Positions 1 through 64,000 of a stretch of DNA of 64,000 bases are shown here, piece after piece; the first letter of the stretch is position 1, and each line of letters starts with the position of its first letter. The stretch is from Cordylochernes scorpioides. Taxonomy: Eukaryota > Arthropoda > Arachnida > Pseudoscorpiones > Chernetidae. The stretch lies in assembly GCA_030710605.1 (NCBI GenBank), contig CP092882.1, positions 20,718,446 to 20,782,445 of the forward strand, in the 5' to 3' direction. Below the pieces are notes generated by a model, which saw nothing but the letters and a program-made list of their open reading frames with translations, did not search any database and was not told the DNA's origin. A program made the translations under genes and the position numbers.

Positions 1-226
1 AGTCTCTCATGAGCAACCATCCTTGTTAGACACAAAGGGATTTCCTTTGTAAGCCTACTATAGCAAGCTCCCATGAACGACCAGCGACCACTAAAAAAAT
101 CAATTTTTTGTCTCTAATGAGAGACCACTAAAATATATATATATATATTGATAACTAATAATTCACACACACACACATATTTTTAAAAATAATAATAAAT
201 TCAAAATTTTTCAATAAACATTTTTT

Positions 227-388
227 GTGAAAAAATAGTACAAATGTGGTATTGTACTGGGATAAGGTGCATAAATTATGAAAAAAAGGCATCTCCTTAT
301 CTTGCAACTTTCAGTTGCATATTTATTCTGATAGATGGCGCAAGCCATCTGCAACTTTCATTTACACGATAAGGAGATGCCTTTTTTC
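227..388. repeat. Penelope-like family A inverted-repeat fragment
   Basis: Begins with GTGAAAAAATAGTACAAATG and contains inverted arms (AAGGCATCTCCTTAT and its complement) around 281-319 and 350-387. The same sequence recurs at 15.5-16.1 kb, 42.2 kb and, degraded, 44 kb, where one copy has a hammerhead core. Confidence 0.6.
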
Positions 389-711
389 AAAACATTTTTG
401 TTGTTGTTAATTATTTTGCGACGCAATTAACAAGTGATTTTTGAAAAACTATCCTCACTTTTAAAACATCTCGTTTTGTTTTCTAAATTGGTTCTCAAAT
501 AATAGGTTATTTAACTTTGTAATTCAATCTTTAAAATTTATTAAATTATGGATAAAGGTTTTTATAACTTTTTAATTAACAAAATATTTGAATAAATGAA
601 ATTTAGCGATAAATAAATTTGAAAAGAATTAGATATTGTTAAAGCCCAATTTCAAAATATTAGCACGATGAGATAAATCATTCAAGAATTTAAAAAAAAA
701 AAAAAGTGTTA
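389..711. other. AT-rich DNA, nothing recognised
   Basis: Non-coding, AT-rich, with short A-runs. No gene or clear repeat seen. Confidence 0.5.
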
Positions 712-713
712 TA

Positions 714-873
714 CAGTTAAACCTGTCTATAACCCCCCTCTTGGGACTCACCATAATAGGGTGCTATAGACAGGTCACTTTTAATGTAAATCGCATCGTA
801 CTACATATTTAAAATCGGGTGCTAAAGAGAAGAATGCGCTATTTAGAGGGGGCGCTATAGACAGGTTTAACTG
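714..873. mobile_element. MITE, pogo-like, CAGTTAAACC ends
   Basis: Terminal inverted repeats CAGTTAAACCTGTCTATA and its complement, flanked by TA on both sides (712-713, 874-875). It is about 160 bp and non-coding. A second copy lies at 11060-11261. Confidence 0.75.
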
Positions 874-1194
874 TATACATTTATATACATAAATATTTAC
901 ATAATTAGAAATTTTCTTAATGAAATGACTATTATACAAAAATCTTTTAATCTATGTAAAAAATTAGTTTTGAGAAGAGGATGACTGCCATAAAATGTAG
1001 AGAAAGGCAAAAAACCATCTGAAACCTTTCAGACAAAGAAGGTTTTGGAAACTTGGGAGGTTACATTTTTTCAAGGTTAGAGAACAGATTGGATACTATT
1101 GTTATTAAATATGTGTAGGTATTGAGGAGGAAGGTCAATTTTTCTGTTAAGTTGGATAGATGTTATTGTCTCCAGGAAGAGATGCTCTTGTTTG

Positions 1195-1308
1195 TTTTTT
1201 TATTCCTGGTGTGAGGAATTTGGCAAGTTTGGCTGGGGATAGGTAATAAGTGATAATTGGTCTGAGGGGAACAGATGGTTTGTAGATTTTTGGAAGAATC
1301 TCAGTTTA
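1195..1308 (-). pseudogene. Penelope-like reverse transcriptase fragment
   Basis: Reads ILPKIYKPSVPLRPIITYYL, the conserved 'LPK-HKPSVPLRPI' motif of Penelope reverse transcriptases, about 35 codons with no continuation. Compare LPKVHKPSVPLRPIIAYHLS in the element at the right edge of the window. Confidence 0.7.
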
Positions 1309-1500
1309 TTGAAAAAAAAAAAAACCCTAACATTGGCCATAGACTTAGAAACCGAAGTTGCCCTCCTGATCCACTCCTTCAAACTGGCTCCTATTTATTC
1401 AGTAAAATGCAACAGCTGTAATGCCACATATGTAGGAGAAACTGGCCGCTCCATCCACTTAACAAAACACCAAAGATACGTCAACAATAGAGACACCTAA
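1309..1500 (+). pseudogene. Penelope-like GIY-YIG endonuclease fragment
   Basis: The segment IYSVKCNSCNATYVGETGR is the start of the GIY-YIG endonuclease (with CCHH-type Cys pair) at the C-terminus of canonical Penelope-like polyproteins. A stop follows shortly after, so it is a relic. Confidence 0.75.
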
Positions 1501-2637
1501 TATACCAACATATCCATAGTACAGGCCACACATAGTCCAAGCTACTGCACATTACATAGGCATTACATAGAAATAAAAAAATAAACAAGAGCATCTCTTC
1601 CTGGAGACAATAACATCTATCCAACTAAACAGAAAAATTGACCTTCCTCCTCAATACCTACACATATTTAATAACAATAGTACCCAATCTGTTCTCTAGC
1701 CTTGAAAAAATTTAACCTCCCAAGTTTCCAAAACCTTCTTTGTCTGAGGGGTTTCAGATGGTTTTTGCCTTTCCTTACATTATATGGCAGTCATCCTTTT
1801 CTCACAACTAATTAGTTTACATAGATTAAAAGATTTTTGTATAATAATCATTCATTTCATTAAGAAAATTTCTAATTATGTAAATATTTATGTATATATA
1901 TTATCTTCTAGATTCTTGTAAAGTTGCCTGTTGCAGGACGTCATAGTCCGAAAGCTTGCCAAATTTACAGCACAAATAAAAGAAACTCATTGCTGTAAAC
2001 TTTTATTCCTTCTTAAAAGATAAATCCAATTGTTCAATGGGGCAGAAGCTCAAATATTTATTTTAGCGCATTTTAATATTTTTTTATTTGTTAATTTAAT
2101 TTTTATTACCATAAAAAAAAATACTCCAACCACAATTCAACACTTACCATAACCTTTTTTTCAAATTCCTTTTCAAATTTTACCATCTTTAACTAAAAAA
2201 TGGCAACCATTTGACCTCCATAATAGAGGCCGGCCACCTATATACAAAGGGCAGTTTTCATCATCTTTATAAATTAGCAGCCACAAGGTGTACATGAGGT
2301 CCCACCCCACACAACACACCACAGAAATATAAAACAAATCTTTACTGACACAACCAGTACAATATACAGGTAATTTTATATTTTCATATATAAATAGTCT
2401 TGCTTACAAGGCATTAAAAAAGTATGAATTATATATTTATATAATGCAGGTTTAATGATATATTTACACATTTTTTCACACTCTCTTCTCCTGAAATATA
2501 TCTTTGGCTATTGGCAGGAGGTGGTGGGGGGGGGGAGATAGAAGTCAAATAAGGGAAGTTATAAACAACCTGGGGGGGATAATTTCATTTTTTTCCCCCC
2601 TTTGAAAAAGTTTGGAATTCCTAAATAAATAAATAAA

Positions 2638-5600
2638 CTAGGTAGAAGGAGCCGGGTCAGAGGGGTGTCCGCAGTGGGTGAGCAGGGGTGCCATCTTGTC
2701 GGCAGGCGGACTGTTACAGTCCAGAGTCATCTCAGCCTCCAGATGGGGAGGGGAGAGGTACGAGTCCACCAGGGTGGAGGAGGAGTCTGTACCACCGGGG
2801 GAAGGTAGCTGGGGAGAGGACCACGTCCCTTTGCTGTGGTCCAAAGAGCAGTTTGGGGGTTGAACCACCTCAAACATCTGAAGACTGGGAAGATGCTTTT
2901 GTTCAGGGAGGTTGGAAGATTCCTCCTTAAGGATGGAGAAGGAGCTGACATCCTCCATGTAATCATAGGGATCAGTGTCGCTGTTGGAGGAGAGACTTCT
3001 CTCCTCGTTGATCTTGGCAATGCTGGGTGGATCTCCTCCTTTCTGGGAGCAGCTGAGGATGGGGGAGAGGGAGCCTTCTGGGATTGGTTCAATGTCTGTG
3101 TCGCTGTTGGTGGCTGCTGGGCTCTTGGGAGAACTGACCGGCTCCTTCAAGGCCAGAGCTAACCTGAAGGAGAATTCCTTGGGCCCGTCCAAGTATCCCT
3201 CCTTAATCAAACTTGGCGGGCTCCTCACCGTCGAGTTCCCTTCTGTACCTTCCATGCTCACTTCGCTCAACTTGCCTGTTTCTGAAGTGTCTGGGTTTTT
3301 TGAGATAGCAGAGTCCACAATCTCAGATTCCTTCACCAGGTCGGGGGGACTTCTCAAGTCCTCCTCCTCACTCTTGGACACCTGGGACATCTGGGAGAAG
3401 AAGCAGAAATTGGCAGTTGTCATGCCATTTGAACTCCTGGCAGAACTCAGATGGTTCTTCTCTATCAGGCTCAAGTCTGAGGCACAGTAACTCAGGCCAA
3501 AGTCTCTGATGGCTTGCTGCTCCAGAACTGGAGGGCTGAGGAAGTCATCATTGGCCTTGTCATCCAAGGTCTCCAGGTTGAACTTCTCCAGTTTGGTTGA
3601 GCAAGTTTTGAAGTCATCTTTGGAGACAGAGGTGTCCAGAGAGGAATAATTGGTGCCCTGCTCCTCCAAGGTGGGTTTAGCCGAGGACTCCTCCTCATCC
3701 ATAGGATGGGGTTTTGCAGGTTGGAAGGATATATCCAGGCCTCCAGGTGTCTCTTCACTGTTAGAGCAGGCCGGCCTTGGTGGCAGGGCAGCCAACATAC
3801 TCTGGCCGTCAAACTTGTTCCAAGCTTCCGAGGCCAGTTCAACACTGTTGTGATCCTTGTGTAATACTTTGTGAAGCTCTTCCACAAGCTTCAAATGACT
3901 AGGTTCAAGGTTGGTGACCTGCTGTTGACTAGTGTTGGTGGCCTCTTCAAAGGAGCTGATGTCAGAGTATTCCTTGGGCTCCAGGGAAAGCCTTGGAATA
4001 GGATCTTCTTGCTCAGCAGGGAATGGTTTGTTCTCGATGGAATCAGCTGATTGCATGCCATAGGAGGATGGTGGAATTCCTGGTGGGTGGATGCTTCGGA
4101 AGAACCCCCCACTGCTCTTGTCTTCCTCTGGCACATTTGAGGTAGTGTCTGCAGTCTCTACATTGGGGGAACAACTTCCTTTGGAAAAGTCTCCCTGAGA
4201 AATGGTTTCGATGCTCAGATCTCCCCTCTCAGGTCTGGGGAGAGAGGATAGGGTGGATTCCTGGGAGATAATAGGCGAGCATCTGATCCCATCCTGATGG
4301 GGCCTGTCAACATCTTCCTGGGTGTCTGGGAGAGACAGGGTGGAGTCCTGTGAGGGACTCTGGGCTCTGTGCCAGGCAGCAGGACTGCAGGGGCCAGCAG
4401 AGTTGTAATGGAAGGGGGTGGACCCCTGCCTGCTGGACAGCGGCAGTCCTCTGGTGGGACTCTGCCACACTTCCCTCTCCTCACATCTCCAGGTCTCCTC
4501 AGGGCTGTCAGGAGCTTCGCAGGGGGGCGGCATCAAGAGAGATTCCTGGGTGGAAGTGAGGCTGGAGGAATTGGAGTGGCAGCCAAAGACTCTCCTGATG
4601 TTGGACCAGATTCCATCAGTCTTACACTCAGCTTGAGGGGACCTAGGCTTGTAACCAGGAGATTCCTCAACCCCATCTGACCTCACAGGAGCGGACGATG
4701 ACAAAGTGGATTCTGAGATTATGGAGCCAGACAGGACTCTTGAGGGGCAGTTTTCACTTGCCTCCAAGACTGATGAAACACTTTCCTGGTTGGGTGAGGA
4801 AGGTTTCTGAGAGGCATCTTCAGATTCTTCTATAGAGGAGCATGAAAAATTGGAGTTCTGAGACATCTGTGGCTCTGTATAATCCCCAGAACATCGGCAA
4901 CTCTCTGAACCTCTGGTGGGAGATTTAGGGGACTTGGGCCCACTTTGGGTCTTGAAATCTTCAACAGAAGTTGATGAGAGAGTGTAACTCTGCTCTGGGC
5001 TCATCGGGTAGGATGGCAGATTATCAACTCGGTTCTGGCTCTCTTCCGAGTGGGGGGAAATAACATCCTGGTTAGAAAATGATAAGTGGGAGTTGGAATC
5101 GGGTGGCTGAACCACTTGGGTCCATGTGGGGCTTTCCTCCTTCTTCTGAAGAACAGGAGTGGTCTCCTGCAGATGAGCAGTGTTACTGGGATACAAGGCC
5201 TGGGGATCTTCCACTGGTGGCCATGTTCCAGACTGAGTAGTGGATGTGCTCTGGGTGACCTCTTCCTGATTGGGGAAGGTGACTGGGGCTTCACAGATGA
5301 TGGTATGGCAGCTGTCCTCAGGATCCATCTCACCACAGATGGTGGTGGATACGGAGGAGGAGCAGCTCTGAGGACTCCGGAGAAACCCAGCTACTTTGGT
5401 CTGCCAGGCTCCTTCTTCCTTATTCAAACCAAGAGGATCAGACTCTTGGTCTGGGATTGGAGACCTTTGGCTGTATTCTTGTGCAAAGTTGGCTTCTGTA
5501 GAGTCTTCTTCTATAGGAATTGGAATCTGCTTGGAGCATCCAGGACTTGATGGCATTTCGACCAAAGGGGACATGTCCTCTTTCAGGCTGTGAACTGATA

Positions 5601-8600
5601 CTTGTAAGGGGCTTGGAGAGTTGTGTTTGGAGCTCTGTAGGCTCAAAGTTAGAGACGGTGACCCTTGAACAGAGTCTGGTAGACTTGGAGACAGTGATTT
5701 TTGAATGGTGTCCTGTAAACTTGGAGAGTCTTGAATGGAGGAGTCTTGATTTACATAATTTTGAAGGGACCCATGTAGACTTGGAGATAGTGATTCCAGA
5801 ATAGAGTCTTTTTTCATACTTGGAGAGTTATGAATGAACTCTTGAAGACTCTTAGTAGGAAATGGAAAGTTGTGAACACTTTCTTGAAAACTTGGAGAGT
5901 CCGGAACTGACTCTTTCAGACTTGGAGATGGAGAGTCCGGAACTGACTCTTTTAGACTTGGAGATGGAGAGTTCTGAAAGGACTCTTGTAGACTTGGAGA
6001 GTCTGGAAAAGACTCTTTCAGACTTGGAGAATTCTGAATGGACTCGTGAAGACTTGGAGAGTTCTGAACTGATTCTTTAAGACTTGGAGATGGAGAGTCT
6101 GGAACTGATTCCTTCAGACTTGGAGAGTCCGGAACTGATTCTTTCAGACTTGGAGATGGAGAGTTCTGAATGGACTCTTGTAGACTTGGAGAGTCCGGAA
6201 CTGACTCTTTCAGACTTGGAGAGTTCTGAATGGACTCTTGAAGTCTTGGAGAGTCTGGAACTGACTCTTTCAGACTTGGATATGGAGAGTTCTGAATGGA
6301 CTCTTGAAGATTTAGAGAGTCCGGAACTGACTCTTTCAGACTTGGAGATGGAGAGTGCTGAATGGACTCTTGAAGACTTGGAGAGTCCAGAATCGACTCA
6401 AAAGTTGGAGATAGAGCGTTTTCAGTGGACTCTTGAAGACTTGGAGAATTCTGAATGGACTCTTTTAGACTTGGAGATGGAGTGTTTTGAACAGACACTT
6501 GAAGATTTGGAGAGTTTAGGCTTGGAGAGTTCTCACTGGACTCTTGATGAATCGGAGAGTCCTGAACAGACTTTTGAAGACTTGTAAATTTTTGAATGGT
6601 TTCTTTTAGACTTAGAGAGTTCCTAATGAACTCTTGTAGACTTGGAGAGTTCTGAATAGATTCTTGTAGAATTGGGGAGTTCTGAATGCACTCTTTTAGA
6701 ATTGGGGAGTTCTGAATGGACTCTTGAAGACTTGGAGAGTTCTGAATGGTCTCTTGTAGACTTGGAGAGTTCTGAATGGACTCTTGAAGACTTGGAGAGT
6801 TCTGAATGGACTCTTGAAGACTTGGAGAGTTCTGAATGAACTCTTGTAGACTTGGAGACTTCTGAATGGGCTCTTTTAGAATTGGGGAGTTCTGAATGGA
6901 CTCTTGAAGACTTGGAGAGTTCTGAATAGACTCTTGTAGACATGGAGAGTTCTGAATGGACTCTTGAAGACTTGGAGAGTTCTGAATGGACTCTTGAAGA
7001 CTTGGAGAGTTTTGAATGGACTCTTGTAGACTTGGAGACTTCTGAATGGACTCTTGAAGACTTGGAGAATTCTGAATGGACTCTTGTAGACTTGGAGAGT
7101 TCTGAATGGACTCTTGTAGACATGGAGAGTTCTGAATGGACTCTTGAAGACTTGGAGAGTTCTGAATGGACTCTTGTAGACTTGGAGAGTTCTGAATGGA
7201 CTCTTGTAGACTTGAAGATGGAGCATTCCTAATGGAGTCTTGTTGACTTGGAGATGAAAGATTCTGAATGGAGTCTTGTTGACTTGGAGATGAAAGATTC
7301 TGAATGGAGTCTTGTTGACTTGGAGATGGGGCATTCTTAATGGAGTCTTGTTGACTTGGAGATGAAAGATTCTGAATGGACTCTTGTGGACTTGGAGCAT
7401 TCTTAATGGACTCTTGTATATTAGGAGATGGAACATTTTCAATGGAGTCTTGTAGACTTGGAGTTGGACAATTCTTAATAGAATCTTGTAGAGAGTCTTT
7501 TAAACCAGAAGAGTCCTGAACTAACTCTTTTAGAGATGGTAAGTTTTGAACAGATTTTTGAAGATTTGGAGATGAATTCTGAATGGAATCTTGATGACTT
7601 GGAGGGTTCTGAACAGATTCTGGTAGACCTGAAGTTGATAACTTCTGAACATACTCCTGTAGATTTACAGAGAAGGAGTTCTGAACGAAGTCTTGGGGTA
7701 AACTTGGAGTGTTCTGAATGGCATCTTGTAGACTTGGTGATGGTGGTCTCTGAAAAGAGGATTGTAGAGTAGGGGAATTCTGAATGGACTCTTGAAGACT
7801 TGGTGATTTCTGTACAATGGTTTGAAGAATTGGAGATGGAGATTTAGGATAAATATTTTGGGCACATATAGATTTTTTATCCAAGTCTAGAAGGCAAAGA
7901 GACTTTTTCTTGAAATCCTGAAGGGTAGGAGACTTTTGATTGCTTTCCTGTAAGGATTCTTCTACTTCAGAATCAAGAACAGGGCTTGGTTTTAGATTGG
8001 GCTCTTCTAGAAGAGATTCTTGTTCAGAAGGCTCAGGCTCCCGTACTCTACCACCTTCAGCAGTGTCACCTTCAAGGTGGATCGGCAATGAGTTATCTTT
8101 CGGTTCTTCAGATGGTGGGTTACAAGTTTGGTTAGATTCTAAGGATAAAGGTTTTTCAATTGAGCCTACATCTTGAGAGACTTGGCAGGGGGAATGTTCT
8201 GAAACCTGGCCTTCAACACTCTGACTTGATGGACTAGCTTCAAGCCTGAGGGATGATGGCCTTTCAGTTGCAGGAGCTTCAACTGCAACACTGGACATCA
8301 CAGCTGTTTCCAGCCGAGGTGTTTCACCAGTGAGTGAGACACCTTGGTTGATTTTTTTAAGGCCCAAAGAATTGATTAGGGCCAAAGGAATTGTGTCCTC
8401 ATCATCTTCTTCTATAGTGTCTTCATCCTCCTCAACTTTCTGCTTATCCTCTTGAGCATTTGGGTCAGAGAATGGGAGAGAGGCATTGGATCTTAGGACC
8501 CTAGCACATCCCACTCTTCTTGGAACAAGTTTCCTCTTGGTTGGAGACTTCTTAGCCTTCCTTGGAGAGGTCTTTTTTACTTGTTTCTCCACGTATTGAA

Positions 8601-9080
8601 GGTCTTCTTCTTCCTCCTTGAGGAAAAGATCATCCTCCCCTCCTGCCACCACCGGAGAGTGTCTGTCATTGATGGGAGAGAGCTTTAACCTCTTGGGTTT
8701 GGGTTCTTCACTCTCCGAGTTGGAATGGAGGTCCTCCTCATTTAGGATCACTAGGTCTGGGGATTCCTTTGTTGGACAGGGTGAGGAAAGATTCACCTCT
8801 AGTTCTGGTACCTCGTAGGAATCCTCAGCCCCGCGGATACGTTTGGAGCATGGGGAAGCAACTGGAGAGGCTGCTGACACGTAGTCTGTCAGATCCACCT
8901 CTGCCAGCACCATGTTGTCTCCCCCAGAGGAGTCTGGAGACTCGTCGCTGCTGGGGACAAAGGTGCTGCGGCCCTCGCTAGGACTCTGGGAGAGACAGAT
9001 GGAAGGCTGAGAGTCCAAGCTGGGTAGAGGCTGGGAGGGTTTTAGGCCGAGGTTCTGGAGGAAACCCCTCTTTCGACCAT
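2638..9080 (-). CDS. Exon 13: giant S/P-rich tail with 10-residue repeats
   Basis: A single 6443-nt last exon (acceptor GTGGGCAG, phase 1) of 2146 codons ending in TAG at 2638. It opens with acidic and S/P-rich sequence, SPDLVILNEED (SUMO-interacting candidate, 1205-1214), and basic segments KPKRLKLSP and SPRKAKKSPTKRK (nuclear-localisation candidates). An array of units like SLQESIQNSP then spans about 670 residues. The last 1000 residues are low-complexity and rich in SP, SQ and TQ sites, with no fold recognised. Many SP sites suggest phosphorylation by proline-directed kinases (inference). The upstream part of this frame (to 9315) is intron read-through. Candidate AATAAA signals lie weakly at about 2102-2107 (minus). 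Confidence 0.82.
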
Positions 9081-12000
9081 CTGCCCACACACAACACAAT
9101 TGAAGGAAGGTCAACAACCATGGGCTGCACATGATGTCAATGGAGGGAGAGAACAGATGCCTCATTTTGAAAGAATGGTAAACTGATCTCTGGATAGGCC
9201 ATGTCACACAAGATAGCCTATTGAAGGACACATTAAAGGAGGTGACCCACGTTTGTGGACAACTGAAGAGACAAACTTGGAGGAACCTAAGTGTAGGACA
9301 AACTTTTTTGCTCAAATATTTTGTGAAGACGAGTTTTTTTCAGTACACGTCTTGCACATGTACCGTTAAAATGGATAAACTTGAATATCGTGCAGTTATT
9401 AATTTTTTTTGTTTTGGAGAATTAACCCCTAAAAAATCCATCCAAAGTTGACAAAAGTTTACAGGAACCTTGCTCCTTCAATTTCAATTGTTAAAAAGTG
9501 GGCAGTTGATGACTCACGTAAAGACGGTCAAAAATTGCAGCCACACCAGAAAAAGGTGCATAATATCATGTTGGACGATAGGCAAGTAAAGAAGTGTGAG
9601 AGATTGCTGAGACTATGGGAAAATCACAAAATGGATGTGAAACATCTTGCATGGAGAATTAAGAGATGCAAAAGCTCTGCGCAAGGTGGGTGCTGCATTT
9701 ACTGAATGCAGATCAAAAGCAAATAAATGTACTAATGACATTCACAGCCATGTTTGGATCAATTAAAGGGGGATCCGACAGTTTTTATGCAGCGATTTGT
9801 CACCATGGATGAGACATGGGTCTACTATTACATGCCAGAAACCAAACAGCAGTCGAAGGATTGGGTGAAGCCGATGGTTCAGCGCCAATTCGATCGCATT
9901 TACCGGAAAGGTCATGGCCAGTATGTTTTGGTATGCCAAAAAGGAATACTGTTAATTGATTGCCATTAAAAAGGCAGAACTATTACAGGTGAATATTACT
10001 CTAACTGTCAAAATTCACGAGAAGAGGCCTGGCTTGAGGAATAAAAAATCATCTTCACCAGGACAACTCACTCGTGTGTTGGCAATGGGGAATTTGGCAG
10101 TTGAATTATAGAGCATTCTGATAGATAGCATGATCAAGAGATGAAATTCCTTTGGTTCTCCTATTTTTTCTTCTTTCCAACACCGCCGGGTGGCAGAAAG
10201 GAACTTACCGGGAGAGGTAGGATCCAAGGAAGCCAGGCCCCCCCGGCCAGGGGTCTGAGTGACTGCCCTGAGAGGGGCCATCCAGGAGGTGTTGATCCAA
10301 GAGGTGTCATCCTTCTCCTTGGGAGCATTGGTCCAGAGATATCTCCTGCGTGGCTTGTACAGGGAAGTCATGGGGTAGCAAGTTCTCTTACGGCACCTCA
10401 CCAAGTGCCTGGCTGCACCCATCAGGAGGTTTGCCGGTTTTCCTTTACAGCAGCCACAACATCAGATGTATCCTAAGCTAAATCTATATTGGGTTATAAG
10501 GCGGTAACACATTGGGAGCCTGGTTCCCTTAATTGCCATGATCATGGCACCATGATCCAGGCAAACTTTGGTGAAAGTCTGACTTTGCCTGTAATTTGAG
10601 GCCGTTCCTAACATGGAAGCAGAGGCCTTTGCTGCTGACTCCACATAGTACAGATGCAGCTCCTCTGTATCCCTGGAGAGGGACCCTTGCTGTGGTTTAT
10701 CAACCGGTTCAGTTGAATTCAGAACTTTTGAAAAGGTAGCTTTCTTCTTTCTAACAATGCTGCTGTTGGTTCGTGATTGCTTATTAATCTGAGTTATTCT
10801 GATTGTTTCGCATCTGGCCTTTATATCTGAAGGTTGTTCCCCTATCCGCCACCAGAGGACGCGCCCTGAAGCAGTCAGCTCTGCCAAGGAAAATTGGGAT
10901 ACTGATTGAATTAAATATGTGACAGAGGGCATGAGTTCATGTTGCCATGTCAGAGTGTTCCCTGAATGAAGTAAGAGGTGATTGGCAGGGACAACAAGTT
11001 TAACAAAAAGAAGTGCAAGGTAATGCCGCAACTTTAAAAAAAAAAAATAATAATAAATACAGTTAAACCTGTCTAAAGCGCCGCCTCTTGGGACTCACCA
11101 AAATAGAGTGTTATAGAGAGGGGGTGCTATAGACAGGTCACTTATTTTTAATGTAAAATGTTTACTTAATGTTAATATATTTTTAATGTTAAATGTTTAA
11201 AATCGAGAGCTATAGAGAGGAAGGCGCTATTTAGAGGGGGCGTTATAAACAGGTTTAACTGTAATTATACAAATGTTCAAAAATAAGCCACAGATTTATG
11301 TATATTGTAGATAAAACGAAACCTACTGGGCTACAATTTAATACATTGAGAGTTACCTCTTTGTTATGAAAATCTCTGGCTGCTGCTGATGAAGAATAGA
11401 ATAGTTACTTCAGCCACCGGGTCTTTGGTGCTTGTCAAAGTTTCAATTACAACTCTATAGATTTGTTACCTACCCAGACGGTCCCCTCGGCTGGAGTAGA
11501 AGCCACAGAGACAGAACATGGGATCTCCAATGAAGGACTGGTCTGTGCAGGCTCTCCTCTTGGCCTGGATGTGGTAGATGTTCTTGTGCCTCTGGAGAGA
11601 GACCTTGCAGAATGTGTTGAAGGAACATTGGTCGCATGATATCTTATGTTCCCTGAACACAACTGGAGGTTAAGATGCTGGGGGTCTTACTTCTACTGGG
11701 AGCAACTTTCTCTCCAACCTGACTACCTCTTTATAAACATCTGTTTTTACAAATATTCTATATACAGTTACGAGCGTCATTCTTCATCAGTCATCTCTGT
11801 CACCGTTTGCTTTTTTTTTTTAATAGCGCCCTCCTATTGGTCGGCTACGATCACGCCACCTTTGCCCCCCCCCCCCCCCCCCCCCACTCGCTTTTTCGTT
11901 TTTGTAACCATTGTGTTGGAGCGGGTCGCTCCTTAAATAAATTCATATATTAGTTAATAACTAAATGGAATCCTCTCTTTCCTTTTCCCAGTAAGAGACA

Positions 12001-15000
12001 CCTACGGAAGCCAACAGTACATAGACAGATAAAGCACATAGGCTATAGTTATTAACTAACATGCATTTATATAAGGCGCCAATTTATAATTGTAACAAAT
12101 AGTATTTGAATCAAAACATTCAATCGGGTAAAACACGGGCGTTGCCCGGGTCATTCGGCTAGTTTTATAATATATATGACAAGTATTATTTATATTTCCT
12201 TTTTTTTTTAATAAAACCATTTTCTACTGCCCCCTTACTGCAATGATAAAAATAAAAGAAGAGCCTGGCTAACCAGTGGTGAACCCTTCTATTAAATTAG
12301 CAAAACAGCTGAGAGGGTTCACCATTGATGAGCCAGGCCCTCCCATTATTTTTATTAATTCAGTAGGGGGGGCAAAAAAGAGAATTATTTTATTTAAAAA
12401 ATAAAAGAAATGTAGGCATCATAAATAGTTCAAAAACCTTTATATTTCAACACTTTTCCAAATCCCAATAAGCCTCCTTACTTTAACCGACTCTAATTCC
12501 ACAAGGGTAGTCTAAACCGTTGGTTTTTGACCGCCACGACCCAGGGTTGAATCCTGTAGATTGGGTACTTTTTTTCTAAATAAAAAAAAAAAATAATGCT
12601 CCAATGGCCCTCGATTCTTGCAAAAGTCCAACCCCACCAGTGAGTGCAAGTAACCAAAAGGAGCTCTGGCACATTTGTAAGCGCAAAAGTCGAACTGCTT
12701 TTCCCATGTGTAGACATGTGGTACACTTACGGTAAAAGCAGTCGCCAACTTCTACCAAACATGATTATCATGGACTGTACCATGTGTACTAGGGGGATAA
12801 TAAAAAAATAATAATAATTCCAAACAAACTTTAATTCAACTGAAAATGCTGATCCTTCTGGGATGTTGAATTAAAGAAGTTAAAACTTATTATCTTTACT
12901 TTCATTTCTCCCCAAATTTAACCCACTTATTTTGTTGGGATCCAAAACCTGTCTTGCTATATAGAAGATTATTTATTCTTTATGAATTATTATTTAGGAA
13001 CTCCTTTTTTACATCTTTGTATTTTATCAACATTTTATATTGTACAGTAAATATCTCCAACAGATCCATCATTTTGTGGTGAAACTTCCAAATTAACACT
13101 TTGCTTTTCACCAAACTTTTAGGAAACAAGGAATAGTAACTAATGAGGCACAATTTGGATTATAGAATTATAAACACAAGGTAATAAGACCAAATCCAGA
13201 TAAATAAATAGTTTGGTAACATAATGATGGTAACAATGCTGTTACCGAAATGTAAAACATCATTTATTTATTTGGTCTAATTACCTTGTGATGGAATAGT
13301 AACTCTTCCTTGTTCCAACAAAATGATGTCCCAAAGTAGGTGATGAGGTTTTCATTCAATTAATATAAATGGATGAGATAATGACACAATAACAAAGAGT
13401 TGTTTTAGTGTTTTGACAAGGAGTTTCAACCAAACTCACCCGAAATGTTTGGCAGGGACAAAAGGCTTCTTGCACTCTGTACAGAGGTGGTAGTCCCCCT
13501 CGGGTCCACCCAGGATGAGTTTGCGGGCAGGGGATGGCACGTAGCGGCTATAGTCATCGATGTAGCCAGTGTAGGTGTACTTCTGAGGGGACTCCGGCTT
13601 GGCAAACTCCTCCGCCGCTCCCTCCTTGGTGACCAGGGGAAGAGACTTGATGGGGTACACCCCTGGACCCACACCTTGGTGTCCGTCTAGGATGTGAGCA
13701 GGCTTTCACAAATATTCTAAATAACTAATATGTGATATTGTAACATTTATTTATCACTAAATTATTTATTTTTTAATAATCTATTGCTCTGTATGATGAT
13801 TCAGAACCATCTAGTCACCTCTTTGCTTTTGAAAATTGATTTGATCATCGTTTTAGGCAAAAGCTATCATGATTGGACTGACCCACCTCAACTCTACATC
13901 TATGGTGAAACTTCCAAATTAACACTTTGCTTTCCACCAACCTTTTAGGGAAACAAGGAAAACAGCCTTCCAGACTCAGCATGGAACTTCTTAGTCAACT
14001 GGTTCAGCTCAACACTCAAATCAGGATGCGAGTAAAAGTGATTTTCACTAGTCCCTACTAGTAAGCTGGATTTCCCGGGTAATTGGAGTTCCATTCTGGA
14101 GTTTGTTTTAGATCTTTATCTGAAGACTTTCTAAAATAAATGTTCTTATCAATAGGCTTTATTTGCTCTTAATTACTTTACAATGCCAAGCTATGTATAG
14201 CAATTGATAATATTTTGAACAAAGAGTTCTGAATGAGAATTTTCCCCTTGCTGACTTCCTAGATTCCCCTCTCACAATTTAGGTATCTTTTAAATAGAGT
14301 AAAACCTCGGTATAGTGAACCCCAGAATTTGGTTCACTAAAGCCAAGGCTATGCAAACTTTTAAAGATTATTATGTTGTATAAATTTAAAAAAAAATAAA
14401 AAAAGGGGGGGGGGGGGGGGGGGGGGGGGCAGGTTGAAAAGAACACCACTTAATAATGGTCACTTTTTTAACTTATAGTAAAAGCCAGTGCCAACTTCTA
14501 CCCACCATGAGTTTATCCCCTTGTGCACACAAAGTTTACACAAATTCCATGAGTCCATGCTCCTTGAGCTGAAATCATGTGTATATTAGGGAAAATTAAA
14601 AAAAAAAAAACACCAAACCAAAAATTTTAAAAATGATAATTCAATCAGGTTAGACAATTTGTTTCAACCTAGTCGTGCCAAGTAGAAGCTCAATAAGAGA
14701 GATGCAAAGATGTGTTATTTTCTGATATATAATCCCAGAGTGGCCACGTACGTACCCATCCTGGCCTTCCAGGCAGTGTGGTCATTCTTCTTGTGGTTCT
14801 TCAGCTCGGGGAGGTTGATGAAGGTGAGGCAGCAGGTGGAGCACTTCTTGACCGACTTGGACTGGTGCTTGTAGATGTGGTAGTAGTAGCTGTTGAGCTG
14901 GCCCACCCCCGTGGCCGCACTGATCTTCACTTCAAACACCTTCAGGCAGTAGGGGCAGAGCACCTTGGAGGTCTGGCTGTGAACCTGTACCACCACAGAT

Positions 15001-18000
15001 GAGAAACCATTCGAGCCCAAATTTGTTCAACAAATTGAAAACTTTCCCTTGAGTAAAACCCATGTGAAGCCAGGTACATCTGCTAGTACTTTATAATACC
15101 CTAGATTTTCTAATAGACCAACAAGGAATAATAGTTCTTTGCCTCCTAATAGGTTGGTTAGAAATCAAAAAGTTGATTTTTTTTTGTAAATTCTATCTCC
15201 AACTGAAAGTTCTATTTTCAATAACTTTTTAAACACTACATTATACAATGGCCATATTTATTCAAATTAATTTTTCATGAGTGAATAACCCTTGCATAGC
15301 TCAGGTATTTTTCCCATTAAACCTTCTTCAGTTGTTTCCATTTTTAATGTTGCATCGTTTTATAAACTTAAAAAAAAAAAAAAAAAAACGGTGGAAGATT
15401 AGAATTATTTTAGCATCAAGCTTTTTTTTTTAAGTAGTGCCCCTGATATTGGGAACATTTTCTATCACATATCGGCCGATTAACATATTAACCATTTCAT
15501 ATTTTCAGTTATAAATTATTTTTTCTTTAATACAATATTAAGAAAAAAGCATCTCCTTATCGTGCAACTGAAAGTTGCTGATGGCTGGCGCCATCTATCG
15601 GAATAAATATCAACTATTCTCGTTTATTTTTAATTATTCCAGAATTAGCCAAATACCCATTCTTGATTAATCAAGAAAAGCTAACCACGGACGTGTTTCG
15701 GGCTGTTGGCCCTCATCAGCGTGGTGCAAGCTGTACCTCAACGACCAAAAAATTGGTCATTAAGGCATCCTGAAAAATCATGAAACGGGTAGTTAAGGCC
15801 AGAATTGCGTGAGGACGCTACACAATGTGAAAAAATAGTACAAATGTAACATTGTACTGGGAAAAGGTGCATAAATTAAGAAAAAAGCATCTCCTTATCG
15901 TGCAACTGAAAGTTGCTGATGGCTGGCGCCATCTATCGGAATAAATATCAACTATTCTCGTTGATTTTTAATTATTCCAGAATTGGCCAAATACCCATTC
16001 TTGATTAATCAAGAAAAGCTAACCACGGACGCGTTTCGGGCGCCAGCCATCAGCAACTTTCAGTTGCACGATAAGGAGATGCTTTTTTCTTAATTTATGC
16101 ACCTTATCCCAGTACAATGTTACATTTGTACTATTTTTTCACATTAATACAATATATAATACATTTTTTAAAATTATTGAATGATTTGGTTCTTCTTAAT
16201 AAAATTTTGAAATTGGGCTTTAACAATATCTTTTACAATTTGTCAATTGCTAAATGTAATTTATTAAAGTATTTTGTTAGTTAAAAAAGTCAGAACATAA
16301 TGGGAAATGGCCACCTGAATGGGGAAAATAATCAATATTTCAACCTATCCCCAAAAGAGGAAACCCAATGATCTGTAGCAACTACAGAACTTATTCCACA
16401 CACAATACTTCTCAAAATAATACAGAATGTATTCCCATTTAAATAGAAAATTACCATCAGAACAAGCAGCTTTCCCAATTTCTAAGAATAAATATAAAAC
16501 GCCAGCTGCCGACGTGTCCACCGGGATCTTGTCCCACATAATCTTGCATCAGTGCATCAATATACAGGTGTCACATGTGTTCCAGCCTGTTTATATTTCT
16601 TCCTTGTTTGTTCATTTTCTTTGTTTGCGCACATTTTATAACTGTCCTATCACTTTTTAAAAAATGAAACCTCGACCTAGCACATCTACCCTTCAAGATG
16701 ACTTAGAATCCCAAAGTTTGTTTGATGACATCAAGCATATAATTGATGCCAAGTGTCCCTTTGTATAAAAGACTACTTCAAAGTTTATCATACTATTGGC
16801 AGTAATTTTATCTTTTTGTCTTAAAAATGAAAATTTATAGAAATGTGTTTATAGGATAATAATTACCTTATACTCTCACTCACTGTCTATAAAGTATTTT
16901 GTACGATCTCAATTAAAAATTGAACATTTAAAAAAATATGTCTAAGTGCACTCTGGAATCCATCATCCTTAACAACATATTAAAGCAGGTAACTTGGTTG
17001 GGATTTGAAAGCATGGTTGGATTTGGCAAATGTTGAATTACAGTCAGCTGAATTAGAGAGGGCATATATTATATGTGCTTTACAACTATTTCACCATTTG
17101 CCAAGGAGTCAATTTGTTGATAAATGCCAGTCAAGCAACCTCCAAGCTATTTCAGCAAATAAGCTATCACCTTCCCTAAGTTAAATAAATAAAAAAATTA
17201 GAATTATATTCTATTCACCCTGTCCAATGTAGATGTTACAACTGTTTTTATAGTAAGCAACAATACATGTAGAAGACAGACTTTTGCACTTATATGAGGC
17301 TAGAGCCCCAGTTGGCTACATGTATTCATTGACAAAAACAACACACACCAGTTTGAAGTGCTCGTGGATGTCGGCAAAGAAGGAGGAGCGGAAGGTGCAG
17401 GCCTGGCAGTAATAGGGCATCTCGTAGGGGCGGTGGTTGGAAGACAGGTGGCGCTCTAGCTTAGCCAGGGTGGGGTAGGCCACGCTGCAGATCCGGCAGG
17501 CCAGGGGGTGAGGGGCCAGGTGGACCTGGGCCACATGATGTAATCATTCATCTACCAGTCCTTGTCTAGCAGTATGCTTTCTCTGTGTCCTGGAATCTAT
17601 TCATTCTTGTAAAAGCCCTCAATTTAGTATGACTTGACCCACCCATCAGTTTATCTTCTTTTAAAAGGCACCTTTCTTCTCTTCCAAAGAACTTCAATAT
17701 TTGATTGCCTCTGTCCATTAATACCACACTGGTTTGTCATGTCTAGGTCACATATTGTCTATACACATTTCCCATTCTACCTTACTATATATCCCAATTA
17801 TGATAATGATTTATTTTAGTATCAAATACAATTCCAGCTTAATGATGTATCAGAAAAAAAAAAAAAGATGAAATTTCCACATCTGTGGCCCAAGTAGAAT
17901 TGAGACTACAAATAGCAATACTTCATTATTTATTTAAAAAAAAAAAAGGGAAGGTCACCACCTCCTGTCAATGTCTATGTACCATCATCCATCTACTGGC

Positions 18001-21000
18001 CATCCCTGCAGATTTAGGTTGGTGACACAACACCAGCTTTAACAAATTCAAAATGTCCACCATGTTTCAGACCTTTTTTCTTATCAGTCCAGGGTGGGCT
18101 TTGAATTCATAGAATCCACGAGGGATTCATGGAATTTTCAGAATTTGTCCAAGTCTCTCCACAAAGGAGAGGTGTCTTTCCTTTTTTTTTAGATTGATGA
18201 CCTCATGCACATGACAAAATTTCCATTTATATCTTTTGGACAGTTATACACCTCTTTGGCAAATCCTGAAGATTTGACCCTGGACTGACAAGGGCCATAG
18301 ACTGGAGCCATTATCTTCAGTTGGGCATTTTGAATTTGTTCAAAATGTGGCTTTTTCACTGACCCGAGTCTAGTTTGTAAGAAGGCTCAATAGAAGGGGT
18401 GCATATTTGTCCATCTATCTTGCCAGGAGACCTGGGACCCACCCACCTGCTGGATGTGGATCTGGGCTAGGTGAGGGGTGTCAAAGTCCCGGTAGCAGTG
18501 GGGACAGGTGGTCAGGTCCGCCAAGTCTGGCTTCCACACTCTCCGGCTGGCCAGGTGTCTCCGGATGTGGTCCATGGCCACCACATTGCCCGACACCGGC
18601 TTCTCACAGATGGGGCACTGGAGCACACACACACAGCCGTAAATCTACAGCGGTCAGATCTCTCATCACACATGGATCATCTATCTCATCTTCAGATATA
18701 AACTAGATTTAACAATTATTTTACAAATTGGAACATTTCTATGGATATCAGATGAGAATAAAAGGTAGGATGGGGTAGTGTTAATGAAAGCTTACATATA
18801 AATAGTTGGAAAGTCATGTACCAAAAGAGGCACCTCTCCCTTTAAATATGAATTAGAACAATGCATTATTAATTATGAATTAGAACAATGCATTATTATT
18901 TATGATTTAGAACAATGCATTATTAATTATGAATTAGAACAATGCATTATTAATTATGATTTAGAACAATGCATTATTAATTATGAATTAGAACAATGCA
19001 TTATTAATTATGATTTAGAACAATGCATTATTATTTATGATTTAGAACAATGCATTATTATTTATGAATTAGAACAATGCATTATTATTTATGATTTAGA
19101 ACAATGCATTATTATTTATGAATTAGAACAATGCATTATTATTTATGAATTAGAACAATGCATTATTAATTATGAATTAGAACAATGTGCATTATTATTT
19201 ATGAATTAGAACAATGCATTATTAATTATGAATTAGAACAATGCATTATTATTTATGAATTAGAACAATGCATTATTAATTATGAATTAGAACAATGTGC
19301 ATTATTATTTATGAATTAGAACAATGCATTATTAATTATGAATTAGAACAATGCATTATTATTTATGAATTAGAACAATGCATTATTAATTATGATTTAG
19401 AACAATGCATTATTATTTATGAATTAGAACAATGCATTATTAATTATGAATTAGAACAATGCATTATTAATTATGAATTAGAACAATGCATTATTAATTA
19501 TAAATTAGAACAATGCATTATTAATTATGAATTAGAACAATGTGCATTATTATTTATGAATTAGAACAATGCATTATTAATTATGAATTAGAACAATGCA
19601 TTATTATTTATGAATTAGAACAATGCATTATTAATTATGATTTAGAACAATGCATTATTATTTATGAATTAGAACAATGCATTATTAATTATGAATTAGA
19701 ACAATGTATTATGTTTATCACCCCAGTAAAAATTTTATGATGATAAAGAATGAATCCACCAGCACCAATATTAGCAAATTCAGACACAAAAAGCCAACCT
19801 ATATAATATGGTTTCAGGCAATGGCTTTTGTCATTACAGGGGCAGCTTCTTGTGGGCAATTTAGGTGTAGGACAGCTGCATTGGTTCAATAACCTAACCT
19901 ATACGGCTGATCAGCTAGAATGCATCTTCAATAGGGTTCTAGCTCAAATGCAAACACCATAAAGGAATGCTTTAAAAGATTACCATTTTCTTTAAATAAA
20001 ATTTTTAGCTTTTCTTTGTTTTCCAAATTTATTTATTTTCTTCCCACTGCAATATTTCACTTAATATTTGTAATTTTTTTTTATGTCCAAAAAGTATATT
20101 AATACAATTTTGTCCCTCACTAAACATTAATTATCTTATCTCATTCTTATCTCCACTCAATCATATTAGGGTGTCAAGCTTGAGAGTTTTGATGGTGTCT
20201 GCTGGGGATGAGTAGAGCTCATCAATGGATGAGTCAATACAGTCAATAATGTGTCTTGGGGTTGCGGCTGAGAATTGCACTTAGTACATAGTGGGAAAAC
20301 CTTGCAATCATTCTGGAAAGTCATTGTCTGTAGATGACCAGACTTAAGTCTGGAAATCAAAGACTGTTGTTCTCTTGGGAGGACGAACCAGTGCTTGTCC
20401 CTCCTGCTCTATGCCAGTCATGTGCAGCATTAGATTTCCATTCCTGCAGGCATTGGGTTTTGATGGTATGGAGGAGGTCTCTTTCATCTAGTTGGGTGGT
20501 AGATTCCCTGGCTTCAGGTAGGCCAAGAGCTACAGCCTTTGCCAGAGAGTCTGCCAGCTCATTTTCAGTAATTCCAATGTGAGCTGGAAGCCATTGCACT
20601 GTGACTGAGCTGTTGGCTGGGAGTCGGTTTACAGACTTAGCAATGCTCTTGAGGAGAGGTTCTTGACCGGAGAAGCAGCTTTGAAGGGTATAAATGGCTG
20701 CTCTTGAGTCGGAGTAGATTATTATTTTGCTTGGCGAGTTGATGTTGATGTCTTTTAGAGCCGTATCTATTGCAGAGAGTTCCAATTTATAAACTGAAAG
20801 GTGTTTAGGGTGGGAGAGGGAGTATTTTTCCAGGATCTTATCTTTGTAGATAGCAATTCCACTGCCAGACAGTCCAGTTTCAAGTTGGCTACCGTCAGTG
20901 TAAATTGTGATGTCGAAGAGGGAGCTATTTTCCTCAATGATTTGGAGGCCAAGAGCTTTAAGTAATTCTGGCTGAGTTTCATGTTTGTGGAGATTGGCTG

Positions 21001-24000
21001 GTGATGAGGGAAACAGGTGAGTTTGTTGCGAGTTCTGTGTGGGGGATAGGATGATCTGTGTTTGGGGTTAATTGGGATGTCTAAAAGATTAGAGTTGTGA
21101 GCCATGTTGAGAGGAGTGGGGCGTTTTAGTCTTTGATTTGGGACCCAATTTCTAATAAATTTTCCAGTAAGATGTTCTTTTGGAGAGTTAATCTTTTTGG
21201 TTATGAATTTTGAGAGGCAGATTTTTCTCCTTAGGTGCAGGGGAAGAAGGTTGTATTCGAGTTCAGCAATGTGATTTGGGCAGGATCCTCGAAACCCGCT
21301 GATGATTTCAGCTGCGCTTGCTTGGATTTTGTCTATTCTGGATAGATTTGTTTTACTTGCATTGATCCAGGCTGGGGTAGCATATTCCAAAATAGGTCTT
21401 AGGAGTGCAAGGTACGTTGAGCGTAAGATAGTGGCATTTGCACCCCAGTTTAAGCCTGATATTTTTTTTTTCAGGATTCTGAGTTTATTCTTAGCTTTGT
21501 TTATCAACAACAACAACAAAAAGCCTTTATTTAGGGTCACTGACCCAATACAGGATTCACCAGAAGTATGCATAAGAACAAAGCAGTGAGACAAAGGAAA
21601 CAATGATATATACAGAAGAAAAAGAAAAAAAAAAAAAACAAGAAAGAGAAAGAGGGAAGCAAGAAAACAACACAAAAAGAGTAGCAGTAAGAAAGTGAGG
21701 AGTGAGTGTCACTTGGCCTTCTTCTGAGATATGGACTTGTGGAAACCATAAAACGCCGTAGCAATATACTTATTCTGGGTCATATTGTCAATTATTGATG
21801 GAAGGGAAGCACAGAGTTGCCCAGTTTTGAGCAGCTTTGTTTATCATGGTGTCAATATGCTTTTTAAAAGTGAGAGCAGGGTCAAGTGTGACACCAAGAT
21901 ATCTTGGGGAATTTGAATATTGGATTATTGAGTTGTTCACATTAATCATGAAACTTTCTAATGGAAAAAAAGGTCCAATGAAATCAAAATTCATATTATT
22001 AGATAGTGCTTTCTAAAACTATTATTTTCATGATTAAATAAATTGATATTTTTGTCTTAACCAACTATAATTTGACACCAACTTAAGGTGTTGAATTACA
22101 GAAGTTAGATTGTGCAGTAGAACCTCCATTAGAGGACATCTTTCTACCAAAATTACCAGTTTTACTATTTAGCAACACTCCGGTAAGAGAACAACTCTCC
22201 TTAAAGGAAAGGCTCTGCATCTAGGTGTTCATTACAGAGAGGTTCTACTGTATCTTTTAATTTTATCTTTTATTTTGCATTTTAGACTTTAAGGCAAATC
22301 CAATGTGATTTATGTCAAAATAAAGGCAGGCTGTATGTATGTATATGTGTGTTGTTGTTGTTGTTTCTTATCCCCTTGTGTAAAGATTACACGAATTCCA
22401 TGTCGACGGGCGATGCAGCATGCAAATCAACATCTGATCTCATGGAATGGGGTGTAGGGGTGCAGCTTTCGTTGATCATGGCACCATGATCCAGGCACAC
22501 TTTGGTGAAAGTCTGACTTTGCCTGTAGTTTGAGGCCGTTCCTAACATGGAAGCAGATGCCTTTGCTGCCGACTCTAACATGAGTACAGACGCAGCTCCT
22601 CCGTATCCCTGGAGTGGGACCCTTGCTGAGGTCCATCAACTGGGTCAGTTGAAGTCAGGATTTTTAAAGAGGTCTATTCCTCTTCTAACAATGCTGCTGT
22701 TGGTCCGCGACTGCTTATTGGTCAGAGTTATTCTGCTTGTTTCGCAGCTGGCCTTCATATCTGAAGGTCGTTCCCCTATCCGCCACCTGGGGACGCGCCC
22801 TATAGCAGTCAGCTCTGCCAAGGGGTATATGTGTGTGGTTTTAAATGTCTACATATGAAGGTGTGTTTGTGGAAAGCAGGCATGTGGGGATTGTAGCACA
22901 GCCCTATTCTAGACAAATTAAAAGTGAGAGAGTAGTACTTGCCTTAAAGGTGAACAAGCCTTGCCTCTCTAGCTTCAAGGCTTGTGGGGCCGGCCTTTTC
23001 CTGGCATAATACATTTCATCTAGCTGAGAGCTGGGAGAATCTTGGATCACACGGTCTGGACACCCACCCAATCACCTTGTGAGCCAACATCTACATCAAA
23101 TAGTACAACAACAAAAAGCCTTATTTAAGGTCACTGACCCTATACAGGATTCACCAGAGGTATGCATAAGAACAAAGCAGTGAGACAAAGAAAACAACGA
23201 TATAGACAGAAGAAAAAAAAAAAAAACAAGAAAGAGAAAGAGGGAAGCAAGAAAAACAACACAAAAAGAGTAGCAGTAAGAAAGTGAGGAGTGAGTGTCA
23301 CTTGGCCTTTTTCTGAGATATGGACTTGTGGAAACCATAAAACGCCGTAGCAATATACTTATTCTGGGTCATATTGTCAATTATTGATGGAAGTGAAGCA
23401 CAGAGTTGCCCAGTTTTGAGCATAAGGGTTCTTCTTTTAGATCAAATAGTAATGGAGTATACTTTTCTTAGATGAAGTATATATATTGTGTTTTTGAAAA
23501 TGGAGCAATCCATATTTAAACCATTAGATAATAAAAAGGCATATATTGGATTTAATAAAAGATTTATTTGCCAATATTTCGGTTGGCTGAACGCCAAACC
23601 TTTATGAAGGCATTACATTTTTGCATAAACAAACTCGGCGCCACATAGAGTTAACATAGAGATAACCCTATGTGGCGCTGAGTTTATTTATACAAAAATG
23701 TAATGCCTTGATAAAGGTTTGGCGTTCAGCCAACCGAAATATTGGCAAATAAATCTTTTATTAAATCCAATATATGCCTTTTTATTATCTAAAGTATATA
23801 TATATATATATAAATATATTGAAAATAGAACAATCCATAAATAGATCTTAATTAAAAAGGCATATATTTTGATACAATATATGCCTTTTTAATTAAAAAA
23901 ATATATACAGTAGAACCTCCCTTTAGCCGACACCTCTCCACAAAGGACAGTTTTCATTCGCACAAAATTACCATTTTTACAATTTAGCAACTTTCCGGTA

Positions 24001-27000
24001 AAAGGACACCTCTCCCTATAAGACACTTTACTCTGCAATTAGGTGTTGTCCTTTACAGGAAGGTAGTTCTACTGTCTATATACCAGTAGCACATGTGACG
24101 GATAAACTACAATAAGAATATTTACACTATTTATTCACTTTACACTAAATCTAATCTGACACATGTGTCATTTTTTAATTTATAGCTTTTCAAAATAGAT
24201 ATATATTTGATAAGGCACAATTTGAATTATTCTATATACAGTTACGAGCGTCATTCCTCATCTCCTAATCAATCAGTCATCAGTTTTCATCTCTGTCACC
24301 GTTTGCTTTTTTTTTTTAATGGCGCCCTCCTATTGGTTGGCTACGGTCACGCCACCTTTGTAAGTGTAAAGTCAAACTGCTTTTCACGTGTGTAGACATG
24401 TGGTGTACTTACAGTAAAAGCAGTCGCCTACTTCTACCCACCATGATTATCATGATCTGTACCATGTGTACTAGGGATAAGCAAAAAAAAAAAACATTAA
24501 TTGACAAGCTGACGAATTGAGAAGATTTTAACTATTCTATCCCTTACCACCTACTATTGATTGCCTCTTTAATACTTTTAGTAAAATTAAATTATTAGAG
24601 CCAATTGCTGCCGAACCCTGTTATATAAAAACACATCATTTGTGGGATTAGCATTAAGATAAAACAATTAGGACTTTTTGATAAGGTACAATTTGGATTA
24701 TAGATTAGAACTACAATATAATAAGACCAAATCCAAATAAATTACTGTGTGTGATATTTCAGTAACAGCATTGTTACCGAAAGGTCACACTATTAATTTA
24801 TTTGGATTTGGTCTTATTACCTTGTAATTAGGACTTTAAAATTAGGATGTTTTAACCACATATATTACTGTTATAAAAAGAGGTTGTTATAATTATGTTC
24901 CATTGTATTATTATATTTTCTGAAAAATTGTAACAAAATCAATAGATCAAAGGTAAAACCAATATTAGGAAGGTTCATTAGTGGTGAACTCAAGGATTTT
25001 GCCAATCTACCAAATCTAAGCTACAATTATTGTATTGTTCAATCTGCTTATAGAGTCAAATGTCTGGATTCCTGGTGTTTAATGAAGCTTTAAAATCTTG
25101 AAGAAGGAGTAAAAGTTTACACTGACGAGTTTCTTTTATTACAGTTGTAAATTCGGCAAGCTTTCAGACTTTGACGTCCTTCGACAGGCAACTTTCCAAG
25201 AAACTGAAAGAAAAAAAATATATATATACAGGTAAATATTTACATAATTAGAACTTTTCTTAATGAAATAAATTATTATTATACAAAAATATTTTATTTG
25301 TTCTGAGGAAAGGATGACTGCCATTAAAATGTAAATTGTAGAAATAGTTGTCACATCGAGCACAGTTCTTCAGTTCAAAGGACAACACCTACAAAAGCTC
25401 ATCTTAGAACTAAGAGATACTTCGGCCAGAAAATGTTTATATTCTCTCGACGTTTCAACAAAAATCTTTTGTCCTCTCATCAGGAAAAAATAAAAAGTGA
25501 ATTATCTCTTAATTCTAAGAACTACGAATGCCGGCCAGGCAACCTAAATATTCATGATACAAAAGCCCTGTTGAGGTTAAAACACTAAAGACAACAAGAC
25601 CAAGTAAATACATAGTGTGTGACGTTTCGGCAACAGTGTTGTTACCATCATCAGACAAAAGACTGAATGAGAAAAAATATCACAGCATATTCTTAAATAG
25701 TATTGTAAACAAGATAGCAAATAAGAAGTTTTCCTTGAAAGTTACTGTTATCAAGTGTGAAAACAAGATAACAGATAAAAAGAAAATGGTTTTCAAAGAA
25801 AACTTCCTTACCTGCTATCATGTTTACACACCTGATAACTACTATTTAAGAACATGCTTTTCATTCATTTTGATGGTTACAACACTATTACCGAAATGTC
25901 ACAAACTATTAATTTATTTGAATTTGGTCTTATTACCTTGTATTTCTATAATCTATAATCCAATATAATGACCTTATCTGCTAGAACTATATGCTAGAAC
26001 ATTAATGGCAGCATCAGAATTGTGTGAATGTCACTTCGGCGGGAAGAGTCACAGACTGTGGACCACCTCTCTTCTCCTATCCAGCTTTTATGCTACACAG
26101 ACTACAGACAGCCCTACTGCTTGGAGTACAAGACTTCAGCCCTGCCCCTACTTCCTGACTCCCTGGAACTACCAGGTTCACCGCGGCAATCTGCCCTCCC
26201 CATGACTAGACTACTAGACTGTAGTTGTACAGCCCGGGTAGTTGGTGATTTATGCTCCAGGAGCCCAGGTTACCTCTATTTTCTTCCTCTCTCTGTCACT
26301 TACCAAGAAGGGCTTTGAGTTTCTTGCTAAGGGGTTCCTGTGGGATTTCCAGCTCTGCCTTCCTCTTCTGGGCTTGTTGCTCTCCCAGGGGGGCGGGTGC
26401 CTCTGGGACTGAGTCATCCAGCACCACTATGTCATCTGACCCAACTGTGGCCTTGTCCAGCTTCTGCTCAAAGCTCACTGCACACACACCCCATCTGACA
26501 CACAAGCCTTTAATTCAGACTTCTTATTCCTGGATTTTTACACCTGACACAATGTAATAATACCAAATCCAAATAAATGGATAGTGTGTGACGCTTCAGT
26601 AACAGTGTTGTTACCATCTTCAGATAAGAAGTTTAGTACTTTGTCTGGAGATGGTAACAACACTGTTACCAAAATGTCACACATTATTTATTTGGATTTG
26701 GTCTTATTACCTTGTGTTTATACTCAATAATCCAAATTGTGCTTTATCATTTTTACACCTGACAAATTAGACCAAGATGATTGGTATTAAGACTCCCTGA
26801 GCCCACATCAATTCCTGGATAGGGTAGCAGATCCACACCTATGGAATTGGAGACCACACAAATTGTACTTAAGATCAGGCGCATTTCAGGCCTAAAAATT
26901 CTCTGTAGCGAAGAGCCACCTCTCCCTTTGAAAATACTTTGCATTATAAAATGATATTTAGCTCCATCTATCTGTGTAAATTATTATAATTTCATAATGA

Positions 27001-30000
27001 ATTTAGTTTATTGCCTCAGTTCAGAATGTAATGGTGTCATAACACCATATGTCTGTGTGTATACAGTCAAACCTCTTTAAATGTAAAACCACGGAGGTTA
27101 GGTGCTTTCTGTTGAATTATATATAGTCAGTTTAATATGTTGGTGGGGATAGGAAAAATTCTAGTAAGTCATTGAGGCCTTACATGGCTGTATATTATAG
27201 TACAGTGGTACCTCGACATACAAGTTTAATTCGTTCCGCAACCTTGCTCGTATCTTGAATTACTCGTATATCGAAGCAAATTTCCCCATACAAAATTCCC
27301 ATTTAAAATCACAGATTAATATCTTCAACACTACCAAACCGAACTCGTATCTCGAATTTCGCTCGTAACTCAAAGCAAAAAATCACTTGCTCGTCGGCTC
27401 GTATCTCGAAAAACTCATATGTTGGGGCGCTCGTATGTCGAGGTACCACTGTATACTGTACAAGATAGGTGGTTCAGTAATTTGGGCAGTCTCAGTAATC
27501 AGTGGTAGTAAATGAAGGGCTGGACCTTTGAGAGAGGCTGCTGCTTATCGTAAAACAGCTTGAGGAGCATGGAATTTGCGAAATCTTTACACAAGGGAAT
27601 AAGAAACAACAATAGATGAAGGGCTGATTGCTTATAGAAGTTGCTCTGGGGATCTCAGTTCCTTTTAGGAATTTATAACAAGCAGAGAGTGGTGCTGAAC
27701 TCCAGTCATGAATAGAGAGAGAATCAACAGGAGGGTGGCTTGAAACCTGGCATTTGCTCTCTTAATAACACTTTGGCTCTGTAACTAGGTGTAGTCAAAG
27801 TGGTTCTCTGCTGTATAACTAAAAGTTATCTCAAAAGACTTTACACTGCAATGTAGAAGATTTTTTTTTAAAAAGGAGGGCAATTCTAACATCTAATTCC
27901 AGTCAGGGTTGATAGACATATATTTCAATGCTTGCTCTCCCAATGTTGCTTTTTAATGCAGAAAAACACTTGTCTACCAACACTCAATGTCTCCCCCTAA
28001 GGTTAATTCTTGAGTCCTAATTATCAGTAATTGAAATCAACTAATATGTGTATTTTTGTAGGTGAACTTAGGAGAACATATTGAATACATATTATTATAG
28101 TTAATTGGAACTACTTTTTACATTCCTAGCAATTTCTTTTTTTTTTTTTTTTTTTTTTTTTTGTTTATCCCTAGTACACGTGGTACAGGCCATGATAATC
28201 ATGGTGGGTAGTTAGCGACTGCTTTTACTGTAAGCGCACCACATGTTTACACATGTGAAAAGCAGTTCGACTTTGCACTTACAAATGTGCCAGAGCCCCG
28301 TTTGGTTACTTGCACTCGCTGGTGGGGTTGGACTTTTGCAAGAATCGGGGGCCATTGGAGCATTTTTTTTTTTTAAACAGAAAAAGTGCCCAATGCGGGA
28401 ATCGAACCCGGGTCCTAGTGGTCGAAAACCAAATGGTTTAACCAGCCTTCCACTGACCCCAACTTTTTTCTAATAGTTATAAAAGCTCCAATGGCCTTTG
28501 ATTATTGAAAAGGTCCAATCCCACCAGAGAGAGTGCAAGTAATCAAACAGGTCTGTGACATACATGTGAATGCAAAAGTCACGAATTTTCACATGTGTAG
28601 ACATTTGGTGGCAATTACAGAAGGAAGACCTGCAATAAACTGGCTAGAAGAGGTCAAGAAAGCTACCAGAAGGTCACTAGATGAGCTGTGAGTGATGTTC
28701 ACCAACAGATTAAGTTAGAAAATATTTGTAAGGTCGACCTGAAGGATGCTATCAACAAAGTTGGTGACTACTTATACTATAAATGCACCACGTATATATA
28801 CATATGAGGAGAAGGCAGTTTAACTTCTTGTATACTAAAGTATAAGGAAGTGTTCCAAGGGAGACTCAGCAATTTCTAATTAATAAGAGTTAAAGTATAT
28901 ACAGTAGAACACTAGACAGTTTTCCTCACCAAAATTACCAACTAGCTGCTCTCCGGACATTGTCTCTCTAAAGGCCACTTGGGCATGTGACTAGGTGAGA
29001 CCCCACTGTAGAGCAGGAATTGATATTGACTAGGGAAGGTAGCTGCAAACTTTATAAAATATATAAGAGAAACTAAACTGGTGAGCCAGTCTCTCCCATC
29101 GCAAGGAGGAAAATGTTCTATTTGAAAAAGTGCTAAATACTTAAGAATCCTGAATACAGTAGGGGTGTTAATGCCGTATATTTAGAATTCCCCTCAAAAA
29201 GATCAAAGGGACAACAAACTCCTCACCATTCTCCCCAGACTGGTGGGCTATGTGCTCCAGGATGTTCCAGAAGGCATTGGCCGGAGTGGTTCCGTGCCTC
29301 TCCCTCCACTGGAGCTCGTAGAGGAAGCCCTGGAGAGTGGCCAGCTTCAGGGCATTCACATTGAGGCCCTTGAACATGTTGCGGAGATGGGTGGAGAGGT
29401 AGGTGGTGATGGTGCGGGTGTGGGCGACCATGTGCTCCGGCCTCTTCACCGGCATGTGGCGGAACTCTGTGGCCTTCTGGAGCTCCAGGCTGGCAGAGAT
29501 CAGCGTACTGCCGGGCACCAGGTAGGGCAACATGATGGTGGCCTTGGACAGGGGGTTGTCATCGGGGTTGAGCAGGGTCACTGCTGCCAGTTGCACCCAG
29601 TGGGTGGTGCGGTCCAGGGCCCCAAAGATGTGGAACCTTCCCATCTTCACCAGCCCCACCTCCACCAGATGGCCCCGCCCCCCCAGGCGGGAGTTGGCCC
29701 CCCGGCACACCTCCTGGAAGCCCATCCAGAGTACCCGCACCTTGGTGTCTGAGAAGTAGCGAGCATCCAGCTTGGAGCAGTCAAGCTGGTGTTGCACAGC
29801 CCAGTAGTAGGCCATCTGAAGCAGCTGGTTTAGGGGGATGGTGGGGTAGCGGTCAAAAAACCTCAGGCGGGAGACTGCGCTGCGCTTGCGACAACGGTGG
29901 TTGCGGCACACCCACACTACCCTGTCCGTGGTCTGAACACTGGGGGTGAGTTCCAGGAAACCCATGGAACACCAGCGGCACAGTGGCTGGGCTCTGATCA

Positions 30001-33000
30001 GTCCCAGCTGGATGAACCAAGGAATAGGCTCGTTCAAGAACTGGGTAGTCCTTATCAGATACTGCTCTGCAACACCAGCGCAATGTGAGACATCACCTTG
30101 GAGGAGTCTTAGAGTGAAGTCCAAGTAGGATACACAGAGTTTCAATTTTTCAAATGCGCAACATTCAAGTAAAAAATTTCATATTTTTATAAATTAAGAA
30201 ATAACATCTTGAAAAACTTTAGGTTTAGCAAAGCAACAAATTAAGAAGACTAAGTGCATTTCAGTTTGAATCAGCAAGTGAAAACAATTAAGTGTGGATT
30301 TCAATTTTTAGATTTATCAAGGCAACCCAATGGAAAAAAACTTGTAAACAATTCATTTTTCAGATTCACCAAGTCAACACAATTAAGTGTGCATTTCAAT
30401 TTTTGGATTCACCAAGGCATCACAAAGAAAAAAAACATATATACAATTCAGTTTTTATAGATTAACCAAAGCAACACAAATAAGTGGAATTCAATTTTTA
30501 GACAGAAGGAATTTCTGTTTTATATCTGCAATTGATTTTTCATATTAAGATTTTAATCTCTTCTCTATTTAATCCTGCCCCCAATAAAGCATTCCAAGGA
30601 ATTCCATCCTTCTGTACTTACGAAGCTGCCGAGCCCGGAGATCCCACTGGGCCTGAGGTAGGGCTGAGCTAGGGCAGGAGAAGATCTGGATGAGCCGGCT
30701 GCAGCTGGGCTGGCTCCAATTCTTCTGCTGCTCAAACACCATTCCTTTGTCAACCTATGTGACATCTATGTATACAAAGTGGAACCATTCTATATACAGT
30801 TACGAGCGTCATGCGTCATCTCTGTCACCGTTTGCTTTTTCTTTGGAATGGCGCTCTCCTATTGGTTGGCTACGATGGCGCCGCCACTACGCGAGACACT
30901 TTGTTTTTGACTTTGCCCCCCCCACTCGTTTTTTGGGTTTTGTAACTATTGTGTTGGAGAGGGTCGCTCCTTAAATAAATGCATATATTAGTTAATAACT
31001 AAATGGAATCCTCTCTTTCTCAATTTATAATTGTAACAAATAGTATTTGAATCAAAACATTCAATCGGGTAAAACACGGGCGTTGCCCGGGTCATTCGGC
31101 TAGTTAAGTATAAAACAAAGAAGCCTTTTTCACTCAAAAGAAATGTGCTACAATTAACAGAATGGAAGAAAGAGAAAATATCAATGGTATTTACAGATAT
31201 GATTTTAATTATATCTAAAAAAAAAAAAGAGAGAGGGTTTTTTTTTTTTCACTTCTAATTCTAAGAATAATATTTTAGGATTCTTAGAAAACTATCTTCT
31301 TATCTGTTATCTTGTTTACACACTTGATTACAGTAACTATTTAAAACATGCTGTGTTATATTTTTTCATTCTAAACTGAGACGAAAAAATTAATTTCTCA
31401 TTCAGTCTTTTGTCTGATGATGGTAACAATGCTATTACCGAAACATCACACACTATTTGGATTTGGTCTTATTACCTTGTATTTATAATTTATAATCCAA
31501 ATTAAGCCTTATCAATGAGTACATTGCTTTCTTTTTCATATTGTATCAAAGTATTTATTATTTTTATTAACAGAGTGGTCATTTTTATGTTTATATTTTG
31601 CTACTCTGTAAATTTCCCTCGTGGCTTATCTTTTGTTTACCATTCATAGTTTGTCCTTGCCTGAAATAAATTGTTGTCAATTTTCCACGTGGCATTTTGG
31701 TGGAGATGCTGGGTAAGTTAGAAAAGACAAACTGAAGACCGCCGAGAAGAATTTGAAGCCATGGGTGCTGTGATCTACATTTTCGGAGTCTGACTCCAGG
31801 ATTCCTCCGCCATGCTAAAGCCAAGACTTCCCTCGAAGATGACGATGTCCCTATAGATGATACAATGACAAAGCTGCTCTTCACGCCGCAAGAAAAAGGA
31901 CGCAAAGGCACTAGGGACAAAGTTCCAAGACTTCGATGGAATCCTTGGCAGAAGCACGTCAGATCCATGTCAGTATCTACAATAATTGCAAGCTGTGGGT
32001 CACAGCTCCCATAGGCAAGAAGCTATGTAATAAAGTATTTATTATTTTTATTAACAGAGTAGTCATTTTTATGTTTATATTTTGCTACTCTGTAAATTTC
32101 CCTCGTGGCTTATCTTATGTTTACCATTCATAGTTTGTCCTTGCCTGAAATAAATTGTTGTCTCATCCTGAAGTTTTTGTCTTCCCTAATTTTCCACGTG
32201 GCAATATAATAAAGCAAACTTCCTTACTGCGATGAAAATATGAAGAAAACCTCAGTGGTGAACCCTCTTAATGATTTTGCAAGTTTAATCCACAATTTCA
32301 CTGTTTAGAGCTTTACTATTGTATTGGCTTATATATCCGATACTGGAGGGAGAATCTTGGTTATGGTTGATCTCAGGGGTCGGCAAACTTTTGGGTTGGA
32401 AGAATCAAAAATAACAAATTTCAAATCTTCAAAGTTTTTAAAGAGCCACAACATTTTTTTCTTGCCAACAATAAATAGTACTCGCATAAATAATATTTGC
32501 ATATTCTATATACAGTTACGAGCGTCATTCTTCATCTCTGTCACAGTTTGCTTTTTTTTGGAATGGCGCCCTCCTATTGGTTCGCTACGATGGCACCGCC
32601 AATGCGCGAGACACTTCTGTCACCGTTTGCTTTTGGTTCAGTGGTAGAATGCTCGCCTGCCACGCGGGGCGCCCCGGGTTCGATTCCCGGCCGATGCATT
32701 TTTTTTTTACAATTTTTAAAACTCATTTATATATTATAGTGGCGGGCGCCCTGGGTTCGATTCCCAGCCGATGCATTTTTTTTTTTTTTTACAATTTTTA
32801 AAACTCATTTATATATTATACAAGAATGACATCCACGGCGCCAATTTATAATTGTAACGAATAGTATTTTAATAAAAGCATTTAATCGGGTAAACCCCAG
32901 GCGTTGCCCGGGTCATTCGGCTAGTGGAACTATATAAAGAGCCACAGCTTCACATCCAAAGAGCCGCAGTTTGCCGACCCCTGCCATAGGTTAATATACA

Positions 33001-36000
33001 GTAGAGGGAATTTTGGTATTAACAAAGATCAATGACACCAACTATATCTCAGAATTCCCCCTACAGTATTGGATATAGAGGCAAAATCACCCAATACAAT
33101 TTTTGAACTCTGAAAAAAATTAGCACATGATAAAGCACAATTTGGATTATAGATACAAGAAAATAAGACCTAATCCAAAAAATTTAATAGTATGTGACGT
33201 TTCGGCAACAGCATTGTTACCATCATCGGACAAAAGAATAAATGAGAAAAAATATCACAGCAAGTTCTCATCAGCCGCAGTCCTTTATAATGTCTTAAAT
33301 AGTACTGTTATCAAGTGTGTAAACAACAGATAGGAAAAAATATTTTTTAAATTTCAGGTTGTCTTAAAAAAACTATTTTTTCTTATCTGTTATCTTGTTT
33401 GCACACTTGATAACAGTACTATTTAAGAACTTGCTGCGATATTTTTTCTCATTTATTCTTTTGTCTGATGATGGTAACAATGCTGTTGTCTATTAAATTA
33501 TTTAACAACAACAACAACAACAAAAACCTTTATTAAGACACTATTGTCTTACAAGGGGATTCCCCTAAAGGTTATATATGTACATGAGTGAGGAGGAAAA
33601 GCAATTTAGAGGGGAGGGGGAGCAATCAGCCGTTGTCTGTGGAGTTGAGCACCTCTTCTCTCATTCTATCAATCGCCTTGAAAAATTTAAAATATTTATA
33701 AACAAATGTTTTATCCAGCAGGAGAGCATTAAAGATTTTATATACATGTTGTTCATTGTAGTGAGCTAGTTCTGAAATTTCGCGAATTTCCAGTCTCTTT
33801 TCATGTAGGAATGGGCAATGGAATAGATAGTGGACCAAATTGTCTTGGATGCCAACATTGCAGAAGTAGCAATTTAAAGGGTCGCTGTTCCAAAATCCTG
33901 TGATATCCTCGCGGAAACTATTAAATTATTTGGATTGGGTGTTATTTTCTTGTATCTAAAAATTAGCACAGTTAATTAAATTGGTGAAACTGCTGGGTGG
34001 GTTCACCATTGATGGGCTATGCCTTCTTAATATATTATATATTTTTTCCATTGCAGAAAAGACTGCAAGAGGTTTATTTTATAAGAAAAAGAAAGTTTTG
34101 AGCAAAATAGTTTCATTTCTTGTAAATCAATGCTAATAGACACAATTTATAGAAATTCCAACTGTAGTGGCTTGGACACTCCTAAGACACCATTCTGCAC
34201 CCTACTTCAACTGGCTTGCCTTCTAATGTCCTACCAATGGAAAAGTTCAACAATCCAATACAGTACAACATACTTCATGAGAGGACAATTGCGCTAGAGA
34301 ACACTTCTCTACAAAAGGCAGTTTTCAATTGCAAAATTACCATTTTTACTATTTATCAAGTCCTGATAAGAAGATGCTTCTCTCTAAAGAACACTTTGGC
34401 TCTTTTACAGGGAGTTAGTTCTACTGTCCTATATCATTTATGTTAACCAGGTTTTCAGAGATTTGCAGAGTATTTTACATATAAATTAGTCAAATAAATA
34501 AAGGTCAAATTTAGTGTATAGATAAGAAGATTTACAAGGTAATAAGATCAAATAAAGTATCCTATTTGTGAAGTTTCTGTAAACATGATGAATTAAAGAA
34601 AATGTAGGTAAAACAACTCTATAAATATTATCACAGGTTTGTAGATTTTTAAAAAAGCATAAGATGTTGCAACAATTTAAATAAAGAGTTTCAGCATCTT
34701 AGTGTATTTTGTAACTCTATAAATAGTTGTACTAACCTCAGATGAGTTTCGATTGGATGCTGAGTCTTGAGAGAATGGGGATGCTGGGAAAACACATTAA
34801 TAAGTGATGTGAGGGGATAGATCACCACAACACACTTTTACCAGGTTTTTAATTAGGTTTCTAGGGATAAGTTTCTTGATTCAATTCTAAGTTACAGCAC
34901 CCTGTGTTCCCAGGTGGTCACCCTCCCAAGTACTGACCGGATCCGACATTGCTTAACTTCGGTGATCGGACGAGAACCGGTGTTTTCAACGTGGTATGAC
35001 CGGGAGTGTGACCACTTGGGAACGCAGGGTGGCTATTATCAATTCTAAGTTAAAACTAAATGTTTACTGTAAATTTTTTCGTGCCCCTGAAGCTTGTGTG
35101 ACAATTGGATTTCTTTCCACCCTGCTGGAAAGATGCTCGCTCTCTTGAGAAAATTGAGTGAGGTGGTGACCACCAGGTTACACTTGGCTTGGCTTTGTTG
35201 TAAGGTACAGCTTCGAAATAAATACAACCTGACTTGGGAGTTTTCATTTGATTTCAATCCAAAATGCACTCACAAGACAGGTTGAATAAAATCGGCTAAA
35301 ATAAACAAAACTATTCTTTCCTATACAAATTCAAGAAGACATTTCATATAGGATATTTAACACATTTTGGCTTTCTAAGTGAATGAGCTAAACAGGATCA
35401 AATGATAAAGCATAATTTAGATTATTGCTACAAGAAAATAACACCTAATCCAAATAAATTAATAGTGTGTGACGTTTCAGTAACAGCATTGTTATCATCA
35501 TCAGACAAAAGAATAAAAATATTATTATATCATTTATATTTTTTTGTCTGATGATGGTAACAAGGCTGTTACCGAAACGTCGTACACTATTAATTTATTT
35601 GGATTAGGTCTTATTTTCTTGTAGGGTCAGATGACTATGAAAACTATATTAATGGAAAACAAATGATTCCCAGTAAAAAAAATTGACTCCTTGGATAGAA
35701 AAACTCTCAAGACAGTTTACAGTAGCCTTTTTTTTTATATAGAATTTTGAAATGTCACTAGTGGTTTCTAAAGTTTTTTTTAGGGTGGAGCATTCAGACT
35801 GTCTAGCTAATCTTATAGAAGATTGTTATAAAACGGGAGGTGGGCAGTCACAGTCAAGGAGGGGGACTGCTATAACCACAGTGTGTCTAGTGTACTCACA
35901 GTACTCTGTGAAATGGGATTCCTGGGAGGTTGCAGAGGGCTGGACTAGGCTACTTTGATCCTGAACAACACATACTGTTAGAGAATGTTTGCACACACAG

Positions 36001-39000
36001 GGTGATCTGCCTGCCTGGCTTATCTAGAGCTTCTTTAGGGGGGTCGGTGGAAGGCTGGTTAAACCGTTTGGTTTTCGACCACTACGAACCGGGTTCGATT
36101 CCCGCATTGGACACTTTTTTCTGTTTAAAAAAAAAAAAAAAAAATGCTCCAATGGCCCCCGATTCTTGCAAAAGTTCAACCCCACCAGCGAGTGCAAATA
36201 ACCAAACGGGGCTCTGGCACATTTGTAAGTGCAAAGTCGAACGGCTTTTCATATGTGCAGACATGTGGTGCGCTTACAGTAAAAGCAGTCTCTAACTACC
36301 CACCATGATTATCATGGCCTGTACCACGTGTAGTAGGGATAAGCAAAAAAAAAAAAAAAGAGCTTCTTTAGATTCAGCCACTACATCATTCATGATTGTA
36401 CCTTAAACATAGTGACATGTACAACATACAGGCCAATCCTCAACTTGATTTTATATGGCTCTTGTAACCATTTTAACTACATATATTTTACATTAAAAAT
36501 ATCTATTCTATTATAGAAATTCTTCACAATGTTTTTAATAACACAGTTTTTCTTTTCTATGTCCCATATATATTAAAATTACAAGTCCAGCCACAAGTTT
36601 CTGGGGTTGTTTGTGCCTGTAGTAGGCTCTAGATGTTTGCCTAGTTTGGCAACGATGGATGAATCCCCACTTATCATGATGACATTGGGGCAAAGAAGGA
36701 TGGAGGCCATTTCTATACATTTTTAATGTATTGTTTGTAATGTTGTATTTTTAATAAGAATGATGTTCTTTCAGGATCCTGGTTATTATAGGAGGTTATA
36801 TTTTACAAAGGTCATTCACGAGAGAGAAGGTGACTGCACCCCTTGCAAATCCCAGTGTGGCAGGAAACTTCATGATGGGTGTACATCACATTCCAAGAAT
36901 CTGAAGCACATACTGTCTGACTAAGCTTCAAGCACCCCTTAATATAGAAGTAATTGTTGTGGTTGGTAGTGCTTACTTTTAATGGCAGCACCTAATTTTG
37001 CCATTCACTTCGCATCATCATCATTAGAGTTTTTGTGGCTTTTTATAAGTTTAGCCCAGGCACTGATGTCTGGGGCTGTTGGCATGGGACAGATATTGGC
37101 AGCTAACCACCACATCCTCTACATGCTAGGATTCACCTCTCCCACTGGGTATAGGGGGCAGCTGCCATCTTACACCATCAAGTTTGCTGTCCACATTTGA
37201 AAGTAAAAAAATCACAAAGCTTCTGTTATAACTGGGATCAATCAATGGTGTAAGCTCACCTCTAGGCCATGGATCTCTTTTAGCTGCCAGGCCGTGAGGA
37301 CTTTGACAGGCTTGGCAACAGCTACCGGGGGGGGTGGGGGGGAGAGTTTTCTTATCCTCGATGATTTGGCAGTCTTCATCGTCGTCTACTATCACAATGG
37401 GGGTTGGTTGTTCCTTATTGCACGTCTCTGCGGTTTTATCACAGTAGATGATCTTGGTATTGGCCAGCTGGAGCGCAGCAATCCGTTCATTCACGGACTC
37501 CAGACACTCCTCGGCCTCACGCAGGGCCTGCAGCTGCACAGGAGACAGCATGTCGTCGTGGCACACCATGTTCAAGGTGCCGGATTGCCGTGTCAGCGCA
37601 CCATTCCTCATCAGCTTGCAGAAGGCCGCCAGATCCTCTCCGCTCCCATCCCGCAGTCTACCATTGGCTGGGGAGGTGTCCTGCAACCCACCAACTCTTT
37701 GACTGTATCTAAGCCACAAAATACTATACTGTTGGGACAATTCATAAAATATTATTTGAGGCAACTTATGGACCTGGTCTGAAACTCCATCTATCTGTCA
37801 TATTATGGGAATAAGCTGTCAACATTGATAAAATTTGCTGATGATGTGCGAAGACTGGGAAACCAGTACAAGCCATCATTTTATCTTTGCAGCCTGGTCA
37901 AAAGTTTTTTTTTTTTTTTCTGTTTTCAAGGCAAAATGCTATGTGGCCATCCTGTAGAAACATTGCTACCATTCAGCATCACTGTTAGATACTTGTCAAC
38001 AGTAAAACATCAAACATAAAGTTAATTTAGACAATAAAAAACATGGCGAAGGAAGACGAGTTTCTTTTATTGGTGCATTAGAGCTTTTTTTTTTTTTTAA
38101 CTCGTCTTCCTTCGCCATGTTTTTTATCGTCTAAATTCAATCCAGGAAGAATTCTTTATATATATTTATAAAGTTAATTTATTATGGGGCCCTCTATTTT
38201 CTTTGGTTTTCATTTTATATTCTGAATTATACATAGTCAAAACTAACCAATTTAAATGCTAAAATAAAATGTTTACACTTTAATGTGGTTTTTTAAAGTA
38301 AATTATCAAAAACAATTTCTGCAACCTTACGGTAAGGATAGAAAGCTTAGACTGCGAGGGTTCACCATTAATAAGCCATGCCCTGTCACCTAGCTTTCTA
38401 TCATCTCAGTAAGGTTTGCAGGTTTTCTGAGAGAACTTTTACCAAAAGGTTACCAAGTAATACACACATATGGTGACCTAATAAGTACAGTAGAACTACC
38501 TCTCTCTAAAGGAGGACAACACTAAGCATCCTTTAAAGAGATGTGTGTTCTTTTCGGAGAGCTTCTAATTAGTCAAGCTGGTAATTTAGGAAAATAAAAC
38601 TGTCCTTGTAGAGAGGTGACCTCTAGCGAGAGTGTCCTTTTATGGAAGTTCTACTGTATGTGCAACATTTCTGTGACAGCATTGCTACTAGTGTAGAGTG
38701 TAGGTATGGTGCAACACACTATTGCAATCCAAATCTAGAGGTATGAATACTCATTAGATTTAGTCCTTGCTACCTTATGTGAATTCTCTCTATCATTCAA
38801 ATATGTACATGTGGTAACATAAATGGGGGCATCCCTCCTTATTCTGATACAGGAGAACCTCCACAAGAGGACACCTCTCTACAAAGGACAGTTTTTTTCA
38901 TTTGCAAAAATACCATTTTTATTATTCAAAAACTCTCCGGTAAGAGGACATCTCTCCCTAAAGGACACTCTGGAATTAGATGTTGCCCTTTACAGGGAGG

Positions 39001-40015
39001 TTCTACTAACAGAAAAACTGACACAGAAAAATAAGTCAAATAGAATGCAGGTTGAGTGACATATTCAGCAGGCACCCACCAGTACAGACACACTATCAGA
39101 AAAATGCTACAGTCAAACAGTTAAAAACTGACTTTTTGAATCACACCAGTACTTTTTTTGTTTAAATCTCATTCTGTGCATTTTTTTTTTTGTTTGCTTT
39201 CTCAACAATGACATTCAGGCATCTTTCCAAGAAACATCTACACCTAACTCTTTCCTTTTGTCAAGTTTAATTGGTACACAATTTATAACATATTAGAAAC
39301 AACATACAAGATAGCACTTATACAACACCTCACTTATATAAGGCATTCATTTCCCATTTGTGCCAGATTCCTGCTTCACAAATGAATAAGTTGAGCTTTC
39401 AAGGGAGAATCTCCTTACCCATACATCTTTCAGTTATCTTGCCATACTTCATAACAGATAGAAGAGATCTTTTGTCTTTTTCACTTATGACGCAATAAAA
39501 TAATTTGACAGAAATGGAAAAATGATGTCTTTATAGTTATTATATAACATTATCACAGCTACCAAGTGTAGACTCAATCTACAGAGCAAGTGGGTGTGAT
39601 CAAAACTTTGAAAGAAGAAAAAAAAACTCACCAAGCTCTCGCTCCTGCAAGGGCTGGAAGAGGCAGGTGAACAATGGTTTTCATTCTCTGTCTTAAGAGA
39701 AGGCTTCTTTTCTGGGGAGCTGGAGCTGTCTCGGATGGTGATGCACTGGGGTGAGCCCTTCTTCTCTGGAGATTCTGCTAGGGGGCAGAGTTGGAGGGAT
39801 GGTAGAGCATGGGACTTGAGCTTCTTGCTCACGTAGTCCTCGCTGGTGAAGTGGTCCGAACACACGTAGAGCTGGTGGGTCCGAGTCGTCTTCTCAATCC
39901 CCAGCAGCTGCATCCACTTCTTCTTGACGACATACCTCTTGGGGAGCCTGTGCCAGAGCAAATTCTCATTTTTAACTGATGTGTTTTCGCATAAGGAAGC
40001 CGAGCAAGTCTTCAT
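2638..40015 (-). CDS. 13-exon gene: THAP + Merlin-derived + POGZ-type zinc-finger + giant repeat protein
   Basis: Exons (genomic): 39632-40015, 37260-37680, 30622-30744, 29227-30066, 26304-26477, 22943-23055, 18447-18617, 17349-17525, 14756-14984, 13440-13686, 11474-11652, 10209-10442, 2638-9080. They sum to 9735 nt (3244 codons plus stop) and every phase matches (0,1,1,1,1,0,0,0,1,2,1,1). Seen: THAP zinc module (residues 1-85), SUMO-interacting motifs near 223, 606 and 1207, a Merlin/ISXO2 transposase-like region (about 320-580), C2H2 fingers (683-1060) in POGZ/ZNF280 order, basic stretches, and a 10-residue repeat array (about 1500-2175) within an S/P-rich tail. Known: THAP and POGZ-type proteins are nuclear chromatin/DNA binders. 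Inferred: a nuclear, SUMO-linked, probably phosphorylated DNA-binding protein. The joining is my manual reading. Two genes sharing this interval remain possible, though unbroken phase and a zinc finger split exactly across the exon 6/7 junction argue for one. Confidence 0.78.
5848..7870 (-). repeat. Coding minisatellite, 30-bp unit
   Basis: Inside exon 13. The unit encodes about ten residues, consensus S-L-Q-E-S-I-Q-N-S-P, with a 12-residue variant (S-P-S-L-K-E-S-V-P-D) toward the C-terminal half and S-P-S-Q-Q-D-S-I-Q-N toward the other end. Units between about 6600 and 7200 are nearly identical, while the flanks are diverged. All units keep frame. The opposite strand is also open across the array, which is a by-product of the repeat. 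Confidence 0.93.
9371..10060 (+). pseudogene. mariner transposase relic in intron 12
   Basis: Pieces in several frames follow mariner order: MDKLEYRAVI and SISIVKKWA (N-terminal helix-turn-helix region), then FVTMDETWVYYYMPETKQQS (second catalytic Asp region) and GILLIDCH followed by GRTITGEYY. Stops and frameshifts separate them. Non-functional. Confidence 0.82.
10209..10442 (-). CDS. Exon 12: end of zinc-finger block
   Basis: Acceptor GCTGTAAAG and donor GTAAGT, phase 1 in and out. KPANLLMGAARHLVRCRKRTC supplies the His and Cys that could complete the CLCGFYSS finger of exon 11. The rest is a 50-residue linker with basic KPRRR and KEKDD segments. Translating from the internal ATG alone would lose the link to exon 11. 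Confidence 0.75.
10540..10890 (+). repeat. Unclassified interspersed repeat, copy 1
   Basis: About 350 bp shared at high identity with 22474-22822, from CATGGCACCATGATCCAGGC to CAGCTCTGCCAAGG. No terminal repeats or frame identify the family. Orientation is arbitrary. Confidence 0.7.
11060..11261. mobile_element. MITE, pogo-like, CAGTTAAACC ends, copy 2
   Basis: Same ends as the copy at 714-873, about 200 bp long, with TA flanks at 11058-11059 and 11262-11263. Confidence 0.75.
11474..11652 (-). CDS. Exon 11: C2H2 fingers 8 and 9
   Basis: Acceptor GTGTTCAG and donor GTAGGT, phase 2 in and 1 out. It encodes ISCDQCSFNTFCKVSLQRH ... H, a full C2H2 finger, then FCLCGFYSSRGDRLG. The latter starts a C-x-C type finger that finishes in exon 12. 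Confidence 0.83.
11757..12162 (+). mobile_element. Non-autonomous Helitron, family 1
   Basis: Starts TCTATATACAGTTACGAGCG and ends in a GGGCGTTGCCC hairpin followed by GGGTCATTCGGCTAG. A 5'-TC, a short 3' hairpin and a CTAG end are the Helitron hallmarks. It contains a C-run of about 25 bases. No protein. Confidence 0.75.
12257..12346. repeat. Hairpin repeat (GGTGAACCCT family)
   Basis: Inverted arms: GCCTGGCTAACCAGTGGTGAA ... TTCACCATTGATGAGCCAGGC. Diverged relatives containing GGTTCACCATT sit at about 32260, 34005 and 38365, suggesting a small foldback family. Confidence 0.55.
12495..12800 (+). mobile_element. tRNA-derived SINE, diverged copy
   Basis: Matches the SINE at 36039-36358 through its whole body (ATGGCCC-CGATTCTTGCAAAA, CAACCCCACCAG, AAAAGCAGTCGCC), with a degraded tRNA-like head. 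Confidence 0.72.
13178..13290. repeat. Penelope-like family C inverted repeat
   Basis: Arms AAGGTAATAAGACCAAATCC and complement. The centre has ATGATGGTAACAATGCTGTTAC then CGAAATG, a decayed hammerhead-like core. Confidence 0.6.
13440..13686 (-). CDS. Exon 10: linker and start of finger 7
   Basis: Acceptor TCCTAG and donor GTGAGT, phase 1 in and 2 out. A 60-residue linker (YPIKSLPLV ... YIDDYSRYVPSP) precedes HLCTECKKPF ... HFG. The same C-x2-C followed by HF occurs in the second half of the POGZ zinc-finger block. Confidence 0.78.
14404..14429. repeat. Poly-G run
   Basis: An uninterrupted run of about 26 G after an A-rich stretch, in an intron. Possibly prone to length error. Confidence 0.8.
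14756..14984 (-). CDS. Exon 9: C2H2 fingers 5 and 6
   Basis: Acceptor GGTACAG and donor GTACGT, phase 0 in and 1 out. VHSQTSKVLCPYCLKVFEV matches the next POGZ/ZNF280 segment (LLCPYCLKVFK-type). It continues to YYYHIYKHQ and KCSTCCLTF ... HKKNDH. An insertion of about 12 residues (ISAATGVGQLNS) lies inside finger 5, compared with the usual spacing. Confidence 0.85.
15540..15832 (-). mobile_element. Penelope-like family A terminal-repeat copy
   Basis: Contains the family A sequence (GGAATAAATATCAACTATTC, TTGATTAATCAAGAAAAGC) and, unlike neighbouring copies, a complete hammerhead motif on minus. It is directly followed by another copy at 15830. Confidence 0.6.
15684..15725 (-). ncRNA. Hammerhead ribozyme (type I, Penelope-like)
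   Basis: Read on minus: stem I ACCACG, core CTGATGA, stem II GGGC-CAACA-GCCC, core GAAA, minimal stem III (A-U, C-G, two-base loop AC), cleavage triplet GTC, then stem I CGTGGT. All core bases are present, and stems I (6 bp) and II (4 bp) are perfect. Very short stem III is known for hammerheads of Penelope-like elements, where self-cleavage helps process the RNA. Predicted cleavage is after the C at 15690. Confidence 0.8.
15830..16143. repeat. Near-perfect palindrome of Penelope family A
   Basis: Arms of about 103 bp (15830-15932, 16040-16143) flank a spacer holding the 3' part of the hammerhead (GAAACGCGTCCGTGG on minus). The CTGATGA half is replaced by the second arm. Confidence 0.7.
16200..17300. 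other. Intron 8, no gene seen
   Basis: AT-rich intron. No conserved exon or clear element recognised. Short ORFs on both strands have no coding character. Confidence 0.45.
17349..17525 (-). CDS. Exon 8: C2H2 fingers 3 and 4
   Basis: 59 codons, phase 0 to 0, acceptor GGCCCAG and donor GTGTGT. Finger 3 is CRIC ... HLSSNH. Then comes RPYEMPYYCQAC ... RSSFFADIHEHF. The 'P-x-EMPY-CQ-C-x-RSS' linker is the most diagnostic piece of POGZ and ZNF280 proteins, and is the main reason for that family call. Confidence 0.87.
18447..18617 (-). CDS. Exon 7: C2H2 fingers 1 and 2
   Basis: 57 codons, phase 0 to 0. Finger 1: C-P-I-C ... H-IRR-H. Finger 2: CPHCYRDFDTP ... H, whose last histidine lies in exon 8. 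The CYR-F-TP signature, 10-15 residues after a first finger, is characteristic of the POGZ/ZNF280 zinc-finger block (from memory of the family). Confidence 0.85.
18843..19713. repeat. 27-bp AT-rich satellite
   Basis: About 32 tandem copies of GAATTAGAACAATGCATTA plus TTAATTAT, with A/T swaps at two positions and occasional two-base insertions (GTGCATT). It lies in intron 6. Open frames (YELEQCIIN repeats) are a by-product of a unit length divisible by three. Confidence 0.93.
20166..22010 (-). pseudogene. Non-LTR retrotransposon relic (RT thumb + RNase H)
   Basis: In coding order: YLGVTLDPALTFKKHID (after the RT palm), [retroposon insertion], ATILRSTYLALLRPILEYA, FDITIYTDGSQ and KLELSAIDT plus IIIYSDSRAAIY (RNase H Asp/Glu/Asp), WLPAHIGITENELAD, then a C-terminal C-x2-C region. 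Frameshifts near 20940 and 20360 break it. RT plus RNase H order fits the I/Jockey-group elements. The clade is not certain. Confidence 0.8.
21507..21832 (-). mobile_element. Retroposon with (TTG)n tail, nested in the RT relic
   Basis: Flanked by perfect 14-bp duplications AGCTTTGTTTATCA (21493-21506 and 21833-21846). The minus-strand unit runs from GCTCAAAACTGGGCAACTCT to a (TTG)n tail. A second copy is at 23106-23440. It reads as the 3' end of a longer non-LTR element. Confidence 0.8.
22115..22250. mobile_element. MITE, pogo-like, CAGTAGAACCTC ends
   Basis: Ends CAGTAGAACCTCC and GGTTCTACTG. Internal AAAATTACCAGTTTTACTAT is shared with copies at 23908, 34261, 38488, 38850 and 44406. Confidence 0.7.
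22474..22822 (+). repeat. Unclassified interspersed repeat, copy 2
   Basis: Same unit as 10540-10890. The 90 bp before it (ATCCCCTTGTGTAAAG...) recurs in part near 14515 and 27555. Confidence 0.65.
22943..23055 (-). CDS. Exon 6: link into the first zinc finger, GC donor
   Basis: A 113-nt exon found because exons 5 and 7 disagree in phase (1 against 0). Its length (2 mod 3) repairs this exactly. Acceptor GTGTCCAG. The donor is AAG followed by GCAAGT, a GC-AG intron. The last residues, QGLFTFK, run straight into exon 7 CPICEKP, completing the N-terminal strand of a C2H2 finger. A retroposon with target duplications is inserted 40 bp upstream of the acceptor. Confidence 0.72.
23106..23440 (-). 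mobile_element. Retroposon with (TTG)n tail, copy 2
   Basis: Flanked by 11-bp duplications ATCAAATAGTA (23095-23105, 23441-23451). The internal sequence is almost identical to 21507-21832. Its tail end lies 40 bp from the exon 6 acceptor. Confidence 0.75.
23526..23790. repeat. Long inverted repeat, Penelope-like family D
   Basis: Arms of about 125 bp, each holding GGTTTGGCGTTCAGCCAACC followed by GAAATATTGGC, a stem-loop plus GAAA like a decayed hammerhead stem II. CTTGATA stands where CTGATGA would be. Confidence 0.65.
23908..24074. mobile_element. MITE, pogo-like, CAGTAGAACCTC ends
   Basis: CAGTAGAACCTCCCTTTAGC to GTAGTTCTACTG, with TA before the left end. Confidence 0.7.
24231..24360 (+). 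mobile_element. Truncated Helitron family 1
   Basis: Begins TCTATATACAGTTACGAGCG like the full copies. It stops at GCCACCTTTG, where a SINE body fragment follows directly. Confidence 0.65.
24361..24494 (+). mobile_element. SINE 3' fragment fused to Helitron
   Basis: TAAGTGTAAAGTCAAACTGC to CTAGGGATAAGCA(A)n matches the 3' half of the SINE at 36039-36358, with an A-tail. Confidence 0.7.
24713..24826. repeat. Penelope-like family C inverted repeat
   Basis: Arms ATAATAAGACCAAATCCAAA and complement, with a centre of GTAACAGCATTGTTACCGAAA. The catalytic CTGATGA is missing. Confidence 0.65.
25125..25345 (-). mobile_element. Penelope-like family B fragment
   Basis: On minus: GAAAGTTGCCTGTCGAAGGA, CGTCAAAGTCTGAAAGCTTG and an AATAAAAGAAACTCGTC end, matching 1915-1995. 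The region 25225-25345 matches the arms at 888-1000. Confidence 0.65.
25592..25944. repeat. Penelope-like family C inverted copy pair
   Basis: The left arm (minus) has a CTGATGA, GGTAACAACACTGTTGCC, GAAACGTCAC core; the right arm (plus) has a decayed one. About 200 bp of non-coding DNA lies between. Confidence 0.65.
26304..26477 (-). CDS. Exon 5: SUMO-interacting motif and basic stretch
   Basis: Acceptor GTGTGCAG, donor GTAAGT, phase 1 in and out. It encodes SDDIVVLDDS (residues 603-612), a near-ideal SUMO-interacting core (IVVL flanked by acids). A QKRK segment and a SKKLK segment follow and may act as nuclear-localisation signals. There is no other recognisable fold. Confidence 0.78.
26549..26720. 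repeat. Penelope-like family C inverted repeat
   Basis: Arms as in 24713-24826. The right side reads GGAGATGGTAACAACACTGT then TACCAAAATGTCAC, a decayed core. Confidence 0.65.
27203..27451. mobile_element. MITE, CAGTGGTACCTCGACATAC ends
   Basis: TIRs CAGTGGTACCTCGACATAC and its complement, flanked by TA (27201-27202, 27452-27453). It has TC-rich internal repeats ('CTCGTATCTCGAA'). This is a pogo/mariner-type family widespread in invertebrates. Confidence 0.85.
28143..28460 (-). mobile_element. tRNA-derived SINE
   Basis: Minus-strand full copy: the tRNA-like head at 28385-28460 with B box GGTTCGATTCC, body as in 36039-36358, and a long A-tail (T-run at 28138-28160). No clear target duplication. 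Confidence 0.8.
28488..28630 (+). repeat. Diverged SINE body fragment
   Basis: AGCTCCAATGGCCTTTGATT to CATGTGTAGACATTTGGTGG matches the SINE body. Head and tail are missing. Confidence 0.55.
28912..29008. mobile_element. Short MITE, CAGTAGAAC ends
   Basis: CAGTAGAACACTAG to GACCCCACTG, flanked by TA on both sides. It is an internally deleted member of the CAGTAGAACCTC family. Confidence 0.5.
29227..30066 (-). CDS. Exon 4: Merlin/ISXO2-like transposase domain, catalytic residues lost
   Basis: A 280-residue exon with acceptor GTTGCAG and donor GTGAGG. It has the Merlin/IS1595 (ISXO2-like) layout: an N-terminal zinc ribbon (CRWC at 339-342, then W361-V-C and C368), SRLRFF, a long helix ending in AYYW, LGGRGHLVEV, a GRFHIFGALDR strand, LVPGSTLIS and VAHTRTIT. 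The positions where active members carry Asp, Asp and Glu read Gly447, Ala501 and Thr530, so hydrolytic transposase activity is not expected. Inferred: a domesticated DNA-binding or dimerisation module. High GC compared with its flanks and an uninterrupted frame indicate selection on the protein. Confidence 0.8.
30622..30744 (-). CDS. Exon 3: start of transposase-like region
   Basis: A 41-residue exon with phase 1 in and out, and donor GTAAGT. The acceptor (ACAAAG) has a poor pyrimidine tract, so the exact 5' edge is the least secure in the gene. The frame is fixed by the join RARQL to QQYLIRTTQF of the next exon. A Helitron ends its 5' terminus 45 bp upstream of the acceptor. Confidence 0.6.
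30789..31103 (+). mobile_element. Non-autonomous Helitron, family 1
   Basis: TC start (TCTATATACAGTTACGAGCG), 3' hairpin GGGCGTTGCCC and CGGCTAG end. It sits 45 bp upstream of the exon 3 acceptor of the minus-strand gene. Confidence 0.78.
31400..31482 (+). repeat. Penelope-like family C arm with hammerhead-like core
   Basis: CTGATGA (31414-31420), stem GGTAACAATGCTATTACC (one mismatch), GAAAC, ATCACAC. The GTC triplet is changed to ATC. Confidence 0.55.
31542..32203 (+). mobile_element. TRIM-like deleted Ty3/gypsy-type LTR element
   Basis: Terminal repeats 31542-31694 and 32026-32203 both start TGTA and end CCACGTGGCA. They differ by a 28-bp indel and a few substitutions. The 4-bp duplication is ATAT. 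Right after the left repeat comes TGGTGGAGATGCTGGG, a primer-binding-site-like sequence of the tRNA 3'-end type used by gypsy elements. Only about 330 bp lies between, so no protein is encoded. Confidence 0.7.
32505..32924 (+). mobile_element. Helitron family 1 carrying a tRNA-Gly fragment
   Basis: TC start at 32505, hairpin GGCGTTGCC and CGGCTAG end at 32924. The middle holds tRNA-Gly sequence and a partial tandem duplication (32699-32740 against 32777-32820, both ACAATTTTTAAAACTCATTT). Confidence 0.75.
32635..32698 (+). pseudogene. tRNA-Gly(GCC), 5'-truncated
   Basis: GGTTCAGTGGTAGAATGCTC, anticodon loop CTGCCAC with GCC, then GGTTCGATTCCCGGCCGATG CA. The 5' acceptor strand (about 8 nt) is replaced by Helitron sequence, and T-runs follow. 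The 3' half recurs at 32742-32776. Confidence 0.8.
33140..33503. repeat. Penelope-like family C inverted copy, interrupted
   Basis: The left arm (minus) has CTGATGA-like GATGATGG, stem and GAAACGTCAC. The right arm has CTGATGATGGTAACAATGCT, then is broken by the retroposon at 33504. The other side resumes at 33918. Confidence 0.65.
33504..33917 (-). mobile_element. Non-LTR 3'-end copy with (TTG)n tail
   Basis: Perfect 14-bp duplications CTATTAAATTATTT (33490-33503, 33918-33931). On minus it encodes a C-terminal zinc-knuckle-like segment (CYFCNVGIQDNLVHYLFHCP), stop at 33626, then UTR and a (TTG)n tail. It is a 5'-truncated insertion. Confidence 0.82.
34261..34426. mobile_element. MITE, pogo-like, CAGTA ... 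TACTG ends
   Basis: Diverged member of the CAGTAGAACCTC family with the same internal AAAATTACCATTTTTACTAT. Confidence 0.55.
34895..35039 (-). mobile_element. 5S rRNA-derived retroposon with foldback ends
   Basis: On minus it contains the 5S rRNA core: GTCATACCACGTTGAAAACA, GTTCTCGTCCGATCACCGAA, GTTAAGCAATGTCGG and GGGTGACCACCTGGGAACAC. The normal 5' end is replaced by an inverted copy of the 3' end (arms 34897-34927 and 35002-35033, about 90% complementary). Perfect 13-bp duplications CAATTCTAAGTTA flank it (34882-34894, 35040-35052). It is not an ordinary 5S gene. SINE3-type 5S retroposons are the closest known class. Confidence 0.82.
35431..35624. repeat. Penelope-like family C inverted pair with hammerhead cores
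   Basis: Plus arm: CTGATGA (35548-35554), perfect stem GGTAACAAGGCTGTTACC, GAAAC, GTC. The minus arm carries a diverged copy. Confidence 0.65.
36039..36358 (+). mobile_element. tRNA-derived SINE, intact reference copy
   Basis: Perfect 13-bp duplications AGAGCTTCTTTAG (36026-36038, 36359-36371). The tRNA-like head (GGGGTCGGTGGAAGGCTGG, then B box GGTTCGATTCC), an A-run, a unique body of about 220 bp and an A-tail. The head retains Pol III A- and B-box spacing; the isotype is unclear. Confidence 0.88.
37260..37680 (-). CDS. Exon 2: linker with SUMO-interacting motif
   Basis: Acceptor TTGCAG and donor GTGAGC, with phase 0 in and 1 out. It encodes about 140 residues. A helical, charged stretch (LQALREAEECLESVNERI) could form the short coiled coil often found after THAP domains. 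It is followed by TPIVIVDDDED at residues 221-231, a hydrophobic core with an acidic tail typical of a SUMO-interacting motif, then QIIED. No domain assignment is possible beyond this. Confidence 0.75.
38030..38132. repeat. Inverted repeat, Penelope family B-like
   Basis: 32-bp arms (CATGGCGAAGGAAGACGAGT and complement) around AGTTTCTTTTATTGGTGC, a phrase shared with the family B ends. Confidence 0.55.
38325..38420. repeat. Hairpin repeat (GGTTCACCATT family)
   Basis: CAACCTTACGGTAAGGATAG and TATCATCTCAGTAAGGTTTG form diverged inverted arms around GGGTTCACCATTAATAAGCC. Confidence 0.45.
38488..38656. mobile_element. MITE, pogo-like, CAGTAGAAC ends
   Basis: CAGTAGAACTACCTC to GGAAGTTCTACTG with TA on both sides. 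Confidence 0.7.
38850..39008. mobile_element. MITE, CAGGAGAACCTCC ... GGAGGTTCTA
   Basis: Same family, with the internal ACCATTTTTATTATTC, CTCTCCGGTAAGAGGACA segments. The right end has lost the terminal bases. Confidence 0.65.
39632..40015 (-). CDS. Exon 1: THAP domain
   Basis: The ATG at 40015 opens a C2CH THAP zinc module: Cys4 and Cys9, then HRLPK, KWMQLLG and CSDHF (the C-x2-H pair), followed by an ALPSLQL segment in the place of the AVPTIF box. THAP domains bind DNA sequence-specifically and occur in transposases and in host regulators. Starting at the very N-terminus is the normal position for this domain and supports the start codon. The exon is 128 codons and ends in phase 0 at a GTGAGT donor. 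Residues after about 85 are S/P/E-rich linker. Confidence 0.88.
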
Positions 40016-41160
40016 ATTTCCATAACCTCATTCATTGGAAGGTTTGTTTGTCTGGAAGTGGCTCCAAGGTCAAATATCTGAGGCACACACAGGTGGCACA
40101 AAGTGTTATAAAAATAGAAGGCAAAAGGGGGAGAGAGGTTTACAAGTTTGTTCCAAATTACAACAGTCAACCCTATCTTAATTGGGAGACTTTTTCTAGG
40201 AAAACAAAAATGGTTCCAACTAGTGTCACCATGTTATTCCCCAAAACATTGGGAAAACAAAGAATTTCCATCTGGCCATCGGGCCATAGTAAATGAATGT
40301 AATTCAACACCCCACATGTTTTTTTGTTGAAGTTACAGTGTTGAGTTATAGTATGCAGACAATTCATTGCAACACTCACAACTGGAACAAACATTTTTCT
40401 ATAAAACACTCTTTCCTGTGTAATTAAGGTATGTATTCAAGAGTTAGTAGTCTGTTATATTAAAATTGAATTGGTTGGTTGGGATTTGATAAACAATTTA
40501 ACTAAAGTGTTGAATTAAAGAGAGAAATATGGGATTAGAAAAAAAAAGTTTATTTATGGTAAGTGTATGCTGTATTATAGAAAATCTATTGAATTATAGG
40601 ATACATGTTGGATTAAAACCTATTGAATTGTGATCAGTGTTAATTTTAGAGAGGTTGTACTGTATTATTAACAACACACACATGTTGGAATACTGCAGAA
40701 TTTATTTTAGTGAACAGTAATTTAAGAACAATTATATAAAAGGTCAAAGATGAAATTGGGTTCAATCCCTGACTTGGTATTGAATGAGTTGTTAACTGGC
40801 ACATTCCTGGAACTTCTCAATGTTGATCATTGTGGATTGTTTTAATTAGTCAGGTTCAAAACCTTTCTCTTCTTCTTTATTATCTCAAAACCTTTCTAAA
40901 TCTTCACAAACACTTTAATAACAATAACTTTTTGTAAAAAAGCATCCTTAGAAAATTCCAATACAATTTTATGAGGTTCATTTTGGATTATAGATAAAAC
41001 AAGGTAAAACACACAAGACTAAATAAGTAAAAATATCCAAATGAATTCAACAAAACACTGATAGGTTTTCCCATTCAGTAACTTACGCTAGATTTGGTCT
41101 CAATACTGTCACATAAAAATCTACTTTTTTGGATTTGGTCTTGTTACTTTGTGATCCCAA
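40016..41160. other. Upstream of the gene, no feature secured
   Basis: Would include promoter and 5' UTR of the minus-strand gene. No TATA-like element or CpG-rich stretch is convincing. Faint family C traces lie at 40990-41160. Confidence 0.4.
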
Positions 41161-41503
41161 TACAGTAGAACAACCTCTCTGTGAAGGCAACCACTAGTGT
41201 TACCAGAGGATACTTGGAGACTGTCCTTTGTAAAGTGTGTTCTCTCATGGAAATTTCACCGTACTGCACAGATTAGTGAATAAGCCACAACACCAGCTTT
41301 GACAAATAAGCCATCCATGATTTCATTAGTACAGCATCCATTTCATAAAATTGTCTACAAGAAGTATTATGAAAACAGTCGAATCTTAGAGCCTTTTCCT
41401 TTTTTAACCTTTTCTTTATTTTCTAATTTTATTCGCTTTTTCTTCTCATTACATTTATTCACTTAGATTGAAATAATATTTGCAATTTTCCTTTATTTAC
41501 AAA

Positions 41504-41860
41504 CTAGACGGGTGACCCGGGCTTCGCCCCGGGATTGACCCGTGTGCATATCTACCCGAGTGATATATATTTAGATAAGATTTTTTTTATAATTGTTTGT
41601 TATTAGCATTATCTATTTGTTTGCATCAGCATAATTTAATCTGATCTTTGATAGAGGGCGCTGTTCATGAACTAAGTAGAATAATTTGAATATATAGTTT
41701 TAATAATTGATTTATATATTTTTTAAAATAGCCTATCGTCTTCCCCGTATTTTTTTACCTATGTATGGAAATTTTGGTTTGAATTAGTAAACTACTGCGA
41801 ATTTGTATACCGGACATACATACAAACAAACATACAAACATTGATTTTTATATATATAGA
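41504..41860 (-). mobile_element. Non-autonomous Helitron, family 2
   Basis: On minus: TC start in a TA-rich lead, ends with hairpin GGGGCGAAGCCC, then GGGTCACCCGTCTAG. It is nearly identical to 59063-59416 in the opposite orientation. Confidence 0.82.
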
Positions 41861-42224
41861 TGTATTAATGCAATTTTATGCATCACTTAAAGGTAGTCAT
41901 GAAACATTCTTGAAAAAAAAAAATTGAATAAAAAATGTCCCAATATGGTATCAAATTCACATTATCCTAGAAAAATGTTCACTAGCACAGTGAATGTTGT
42001 GATAAAAATCATCTAAATAACTCAATACTTACTTTAATTCAACTGAAAGCTCGGATCCCTTGGGGCATCAAATTAAAGAAGTTAGAGTGTACTTGTTCAC
42101 CTTGTGAATCTTGTCTTTAATCCACACTAAACTGGCTGATGTTTGGATTTCAACCATCATTCATGAGAAAACTTCCTGATAACATATGGCTGATAATATA
42201 AAAATACCACACATATAAAGATTA

Positions 42225-42505
42225 ATTAAGAAAAAGGCATCTCCTTATCGTGCAACTGAAAGTTGCTGATGGCTTGCGCCATCTATCGGAATAAATATCA
42301 ACTATTCTCGATTTTTAATTATTCCAGAATTGGCCAAATACCCATTCTTGATTAATCAAGAAAAATCAACGAGAATAGTTGATATTTATTCCGATAGATG
42401 GCACAAGCCATCAGCAACTTTCAGTTCAACGATAAGGAGATGCCTTTTTCTTAATTTATGCACCTTATCCCAGTACAATATTACATTTGTACTATTTTTT
42501 CATAA
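42225..42505. repeat. Penelope-like family A palindrome
   Basis: Arms AAAAAGGCATCTCCTTATCG ... and complement of about 100 bp, with a TTGATTAATCAA centre. The hammerhead part is absent. Confidence 0.65.
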
Positions 42506-43384
42506 AGATTAATGCGACAAGATTGTTTTTTTCCAGCCTAAAGACAGATGGAGAACCTTATCAGAACAATGACATTTAGGAAGAAAACTAATTTCAAACC
42601 AAGGGTAGTAGGGGGGGTTTCTTCATGACCTTGGTCAGCAAAATACATTTGAAATAGAAAACATAGATCCCAGTATATGTTTGTTTATACAACATAAACC
42701 CCGACATTCTATGACCTCTCCATATCAGAGAAGGCAGATCACCACCCAAATTACAGGTAGACAAGAGCTGGTTCTTCAAGGTTATGAGGTCTACTGGAGC
42801 CTGGTAGAACGGGCATGTTTACTTGAGCCCATGTTCTATGTACTCTAGTCTGGTAGCAAGGCTGATAACAAAATGTGTTATAGAAAATGTTTGGATTAAC
42901 TACACCATAAATTCAAGTTTTGTTTTCTCTAGTTAGCACACAGCACGAAATCAAATTTAATGCTGGGCATTTTCAGTACAAAAATCGATATGAATGATAA
43001 AGTGATAGCACAAGAAAGGTATATATTTCCAGCGTATATTAATTACTCGAAAACTTGTGTATTACCTTGTGTTTGCTATTTTATAAGTAATTAATAAAGT
43101 TTTTTTTTTTTTTTGTGTGCAGAGAACTTGAGTTCCTAAGACTCAATTTATAACACTTCAGTAACAAGTGCTGTAAGATACTAATTGCTTCAATATTCCC
43201 ATTTAGGCCATCAAATAGATGTCATAAACCTTGCAAGGATTGAAAAACAACTATTATATTTGAATGGGAGAAAAAGTCAAGGTTAGAATTACAAAGGCAA
43301 AAGATGCTTCTTTAGAAATAAAGGGCTTTTAAAAAGGAAGCTTAAATGTTTTGTTTGGTAAAGTTTTGTGTCTTTTTCTTTATC

Positions 43385-43660
43385 TCCGCTTAACAATCAT
43401 ATCAGGATATCAAGCCTATAGAGCTTGAGACTTTTGATAGTGTCTGCTGGGGATGAGTAGAGCTCATCAATGGATGAGCCATACAGTCAATGATGTGGTT
43501 TGGGGTTGTAGGTTGAGAATTACACTTAGTACATAGTGAGAAAACCTTGCAACCTTTCTGGAAAGTCATTCTCCATAGATGAAATGAATTAATTCTTGAA
43601 ATCATGGACTGCTGTTCCCTTGGGAAGACAGAATTGTCCCTCCTGCTCTGTACTAGTCAT
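43385..43660 (-). pseudogene. Non-LTR 3'-end relic
   Basis: Matches 20166-20400 (LCTKCNSQP, HPLMSSTHPQQT), i.e. the C-terminus and 3' UTR of the RNase H-bearing element. Confidence 0.7.
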
Positions 43661-43661
43661 T

Positions 43662-43960
43662 TTTCTGTATGGATATGAAGCTTTGACAATAACTAAAGAA
43701 CTGGAGCAAGAAAATGATAAATCTGGTGTGCTAGAAGAATCTTCAAAATCAGATGGACAGATAAAAAGGTGTTTTGAGAAGACTTGAAGTAAAGTATAAC
43801 CTTCTCAATGAAGTAATCAAAAGGAAGTGGTTGAAGAATGAGGGAAGATCATGGGAGGATTGGTTGAATAATGTAATAGAAAGGTCTGGAATTGCTTAGA
43901 ACAGAGAGAAATGACATGATTATGAATATATTTGGGTGGAGAGCCTTTCTTCCATTCTGT
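43662..43960 (+). pseudogene. Possible reverse transcriptase C-terminal relic
   Basis: YGYEALTITKELEQ followed by a shifted WTDK segment and WLKNEGRSW resembles the region after the RT domain in RTE/Jockey-type elements. Broken by stops. Weak. Confidence 0.4.
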
Positions 43961-43967
43961 GACGAGG

Positions 43968-44125
43968 GTCAACAACCCAAAATGCGTACATGGTTAGCTT
44001 TTCTTGATTAATCAAGAAACAGTAATTGGCTAATTCTGGAATAATTAAAAATCATTGATTAGTTGATATTTATTCCGATTGATGATAGTTGCACAATCAG
44101 GAAAAGCCTTTTTTCTTAATTGTAC
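43968..44125 (+). repeat. Decayed Penelope family A copy
   Basis: GTGACGAGGGTCAACAACCC AAAATGCGTAC keeps stem II of the 15684-15725 ribozyme but has lost CTGATGA and GAAA. Confidence 0.5.
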
Positions 44126-44405
44126 TAAAAGCCAAGTGCTTTAATCAGCCAATCAGAAACAAGCATAAGCAGTATGATAGGGGAAGTGGAAACATATGGA
44201 GAAACTAGCCAGATATGTTTGATTTGTCCTCTATTTACCTTACAAAACACTGCGATATAAGTAAGGTACAACTTGGAATAAAGATATTACAAAGTGATAA
44301 GACCAAATCCAAATAAATAAATAGTGTGAGACGCTTCAGTAACAGCATCAGACAAAAGACTGAATTGTGCCTTATCATTTTGAATTAAAGATAAGAATCA
44401 AGATA

Positions 44406-44540
44406 CAGTAGAACCTTTCTGTGTAGGACACCTAAATGCAGAGCCAAAGTGCTCTTTAGGGGGAGGTATCTGGAGAGTTGCTAAATAGTAAAAATGTTCA
44501 TTTTGGCGATGAAACCTGTCCTTTGTAGAGAGATGTCCTC
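44406..44540. mobile_element. MITE fragment, CAGTAGAACC end
   Basis: Left TIR CAGTAGAACCTTTC present, right TIR lost. Internal segments match the family. Confidence 0.5.
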
Positions 44541-44869
44541 TCATGTATCAAGACCAACTCCAAATAAGTTTGTAATTATTATTTTTATCCCTAGTACATA
44601 TGGTAAAGCCATGATATGTCGGTGGGAAGAAGTTGGTAACTTACTGTTAAGTGCACCACATGTCCACTTCAAATGGGTAGGTTATGTGAATAAATTACTC
44701 ATTTGGGCTTGTGGTCATGTTAATAAATACTTTTGGGTAAAATTTTTAAAGCAAAAATTTAATGGCAAGATATATATTTCCTAATAGAATAATAGTATAT
44801 TGTAATTCTTTTTAATATTAAGGAAAATAAAATTTGATCTTTATTGATTTAGAGAGTGTTTAGTTTTAT

Positions 44870-45185
44870 TTTATTATTATTGCTTACCCCTAGTACATGT
44901 GGTACAGGCCATGATAATCATGGTGGGTAGAAATAGGCGACTGCTTTTACTGTAAGCGCACCATATGCCTACACATGTGAAAAGCAGTTCGACTTTGGGC
45001 TTACAAATATGCCAGAGCCCCGTTTGGTTACTTGCACTCGCTAGTGGGGTTGCACTTTTGCAAGAAATGGGGGCCATTGGGGCACTTTTTTTCTGATAAA
45101 AAAAAAGTGCCCAATGCGGGAGAATCGAACCCGGGGTCGTGGCGGCCGGAAACCAATGGTTTAGACTATCCTTCCACCGACCCCC
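44870..45185 (-). mobile_element. tRNA-derived SINE
   Basis: 13-bp duplications TGTTTAGTTTTAT (44857-44869, 45186-45198). Minus orientation, with the tRNA-like head at the right. Confidence 0.85.
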
Positions 45186-45249
45186 TGTTTAGTTTTATGT
45201 TACTATATTTTGATTTCAGTATTGTCGACATGTTTGGAACATGGGGGGG

Positions 45250-45455
45250 GATTCAATTTGTGGCAGTCCTGGATTCAATCCCACACATTGGACAACTCTG
45301 TTTCTAAAGAAAAATTGATCCAAAGGCCCACTGATTCATGCACAACCATGAGTGGAGGTAACCAAAGGAGGCTCTGGCACTACAAAAGCTGAATTGATTT
45401 CTACACAAGGCATACTTTCAGTATAAAAGTAATCACTAATTACCCACCATGACTC
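45250..45455 (+). repeat. Old SINE copy
   Basis: GATTCAATCCCACACATTGG to TAATTACCCACCATGA follows SINE order with many changes. A GC-rich stretch at 45460-45640 after it (TTGCCGGTCCCAAGCCCGGA) looks like another retroelement 3' end but was not identified. Confidence 0.5.
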
Positions 45456-45844
45456 CGCCCTTGCCGGTCCCAAGCCCGGATGAAAAAGGAGGAGGGGGAG
45501 CAGTAACAAGCTCGCTAAAAAACCTGGGCTCAGCTGGCCCGGCTGATAGCACCCTGTAAGGGCTCCTGATCCAGGGATACAGGATGAGCAGTGTTTGTAC
45601 TCCATGTTAGGAGCGGCTGCACATGGCGTATGTTCCTCATGTCAGAGGCGGCCATTTATTTTGGAGCTAAGTCAGCCTGCCACTGAGTAGTGCTCTCAGT
45701 CTTAATTATTATTATTATTGCGTATGATATTGTTTTTTACAGCACAATACAACAATGTTGGCAAGTTTCTCTAGAGTGGAATGGGCTGTATTACATTTAC
45801 ATAGGATTAATGATAAGGTACAATTCGGATTATAGATTAGAAAT

Positions 45845-46000
45845 TCAAATATAAATAAATAAATCGTGTGTGACATTTCAGCAACAATGCTGTTACAAGA
45901 TAATAAAACCAAATCTAAATAAATAAATTGTGCGACGTTTTGGTAACAACGCTGTTACCGAAACGTCACACTATTTATTTGGATTTAGTCTTATTACCTT
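45845..46000. repeat. Penelope-like family C palindrome
   Basis: GGTAACAACGCTGTTACC then GAAACGTCACAC on plus, with inverted arms. CTGATGA replaced. Confidence 0.6.
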
Positions 46001-46231
46001 GTATTTCTAGGGCTCATTTCTGATTGGCAGTTGATAAAATCTTGCCAAAAGTAGGGATCTGAAAATATATATTATTAGAAAATTTTAAATAATCAATTTT
46101 GATTAATTCTGAATAGCTCAATAATGTAAAAACCTTCAAACATATTATTTGTATAAAATTAATTTGATATAGGAAATTGATCCAGATATTGAAGTCTATC
46201 AAAAATGATAAAGCACAATTTGGATTATAGA

Positions 46232-46325
46232 TTATAATACAAGAAAATAAGAACTAATCCAAATAATTTATTAGTGTGTGACGTTTTGGCAACAGCATTG
46301 TCACCATCATCAGACAAAAGAATAA
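46232..46325 (-). repeat. Penelope-like family C single arm
   Basis: On minus: CTGATGATGGTGACAATGCT then GTTGCCAAAACGTCACACAC. The GAAA is changed to AAAA. Confidence 0.55.
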
Positions 46326-46329
46326 ACAA

Positions 46330-48640
46330 ATAAATAAATTGATTTATCTTGATCCAGATATGATAAATGATAATTTGAGAGATAATTTGTCAGTTGAAAA
46401 ATCTTTTGATAAGTTTTCCATCTTCCTATCTGATATTAGCATTGTACTAATTATCTATTTCACTCAAAGCTTTAAAAGTTTTTATAGATATATTGAAAAA
46501 TAATTTTAAATTAATATTATCTTTCAAAGAGTTTGCATACATTTGATTCACTTAATATAAATGGGCAAATATTTGGTTTTCTTCAATTTTATATATTTTA
46601 AGAGTAGAGCATTTCTATATGCCTATTTCTTTTGGAAGAAAATATATATAATTACATATAGTGGCATTATAAATAATGTTATATTTTCATAATTGCAAAA
46701 GTTTAAAAATTTATAATGCAATTATATTTCCTTTCAAAATTGGCCTAATTTTTAAAAGTTGAAAATGAACTAGGCTAAAATCCTTCTTATATGCAAATAA
46801 TTTTATTTTTGTAATATAAATTACCTGGTGTGTTTAATTTTTAAAATATAAAAGAAAAAGTAATCAACATGCATGTGGGGGGAATATACAACCATAATAT
46901 TTATAATTTCAAAAATTAGTTTTATATTTAAAAAATAGCAACTAATTTAAATGCATTCCAAATTTATGCTTCACGAGAACAAGCAAATATAACGTCAAAA
47001 AATTGCTATTGGTTTAAATTTGTTAGGTTAAATGGAAAAAAAAAATTAAAAACGAGATGGCGCTGATTGAATGTTTTTTTTTTTTTTCTTCTTTCTTTCA
47101 GGACAACACAAACACACGCTTACCGTGGCATATTGATCATTAATCCAAAACATTCAATTCTGAATAAACAAAGTTTAGCAATTAATTAATTTTAGGATAT
47201 ATTTTAATGTTTATATTCACAATTTATACTAACTTTCAAAATTATAAGTTTTTAGTTTGATATAATAAGATATAATAAATATGTTAAATATCAATAAATT
47301 AAATCATAATGTCATTTTTTAATAAAACAACAGCTTAAAAACAAAAGAAAGCGTGTTTTGAGCACATAAATATCACTTTCTTTGACCATATAAATAACTC
47401 TGTGATTTTACATGAATCAAATCTATCATGATGATAGAAAGAATTTTTTGTTTATTTTTTTCTTTTAACTTTTTAAAATAACACTAATAACTAGAATATT
47501 TATTTGATGGAATTTATTAATATAATTTCGTGTATATTTTAGAAACTTATAACAAATATCTTATATAAGATTTAAATAAATAATTATTAGATTTTTAAAT
47601 TTTAATATATTTATCATATATAAAATTTATTTTTATAATTATTATTATAAACTTTTTTTTTAGAAGAAAATATTATTCTAGACGTTCTTCAATCTCTTCT
47701 ATTATCAAATATGTCCGGCTTCGCCCAGGTTCTGCCGAGTGAATGCTTGTTCAACAAATATTTTAAACAAAGGTTTATTTCAGTAGAAAATTTGAAATAA
47801 TAATAAAATTTCGCTCATATAAAACATCATCAACATTGTCTTCCCCTCAAAAATGTTCTTTTCTGTATTTATTTAGCTAAATTTTGCTTTTCCGAGATCG
47901 AAACTTTGAGAGTAACACCTTTGATATGAGTCTAAAGGTGTATTTTTTTTTTTTTTTAGGAATTTATTTTTTAAAATGTATTTTAGAATGTTTCCTTACT
48001 TTTCATTCAGTGTCTGAATTTAATTTTCCTTTTTAGATTAATTAATTATTAGGCAGGGAAGATTGTTAGGACACCTTGTGACCTTTGTGTTATAGTATGT
48101 CATGATTCACCCTGAACCCCACTTAACCTAACCATCTCCCACGCTTCCCCCTCTAAGCTGCAAAGCTCTGGTGACTGAGTCTAGATAGAGCCTTCTGCCT
48201 TGACAGCACCGATCTAGAGTCTGATATGGTCTCGGAAACCCCATCCCAGTAGTTGTACTACCTAACCTATGGTAGATAACTTGAACCCACCAGCACCAAA
48301 CCAGAGTCTGAGATGGACCTAGACGTCCCTTTCCTGTGGTCGAGTTACCTGACCTGTGGTGACTGACTTGATCGAACCAGCACCAAGCCAGAATCCAGCA
48401 TGCCTATCCCTATGGGCAAGCCACAGAACCATGGTGGGTGGTAAAAAAAATCTTCAGGCGGAACACCAGCTCAACAACTAGTCTCAAACCTTTACCAAGC
48501 TGACCCCATGTTCATTTTATTTTTATTTTTTTGTGAAATTTTCTGTAATTTTATTTTTATTATATTTTTTTACTTCACACACAAAGAAGGGCGATAATAG
48601 CTTTAAGGGGTGAGTCAGCAACACTGAGGCAAGTAAGCGG
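46330..48640. other. AT-rich intergenic DNA
   Basis: No coding signal. 47700-47760 has a GTCCGGCTTCGCCCAGG stretch reminiscent of a Helitron 3' hairpin. 48060-48500 is GC-richer with near-repeated phrases (CAGCACC-A-CCAGA-TC) but unidentified. Confidence 0.45.
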
Positions 48641-48887
48641 TGTTAGAAAGGTTTTAGGGTTTTATATTATTTTAGAAATTAATACATACGATTTTAGTAA
48701 TTGAAAATAGTTTATTTATGCAAACTATATCTTTCCATTTATTTACAAGTAATAATATATAAGAATAGTGAGGAGTGATAACTATGCAAATATTAATGAT
48801 GATATACCACAGAATATTTAAAATAATTATTCAGTGACAATATTATATAAAATATTAAAGTCTAAAATTGAATTCATATATTCAACA
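48641..48887 (-). repeat. Copia 3' LTR
   Basis: Base-for-base the same as the 5' LTR in my comparison, implying a recent insertion. Confidence 0.92.
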
Positions 48888-48927
48888 CTCCTTCTTGAAT
48901 TCATGTTTTAGAGTTTTAATTACTCTA

Positions 48928-51900
48928 TCAAAACATCTGTAGCAGTGAAGATCTGTGTTTTTCAAAAGTTTCCTTTGGCAGAGGCTTGGTTAGGATATCA
49001 GCAACTTGGTCTTGGGTTGGGCAAAACTGAACAGCAACATTTTCTCTTATCTGATCTTTCAAAAAATGATATCGAACATCTATATGTTTTGTCTTTCTGT
49101 TCATTTGTCCTGTCTTCATTAAAGTCATTGCACTTTGGTTGTCAATATTTAGTTTAGCAAGTATGGTTTCATTTGTAAGTTCTTCAATTAGTGCTTTTAT
49201 ATAAATGAGTTCTTTCACACATTCAGCTGCAGCAATATATTCTGCCTCAGTAGTGGATAAGGCTACAATTGATTGTTTTCTTGAACTCCAGCTTATTGGT
49301 CCTTTACCAAACAAAATTGTATATCCGGATGTACTTTTTCTTGTTTTCATGTCTCCAGCAAAGTCTGAGTCACAATATGCATTAAGATACATATCTTCAT
49401 CTTGTTTACTATAGTGAAGTCCAAAAGTTTTGGTTTGTTTCAAATATCTCATAGTTCTTTTAACATTTTGTATATCCTGGTTTGTCGGTTCATGCATCGA
49501 ACGACTTTCATAAAAATCAAGTCCTTTTTGTTCATTTCCTCTAGCAACAAGTCTTGCTTTATAATGTCCACCATCCTTTATCTTGAATATCCATCTAGAA
49601 CTGAGTATCTTCTTTCCTTTAACTTCTTCAGCATTTACAAAATCCCAAGTTTCATTTTTCTTCAATGAATCTTTTTCTTCCTGTATTGCTTTTACCCAGT
49701 TTTCTTTGTCTACTCCGGTTACAGCTTCATTGTATGTTAACAATCCTATTTCTCCAGAAACAGAATTCAACACTTCATAATCTTTTAGTCTTTCAGGTCT
49801 ATTGATATTTTCTCTATTCCTTAACATATATCTTGAATTGGTCGAGTTCTGTGGTTTATCATGGGTATCCAATTCCAATTTAGTGTCTTGACTTTCCTCT
49901 ATTTCAGAATCCAGATCTTCTCTGTATCTTGGCTGAATGACACTGGTCATTTCATTTGTTAGTTTTCCTGTAAACACCACATCTCTTGCAATTATAATCC
50001 TTCTTTTCTGCATGTCCCACAATCTGTATCCATTTCCACTGTATCCGATAAGTGAATATTTTTCACCTTTACTATCCAAATTTTTTAGATTTCCCAATTT
50101 TTTTACATACACTTCACTCCCGAATAATTTTACGTTAGAAAGATTAGGCTTTCTTCCAAACCACATCTGTGCTGGTGTTGTTTGTACTGTATTTGAAGGG
50201 CTTCTGTTGATTAAATAGGCAGAGACTCTTGTGGCCTCTCTCCACATTTCCTTATTTAATTTGGAATCCAGCAAAAGTGCTCTGGTTTTTTCAATCAGAG
50301 TTCGATTCAACCTTTCTGCTTTTCCATTCAATTGTGGAGTATATGGAACTGTAAAATCAAGTATTATTCCTTTCATTTTGCACCATTCTTTAACTTGCGT
50401 ATTGGCATATTCACCGCCATTATCACACCTTAATTTTGACACTTTCGCATTTAAAAATCTTTCCACTTCATTTACATATTCTTTAATATATTCTTTTGCT
50501 TCATATTTATTGCTGAGCAAATACACATAACAGAAATGTGTATAATCATCCAAAAATGTCATTATATATTTCTTATTATCATGTGTTAAGGGTTCTATTG
50601 GGCCGCACAAATCAGTATGAACAATTTCCAAAGGTCGGGTAGCTCTAGATCTTTCATTTCCAAATGACTTCCTAGTTTGCTTTGCCATGATGCAAATTTC
50701 GCACACATCATTTTCCTGTTTTTCCAATTTGTTAAGCTCCATACCATCAACCAAACTTTCAAGTTTTCTTAGATTCTGCATCCCAATGTGTCCCAATTTT
50801 CTGTGCCATTCTTGGGTTTTGTTTTCACTTGGTAAGGTAAGGTTCGAGTCATTTTGCTTTGAAAAATGTTGTTCAATATTTACAGCATAAAGTCCATTTT
50901 CAAGTTGATCTCCTTCTAGAACTTTTTTTCCATTTTTCAAAATTGTCACTTTATCACCTTTAAAATTTACTTCTCCTCCGTTGTTAACAATTGAGGTCAC
51001 TGACAAAAGGTTTTTTGATAATTCAGGCACAAATATTACTTCATTTAGGTTACATTGTCTCCCCTTAAATTGTCCTGAAGTTTTTGCTCTCATACCTTCT
51101 TTTTTTGCAACATTGATGTTCACATCACACTTTTTTTGATGATCAAGCAACTTTTCTTCATTAATCATGTGACAGGTGGATCCGCTATCAACAATGAAAG
51201 TGACTGATGATCTTTTATCATATTCTTCTCTTTGTTCAGCAATGAAAGCAATGGGAGGTTGCTTTTCTTTGTTCCTGAAATAGCAGTCTTTTTCTTTATG
51301 ATTAAACTTTTTACATATTCTGCATTGTTCTTTGTTTACTTTAGCAGCAGGTTTACTGTTGTTCTTAAAGAAACAGTCCTTTTCTTCATGGTTAGTTTTT
51401 TTACAAAATTTGCAGAATTTTCTTTGGGTGCAATTTTTAGATATATGTCCTGGTTTATTACAAGTAAAACATACCTTTTGTTTTGTTGCATTCATAGCCA
51501 CTCGGTCTTCTGGTTGGCTCTGTCTATTTCTTCTTATTTCTTCAGTGGTCAATCTTGATATTAGATTTTCAATAGTTTTTTCATCTTTTCCAGTTGACTC
51601 CCAAGCAGTACAAAAATAATTATAATCTTCTGGCAAAATTGTTAAAATCTTTGAAATAACAATATTGTCATCAAAGTTCTGTTTTAGATTATTAAGTTTA
51701 AAAGCCAAATTTCTTAAATTACTTATGTTGGCTACAAGGTCTACATTTTTATCAAATTTATAAGTGTGAAATTCTTGTAGCAGCTTACATTTTAATTGTT
51801 CATCATCTCTTTCAAATATTCTGCATATGGTGTCATACATTGATTTGGCATTTTCACAATGTATTATGTGTGTTAATATCGTTTTATCGATGCTCGAAAT

Positions 51901-52107
51901 AATATATTTTTGGGCTTTAGCATCTTTTATTATCCATGCGTTTTTTTCTTTTTCATCCTTTTGATCTTTAAAACACAATTTGCCATTTATTGTTTCAATT
52001 AAATTATTAGCTTTAAAAATAATGTTAATTTGAAATTTCCAAATATCAAAATTTTCAGAGTCTTTTAATTTATCTATAATCGAAATATCTTCCATAACAG
52101 CAGCCAT
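48928..52107 (-). CDS. Copia Gag-Pol polyprotein with internal RT deletion
   Basis: 1059 codons with no stop. In order: Gag; three CCHC knuckles (C-x2-C-x4-H-x4-C at about 212, 232 and 267); protease with VDSGSTCHM near 305; GAG-pre-integrase HHCC zinc site (about 430-475); integrase Asp (HTDLCGP, 502), Asp (RCDNGGEY, 564) and Glu (GKAERLN, 595); start of RT (about 790-868, ARLVARGNEQKG); then RNase H (DSDFAGD, LSTTEAEY, KHIDVRYHF). Between GLDFYES and SMHEPTNQD, where a complete element has roughly 250 more residues including the YVDD active site, nothing is present. The deletion keeps frame. The copy cannot reverse-transcribe by itself. Confidence 0.92.
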   Translation of the reverse strand: MAAVMEDISIIDKLKDSENFDIWKFQINIIFKANNLIETINGKLCFKDQKDEKEKNAWIIKDAKAQKYIISSIDKTILTHIIHCENAKSMYDTICRIFERDDEQLKCKLLQEFHTYKFDKNVDLVANISNLRNLAFKLNNLKQNFDDNIVISKILTILPEDYNYFCTAWESTGKDEKTIENLISRLTTEEIRRNRQSQPEDRVAMNATKQKVCFTCNKPGHISKNCTQRKFCKFCKKTNHEEKDCFFKNNSKPAAKVNKEQCRICKKFNHKEKDCYFRNKEKQPPIAFIAEQREEYDKRSSVTFIVDSGSTCHMINEEKLLDHQKKCDVNINVAKKEGMRAKTSGQFKGRQCNLNEVIFVPELSKNLLSVTSIVNNGGEVNFKGDKVTILKNGKKVLEGDQLENGLYAVNIEQHFSKQNDSNLTLPSENKTQEWHRKLGHIGMQNLRKLESLVDGMELNKLEKQENDVCEICIMAKQTRKSFGNERSRATRPLEIVHTDLCGPIEPLTHDNKKYIMTFLDDYTHFCYVYLLSNKYEAKEYIKEYVNEVERFLNAKVSKLRCDNGGEYANTQVKEWCKMKGIILDFTVPYTPQLNGKAERLNRTLIEKTRALLLDSKLNKEMWREATRVSAYLINRSPSNTVQTTPAQMWFGRKPNLSNVKLFGSEVYVKKLGNLKNLDSKGEKYSLIGYSGNGYRLWDMQKRRIIIARDVVFTGKLTNEMTSVIQPRYREDLDSEIEESQDTKLELDTHDKPQNSTNSRYMLRNRENINRPERLKDYEVLNSVSGEIGLLTYNEAVTGVDKENWVKAIQEEKDSLKKNETWDFVNAEEVKGKKILSSRWIFKIKDGGHYKARLVARGNEQKGLDFYESRSMHEPTNQDIQNVKRTMRYLKQTKTFGLHYSKQDEDMYLNAYCDSDFAGDMKTRKSTSGYTILFGKGPISWSSRKQSIVALSTTEAEYIAAAECVKELIYIKALIEELTNETILAKLNIDNQSAMTLMKTGQMNRKTKHIDVRYHFLKDQIRENVAVQFCPTQDQVADILTKPLPKETFEKHRSSLLQMF

Positions 52108-52160
52108 TTTTATTTTTACGATTTTAGATTTTAAGTTTTAACCACGCTTTATGCTGCCAC

Positions 52161-52407
52161 TGTTAGAAAGGTTTTAGGGTTTTATATTATTTTAGAAATT
52201 AATACATACGATTTTAGTAATTGAAAATAGTTTATTTATGCAAACTATATCTTTCCATTTATTTACAAGTAATAATATATAAGAATAGTGAGGAGTGATA
52301 ACTATGCAAATATTAATGATGATATACCACAGAATATTTAAAATAATTATTCAGTGACAATATTATATAAAATATTAAAGTCTAAAATTGAATTCATATA
52401 TTCAACA
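52161..52407 (-). repeat. Copia 5' LTR
   Basis: On minus TGTTGAATATATGAATTC ... CCTTTCTAACA, TG...CA ends. The promoter would be here. Confidence 0.92.
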
Positions 52408-53464
52408 AGCGGGATATTTATTTTGGTATTCTTTTTAAAAGCGGAGAGCAGGAAAAACAAGAGGAGTTTTATAAAATAGTGGAGAGCTCTTGCCGCCCTT
52501 TCCGTTTTTTTTTTCGTGGGCAAAGTCCTCTTTATTTATTTTTTGTATATATTTTCAATCATTCTTCTAAAAAGTCTTATGCATATGTTTTTTATTTATA
52601 TATTTTTCTGGGTAGTTGACTATCTAAAGATACTGCTCCAGGAGCCTGGGTTACCTTTATGTTACTACCACTATCCTTTTGTGCTTATATATATTATTTG
52701 TGTACATTTAAAGTTTTTTATTAGTATGAATAAACCAGTTTACCCAAAAAGGAGTGGTTAGTTCCCCCTTTAACACTTTTTTGCTAGCTGGTAATCGTTT
52801 CAGGTCTATACATGTGCCATAGATGAATAAATTTGTGGTTCGCAGCAACCACTTGCGCCCACCTTTTGGACATGTAGAGATTTGGAAACAGTTAAAAACA
52901 ACAGTGACGAAAAACTCTCAATCATCTATTTTGTACAGTACAAATAATTAAAAGATATTTCTACAGTTGGATAGGTTTTTCTATCTTTTACAATGATTTG
53001 TCAAACACTGACAATATGGCCAGGCTCAAATAGTGAACAGGGCATTTTACAGAAGTAAGCAGGAGCTCGCCTGCGTCTTATCTTTAAGTTTGTCCTCCAT
53101 CACTTTGATACTGCTCTATATTTTCATATATATCTTGCCTTGCCTTGTGCTTGAGACTCAATTGCACTACTCCTATAAGGTGGAAGTGGTATAAACAAGC
53201 ATTATCTCACCTGCCAATTGCCAAATTTCTTTGCCCATAAAAGAATTGTCATACATGACATCATCCAAAATTAAATTCTGGACAAGATAACTTGTATATT
53301 TAATTTAGTTCGCAAATTGTGAAACCAGGCTCTAAGGCTCAGGGTTTCTAATGAGAAACAGTAAAAAATTGAGATGAAATGTCTGAAGAGACATGACTAC
53401 ATCTATCTTTTGACATGTCTCCCTCTCTCGGCGGCGCGCGAGATCCGCGTTTTCTGCGATTGGA

Positions 53465-56400
53465 ATGGAGGCCATGGATATTAGTAACTTCTTTTGGGTA
53501 TTGCCTGAAAGCCAAGAGAATGGACTGAAAGCCGATACAAGCACCACCAAAAAATTCCAAGTCTCCGCCGAAAAATTGGCTAAAGATTCAGAAATGACTG
53601 AAAGCCATTCTGACTTAACCAATAGCAAAAATGAAAATTTTGAGCCAGCGGCGGATGAAAAGATACAAATTCTCGCCACAATTGGGCTGAAGACCAAATT
53701 TCTGAGAGTCAAGAGGCGGCTCAAAGAAGAGGCCACATGACCCTGACCACGCCAACGGTGGACAAAAAGGATTGCGTTCAGGCACCGAGAATCCCTCCAT
53801 ACAGCAGCAGGTCACGAGCCACGCTAAGGCCCAGCAAGATGTACGAGTGTCAGACCACCTGGCAGAAACGGGAAACATTCTGAGCCAGGTCGGCAGCAGA
53901 TCAGGCGGACCAGTGTATCTAGCTGGAATTCTTTCCAGACTCACACAGGAGAAGTAGTTCCGGGCGTTGGAAGCCAAGCTGGGTAAGGGCACCATCTACC
54001 AACTAGAAAAGATGGAGGGCACAGCCTGATGAGCCTTTTCAGCGTAAAAATCATCGACAAGCTGATAGATGAAGGTCTCGACATCGAGGATGCCACTCTG
54101 CGGGCTTACCTCCTGAGAAAAAGGGCCGAGGGAATGGTGATCGGTAATGTACTCTTCTTCGTGGAGGTCGCTCGTCGCTGCGGTCTTTCGGGCAGGTCAT
54201 ATCCATCATCTAGAAGATGATGCAGTTCGAAGAAGCCTGCTGGGCTAATGCTCGACTGGAAGCCTTCATTACTCGGAGAGACAGAGTAAAGCCCTCTCAG
54301 AACCCTGCTCAGCTGGATGTCAAATCCAAGAGAGTTGTCACTTATGTTATGTGACATACGTAATCAAGTGCTCCTTGGGCTACAACAGGGGAACAAGCAT
54401 GCCAACTGACTCCGGAAAACTGACGAACAAGAGGCTAACCTGCTTCTACCAATGGATTCACCTGCTGGTCCTAATAACGCCGAAGAAAGCAGCCCTCCTC
54501 TTTGAACACCACGCTGGCTGTAATATCAACGCCAGTCGCAGCTTCAACATCAACTGCAGCACCAACTCCAGCTACATCGCCAGCCCCACCTGCAGCACCA
54601 TCACATGCTGCCCAGACCCCACCTACTGCTGCTGTGGACCCAGACCCACCTCCATCAAAGGTAACTAATGGCGCTCAGTAGGAGGCCCTGACCCTAATCC
54701 AATCCCAACAACGTATGTTCTAAAAAATCTGGAGCCTAAAACCTCAGAGAAAACAATTGATGCGCCCAAGAGCAGACCATCTAGCCAGAAATCTTCGCGG
54801 AATTTATCTCCTAAAACCCCGGTCTAAAGCCCTCGAGCAGCTGGAACCTCTACTGGGGGACTTCTTGCATCTCTGTTTAACGAATCCATCCAGCTAATTA
54901 AGCAAATAAAGCATAGTGATGGGCATAACCTCCCTCTCTTCCCTCAGAGACTTTCTAGTGAAACTGAACAAAAACAAGCAGCCAGACTGCACAAAATAGC
55001 TAAAAAGCTGATAGAGGGACTGGGAACATCCAATTGTACCCTCTATAAAAGTGTCGCCTACATCCATAATAAGACCAAATACACGCATTGAGCTTACGCG
55101 TTGCATGTATGAATGTGCGCGGACTGGCCGCTCGTAATAGGAGCATTGGGCTGTGTTGTTTTCAAAACAACACTTGGTTGACGCCACCTTTATTCAGGAG
55201 AAAAACACCTCGGTTCTGGATGAAGTTAATGCCCTCTGCTACGGCTACAGCGCCGCCGTCGTTCCACCAGCTGCTGCCAGGGGATCCGGCTTGCCTGTGT
55301 CTATGCTCCAGACGTTTCCATCCTCTGCCAGCCCATTAGTGCTGGGCAACATAGCCATAGTCAAAATCAGGATTCATAATCAAACAGCAACGGTCATCCA
55401 CTGCCATCTTGCTCATGCTCCTAGCGAGCGGCTCCATCAGCTGTAGACCATCGCAGTCGCCACCGTTCATGAAGATGCGTAGGTCCTCGGCGACCTCAAC
55501 ATCTCCGAGGAATCCATTAAAGCCCTCACAGAATTTCTGGACCAAGCCGACCTCGTCGACGCCGCTACCCTGTTCGACGCCGCGCACATTCCTACGAAGG
55601 CCGCCCGTTTCGGAAGTCGTGTTGACGCCTATGGTCTGAATAGGATCCTTATTCCTTTAAAACTCTCCGACCATGTAAAACTTTACTGGACTTTCCACTA
55701 CATACTCTCAGACCACCGCGCAGTGATTCTTCATATGGGAAAACAACATGATCCGCATCCACCTTGTATCTCTGCCATGCTACGATCGGGGCTCGTCGTT
55801 GATCGTGTGGCAGCCCTCATTGACCTAACTTCAAGGACCATCATTCACTATTGAGTCCACGTCGATAAACGTCGACTATCCTTCACTACAAGATCTCGGA
55901 CGAGCGCTTCGCGTCCGACGTTCCAAGCTGAATAACATCTTTGATGGGAGTGGCAACATCATCGAAGACAAAGAGATGCGCACGTTGCTTACTCCATCTT
56001 TCAGGAACGCTTTTCCCGCTCGCCCTGTGACCCAAGTGATAGCATAAGCTTCCTACGAGGTGCGAAAGACATCATCGAAAGCGATCCTTCACACCGCTTC
56101 GGGATCTTCGCGGAGGAAATTTCCAATTCAATCCAATGCCTGCAGCTCGAGATGGCGCCCGGGTGGGATGAACTGTCGTGCGAAATAATGGTGGTTTTCG
56201 AGGAATTATTCACTGGGGCACTCCAGCGCGTCTTTGAGGCGTCTCAGTTCTGTGGGGCCTTGTCAACTTCTACACGACGATCTACCATCTGCCTCGTCCC
56301 TAAGGTCCTTGGTGGTCTCGGCTTGAATAATTATCAGCCTATCTCTCCCAACATCTAGCTACAGCGTCCTCCTTGCGAGACTACGGCCTCAACTTCCTCT

Positions 56401-57873
56401 CCTTGTGCCGATCCTCCTCCTGGAACATAGCATGTGTATCCGACGAGGTCGCTCTAGCCTCGAAGAATCGTTCACCCCTAGCTGTCATTACCACCGAACT
56501 AGAATCAGCCTTTGGCACCTTGGACCGGAGCTTTCTGATATCCCTGATGATTTCCATCCGGATGCCGCCGGCCTTCATAGGGTGGTTTCTTCTCTACGCC
56601 GGGGCCGACGCAGCAGTCCGAATCAATGGCTTCTACACCCGCACCTTCCATCTTCTCAATGGTGTCAAGCAAGGCTGCGCCGCCTTGCCACAGGTCCCTT
56701 CCTCCATCACCTGGAGCAGTTGCTGAGCCCCGGAAATGTCCTGTCCTACGCCGATGACATCGCCTTGCGGATAAGTAAGAATGAACAATTTGAACTCTTC
56801 AAACTCATCTTCGACCAGTTCCGGCATGCTTTGGGGATCCACATCAACTTCGGCAAGAGCAAAGGCCTATGGTGCTGCGCGTGGCTAAATCGCACCGACA
56901 CTCCGCTCGGTATCTGCTGGACTTCCGCTCATCTGAAGATTCTCGGGTGCCTCGTGACAACAGGAGCAGAACTTCTGCCCAAGAGAACCACCTTACTGAG
57001 CTCGTCGAGACTGTCATCTCAAAGTGGTCTCCCTTTGTTCGCGAGTTTTCTCTAGTAGGGCGGGCGAGAGCGGCCAACTCACTGGTGCTATCCGCCGTGG
57101 TACATCATCTTCACGGTTACCTCCCCACAGACTCAACCATAGCCAAGTTGCAAGCCCGACTAGTTCGCTTTGTATGGGGACCTCAGCGTACTGCTTGGTT
57201 GCAGGGCGGCGTCCTTGCAAGGCCTGCCTCCGTAAGGAGTGCACGCCGTGCTGCGTGGAAGCCTCAACGCCTACTCTTGGCTCGCTGTGAGTGTGTATAG
57301 ACCACCGGGCACTGCCGCTACACCAGCTCCTAGATATCAACCTCATCGGAGACTGCAGGTTCCTTCGACCTCCAGATCTTTGGGTTCCATCCCGGTGGGC
57401 GAGGGTGCACGTTGGTGAGATCACCAGCTCCTCATCCTCCTTCTGCACACCACCCGTGCCGCCCTCGCTGACGTCGCGGCACTTACCACCTTCTGCGGCC
57501 AGCTCGTGGACTAGAATCGGCACTACTCACACCGGGTTGACGACATAGAGAACGCCATCGTGCTGCGCGGGACGGCCACCGCCTAACCACCCGCACTGCC
57601 CGCCGCATGCTGGAGCGCCCACGCCTATCTGCACTGCCCATCACCCAGCTGCTGGGCCGGGGGCTTTTCCCCGTCAGTATCCCCGTCTCCATCAGCTGGT
57701 CTTCTCTCCGGTGATGTGTTTTCTCAGGGCACAATGTCGACATTGCCCTGCGGCTGGTCCTGCACGCCCTTCCCCATCCACACTTCCTGGGCCTGGAGAT
57801 GCGGAGGGTCCAAGAAGACCCCCTCCTGGTCTGGAGGAGGACCCTATCGAGGTGGTGGAGCCTTCCTTGCTCG
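53465..57873 (+). pseudogene. APE-type non-LTR retrotransposon, frameshifted
   Basis: A 5' segment (ORF1-like, from 53465, no domain recognised) precedes an APE endonuclease region (about 55085-55740: MNVRGLAARN, GDLNISEE, SDHRAVIL). The reverse transcriptase follows (about 56150-57055: GWDEL, LVPK, NGVKQGC, SYADDIAL at 56745-56768). The C-terminus (GRARAANSLVLSAVVHH, FVWGPQRTAW, VLHALPHPHFLGLEM) runs to 57873. At least six frame changes and stops split it. Clade not fixed; L1/Tx1-like features in the C-terminal part. Confidence 0.82.
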
Positions 57874-57954
57874 TAAATCATTGTAAATATTCTCGTTATT
57901 TTTCATTTATTTGTTTAAAGTGTATTATTGACTAGATGTCCATAAAAGTGTTTC

Positions 57955-57980
57955 AATCTCTCTCTCTCTCTCTTTCTCTT
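57955..57980. repeat. (TC)n tail
   Basis: TC dinucleotide run about 80 bp past the last coding trace, plausibly the simple-repeat 3' end of the non-LTR element. Confidence 0.55.
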
Positions 57981-58692
57981 GCACGAGTTAAAAATATTTA
58001 AAATATTTATCAAATATAATTTTAGCGTAACATTTTAAAGTGCAAACTAAAGTTTATATAAATTTCTACTGTCCTTAAATCTTATGTCCATGGTTTCCTC
58101 AAATACATTCACCAAGAATATCTCTAGAGTGCCGCAAGTCTCAGCTGAATGCCGCCATTTCCACTTCAAAATGTTTTTTTTTTTTTTTTAATTTAAAGCG
58201 CTGTATCCCCCTAGGAACACTTGCCCTGACTTACATGTATGTTTCTACAGTTATCTATATACATATTTACAATAATTTTAGTCGTCAAAAGATATTAATA
58301 ATGAGAAAAACATGAAACATTGTCATTAAATATTTACAACAAATTTTCTCTCAGTTCATTAATCATTATTATTAAAAGATGATAAAAGGATTTTTATATA
58401 TGTAAGCGTTTAAACACATTCTAAGGACAAATGAAATTCCTAAACCATATCGAGAACTATGTATAAAACAAGAAAGCGATTTCAGCAAAATCTATAAGTA
58501 ACATATTATAAATAATTTTAATTTTCTAAACTACACTTCTGGCCACCCAAATTGCAACACCAAGAAAGACAGGAGATATCACAACAAAATTTATTCTGTA
58601 GATAACATGTTGACCAAGTATCAAATGATTAAATTTATAGACTTCTGCGAAGTGTGGTTCCTGCCAGAATCAGTAGCCAGAGTAGCCATCAT

Positions 58693-58845
58693 AGGAAGGT
58701 CCAACACGATCCATTGAAGGGACTCCTGAACAAAATGATCGAAGGATTCAATTTGATGCTGGACCATTCCTCGTTGCGCAAAGTAAGCATCTATCACGTT
58801 CCAGGCGACCTGGTCCCAGTATTCTTGGGTGATCTCTTCTGCCAT
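58693..58845 (-). pseudogene. RNA polymerase II RPB2 N-terminus-like fragment
   Basis: 51 codons from an ATG: EEITQEYWDQVAW, AYFAQRGMVQHQ, ESFDHFVQESLQ then IVLDLP. Spacing of W, the YF-G-V-Q segment and SFD-F-Q-S-Q-IV matches the first conserved block of RPB2 (POLR2B), the second-largest Pol II subunit. Nothing further of RPB2 follows and no clear donor was found. It may be a captured or retroposed fragment; an exon of a larger gene cannot be excluded. A TTTTTAG acceptor-like site lies at about 58870. Confidence 0.55.
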
Positions 58846-59062
58846 CTTGCGAAAGTGCTTTGACTTCTCTAAAAATATTTATATAAAGTTTGATTCTGAT
58901 TTGATACTTAATACTTAATTTGCTTAACTTTATTCACAAACTGTTACATTGAAAAACTATTAAACGAAAAATTAAAAACAATATAACAATTAGTAATTAA
59001 TTGAATATAAGAAATATTTATGCAAATACTTTCTCTCCAAAATATGCAAATTATTGAATATA

Positions 59063-59416
59063 TCTATATATATATATATAAATCAATGTTTGTTTGTTTG
59101 TATGTCCGGTATACAAATTCGCAGTAGTTCACTAATTCAAACCAAAATTTCCATACATAGGTAAAAAAATACGAGGAAGACGATAGGCTATTTTAAAAAA
59201 TATATAAATCAATTATTAAAACTATATATTCAAATTATTCTACTTAGCTCACGAACAGCACCCTCTATCAAGGATTAGATTAAATTATGCTGATGCAAAC
59301 AAATAGATAATGCTAATAACAAACAATTATAAAAAAAAATCTTATCTAAATATATATCACTCGGGTATATATGCACACGGGTCAATCCCGGGGCGAAGCC
59401 CGGGTCACCCGTCTAG
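59063..59416 (+). mobile_element. Non-autonomous Helitron, family 2
   Basis: TC start at 59063, GGGGCGAAGCCC hairpin and GTCTAG end. Partner of 41504-41860. Confidence 0.82.
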
Positions 59417-59666
59417 TATATATATATTATATACAATATAAAGATTCACTAATATTTATTTACATTTATGAATTTAACGGGTTTTTTTTTTCTGTGAAAT
59501 CGATTATACTTGTCATATCATCAGATTCCAACAAAGATCCGTCTCCCTATGGCGAGTTCAAAGACCATTGTATCGTTTCTCTATGATTTAAATAATTTGG
59601 TGGAATCTTGTTCATCGCGCTGTTTACTGTGAGAGAGAGAGACATTACCAGAGAAAAATATAAATG

Positions 59667-59867
59667 TTAATCCTTAAAATTCAATTTTATATTCATTAGA
59701 TCCACCACCGAGTTTATGGTATTTGGGGAAACATCTTCTACGATGCTCGCATAAAGTTGACAATGTTTGACAACGTCGATGGCTTTAAAGGCCTGTGGTT
59801 TTGAAGACACAGAATTAACAATCCTCGTGGTAACTTTTTGGTACTCCCCAAACCATTGGTCCACCAA
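59667..59867 (-). other. Unrecognised short ORF
   Basis: 66 codons (MVDQWFGEY ... NTINSVVDLMN). Amino-acid composition looks protein-like and it has weak continuity upstream, but no family was recognised. Could be a transposon relic. Confidence 0.3.
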
Positions 59868-60639
59868 ACCTATTGATTTTCATTGGTAAATCCCTCGATA
59901 GCACGTTCCGCCCTCGCTCTGGGGACCCCACCACTTGTCCTGATCCTGTCCTATAAAGCCACACCAAAATATAACATTTTTTTATCTTTGGAGTAAGAGT
60001 TTCCTCTGTTTGGAAACTGTAAATTTTCCAAAAACGTAGCAGATCATTTCTGAATTATCTCTTTACAATTATACGGCCTTATTTATATTTAGAATATTAA
60101 TGAAAATAAATGTATTGTTAAACATTTTCTCGATATAAGATATTGCAATGGTTTGTATTTAATCTATATTATGATAAAATTTTATGCTTACACAGAGTCA
60201 ATATCTTTTAAATAGTTTGATAACAAGGATGACATTAGTTTCTTTTTCAAATCAAATATTTTAGATAGAACTAGCAATATAAACCATAACGGTTATATTC
60301 TAGCCTTTCTGGTTATCCTTATTGCGTTTGGATAGGCGCTAACCATACATCACCTTGTCTCACATGTAATAAGCACAAATATTTAGAAGCCTTCATATCA
60401 TCATCTCAATATAATAACTTCAACAGGAAAATTGACTGCAGTTTATACATATTACAAGACAAGGTGATTGTCGCATCTCCAAACACAATATTGATAAAAG
60501 TAGAAATATATTAGACATGAAAATATTAGTTCGAGTCCAGTCGCGGTTTTACAAATATATTTACAAGATACAATCAAAAATTAATCGGACTTTTAAAAAA
60601 TGATAAATAAATAAAAAGATATATATAAATGGCGTCTAG

Positions 60640-61218
60640 CTTTGACTTCTATTTTGACTGGAAAGGCGACCTTTGTCTTTGTAAAAATTATTATATATAT
60701 TTATAGTTTAAATCATTTTATTCAACGAATTTTTCGAAATAGGACCCTACATTATCTACACATTTTTCCAGCGGTCAAAAATCTGTTTAAAAGCGGTTTC
60801 ATAGTCCATTTTCCTGAGCTTGTTTATTTCATCCGTTGCCTTTTCAATAACCTCTTTAGATGACGAAAAGTGTATTATTTTTAGCGCAAGTTTGAGCTTG
60901 AGAAAATAAATAAAAACAGTGGGAGAGGTCTGGGGAATAAGGAGGACGTGATAAAACAGTCTCAGAGTGCGTAGCTAAATAATCCATAACCAAGGTGGCT
61001 TAATGGGCAGGGGCGATGTCATGAAGCAACTTCCATTGTTGTGACTGAAAAAGAGCTGGTTCCTTTTCATTGGTATTGAAGGCGCACAAGTATTTCTTTG
61101 TATGTGTTTTAATTGATATAACTTTACCCTTGAATAAACTCATAATGTACAACTCACAAGTAGTAAAATAATAATAATCAACATATATAGTCACGACCGT
61201 CTTTCCACCGTCAATCAA
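60640..61218 (-). pseudogene. mariner transposase relic
   Basis: LLHDIAPAH, then ATLVMDYLATHSETVL and PPYSPDLSHC (mariner C-terminal catalytic Asp block, YSPDL), then shifted C-terminal pieces to VGSYFEKF. Stops throughout. Confidence 0.82.
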
Positions 61219-61261
61219 TTCCTCAATTCCTCATGTCACGGATGCGCGCGCATCATCATTA

Positions 61262-62010
61262 GTATAATATAAAAAGCCAACAATGAAGAATGAATGTAAG
61301 ATAAAAAGCCAACAATGAAGAGTAAATATGATATAAAAAGCCAACAATGAAGAATGAATGTAAGATAAAAAGCCAACAATAAAGAGTAAATGTAATATAA
61401 AAAGCCAACAATGAAGAATAAATAGAAGATAAAAAGCCAACAATGAAGAGTAAATATAATATAAAAAGCCAACAATGAAGAATAAATGTAAGATAAAAAG
61501 CCAACAATGAAGAGTAAATATAATATAAAAAGCCAACAATGAAGAATGAATGTAAGATAAAAAGCCAACAATGAAGAGTAAATATGATATAAAAAGCCAA
61601 CAATGAAGAATGAATGTAAGATAAAAAGCCAACAATGAAGAGTAAATGTAATATAAAAAGCCAACAATGAAGAATAAATGTAAGATAAAAAGCCAACAAT
61701 GAAGAGTAAATATAATATAAAAAGCCAACAATGAAGAGTGAATGTAAGATAAAAAGCCAACAATGAAGAGTAAATGTAATATAAAAAGCCAACAATGAAG
61801 AATGAATGTAAGATAAAAAGCCAACAATGAAGAGTGAATGTAATATAAAAAGCCAACAATGAAGAATGAATGTAAGATATAAAGCCAACAATGAAGAGTG
61901 AATGTAAGATAAAAAGCCAACAATGAATAGTAAATGTAATATAAAAAGCCAACAATGAAGAATGAATGTAAGATAAAAAGCCAACAATGAAGAGTAAATA
62001 TAATAGAACT
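61262..62010. repeat. 31-bp tandem satellite
   Basis: About 24 copies of AAAAGCCAACAATGAAGARTR plus AATRTAAKAT, alternating two variants (AGATAAA / ATATAAA junctions), so a 62-bp higher-order unit is visible in places. The minus strand is open in all three frames because a 31-bp unit without stops rotates frames. Confidence 0.93.
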
Positions 62011-62084
62011 TGAAACTCTTCCGGTGTGCAACTTAAGAATAAACGTATCATTAAACGGGAGATAAGGATCTTTTATTTGGAAAC

Positions 62085-62125
62085 GTTACGAGCTTTCGGG
62101 CAAACGCCCTTCTACAGGTTTGACG
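62085..62125 (-). ncRNA. Hammerhead-like motif of the right-edge Penelope element
   Basis: On minus CTGTAGA, then stem GGGC-GTTT-GCCC, then GAAA and GCTCGTAACG. Matches the hammerhead layout with two changes in the CTGATGA box, so activity is doubtful. It lies 180 bp past the polyprotein stop, where the terminal repeat of such elements is expected. Confidence 0.45.
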
Positions 62126-62302
62126 AAAAATCAAGGCGAGAGGCAGAGCTATATACATGGGGATGATTTACATAGAACACAATTTTTAAAGCTTAGCAGT
62201 AAGAATTTTAGAATGGAAGTTAATTTTTAATAAGTAACTATTGTAGTGATATGGTAATAAGTTGTTGTATATAAGATTTTTAATTATGTAAAAAGGAATA
62301 AA

Positions 62303-64000
62303 TTAGTTTGAAACAAAGATATCATAAATTTCGGGAATTTCTATTTTTCTATTTATGCTTTTAAGTTTGGTGGATACTATGGATTCTAACACTAATCTTT
62401 GGTGTAGGTTGGGTATGTTACGGTAATGGATAGTGGGGTGGTTGGTATTAAAAGAGTGGCCAGTGGATGCGACATGCTGATAGATGAGGGAACGTGGGTC
62501 GTTGTTATTAATGTTGCGGGTGTGTTCTGACATTCTAATGGCGACGGTCCTACCTGTCTCACCCACATAAGTGGCGGAGCAATGTTCGCATGAGACAGAG
62601 TAGACCGCCCTAGAAGAATCCAGAGGACTGAGTTGGGTACTAGTTTTTGTAATGGGGTGTCGGAGAAGTGAGTGGATACTGGGGGTATTAATGAAAAAGG
62701 TGCGAATGCCAAATGGCCTAATGAGGCGGGAGATGCTAACTGTTAAGGGAGAATAGGGCAACATGCAGGTAGTCCTGAAGACTGGGGGAGGATTGGAGGG
62801 AGCGGGAGAATAGGTATGTTTATTAATGAATGTTAGTGGATAGGAGGCGGCGGTGAGATGGGAGATGATACGGGCTTTTTCTGTGGTTTTAAAGATGGGT
62901 AGAGAGCAGTGTGTGTGAAGGCGCCTGGTGAGTGTTTTAACGATGTTAATTTTGTGTACTATGGGACAGAAGGAGTTGAAATGGGTGTAGGTGGGGTTAC
63001 TGCTATTCTTGTAGTATACTGTGGTGTGGAATGATGCCGGGGTACGTATGATTAAAATGTCTAGGAAGGGAATGATGTGTCCCTGTTCTTTTTCCATGGT
63101 GAACGAGAGGTTAGGGTTGTAGCTGTTGAGAGTGGACAGGATGGTTTCTTCATGGTCGGTTTTACAAATGCAAAGGATATCATCGACATATCGTCGCCAG
63201 AATAGGATGTCATCACAATGGAGGTTGCAGACCCATTTATCTATTCTGGTCATAACCAGCTCAGCAGCTATGGAGGAGAGGGGGCTTCCCATAGGCGATC
63301 CCCTTATCTGTTTGAAATGGATATGGTCAAAGGTAAAGGTGCTCATGTTTAAGCATATCTGTGAGAGGGATGTGATAGAGTTGGTCTTGACGGGATCTGT
63401 GTTAATGGAAACCAAAAATTGGTTGAGGCTGTCAATTATCAGGTGATGGGGGAGACTGAGGTATAGGGATGAAACGTCAAATGAACACATGGTGAAGTTT
63501 TGGGGGGGGGGGTGTAGACCGGTTATTTCTTGAATGAGTGTGGGGGTGCTGGAAACTGTGAGATTACTTCTATTGTTGTTTAAAAGAGGTGAGAGATAAT
63601 TTGAGAGGTACTTAGCTAGGGGGTAGGCGGGAGAGAGGTGATATGCAATGATAGGGCGTAGAGGGACAGAAGGTTTGTGGACCTTGGGAAGGCCGTAGAT
63701 GTAGGTACCATTGGGGAGATTAGTGGTAAAGGATTTGTGTTCCTCCGTTGAGATGAGTCTGGATCTTTTCATTCGGTTGAGAGAGGACTTGAAGGTTTTT
63801 AGTGCTATTGTGCTGTCTTGGGCGGAAATTTGAGAAAAAGTAGCTGTGTCCTGCAATATTTCCAAAATTTTGGCGTGGTACGAAGATCGGTTTAGGATTA
63901 CGGTGTCAGTGCCCTTATCTGATCTGCTGATGACTATTGAACGTTGTTTCATTAGTCTGCGGAGGGCCTTGGATTCAGTTTGGGAATTTGGGGTTGGGGG
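62303..64000 (-). CDS. Penelope-like element polyprotein (RT + GIY-YIG), open at window edge
   Basis: 566 codons with no stop, continuing past the right edge. RT motifs in order: LPKVHKPSVPLRPI, FDVSSLYLSLP, IRGSPMGSPLSS, RYVDDILCI (catalytic) and FLDI. The C-terminus has the linker and GIY-YIG endonuclease YSVSCEHCSATYVGETGR ... RMSEH. This is the canonical, GIY-YIG-bearing Penelope type. The open frame suggests a young copy. Confidence 0.93.
   Translation of the reverse strand, partial: PPTPNSQTESKALRRLMKQRSIVISRSDKGTDTVILNRSSYHAKILEILQDTATFSQISAQDSTIALKTFKSSLNRMKRSRLISTEEHKSFTTNLPNGTYIYGLPKVHKPSVPLRPIIAYHLSPAYPLAKYLSNYLSPLLNNNRSNLTVSSTPTLIQEITGLHPPPQNFTMCSFDVSSLYLSLPHHLIIDSLNQFLVSINTDPVKTNSITSLSQICLNMSTFTFDHIHFKQIRGSPMGSPLSSIAAELVMTRIDKWVCNLHCDDILFWRRYVDDILCICKTDHEETILSTLNSYNPNLSFTMEKEQGHIIPFLDILIIRTPASFHTTVYYKNSSNPTYTHFNSFCPIVHKINIVKTLTRRLHTHCSLPIFKTTEKARIISHLTAASYPLTFINKHTYSPAPSNPPPVFRTTCMLPYSPLTVSISRLIRPFGIRTFFINTPSIHSLLRHPITKTSTQLSPLDSSRAVYSVSCEHCSATYVGETGRTVAIRMSEHTRNINNNDPRSLIYQHVASTGHSFNTNHPTIHYRNIPNLHQRLVLESIVSTKLKSINRKIEIPEIYDIFVSN

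Follow-up and report, generated by a model that had tools for sequence, protein, structure and literature searches.

POGZ, a gene tied with high confidence to autism and intellectual disability, is described as having arisen by the capture of a pogo transposase. The ZNF280 family presumably has these fingers and no transposase, and THAP9 is P-element-like. In the accessible text of PMC7386202, POGZ is a chimera of fingers and a Passer-type pogo transposase, and the recruitment of the transposase is placed in lobe-finned vertebrates before the amniote-amphibian split; ZNF280E is an alias of POGZ in the available portion of PMC7301966. POGZ binds HP1 through its HPZ finger, and the HP1-binding finger part is needed for reporter repression, according to the accessible parts of PMC7673123 and PMC8775410. 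For Merlin transposases, PMC8101967 lists possibly domesticated genes together with a C. brenneri chimera that has a WD40 domain; in the part of that paper that was available, none of the Merlin chimeras carries THAP or POGZ-type fingers, and THAP is absent from the main text.

The window, which is the whole 64,000-nt stretch of Cordylochernes scorpioides DNA analysed here, probably contains one host gene that combines all three of these components, encoding a zinc-finger protein of the POGZ type with THAP at its N-terminus followed by a catalytically dead Merlin transposase. A model built from open reading frames, splice sites and intron phases has 12 exons on the minus strand (40015 to 2638; C20:20,721,083-20,758,460), which are predicted to join in one frame of 3203 aa that stays open up to the stop at its end; ten introns are GT-AG and one, after exon 5, is GC-AG, with consistent phases at all 11 joins. 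The first-pass annotation had described 13 exons in one frame with consistent phases, of which the single frame and the phases stand while the count becomes 12. It had also placed THAP, Merlin and POGZ-type fingers in that order, which Pfam, a genome-specific Merlin profile and an alignment to POGZ bear out. The predicted exons are as follows.

Exon 1, 39632..40015, minus strand: aa 1-128; start codon and THAP domain (aa 4-74; PF05485, 46.1 bits for this exon alone, cut-off 23.9); donor gtgagt after G, phase 0.
Exon 2, 37260..37680, minus strand: aa 129-268; coiled-coil-like stretch (by eye) and acidic PIVIVDDDED, which resembles a SUMO-interacting motif; open frame, codon score 67.5.
Exon 3, 29227..30066, minus strand: aa 269-548; degenerate Merlin/IS1595 transposase, with a zinc-ribbon-like N-terminal part and a DDE region that has G, A, T for D, D, E.
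Exon 4, 26304..26477, minus strand: aa 549-606; an acidic exon that has basic clusters and IVVLDD, similar to a SUMO-interacting motif; open frame, entered and left in phase 1 like its acidic counterpart in the C14 paralogue.
Exon 5, 22943..23055, minus strand: aa 607-644; DEMYYARK motif, aligned with the DDFYYGRD ahead of the POGZ fingers; GC-AG donor; the POGZ alignment begins here.
Exon 6, 18447..18617, minus strand: aa 645-701; C2H2 fingers 1-2; 35% over 57 aa to C14, E 1e-9; within the POGZ alignment.
Exon 7, 17349..17525, minus strand: aa 702-760; C2H2 fingers 3-4; 50% over 48 aa to C14, E 1.5e-14.
Exon 8, 14756..14984, minus strand: aa 761-836; C2H2 fingers 5-6; 39% over 69 aa to C14, E 2e-13.
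Exon 9, 13440..13686, minus strand: aa 837-918; after a spacer, the double finger of POGZ type begins (first half); the zf-POGZ match spans the join to exon 10.
Exon 10, 11474..11652, minus strand: aa 919-978; completes the double finger with its second half and opens an HPZ-like finger (HP1-binding in POGZ); PF25429 34.1 bits on joined exons.
Exon 11, 10209..10442, minus strand: aa 979-1056; remainder of the HPZ-like finger (AARHLVRC); donor score 7.1, acceptor score -0.6; frame consistent.
Exon 12, 2638..9080, minus strand: aa 1057 to the stop, about 2150 aa; rich in Ser, Pro, Glu, Leu and Gln, probably disordered; open frame of 2147 codons.

Several of the window splice sites were picked partly for phase fit, and the start of exon 5 (23055) was placed by analogy with C14, after which a phase problem was gone; the consistent phases of the window gene by themselves are therefore not strong proof. 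Within the predicted model, certainty is lowest for the splice sites of exons 2, 4 and 5. Splice-matrix acceptor scores are weak for exons 2 (-2.1) and 4 (-4.5); exon 5 has a low codon score (8.2) and is the second-ranked tblastn match of its C14 counterpart (47.6% over 21 aa, E 0.039). The codon score, which was trained on several of these exons, including part of exon 2, marked most exons but rose too on intron stretches that read like mobile elements. For exon 2, which is without a Pfam match, a second open frame near the 3′ end (PVAVAKPVKVLTAWQLKEIHGLE) that looked protein-like was provisionally set aside; it presupposes either that a C-rich run has the wrong length or that a short intron is present, and the original frame was kept because it needs neither and because its phase (1) fits the phase at which the Merlin exon is entered at both loci. 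The precise 3′ part of exon 2 is uncertain. Between exons 4 and 5, no additional exon was convincing by splice score. The tail encoded by exon 12 contains SPSLQESIQN repeats of about 10 residues (26 LQESIQ-like units counted), and a 30-bp coding repeat lies in region 5965-7492, with 45.9 copies at 5965-7418. Outside the exons, a 1069-aa open frame on the minus strand (48928-52137) reads by eye like a copia-type gag-pol retrotransposon, and satellite-like repeats at 61231-62085 and 18802-19740 are open in one or more frames and do not have the appearance of genes.

Exon 3 gives no Pfam family at E<=10, whereas hmmsearch with a profile of this genome's own Merlin transposons (five pieces, search space set to 1000) finds it at E 5.8e-8, compared with 0.34 for the best of 1000 shuffles. 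The HMM search that the first-pass annotation had suggested is split in its outcome: THAP and zf-POGZ exceed their cut-offs and the genome's Merlin profile detects the transposase, but the Pfam IS1595 model is silent on the window. By hhalign, the Merlin assignment reaches 94.3% for the window alone and 96.0-97.8% for the window together with its C14 counterpart (reversed controls, 0.2-0.3%). The C14 Merlin domain is weak with the same profile (E 0.0016); in Pfam its sole family is PF12762, below the cut-off (E 0.0071, 16.8 bits, cut-off 27). In a tree with eight genomic Merlins, the window and C14 domains form one group with a support of 100/100, the C14 branch being long; the C14 sequence in these profile, Pfam and tree analyses includes about 11 residues later assigned to an intron. 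The two domains are 35% identical over 231 columns, and a genome-wide search with exon 3 returns exon 3 itself, two C14 places (four rows, 35-53% identity) and one weak transposon match. In the alignments, as we read them, the window domain has G, A and T where the catalytic D, D and E should stand, which justifies the first-pass label of a dead transposase as far as catalysis, read from sequence, is concerned; by eye, only the second D is retained in C14.

The genome contains 116 matches to PF12762, the IS1595 transposase family, at E<=1, several of them with D, D, E motifs in open frames, and this abundance is the argument for taking exon 3 as a dead Merlin element inside an intron of a POGZ-type gene and not translated with it. 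However, exon 3 has kept 280 codons open with no catalytic acid left, and the paralogue has the same degenerate domain at the same place. Moreover, the Merlin exons of the C14 tandem copies differ by 8 synonymous changes in 170 sites and 2 replacement changes in 532 (p 3e-4), while the adjoining intron is 93.5% identical between the copies, with gaps. An untranslated intronic element is thus highly improbable, and the Merlin domain is treated below as part of the protein. Other IS1595-like sequences form separate groups in the genome. C4:26569722-26719443 has nine matches in open frames of 213-353 aa, 4 of them over the family cut-off, with catalytic residues that are partly altered (D, N, E by eye at that locus), and C15:40762561-40814315 has two further matches; together these loci look like a second, separate host-derived Merlin gene family. 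A dense Merlin transposon array at C6:31.0-31.3 Mb includes several copies with open frames of 296-359 aa, and partial IS1595 matches of about 74 profile positions apiece are arrayed at C22:57.1-57.7 Mb.

The finger block was compared with a working version of the human POGZ sequence, on which the whole POGZ comparison rests; it has a histidine at 840. His840 is the HPZ residue named for POGZ in the accessible text of PMC7673123, and this agreement supports the version used. Window residues 618-980 align with POGZ residues 469-832 in one alignment (27% identity, E 1e-38) that starts with DEMYYARK opposite DDFYYGRD and ends inside the HPZ finger, before His833 and His840. With this POGZ version as query, phmmer scores are 133.7 bits for the window (best domain 132.8) and 84.8 bits for C14, against 30.0-68.1 bits (best domains 18.9-35.2) for eight C2H2 control loci. 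The zf-POGZ model (PF25429, cut-off 27) scores 34.1 bits on joined exons 9-11, where exons 10 and 11 were joined without three residues of the final model that lie beyond the match, 29.4 bits in the joined protein and 23.3 bits on exon 10 alone; because the joined exons score higher than exon 10 alone, the match spans the predicted exon 9-10 junction. A genome-wide search with the same model yields 6 matches, all below the cut-off (best E 0.13), and two bacterial control genomes also give weak matches. Of this model, the window and two places on C14 hit the second half alone, a pattern that an intron interrupting the domain at a shared position would produce; at three C5 places the match takes in more of the model.

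With the finger block as query against the whole genome, scoring 150 of the 1878 first-look candidates gave at least 79 matches, distributed as 3 rows in the window, 6 at C14 and 70 elsewhere; the 8 loci fetched from among these 70 look like other C2H2 proteins. The window/C14 family is the only POGZ-type gene found among the scored candidates, as judged from sequence, which does not prove the absence of others. The best 60 of 91 matches in a PDB sequence search with the finger block include no POGZ; they are other C2H2 proteins such as CTCF. On the window protein's HPZ-like finger, read by eye, a C stands in place of POGZ His840 and the cysteines are spaced C-x-C; the protein has no PxVxL motif. 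Because the last ligand and the cysteine spacing differ from POGZ, HP1 binding by this predicted finger is uncertain. Pfam searches of the last open frame (2233 aa) at E<=1 gave two sub-threshold matches and no transposase, and neither HTH_Tnp_Tc5 nor the DDE_1 pogo transposase was found there at E<=1 or in the first 1100 residues at E<=0.001.

The strongest comparison comes from a 140-kb region of C14, where a THAP domain, an acidic exon, a Merlin domain, another acidic exon, an FYYG exon and fingers follow one another in the same order and strand as in the window. The joined C14 model (935 aa in 11 exons over the part that was modelled, free of stops) can be aligned to the window protein along 579 residues that run from Merlin to finger 6, with 31.4% identity (E 3.9e-64). 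Intron phases agree at 10 of the 10 boundaries compared, with C14 sites read by eye and some chosen by analogy. In both genes the phases are 0 at the THAP end, 1 at Merlin entry, 1 at Merlin exit, 1 at the acidic exit and 0 at the FYYG exit; further, they are 0 after fingers 1-2, 0 after fingers 3-4 and 1 after fingers 5-6, and the exon-10 counterpart is entered at 2 and left at 1 (by eye). For the exit of C14 fingers 1-2, the boundary is the one read by eye; the scripted model cut the donor short by one base and set the following acceptor deeper in, and the substitution counts use the corrected exon ends. Chance would hardly give such agreement in order, strand and phase. The C14 gene differs from the window gene in that its Merlin part contains one more intron and is preceded by one more exon (78727-78859, local numbering), which is phase 0 in and 1 out and closes the path from THAP and exon 2 to Merlin. 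The locus is also rearranged: it has a near-identical duplicate of the THAP and exon-2 unit without a Merlin domain after it, and a second Merlin-finger unit after the first, without its own THAP. Separately, C14:90142280-90142949, between the paralogue's Merlin and finger exons, carries two fragments that are 97.5-98.2% identical to the last exon of the window gene, with a 445-base gap between them. They are a recent transfer; a reading as a processed copy proving transcription was rejected, as the junction has no splice signature and gives no evidence on splicing.

These shared features bear directly on whether two neighbouring genes, a THAP-Merlin gene (exons 1-4) and a POGZ-type finger gene (exons 5-12), have been wrongly joined. 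Such an error could arise in a model predicted from DNA alone, in which the acceptors of exons 2 and 4 are weak, the position of the short exon 5 was taken from C14 by analogy, introns roughly 3-7 kb long contain what reads by eye like mobile elements, and parts of the paralogous locus were duplicated separately. Yet an ancient paralogue shares the phases of three joins (Merlin-to-acidic, 1; acidic-to-FYYG, 1; FYYG-to-finger, 0), with collinear exons on one strand; exon 5 has a single in-frame Met, which falls within the DEMYY motif; and the end of exon 5 corresponds to the residues that precede finger 1 in POGZ. Two joined neighbours are accordingly quite unlikely. The paralogue adds much weight to the first-pass proposal of a single gene, since at C14 too the parts follow this order and the joins from Merlin to the fingers have these phases.

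The THAP domain requires its own argument. PF05485 scores 40.2 bits in the joined protein (first 1100 residues), and the window domain is 30.6% identical to that of C14 over 49 aa (E 0.026); in a tree of seven THAP domains, the two group in 2% of 200 bootstrap trees. This weak similarity, the weak acceptor of exon 2, its lack of convincing BLAST similarity to C14 exon 2, and the C14 THAP and exon-2 unit that occurs once without Merlin would all be compatible with a THAP gene that merely stands beside a Merlin-finger gene. In contrast, at both loci a THAP lies upstream on the same strand and ends in phase 0; additional exons come next, the Merlin exon is entered at phase 1, and at C14 the exon at 78727-78859 completes the path. 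Moreover, a Pfam search of the whole genome (2.6 Gb) gives only 9 THAP matches, two of them at C14, so that chance THAP neighbours at both loci are unlikely. A separate THAP gene is therefore an unlikely arrangement, and a THAP exon that belongs to the fusion gene is preferred; the membership of THAP in the ancestral unit rests on position and phase.

Across 11 exon segments, the C14 tandem copies differ by 17 synonymous changes in 648 sites and 4 replacement changes in 2166 (Fisher p 3e-8). The THAP and exon-2 counts come from a different, more similar duplicate; without these two segments, the counts are 16 in 427 and 4 in 1415. This is purifying selection on the C14 paralogue, measured there and not on the window gene. 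In the window, host and transposase domains share one predicted open frame, for which the support from selection comes from the C14 paralogue. By sequence comparison, the Merlin-finger unit is older than the split of the window and C14 genes. Overall, the window gene is probably a maintained, ancient host-transposase fusion gene, because its C14 paralogue has the same layout, matching phases and few replacement changes between its copies.

The predicted protein could act as a nuclear chromatin regulator. Its THAP domain would be a sequence-specific DNA binder, and a second would probably be the dead Merlin domain, in which the zinc-ribbon-like N-terminal part is preserved. By analogy with POGZ, the finger block may bridge to chromatin or heterochromatin, with HP1 bound by the HPZ-like finger, and the two SUMO-interacting-like motifs and the long disordered tail might help to assemble repressive complexes. 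The protein may at first have targeted Merlin elements themselves, many of which are still present in the genome. Even POGZ may not be purely repressive: it is reported in PMC9512081 to promote chromatin accessibility.

A broader possibility, for and against which the case seems evenly balanced, is that the POGZ/ZNF280 finger and HP1 module has captured transposases at least twice, namely pogo in vertebrates and Merlin, together with THAP, in the ancient two-locus family described here, the only POGZ-type gene found. Comparison within one genome favours separate recruitments around POGZ-type fingers over domain swapping, because the pogo part of POGZ is of vertebrate age (accessible text of PMC7386202) while an unrelated superfamily flanks the opposite side of the fingers here; domain swapping from an ancient THAP-Merlin-finger ancestor is, on this one-genome comparison, the less likely alternative. 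If the capture hypothesis is true, the finger module would be a recurrent acceptor that turns the DNA-binding parts of transposases into heterochromatin recruiters. A separate gene with the same finger/HP1 module and a different dead transposase on its other side would point to repeated recruitment of transposases by this module, would help to separate the contribution of the fingers from that of the transposase, and would be a natural comparison for which part targets DNA.

Among the papers listed in literature searches outside subscription journals, no title, abstract beginning or accessible passage describes THAP, Merlin and POGZ-type fingers in one protein. Host-transposase fusion is a known kind of gene; this combination, predicted from sequence, appears to be new as far as those searches go. 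The window protein resembles vertebrate POGZ in its finger order from the FYYG motif to the HPZ finger (by the human sequence used here), in a zf-POGZ match over the cut-off and in having a transposase domain in the same protein. It differs in that POGZ has a C-terminal HTH and pogo (DDE_1) transposase whose triad is well conserved (PMC7386202, accessible text), whereas no pogo part was found in the window gene and THAP and a dead Merlin domain are N-terminal instead. Merlin/IS1595 transposases are homologous to the window domain over the zinc-ribbon-like and DDE regions, and D, D, E copies are present in the same genome; in contrast, the window domain is without catalytic acids, is fused to other domains in a gene with introns, and has its closest relatives found at C14. 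THAP7 and THAP9 likewise have a THAP domain and transposase ancestry (in the available parts of PMC10680173 and PMC8230255, respectively), but THAP7 is P-element-like (PMC10680173), whereas the window THAP domain stands with a Merlin transposase.
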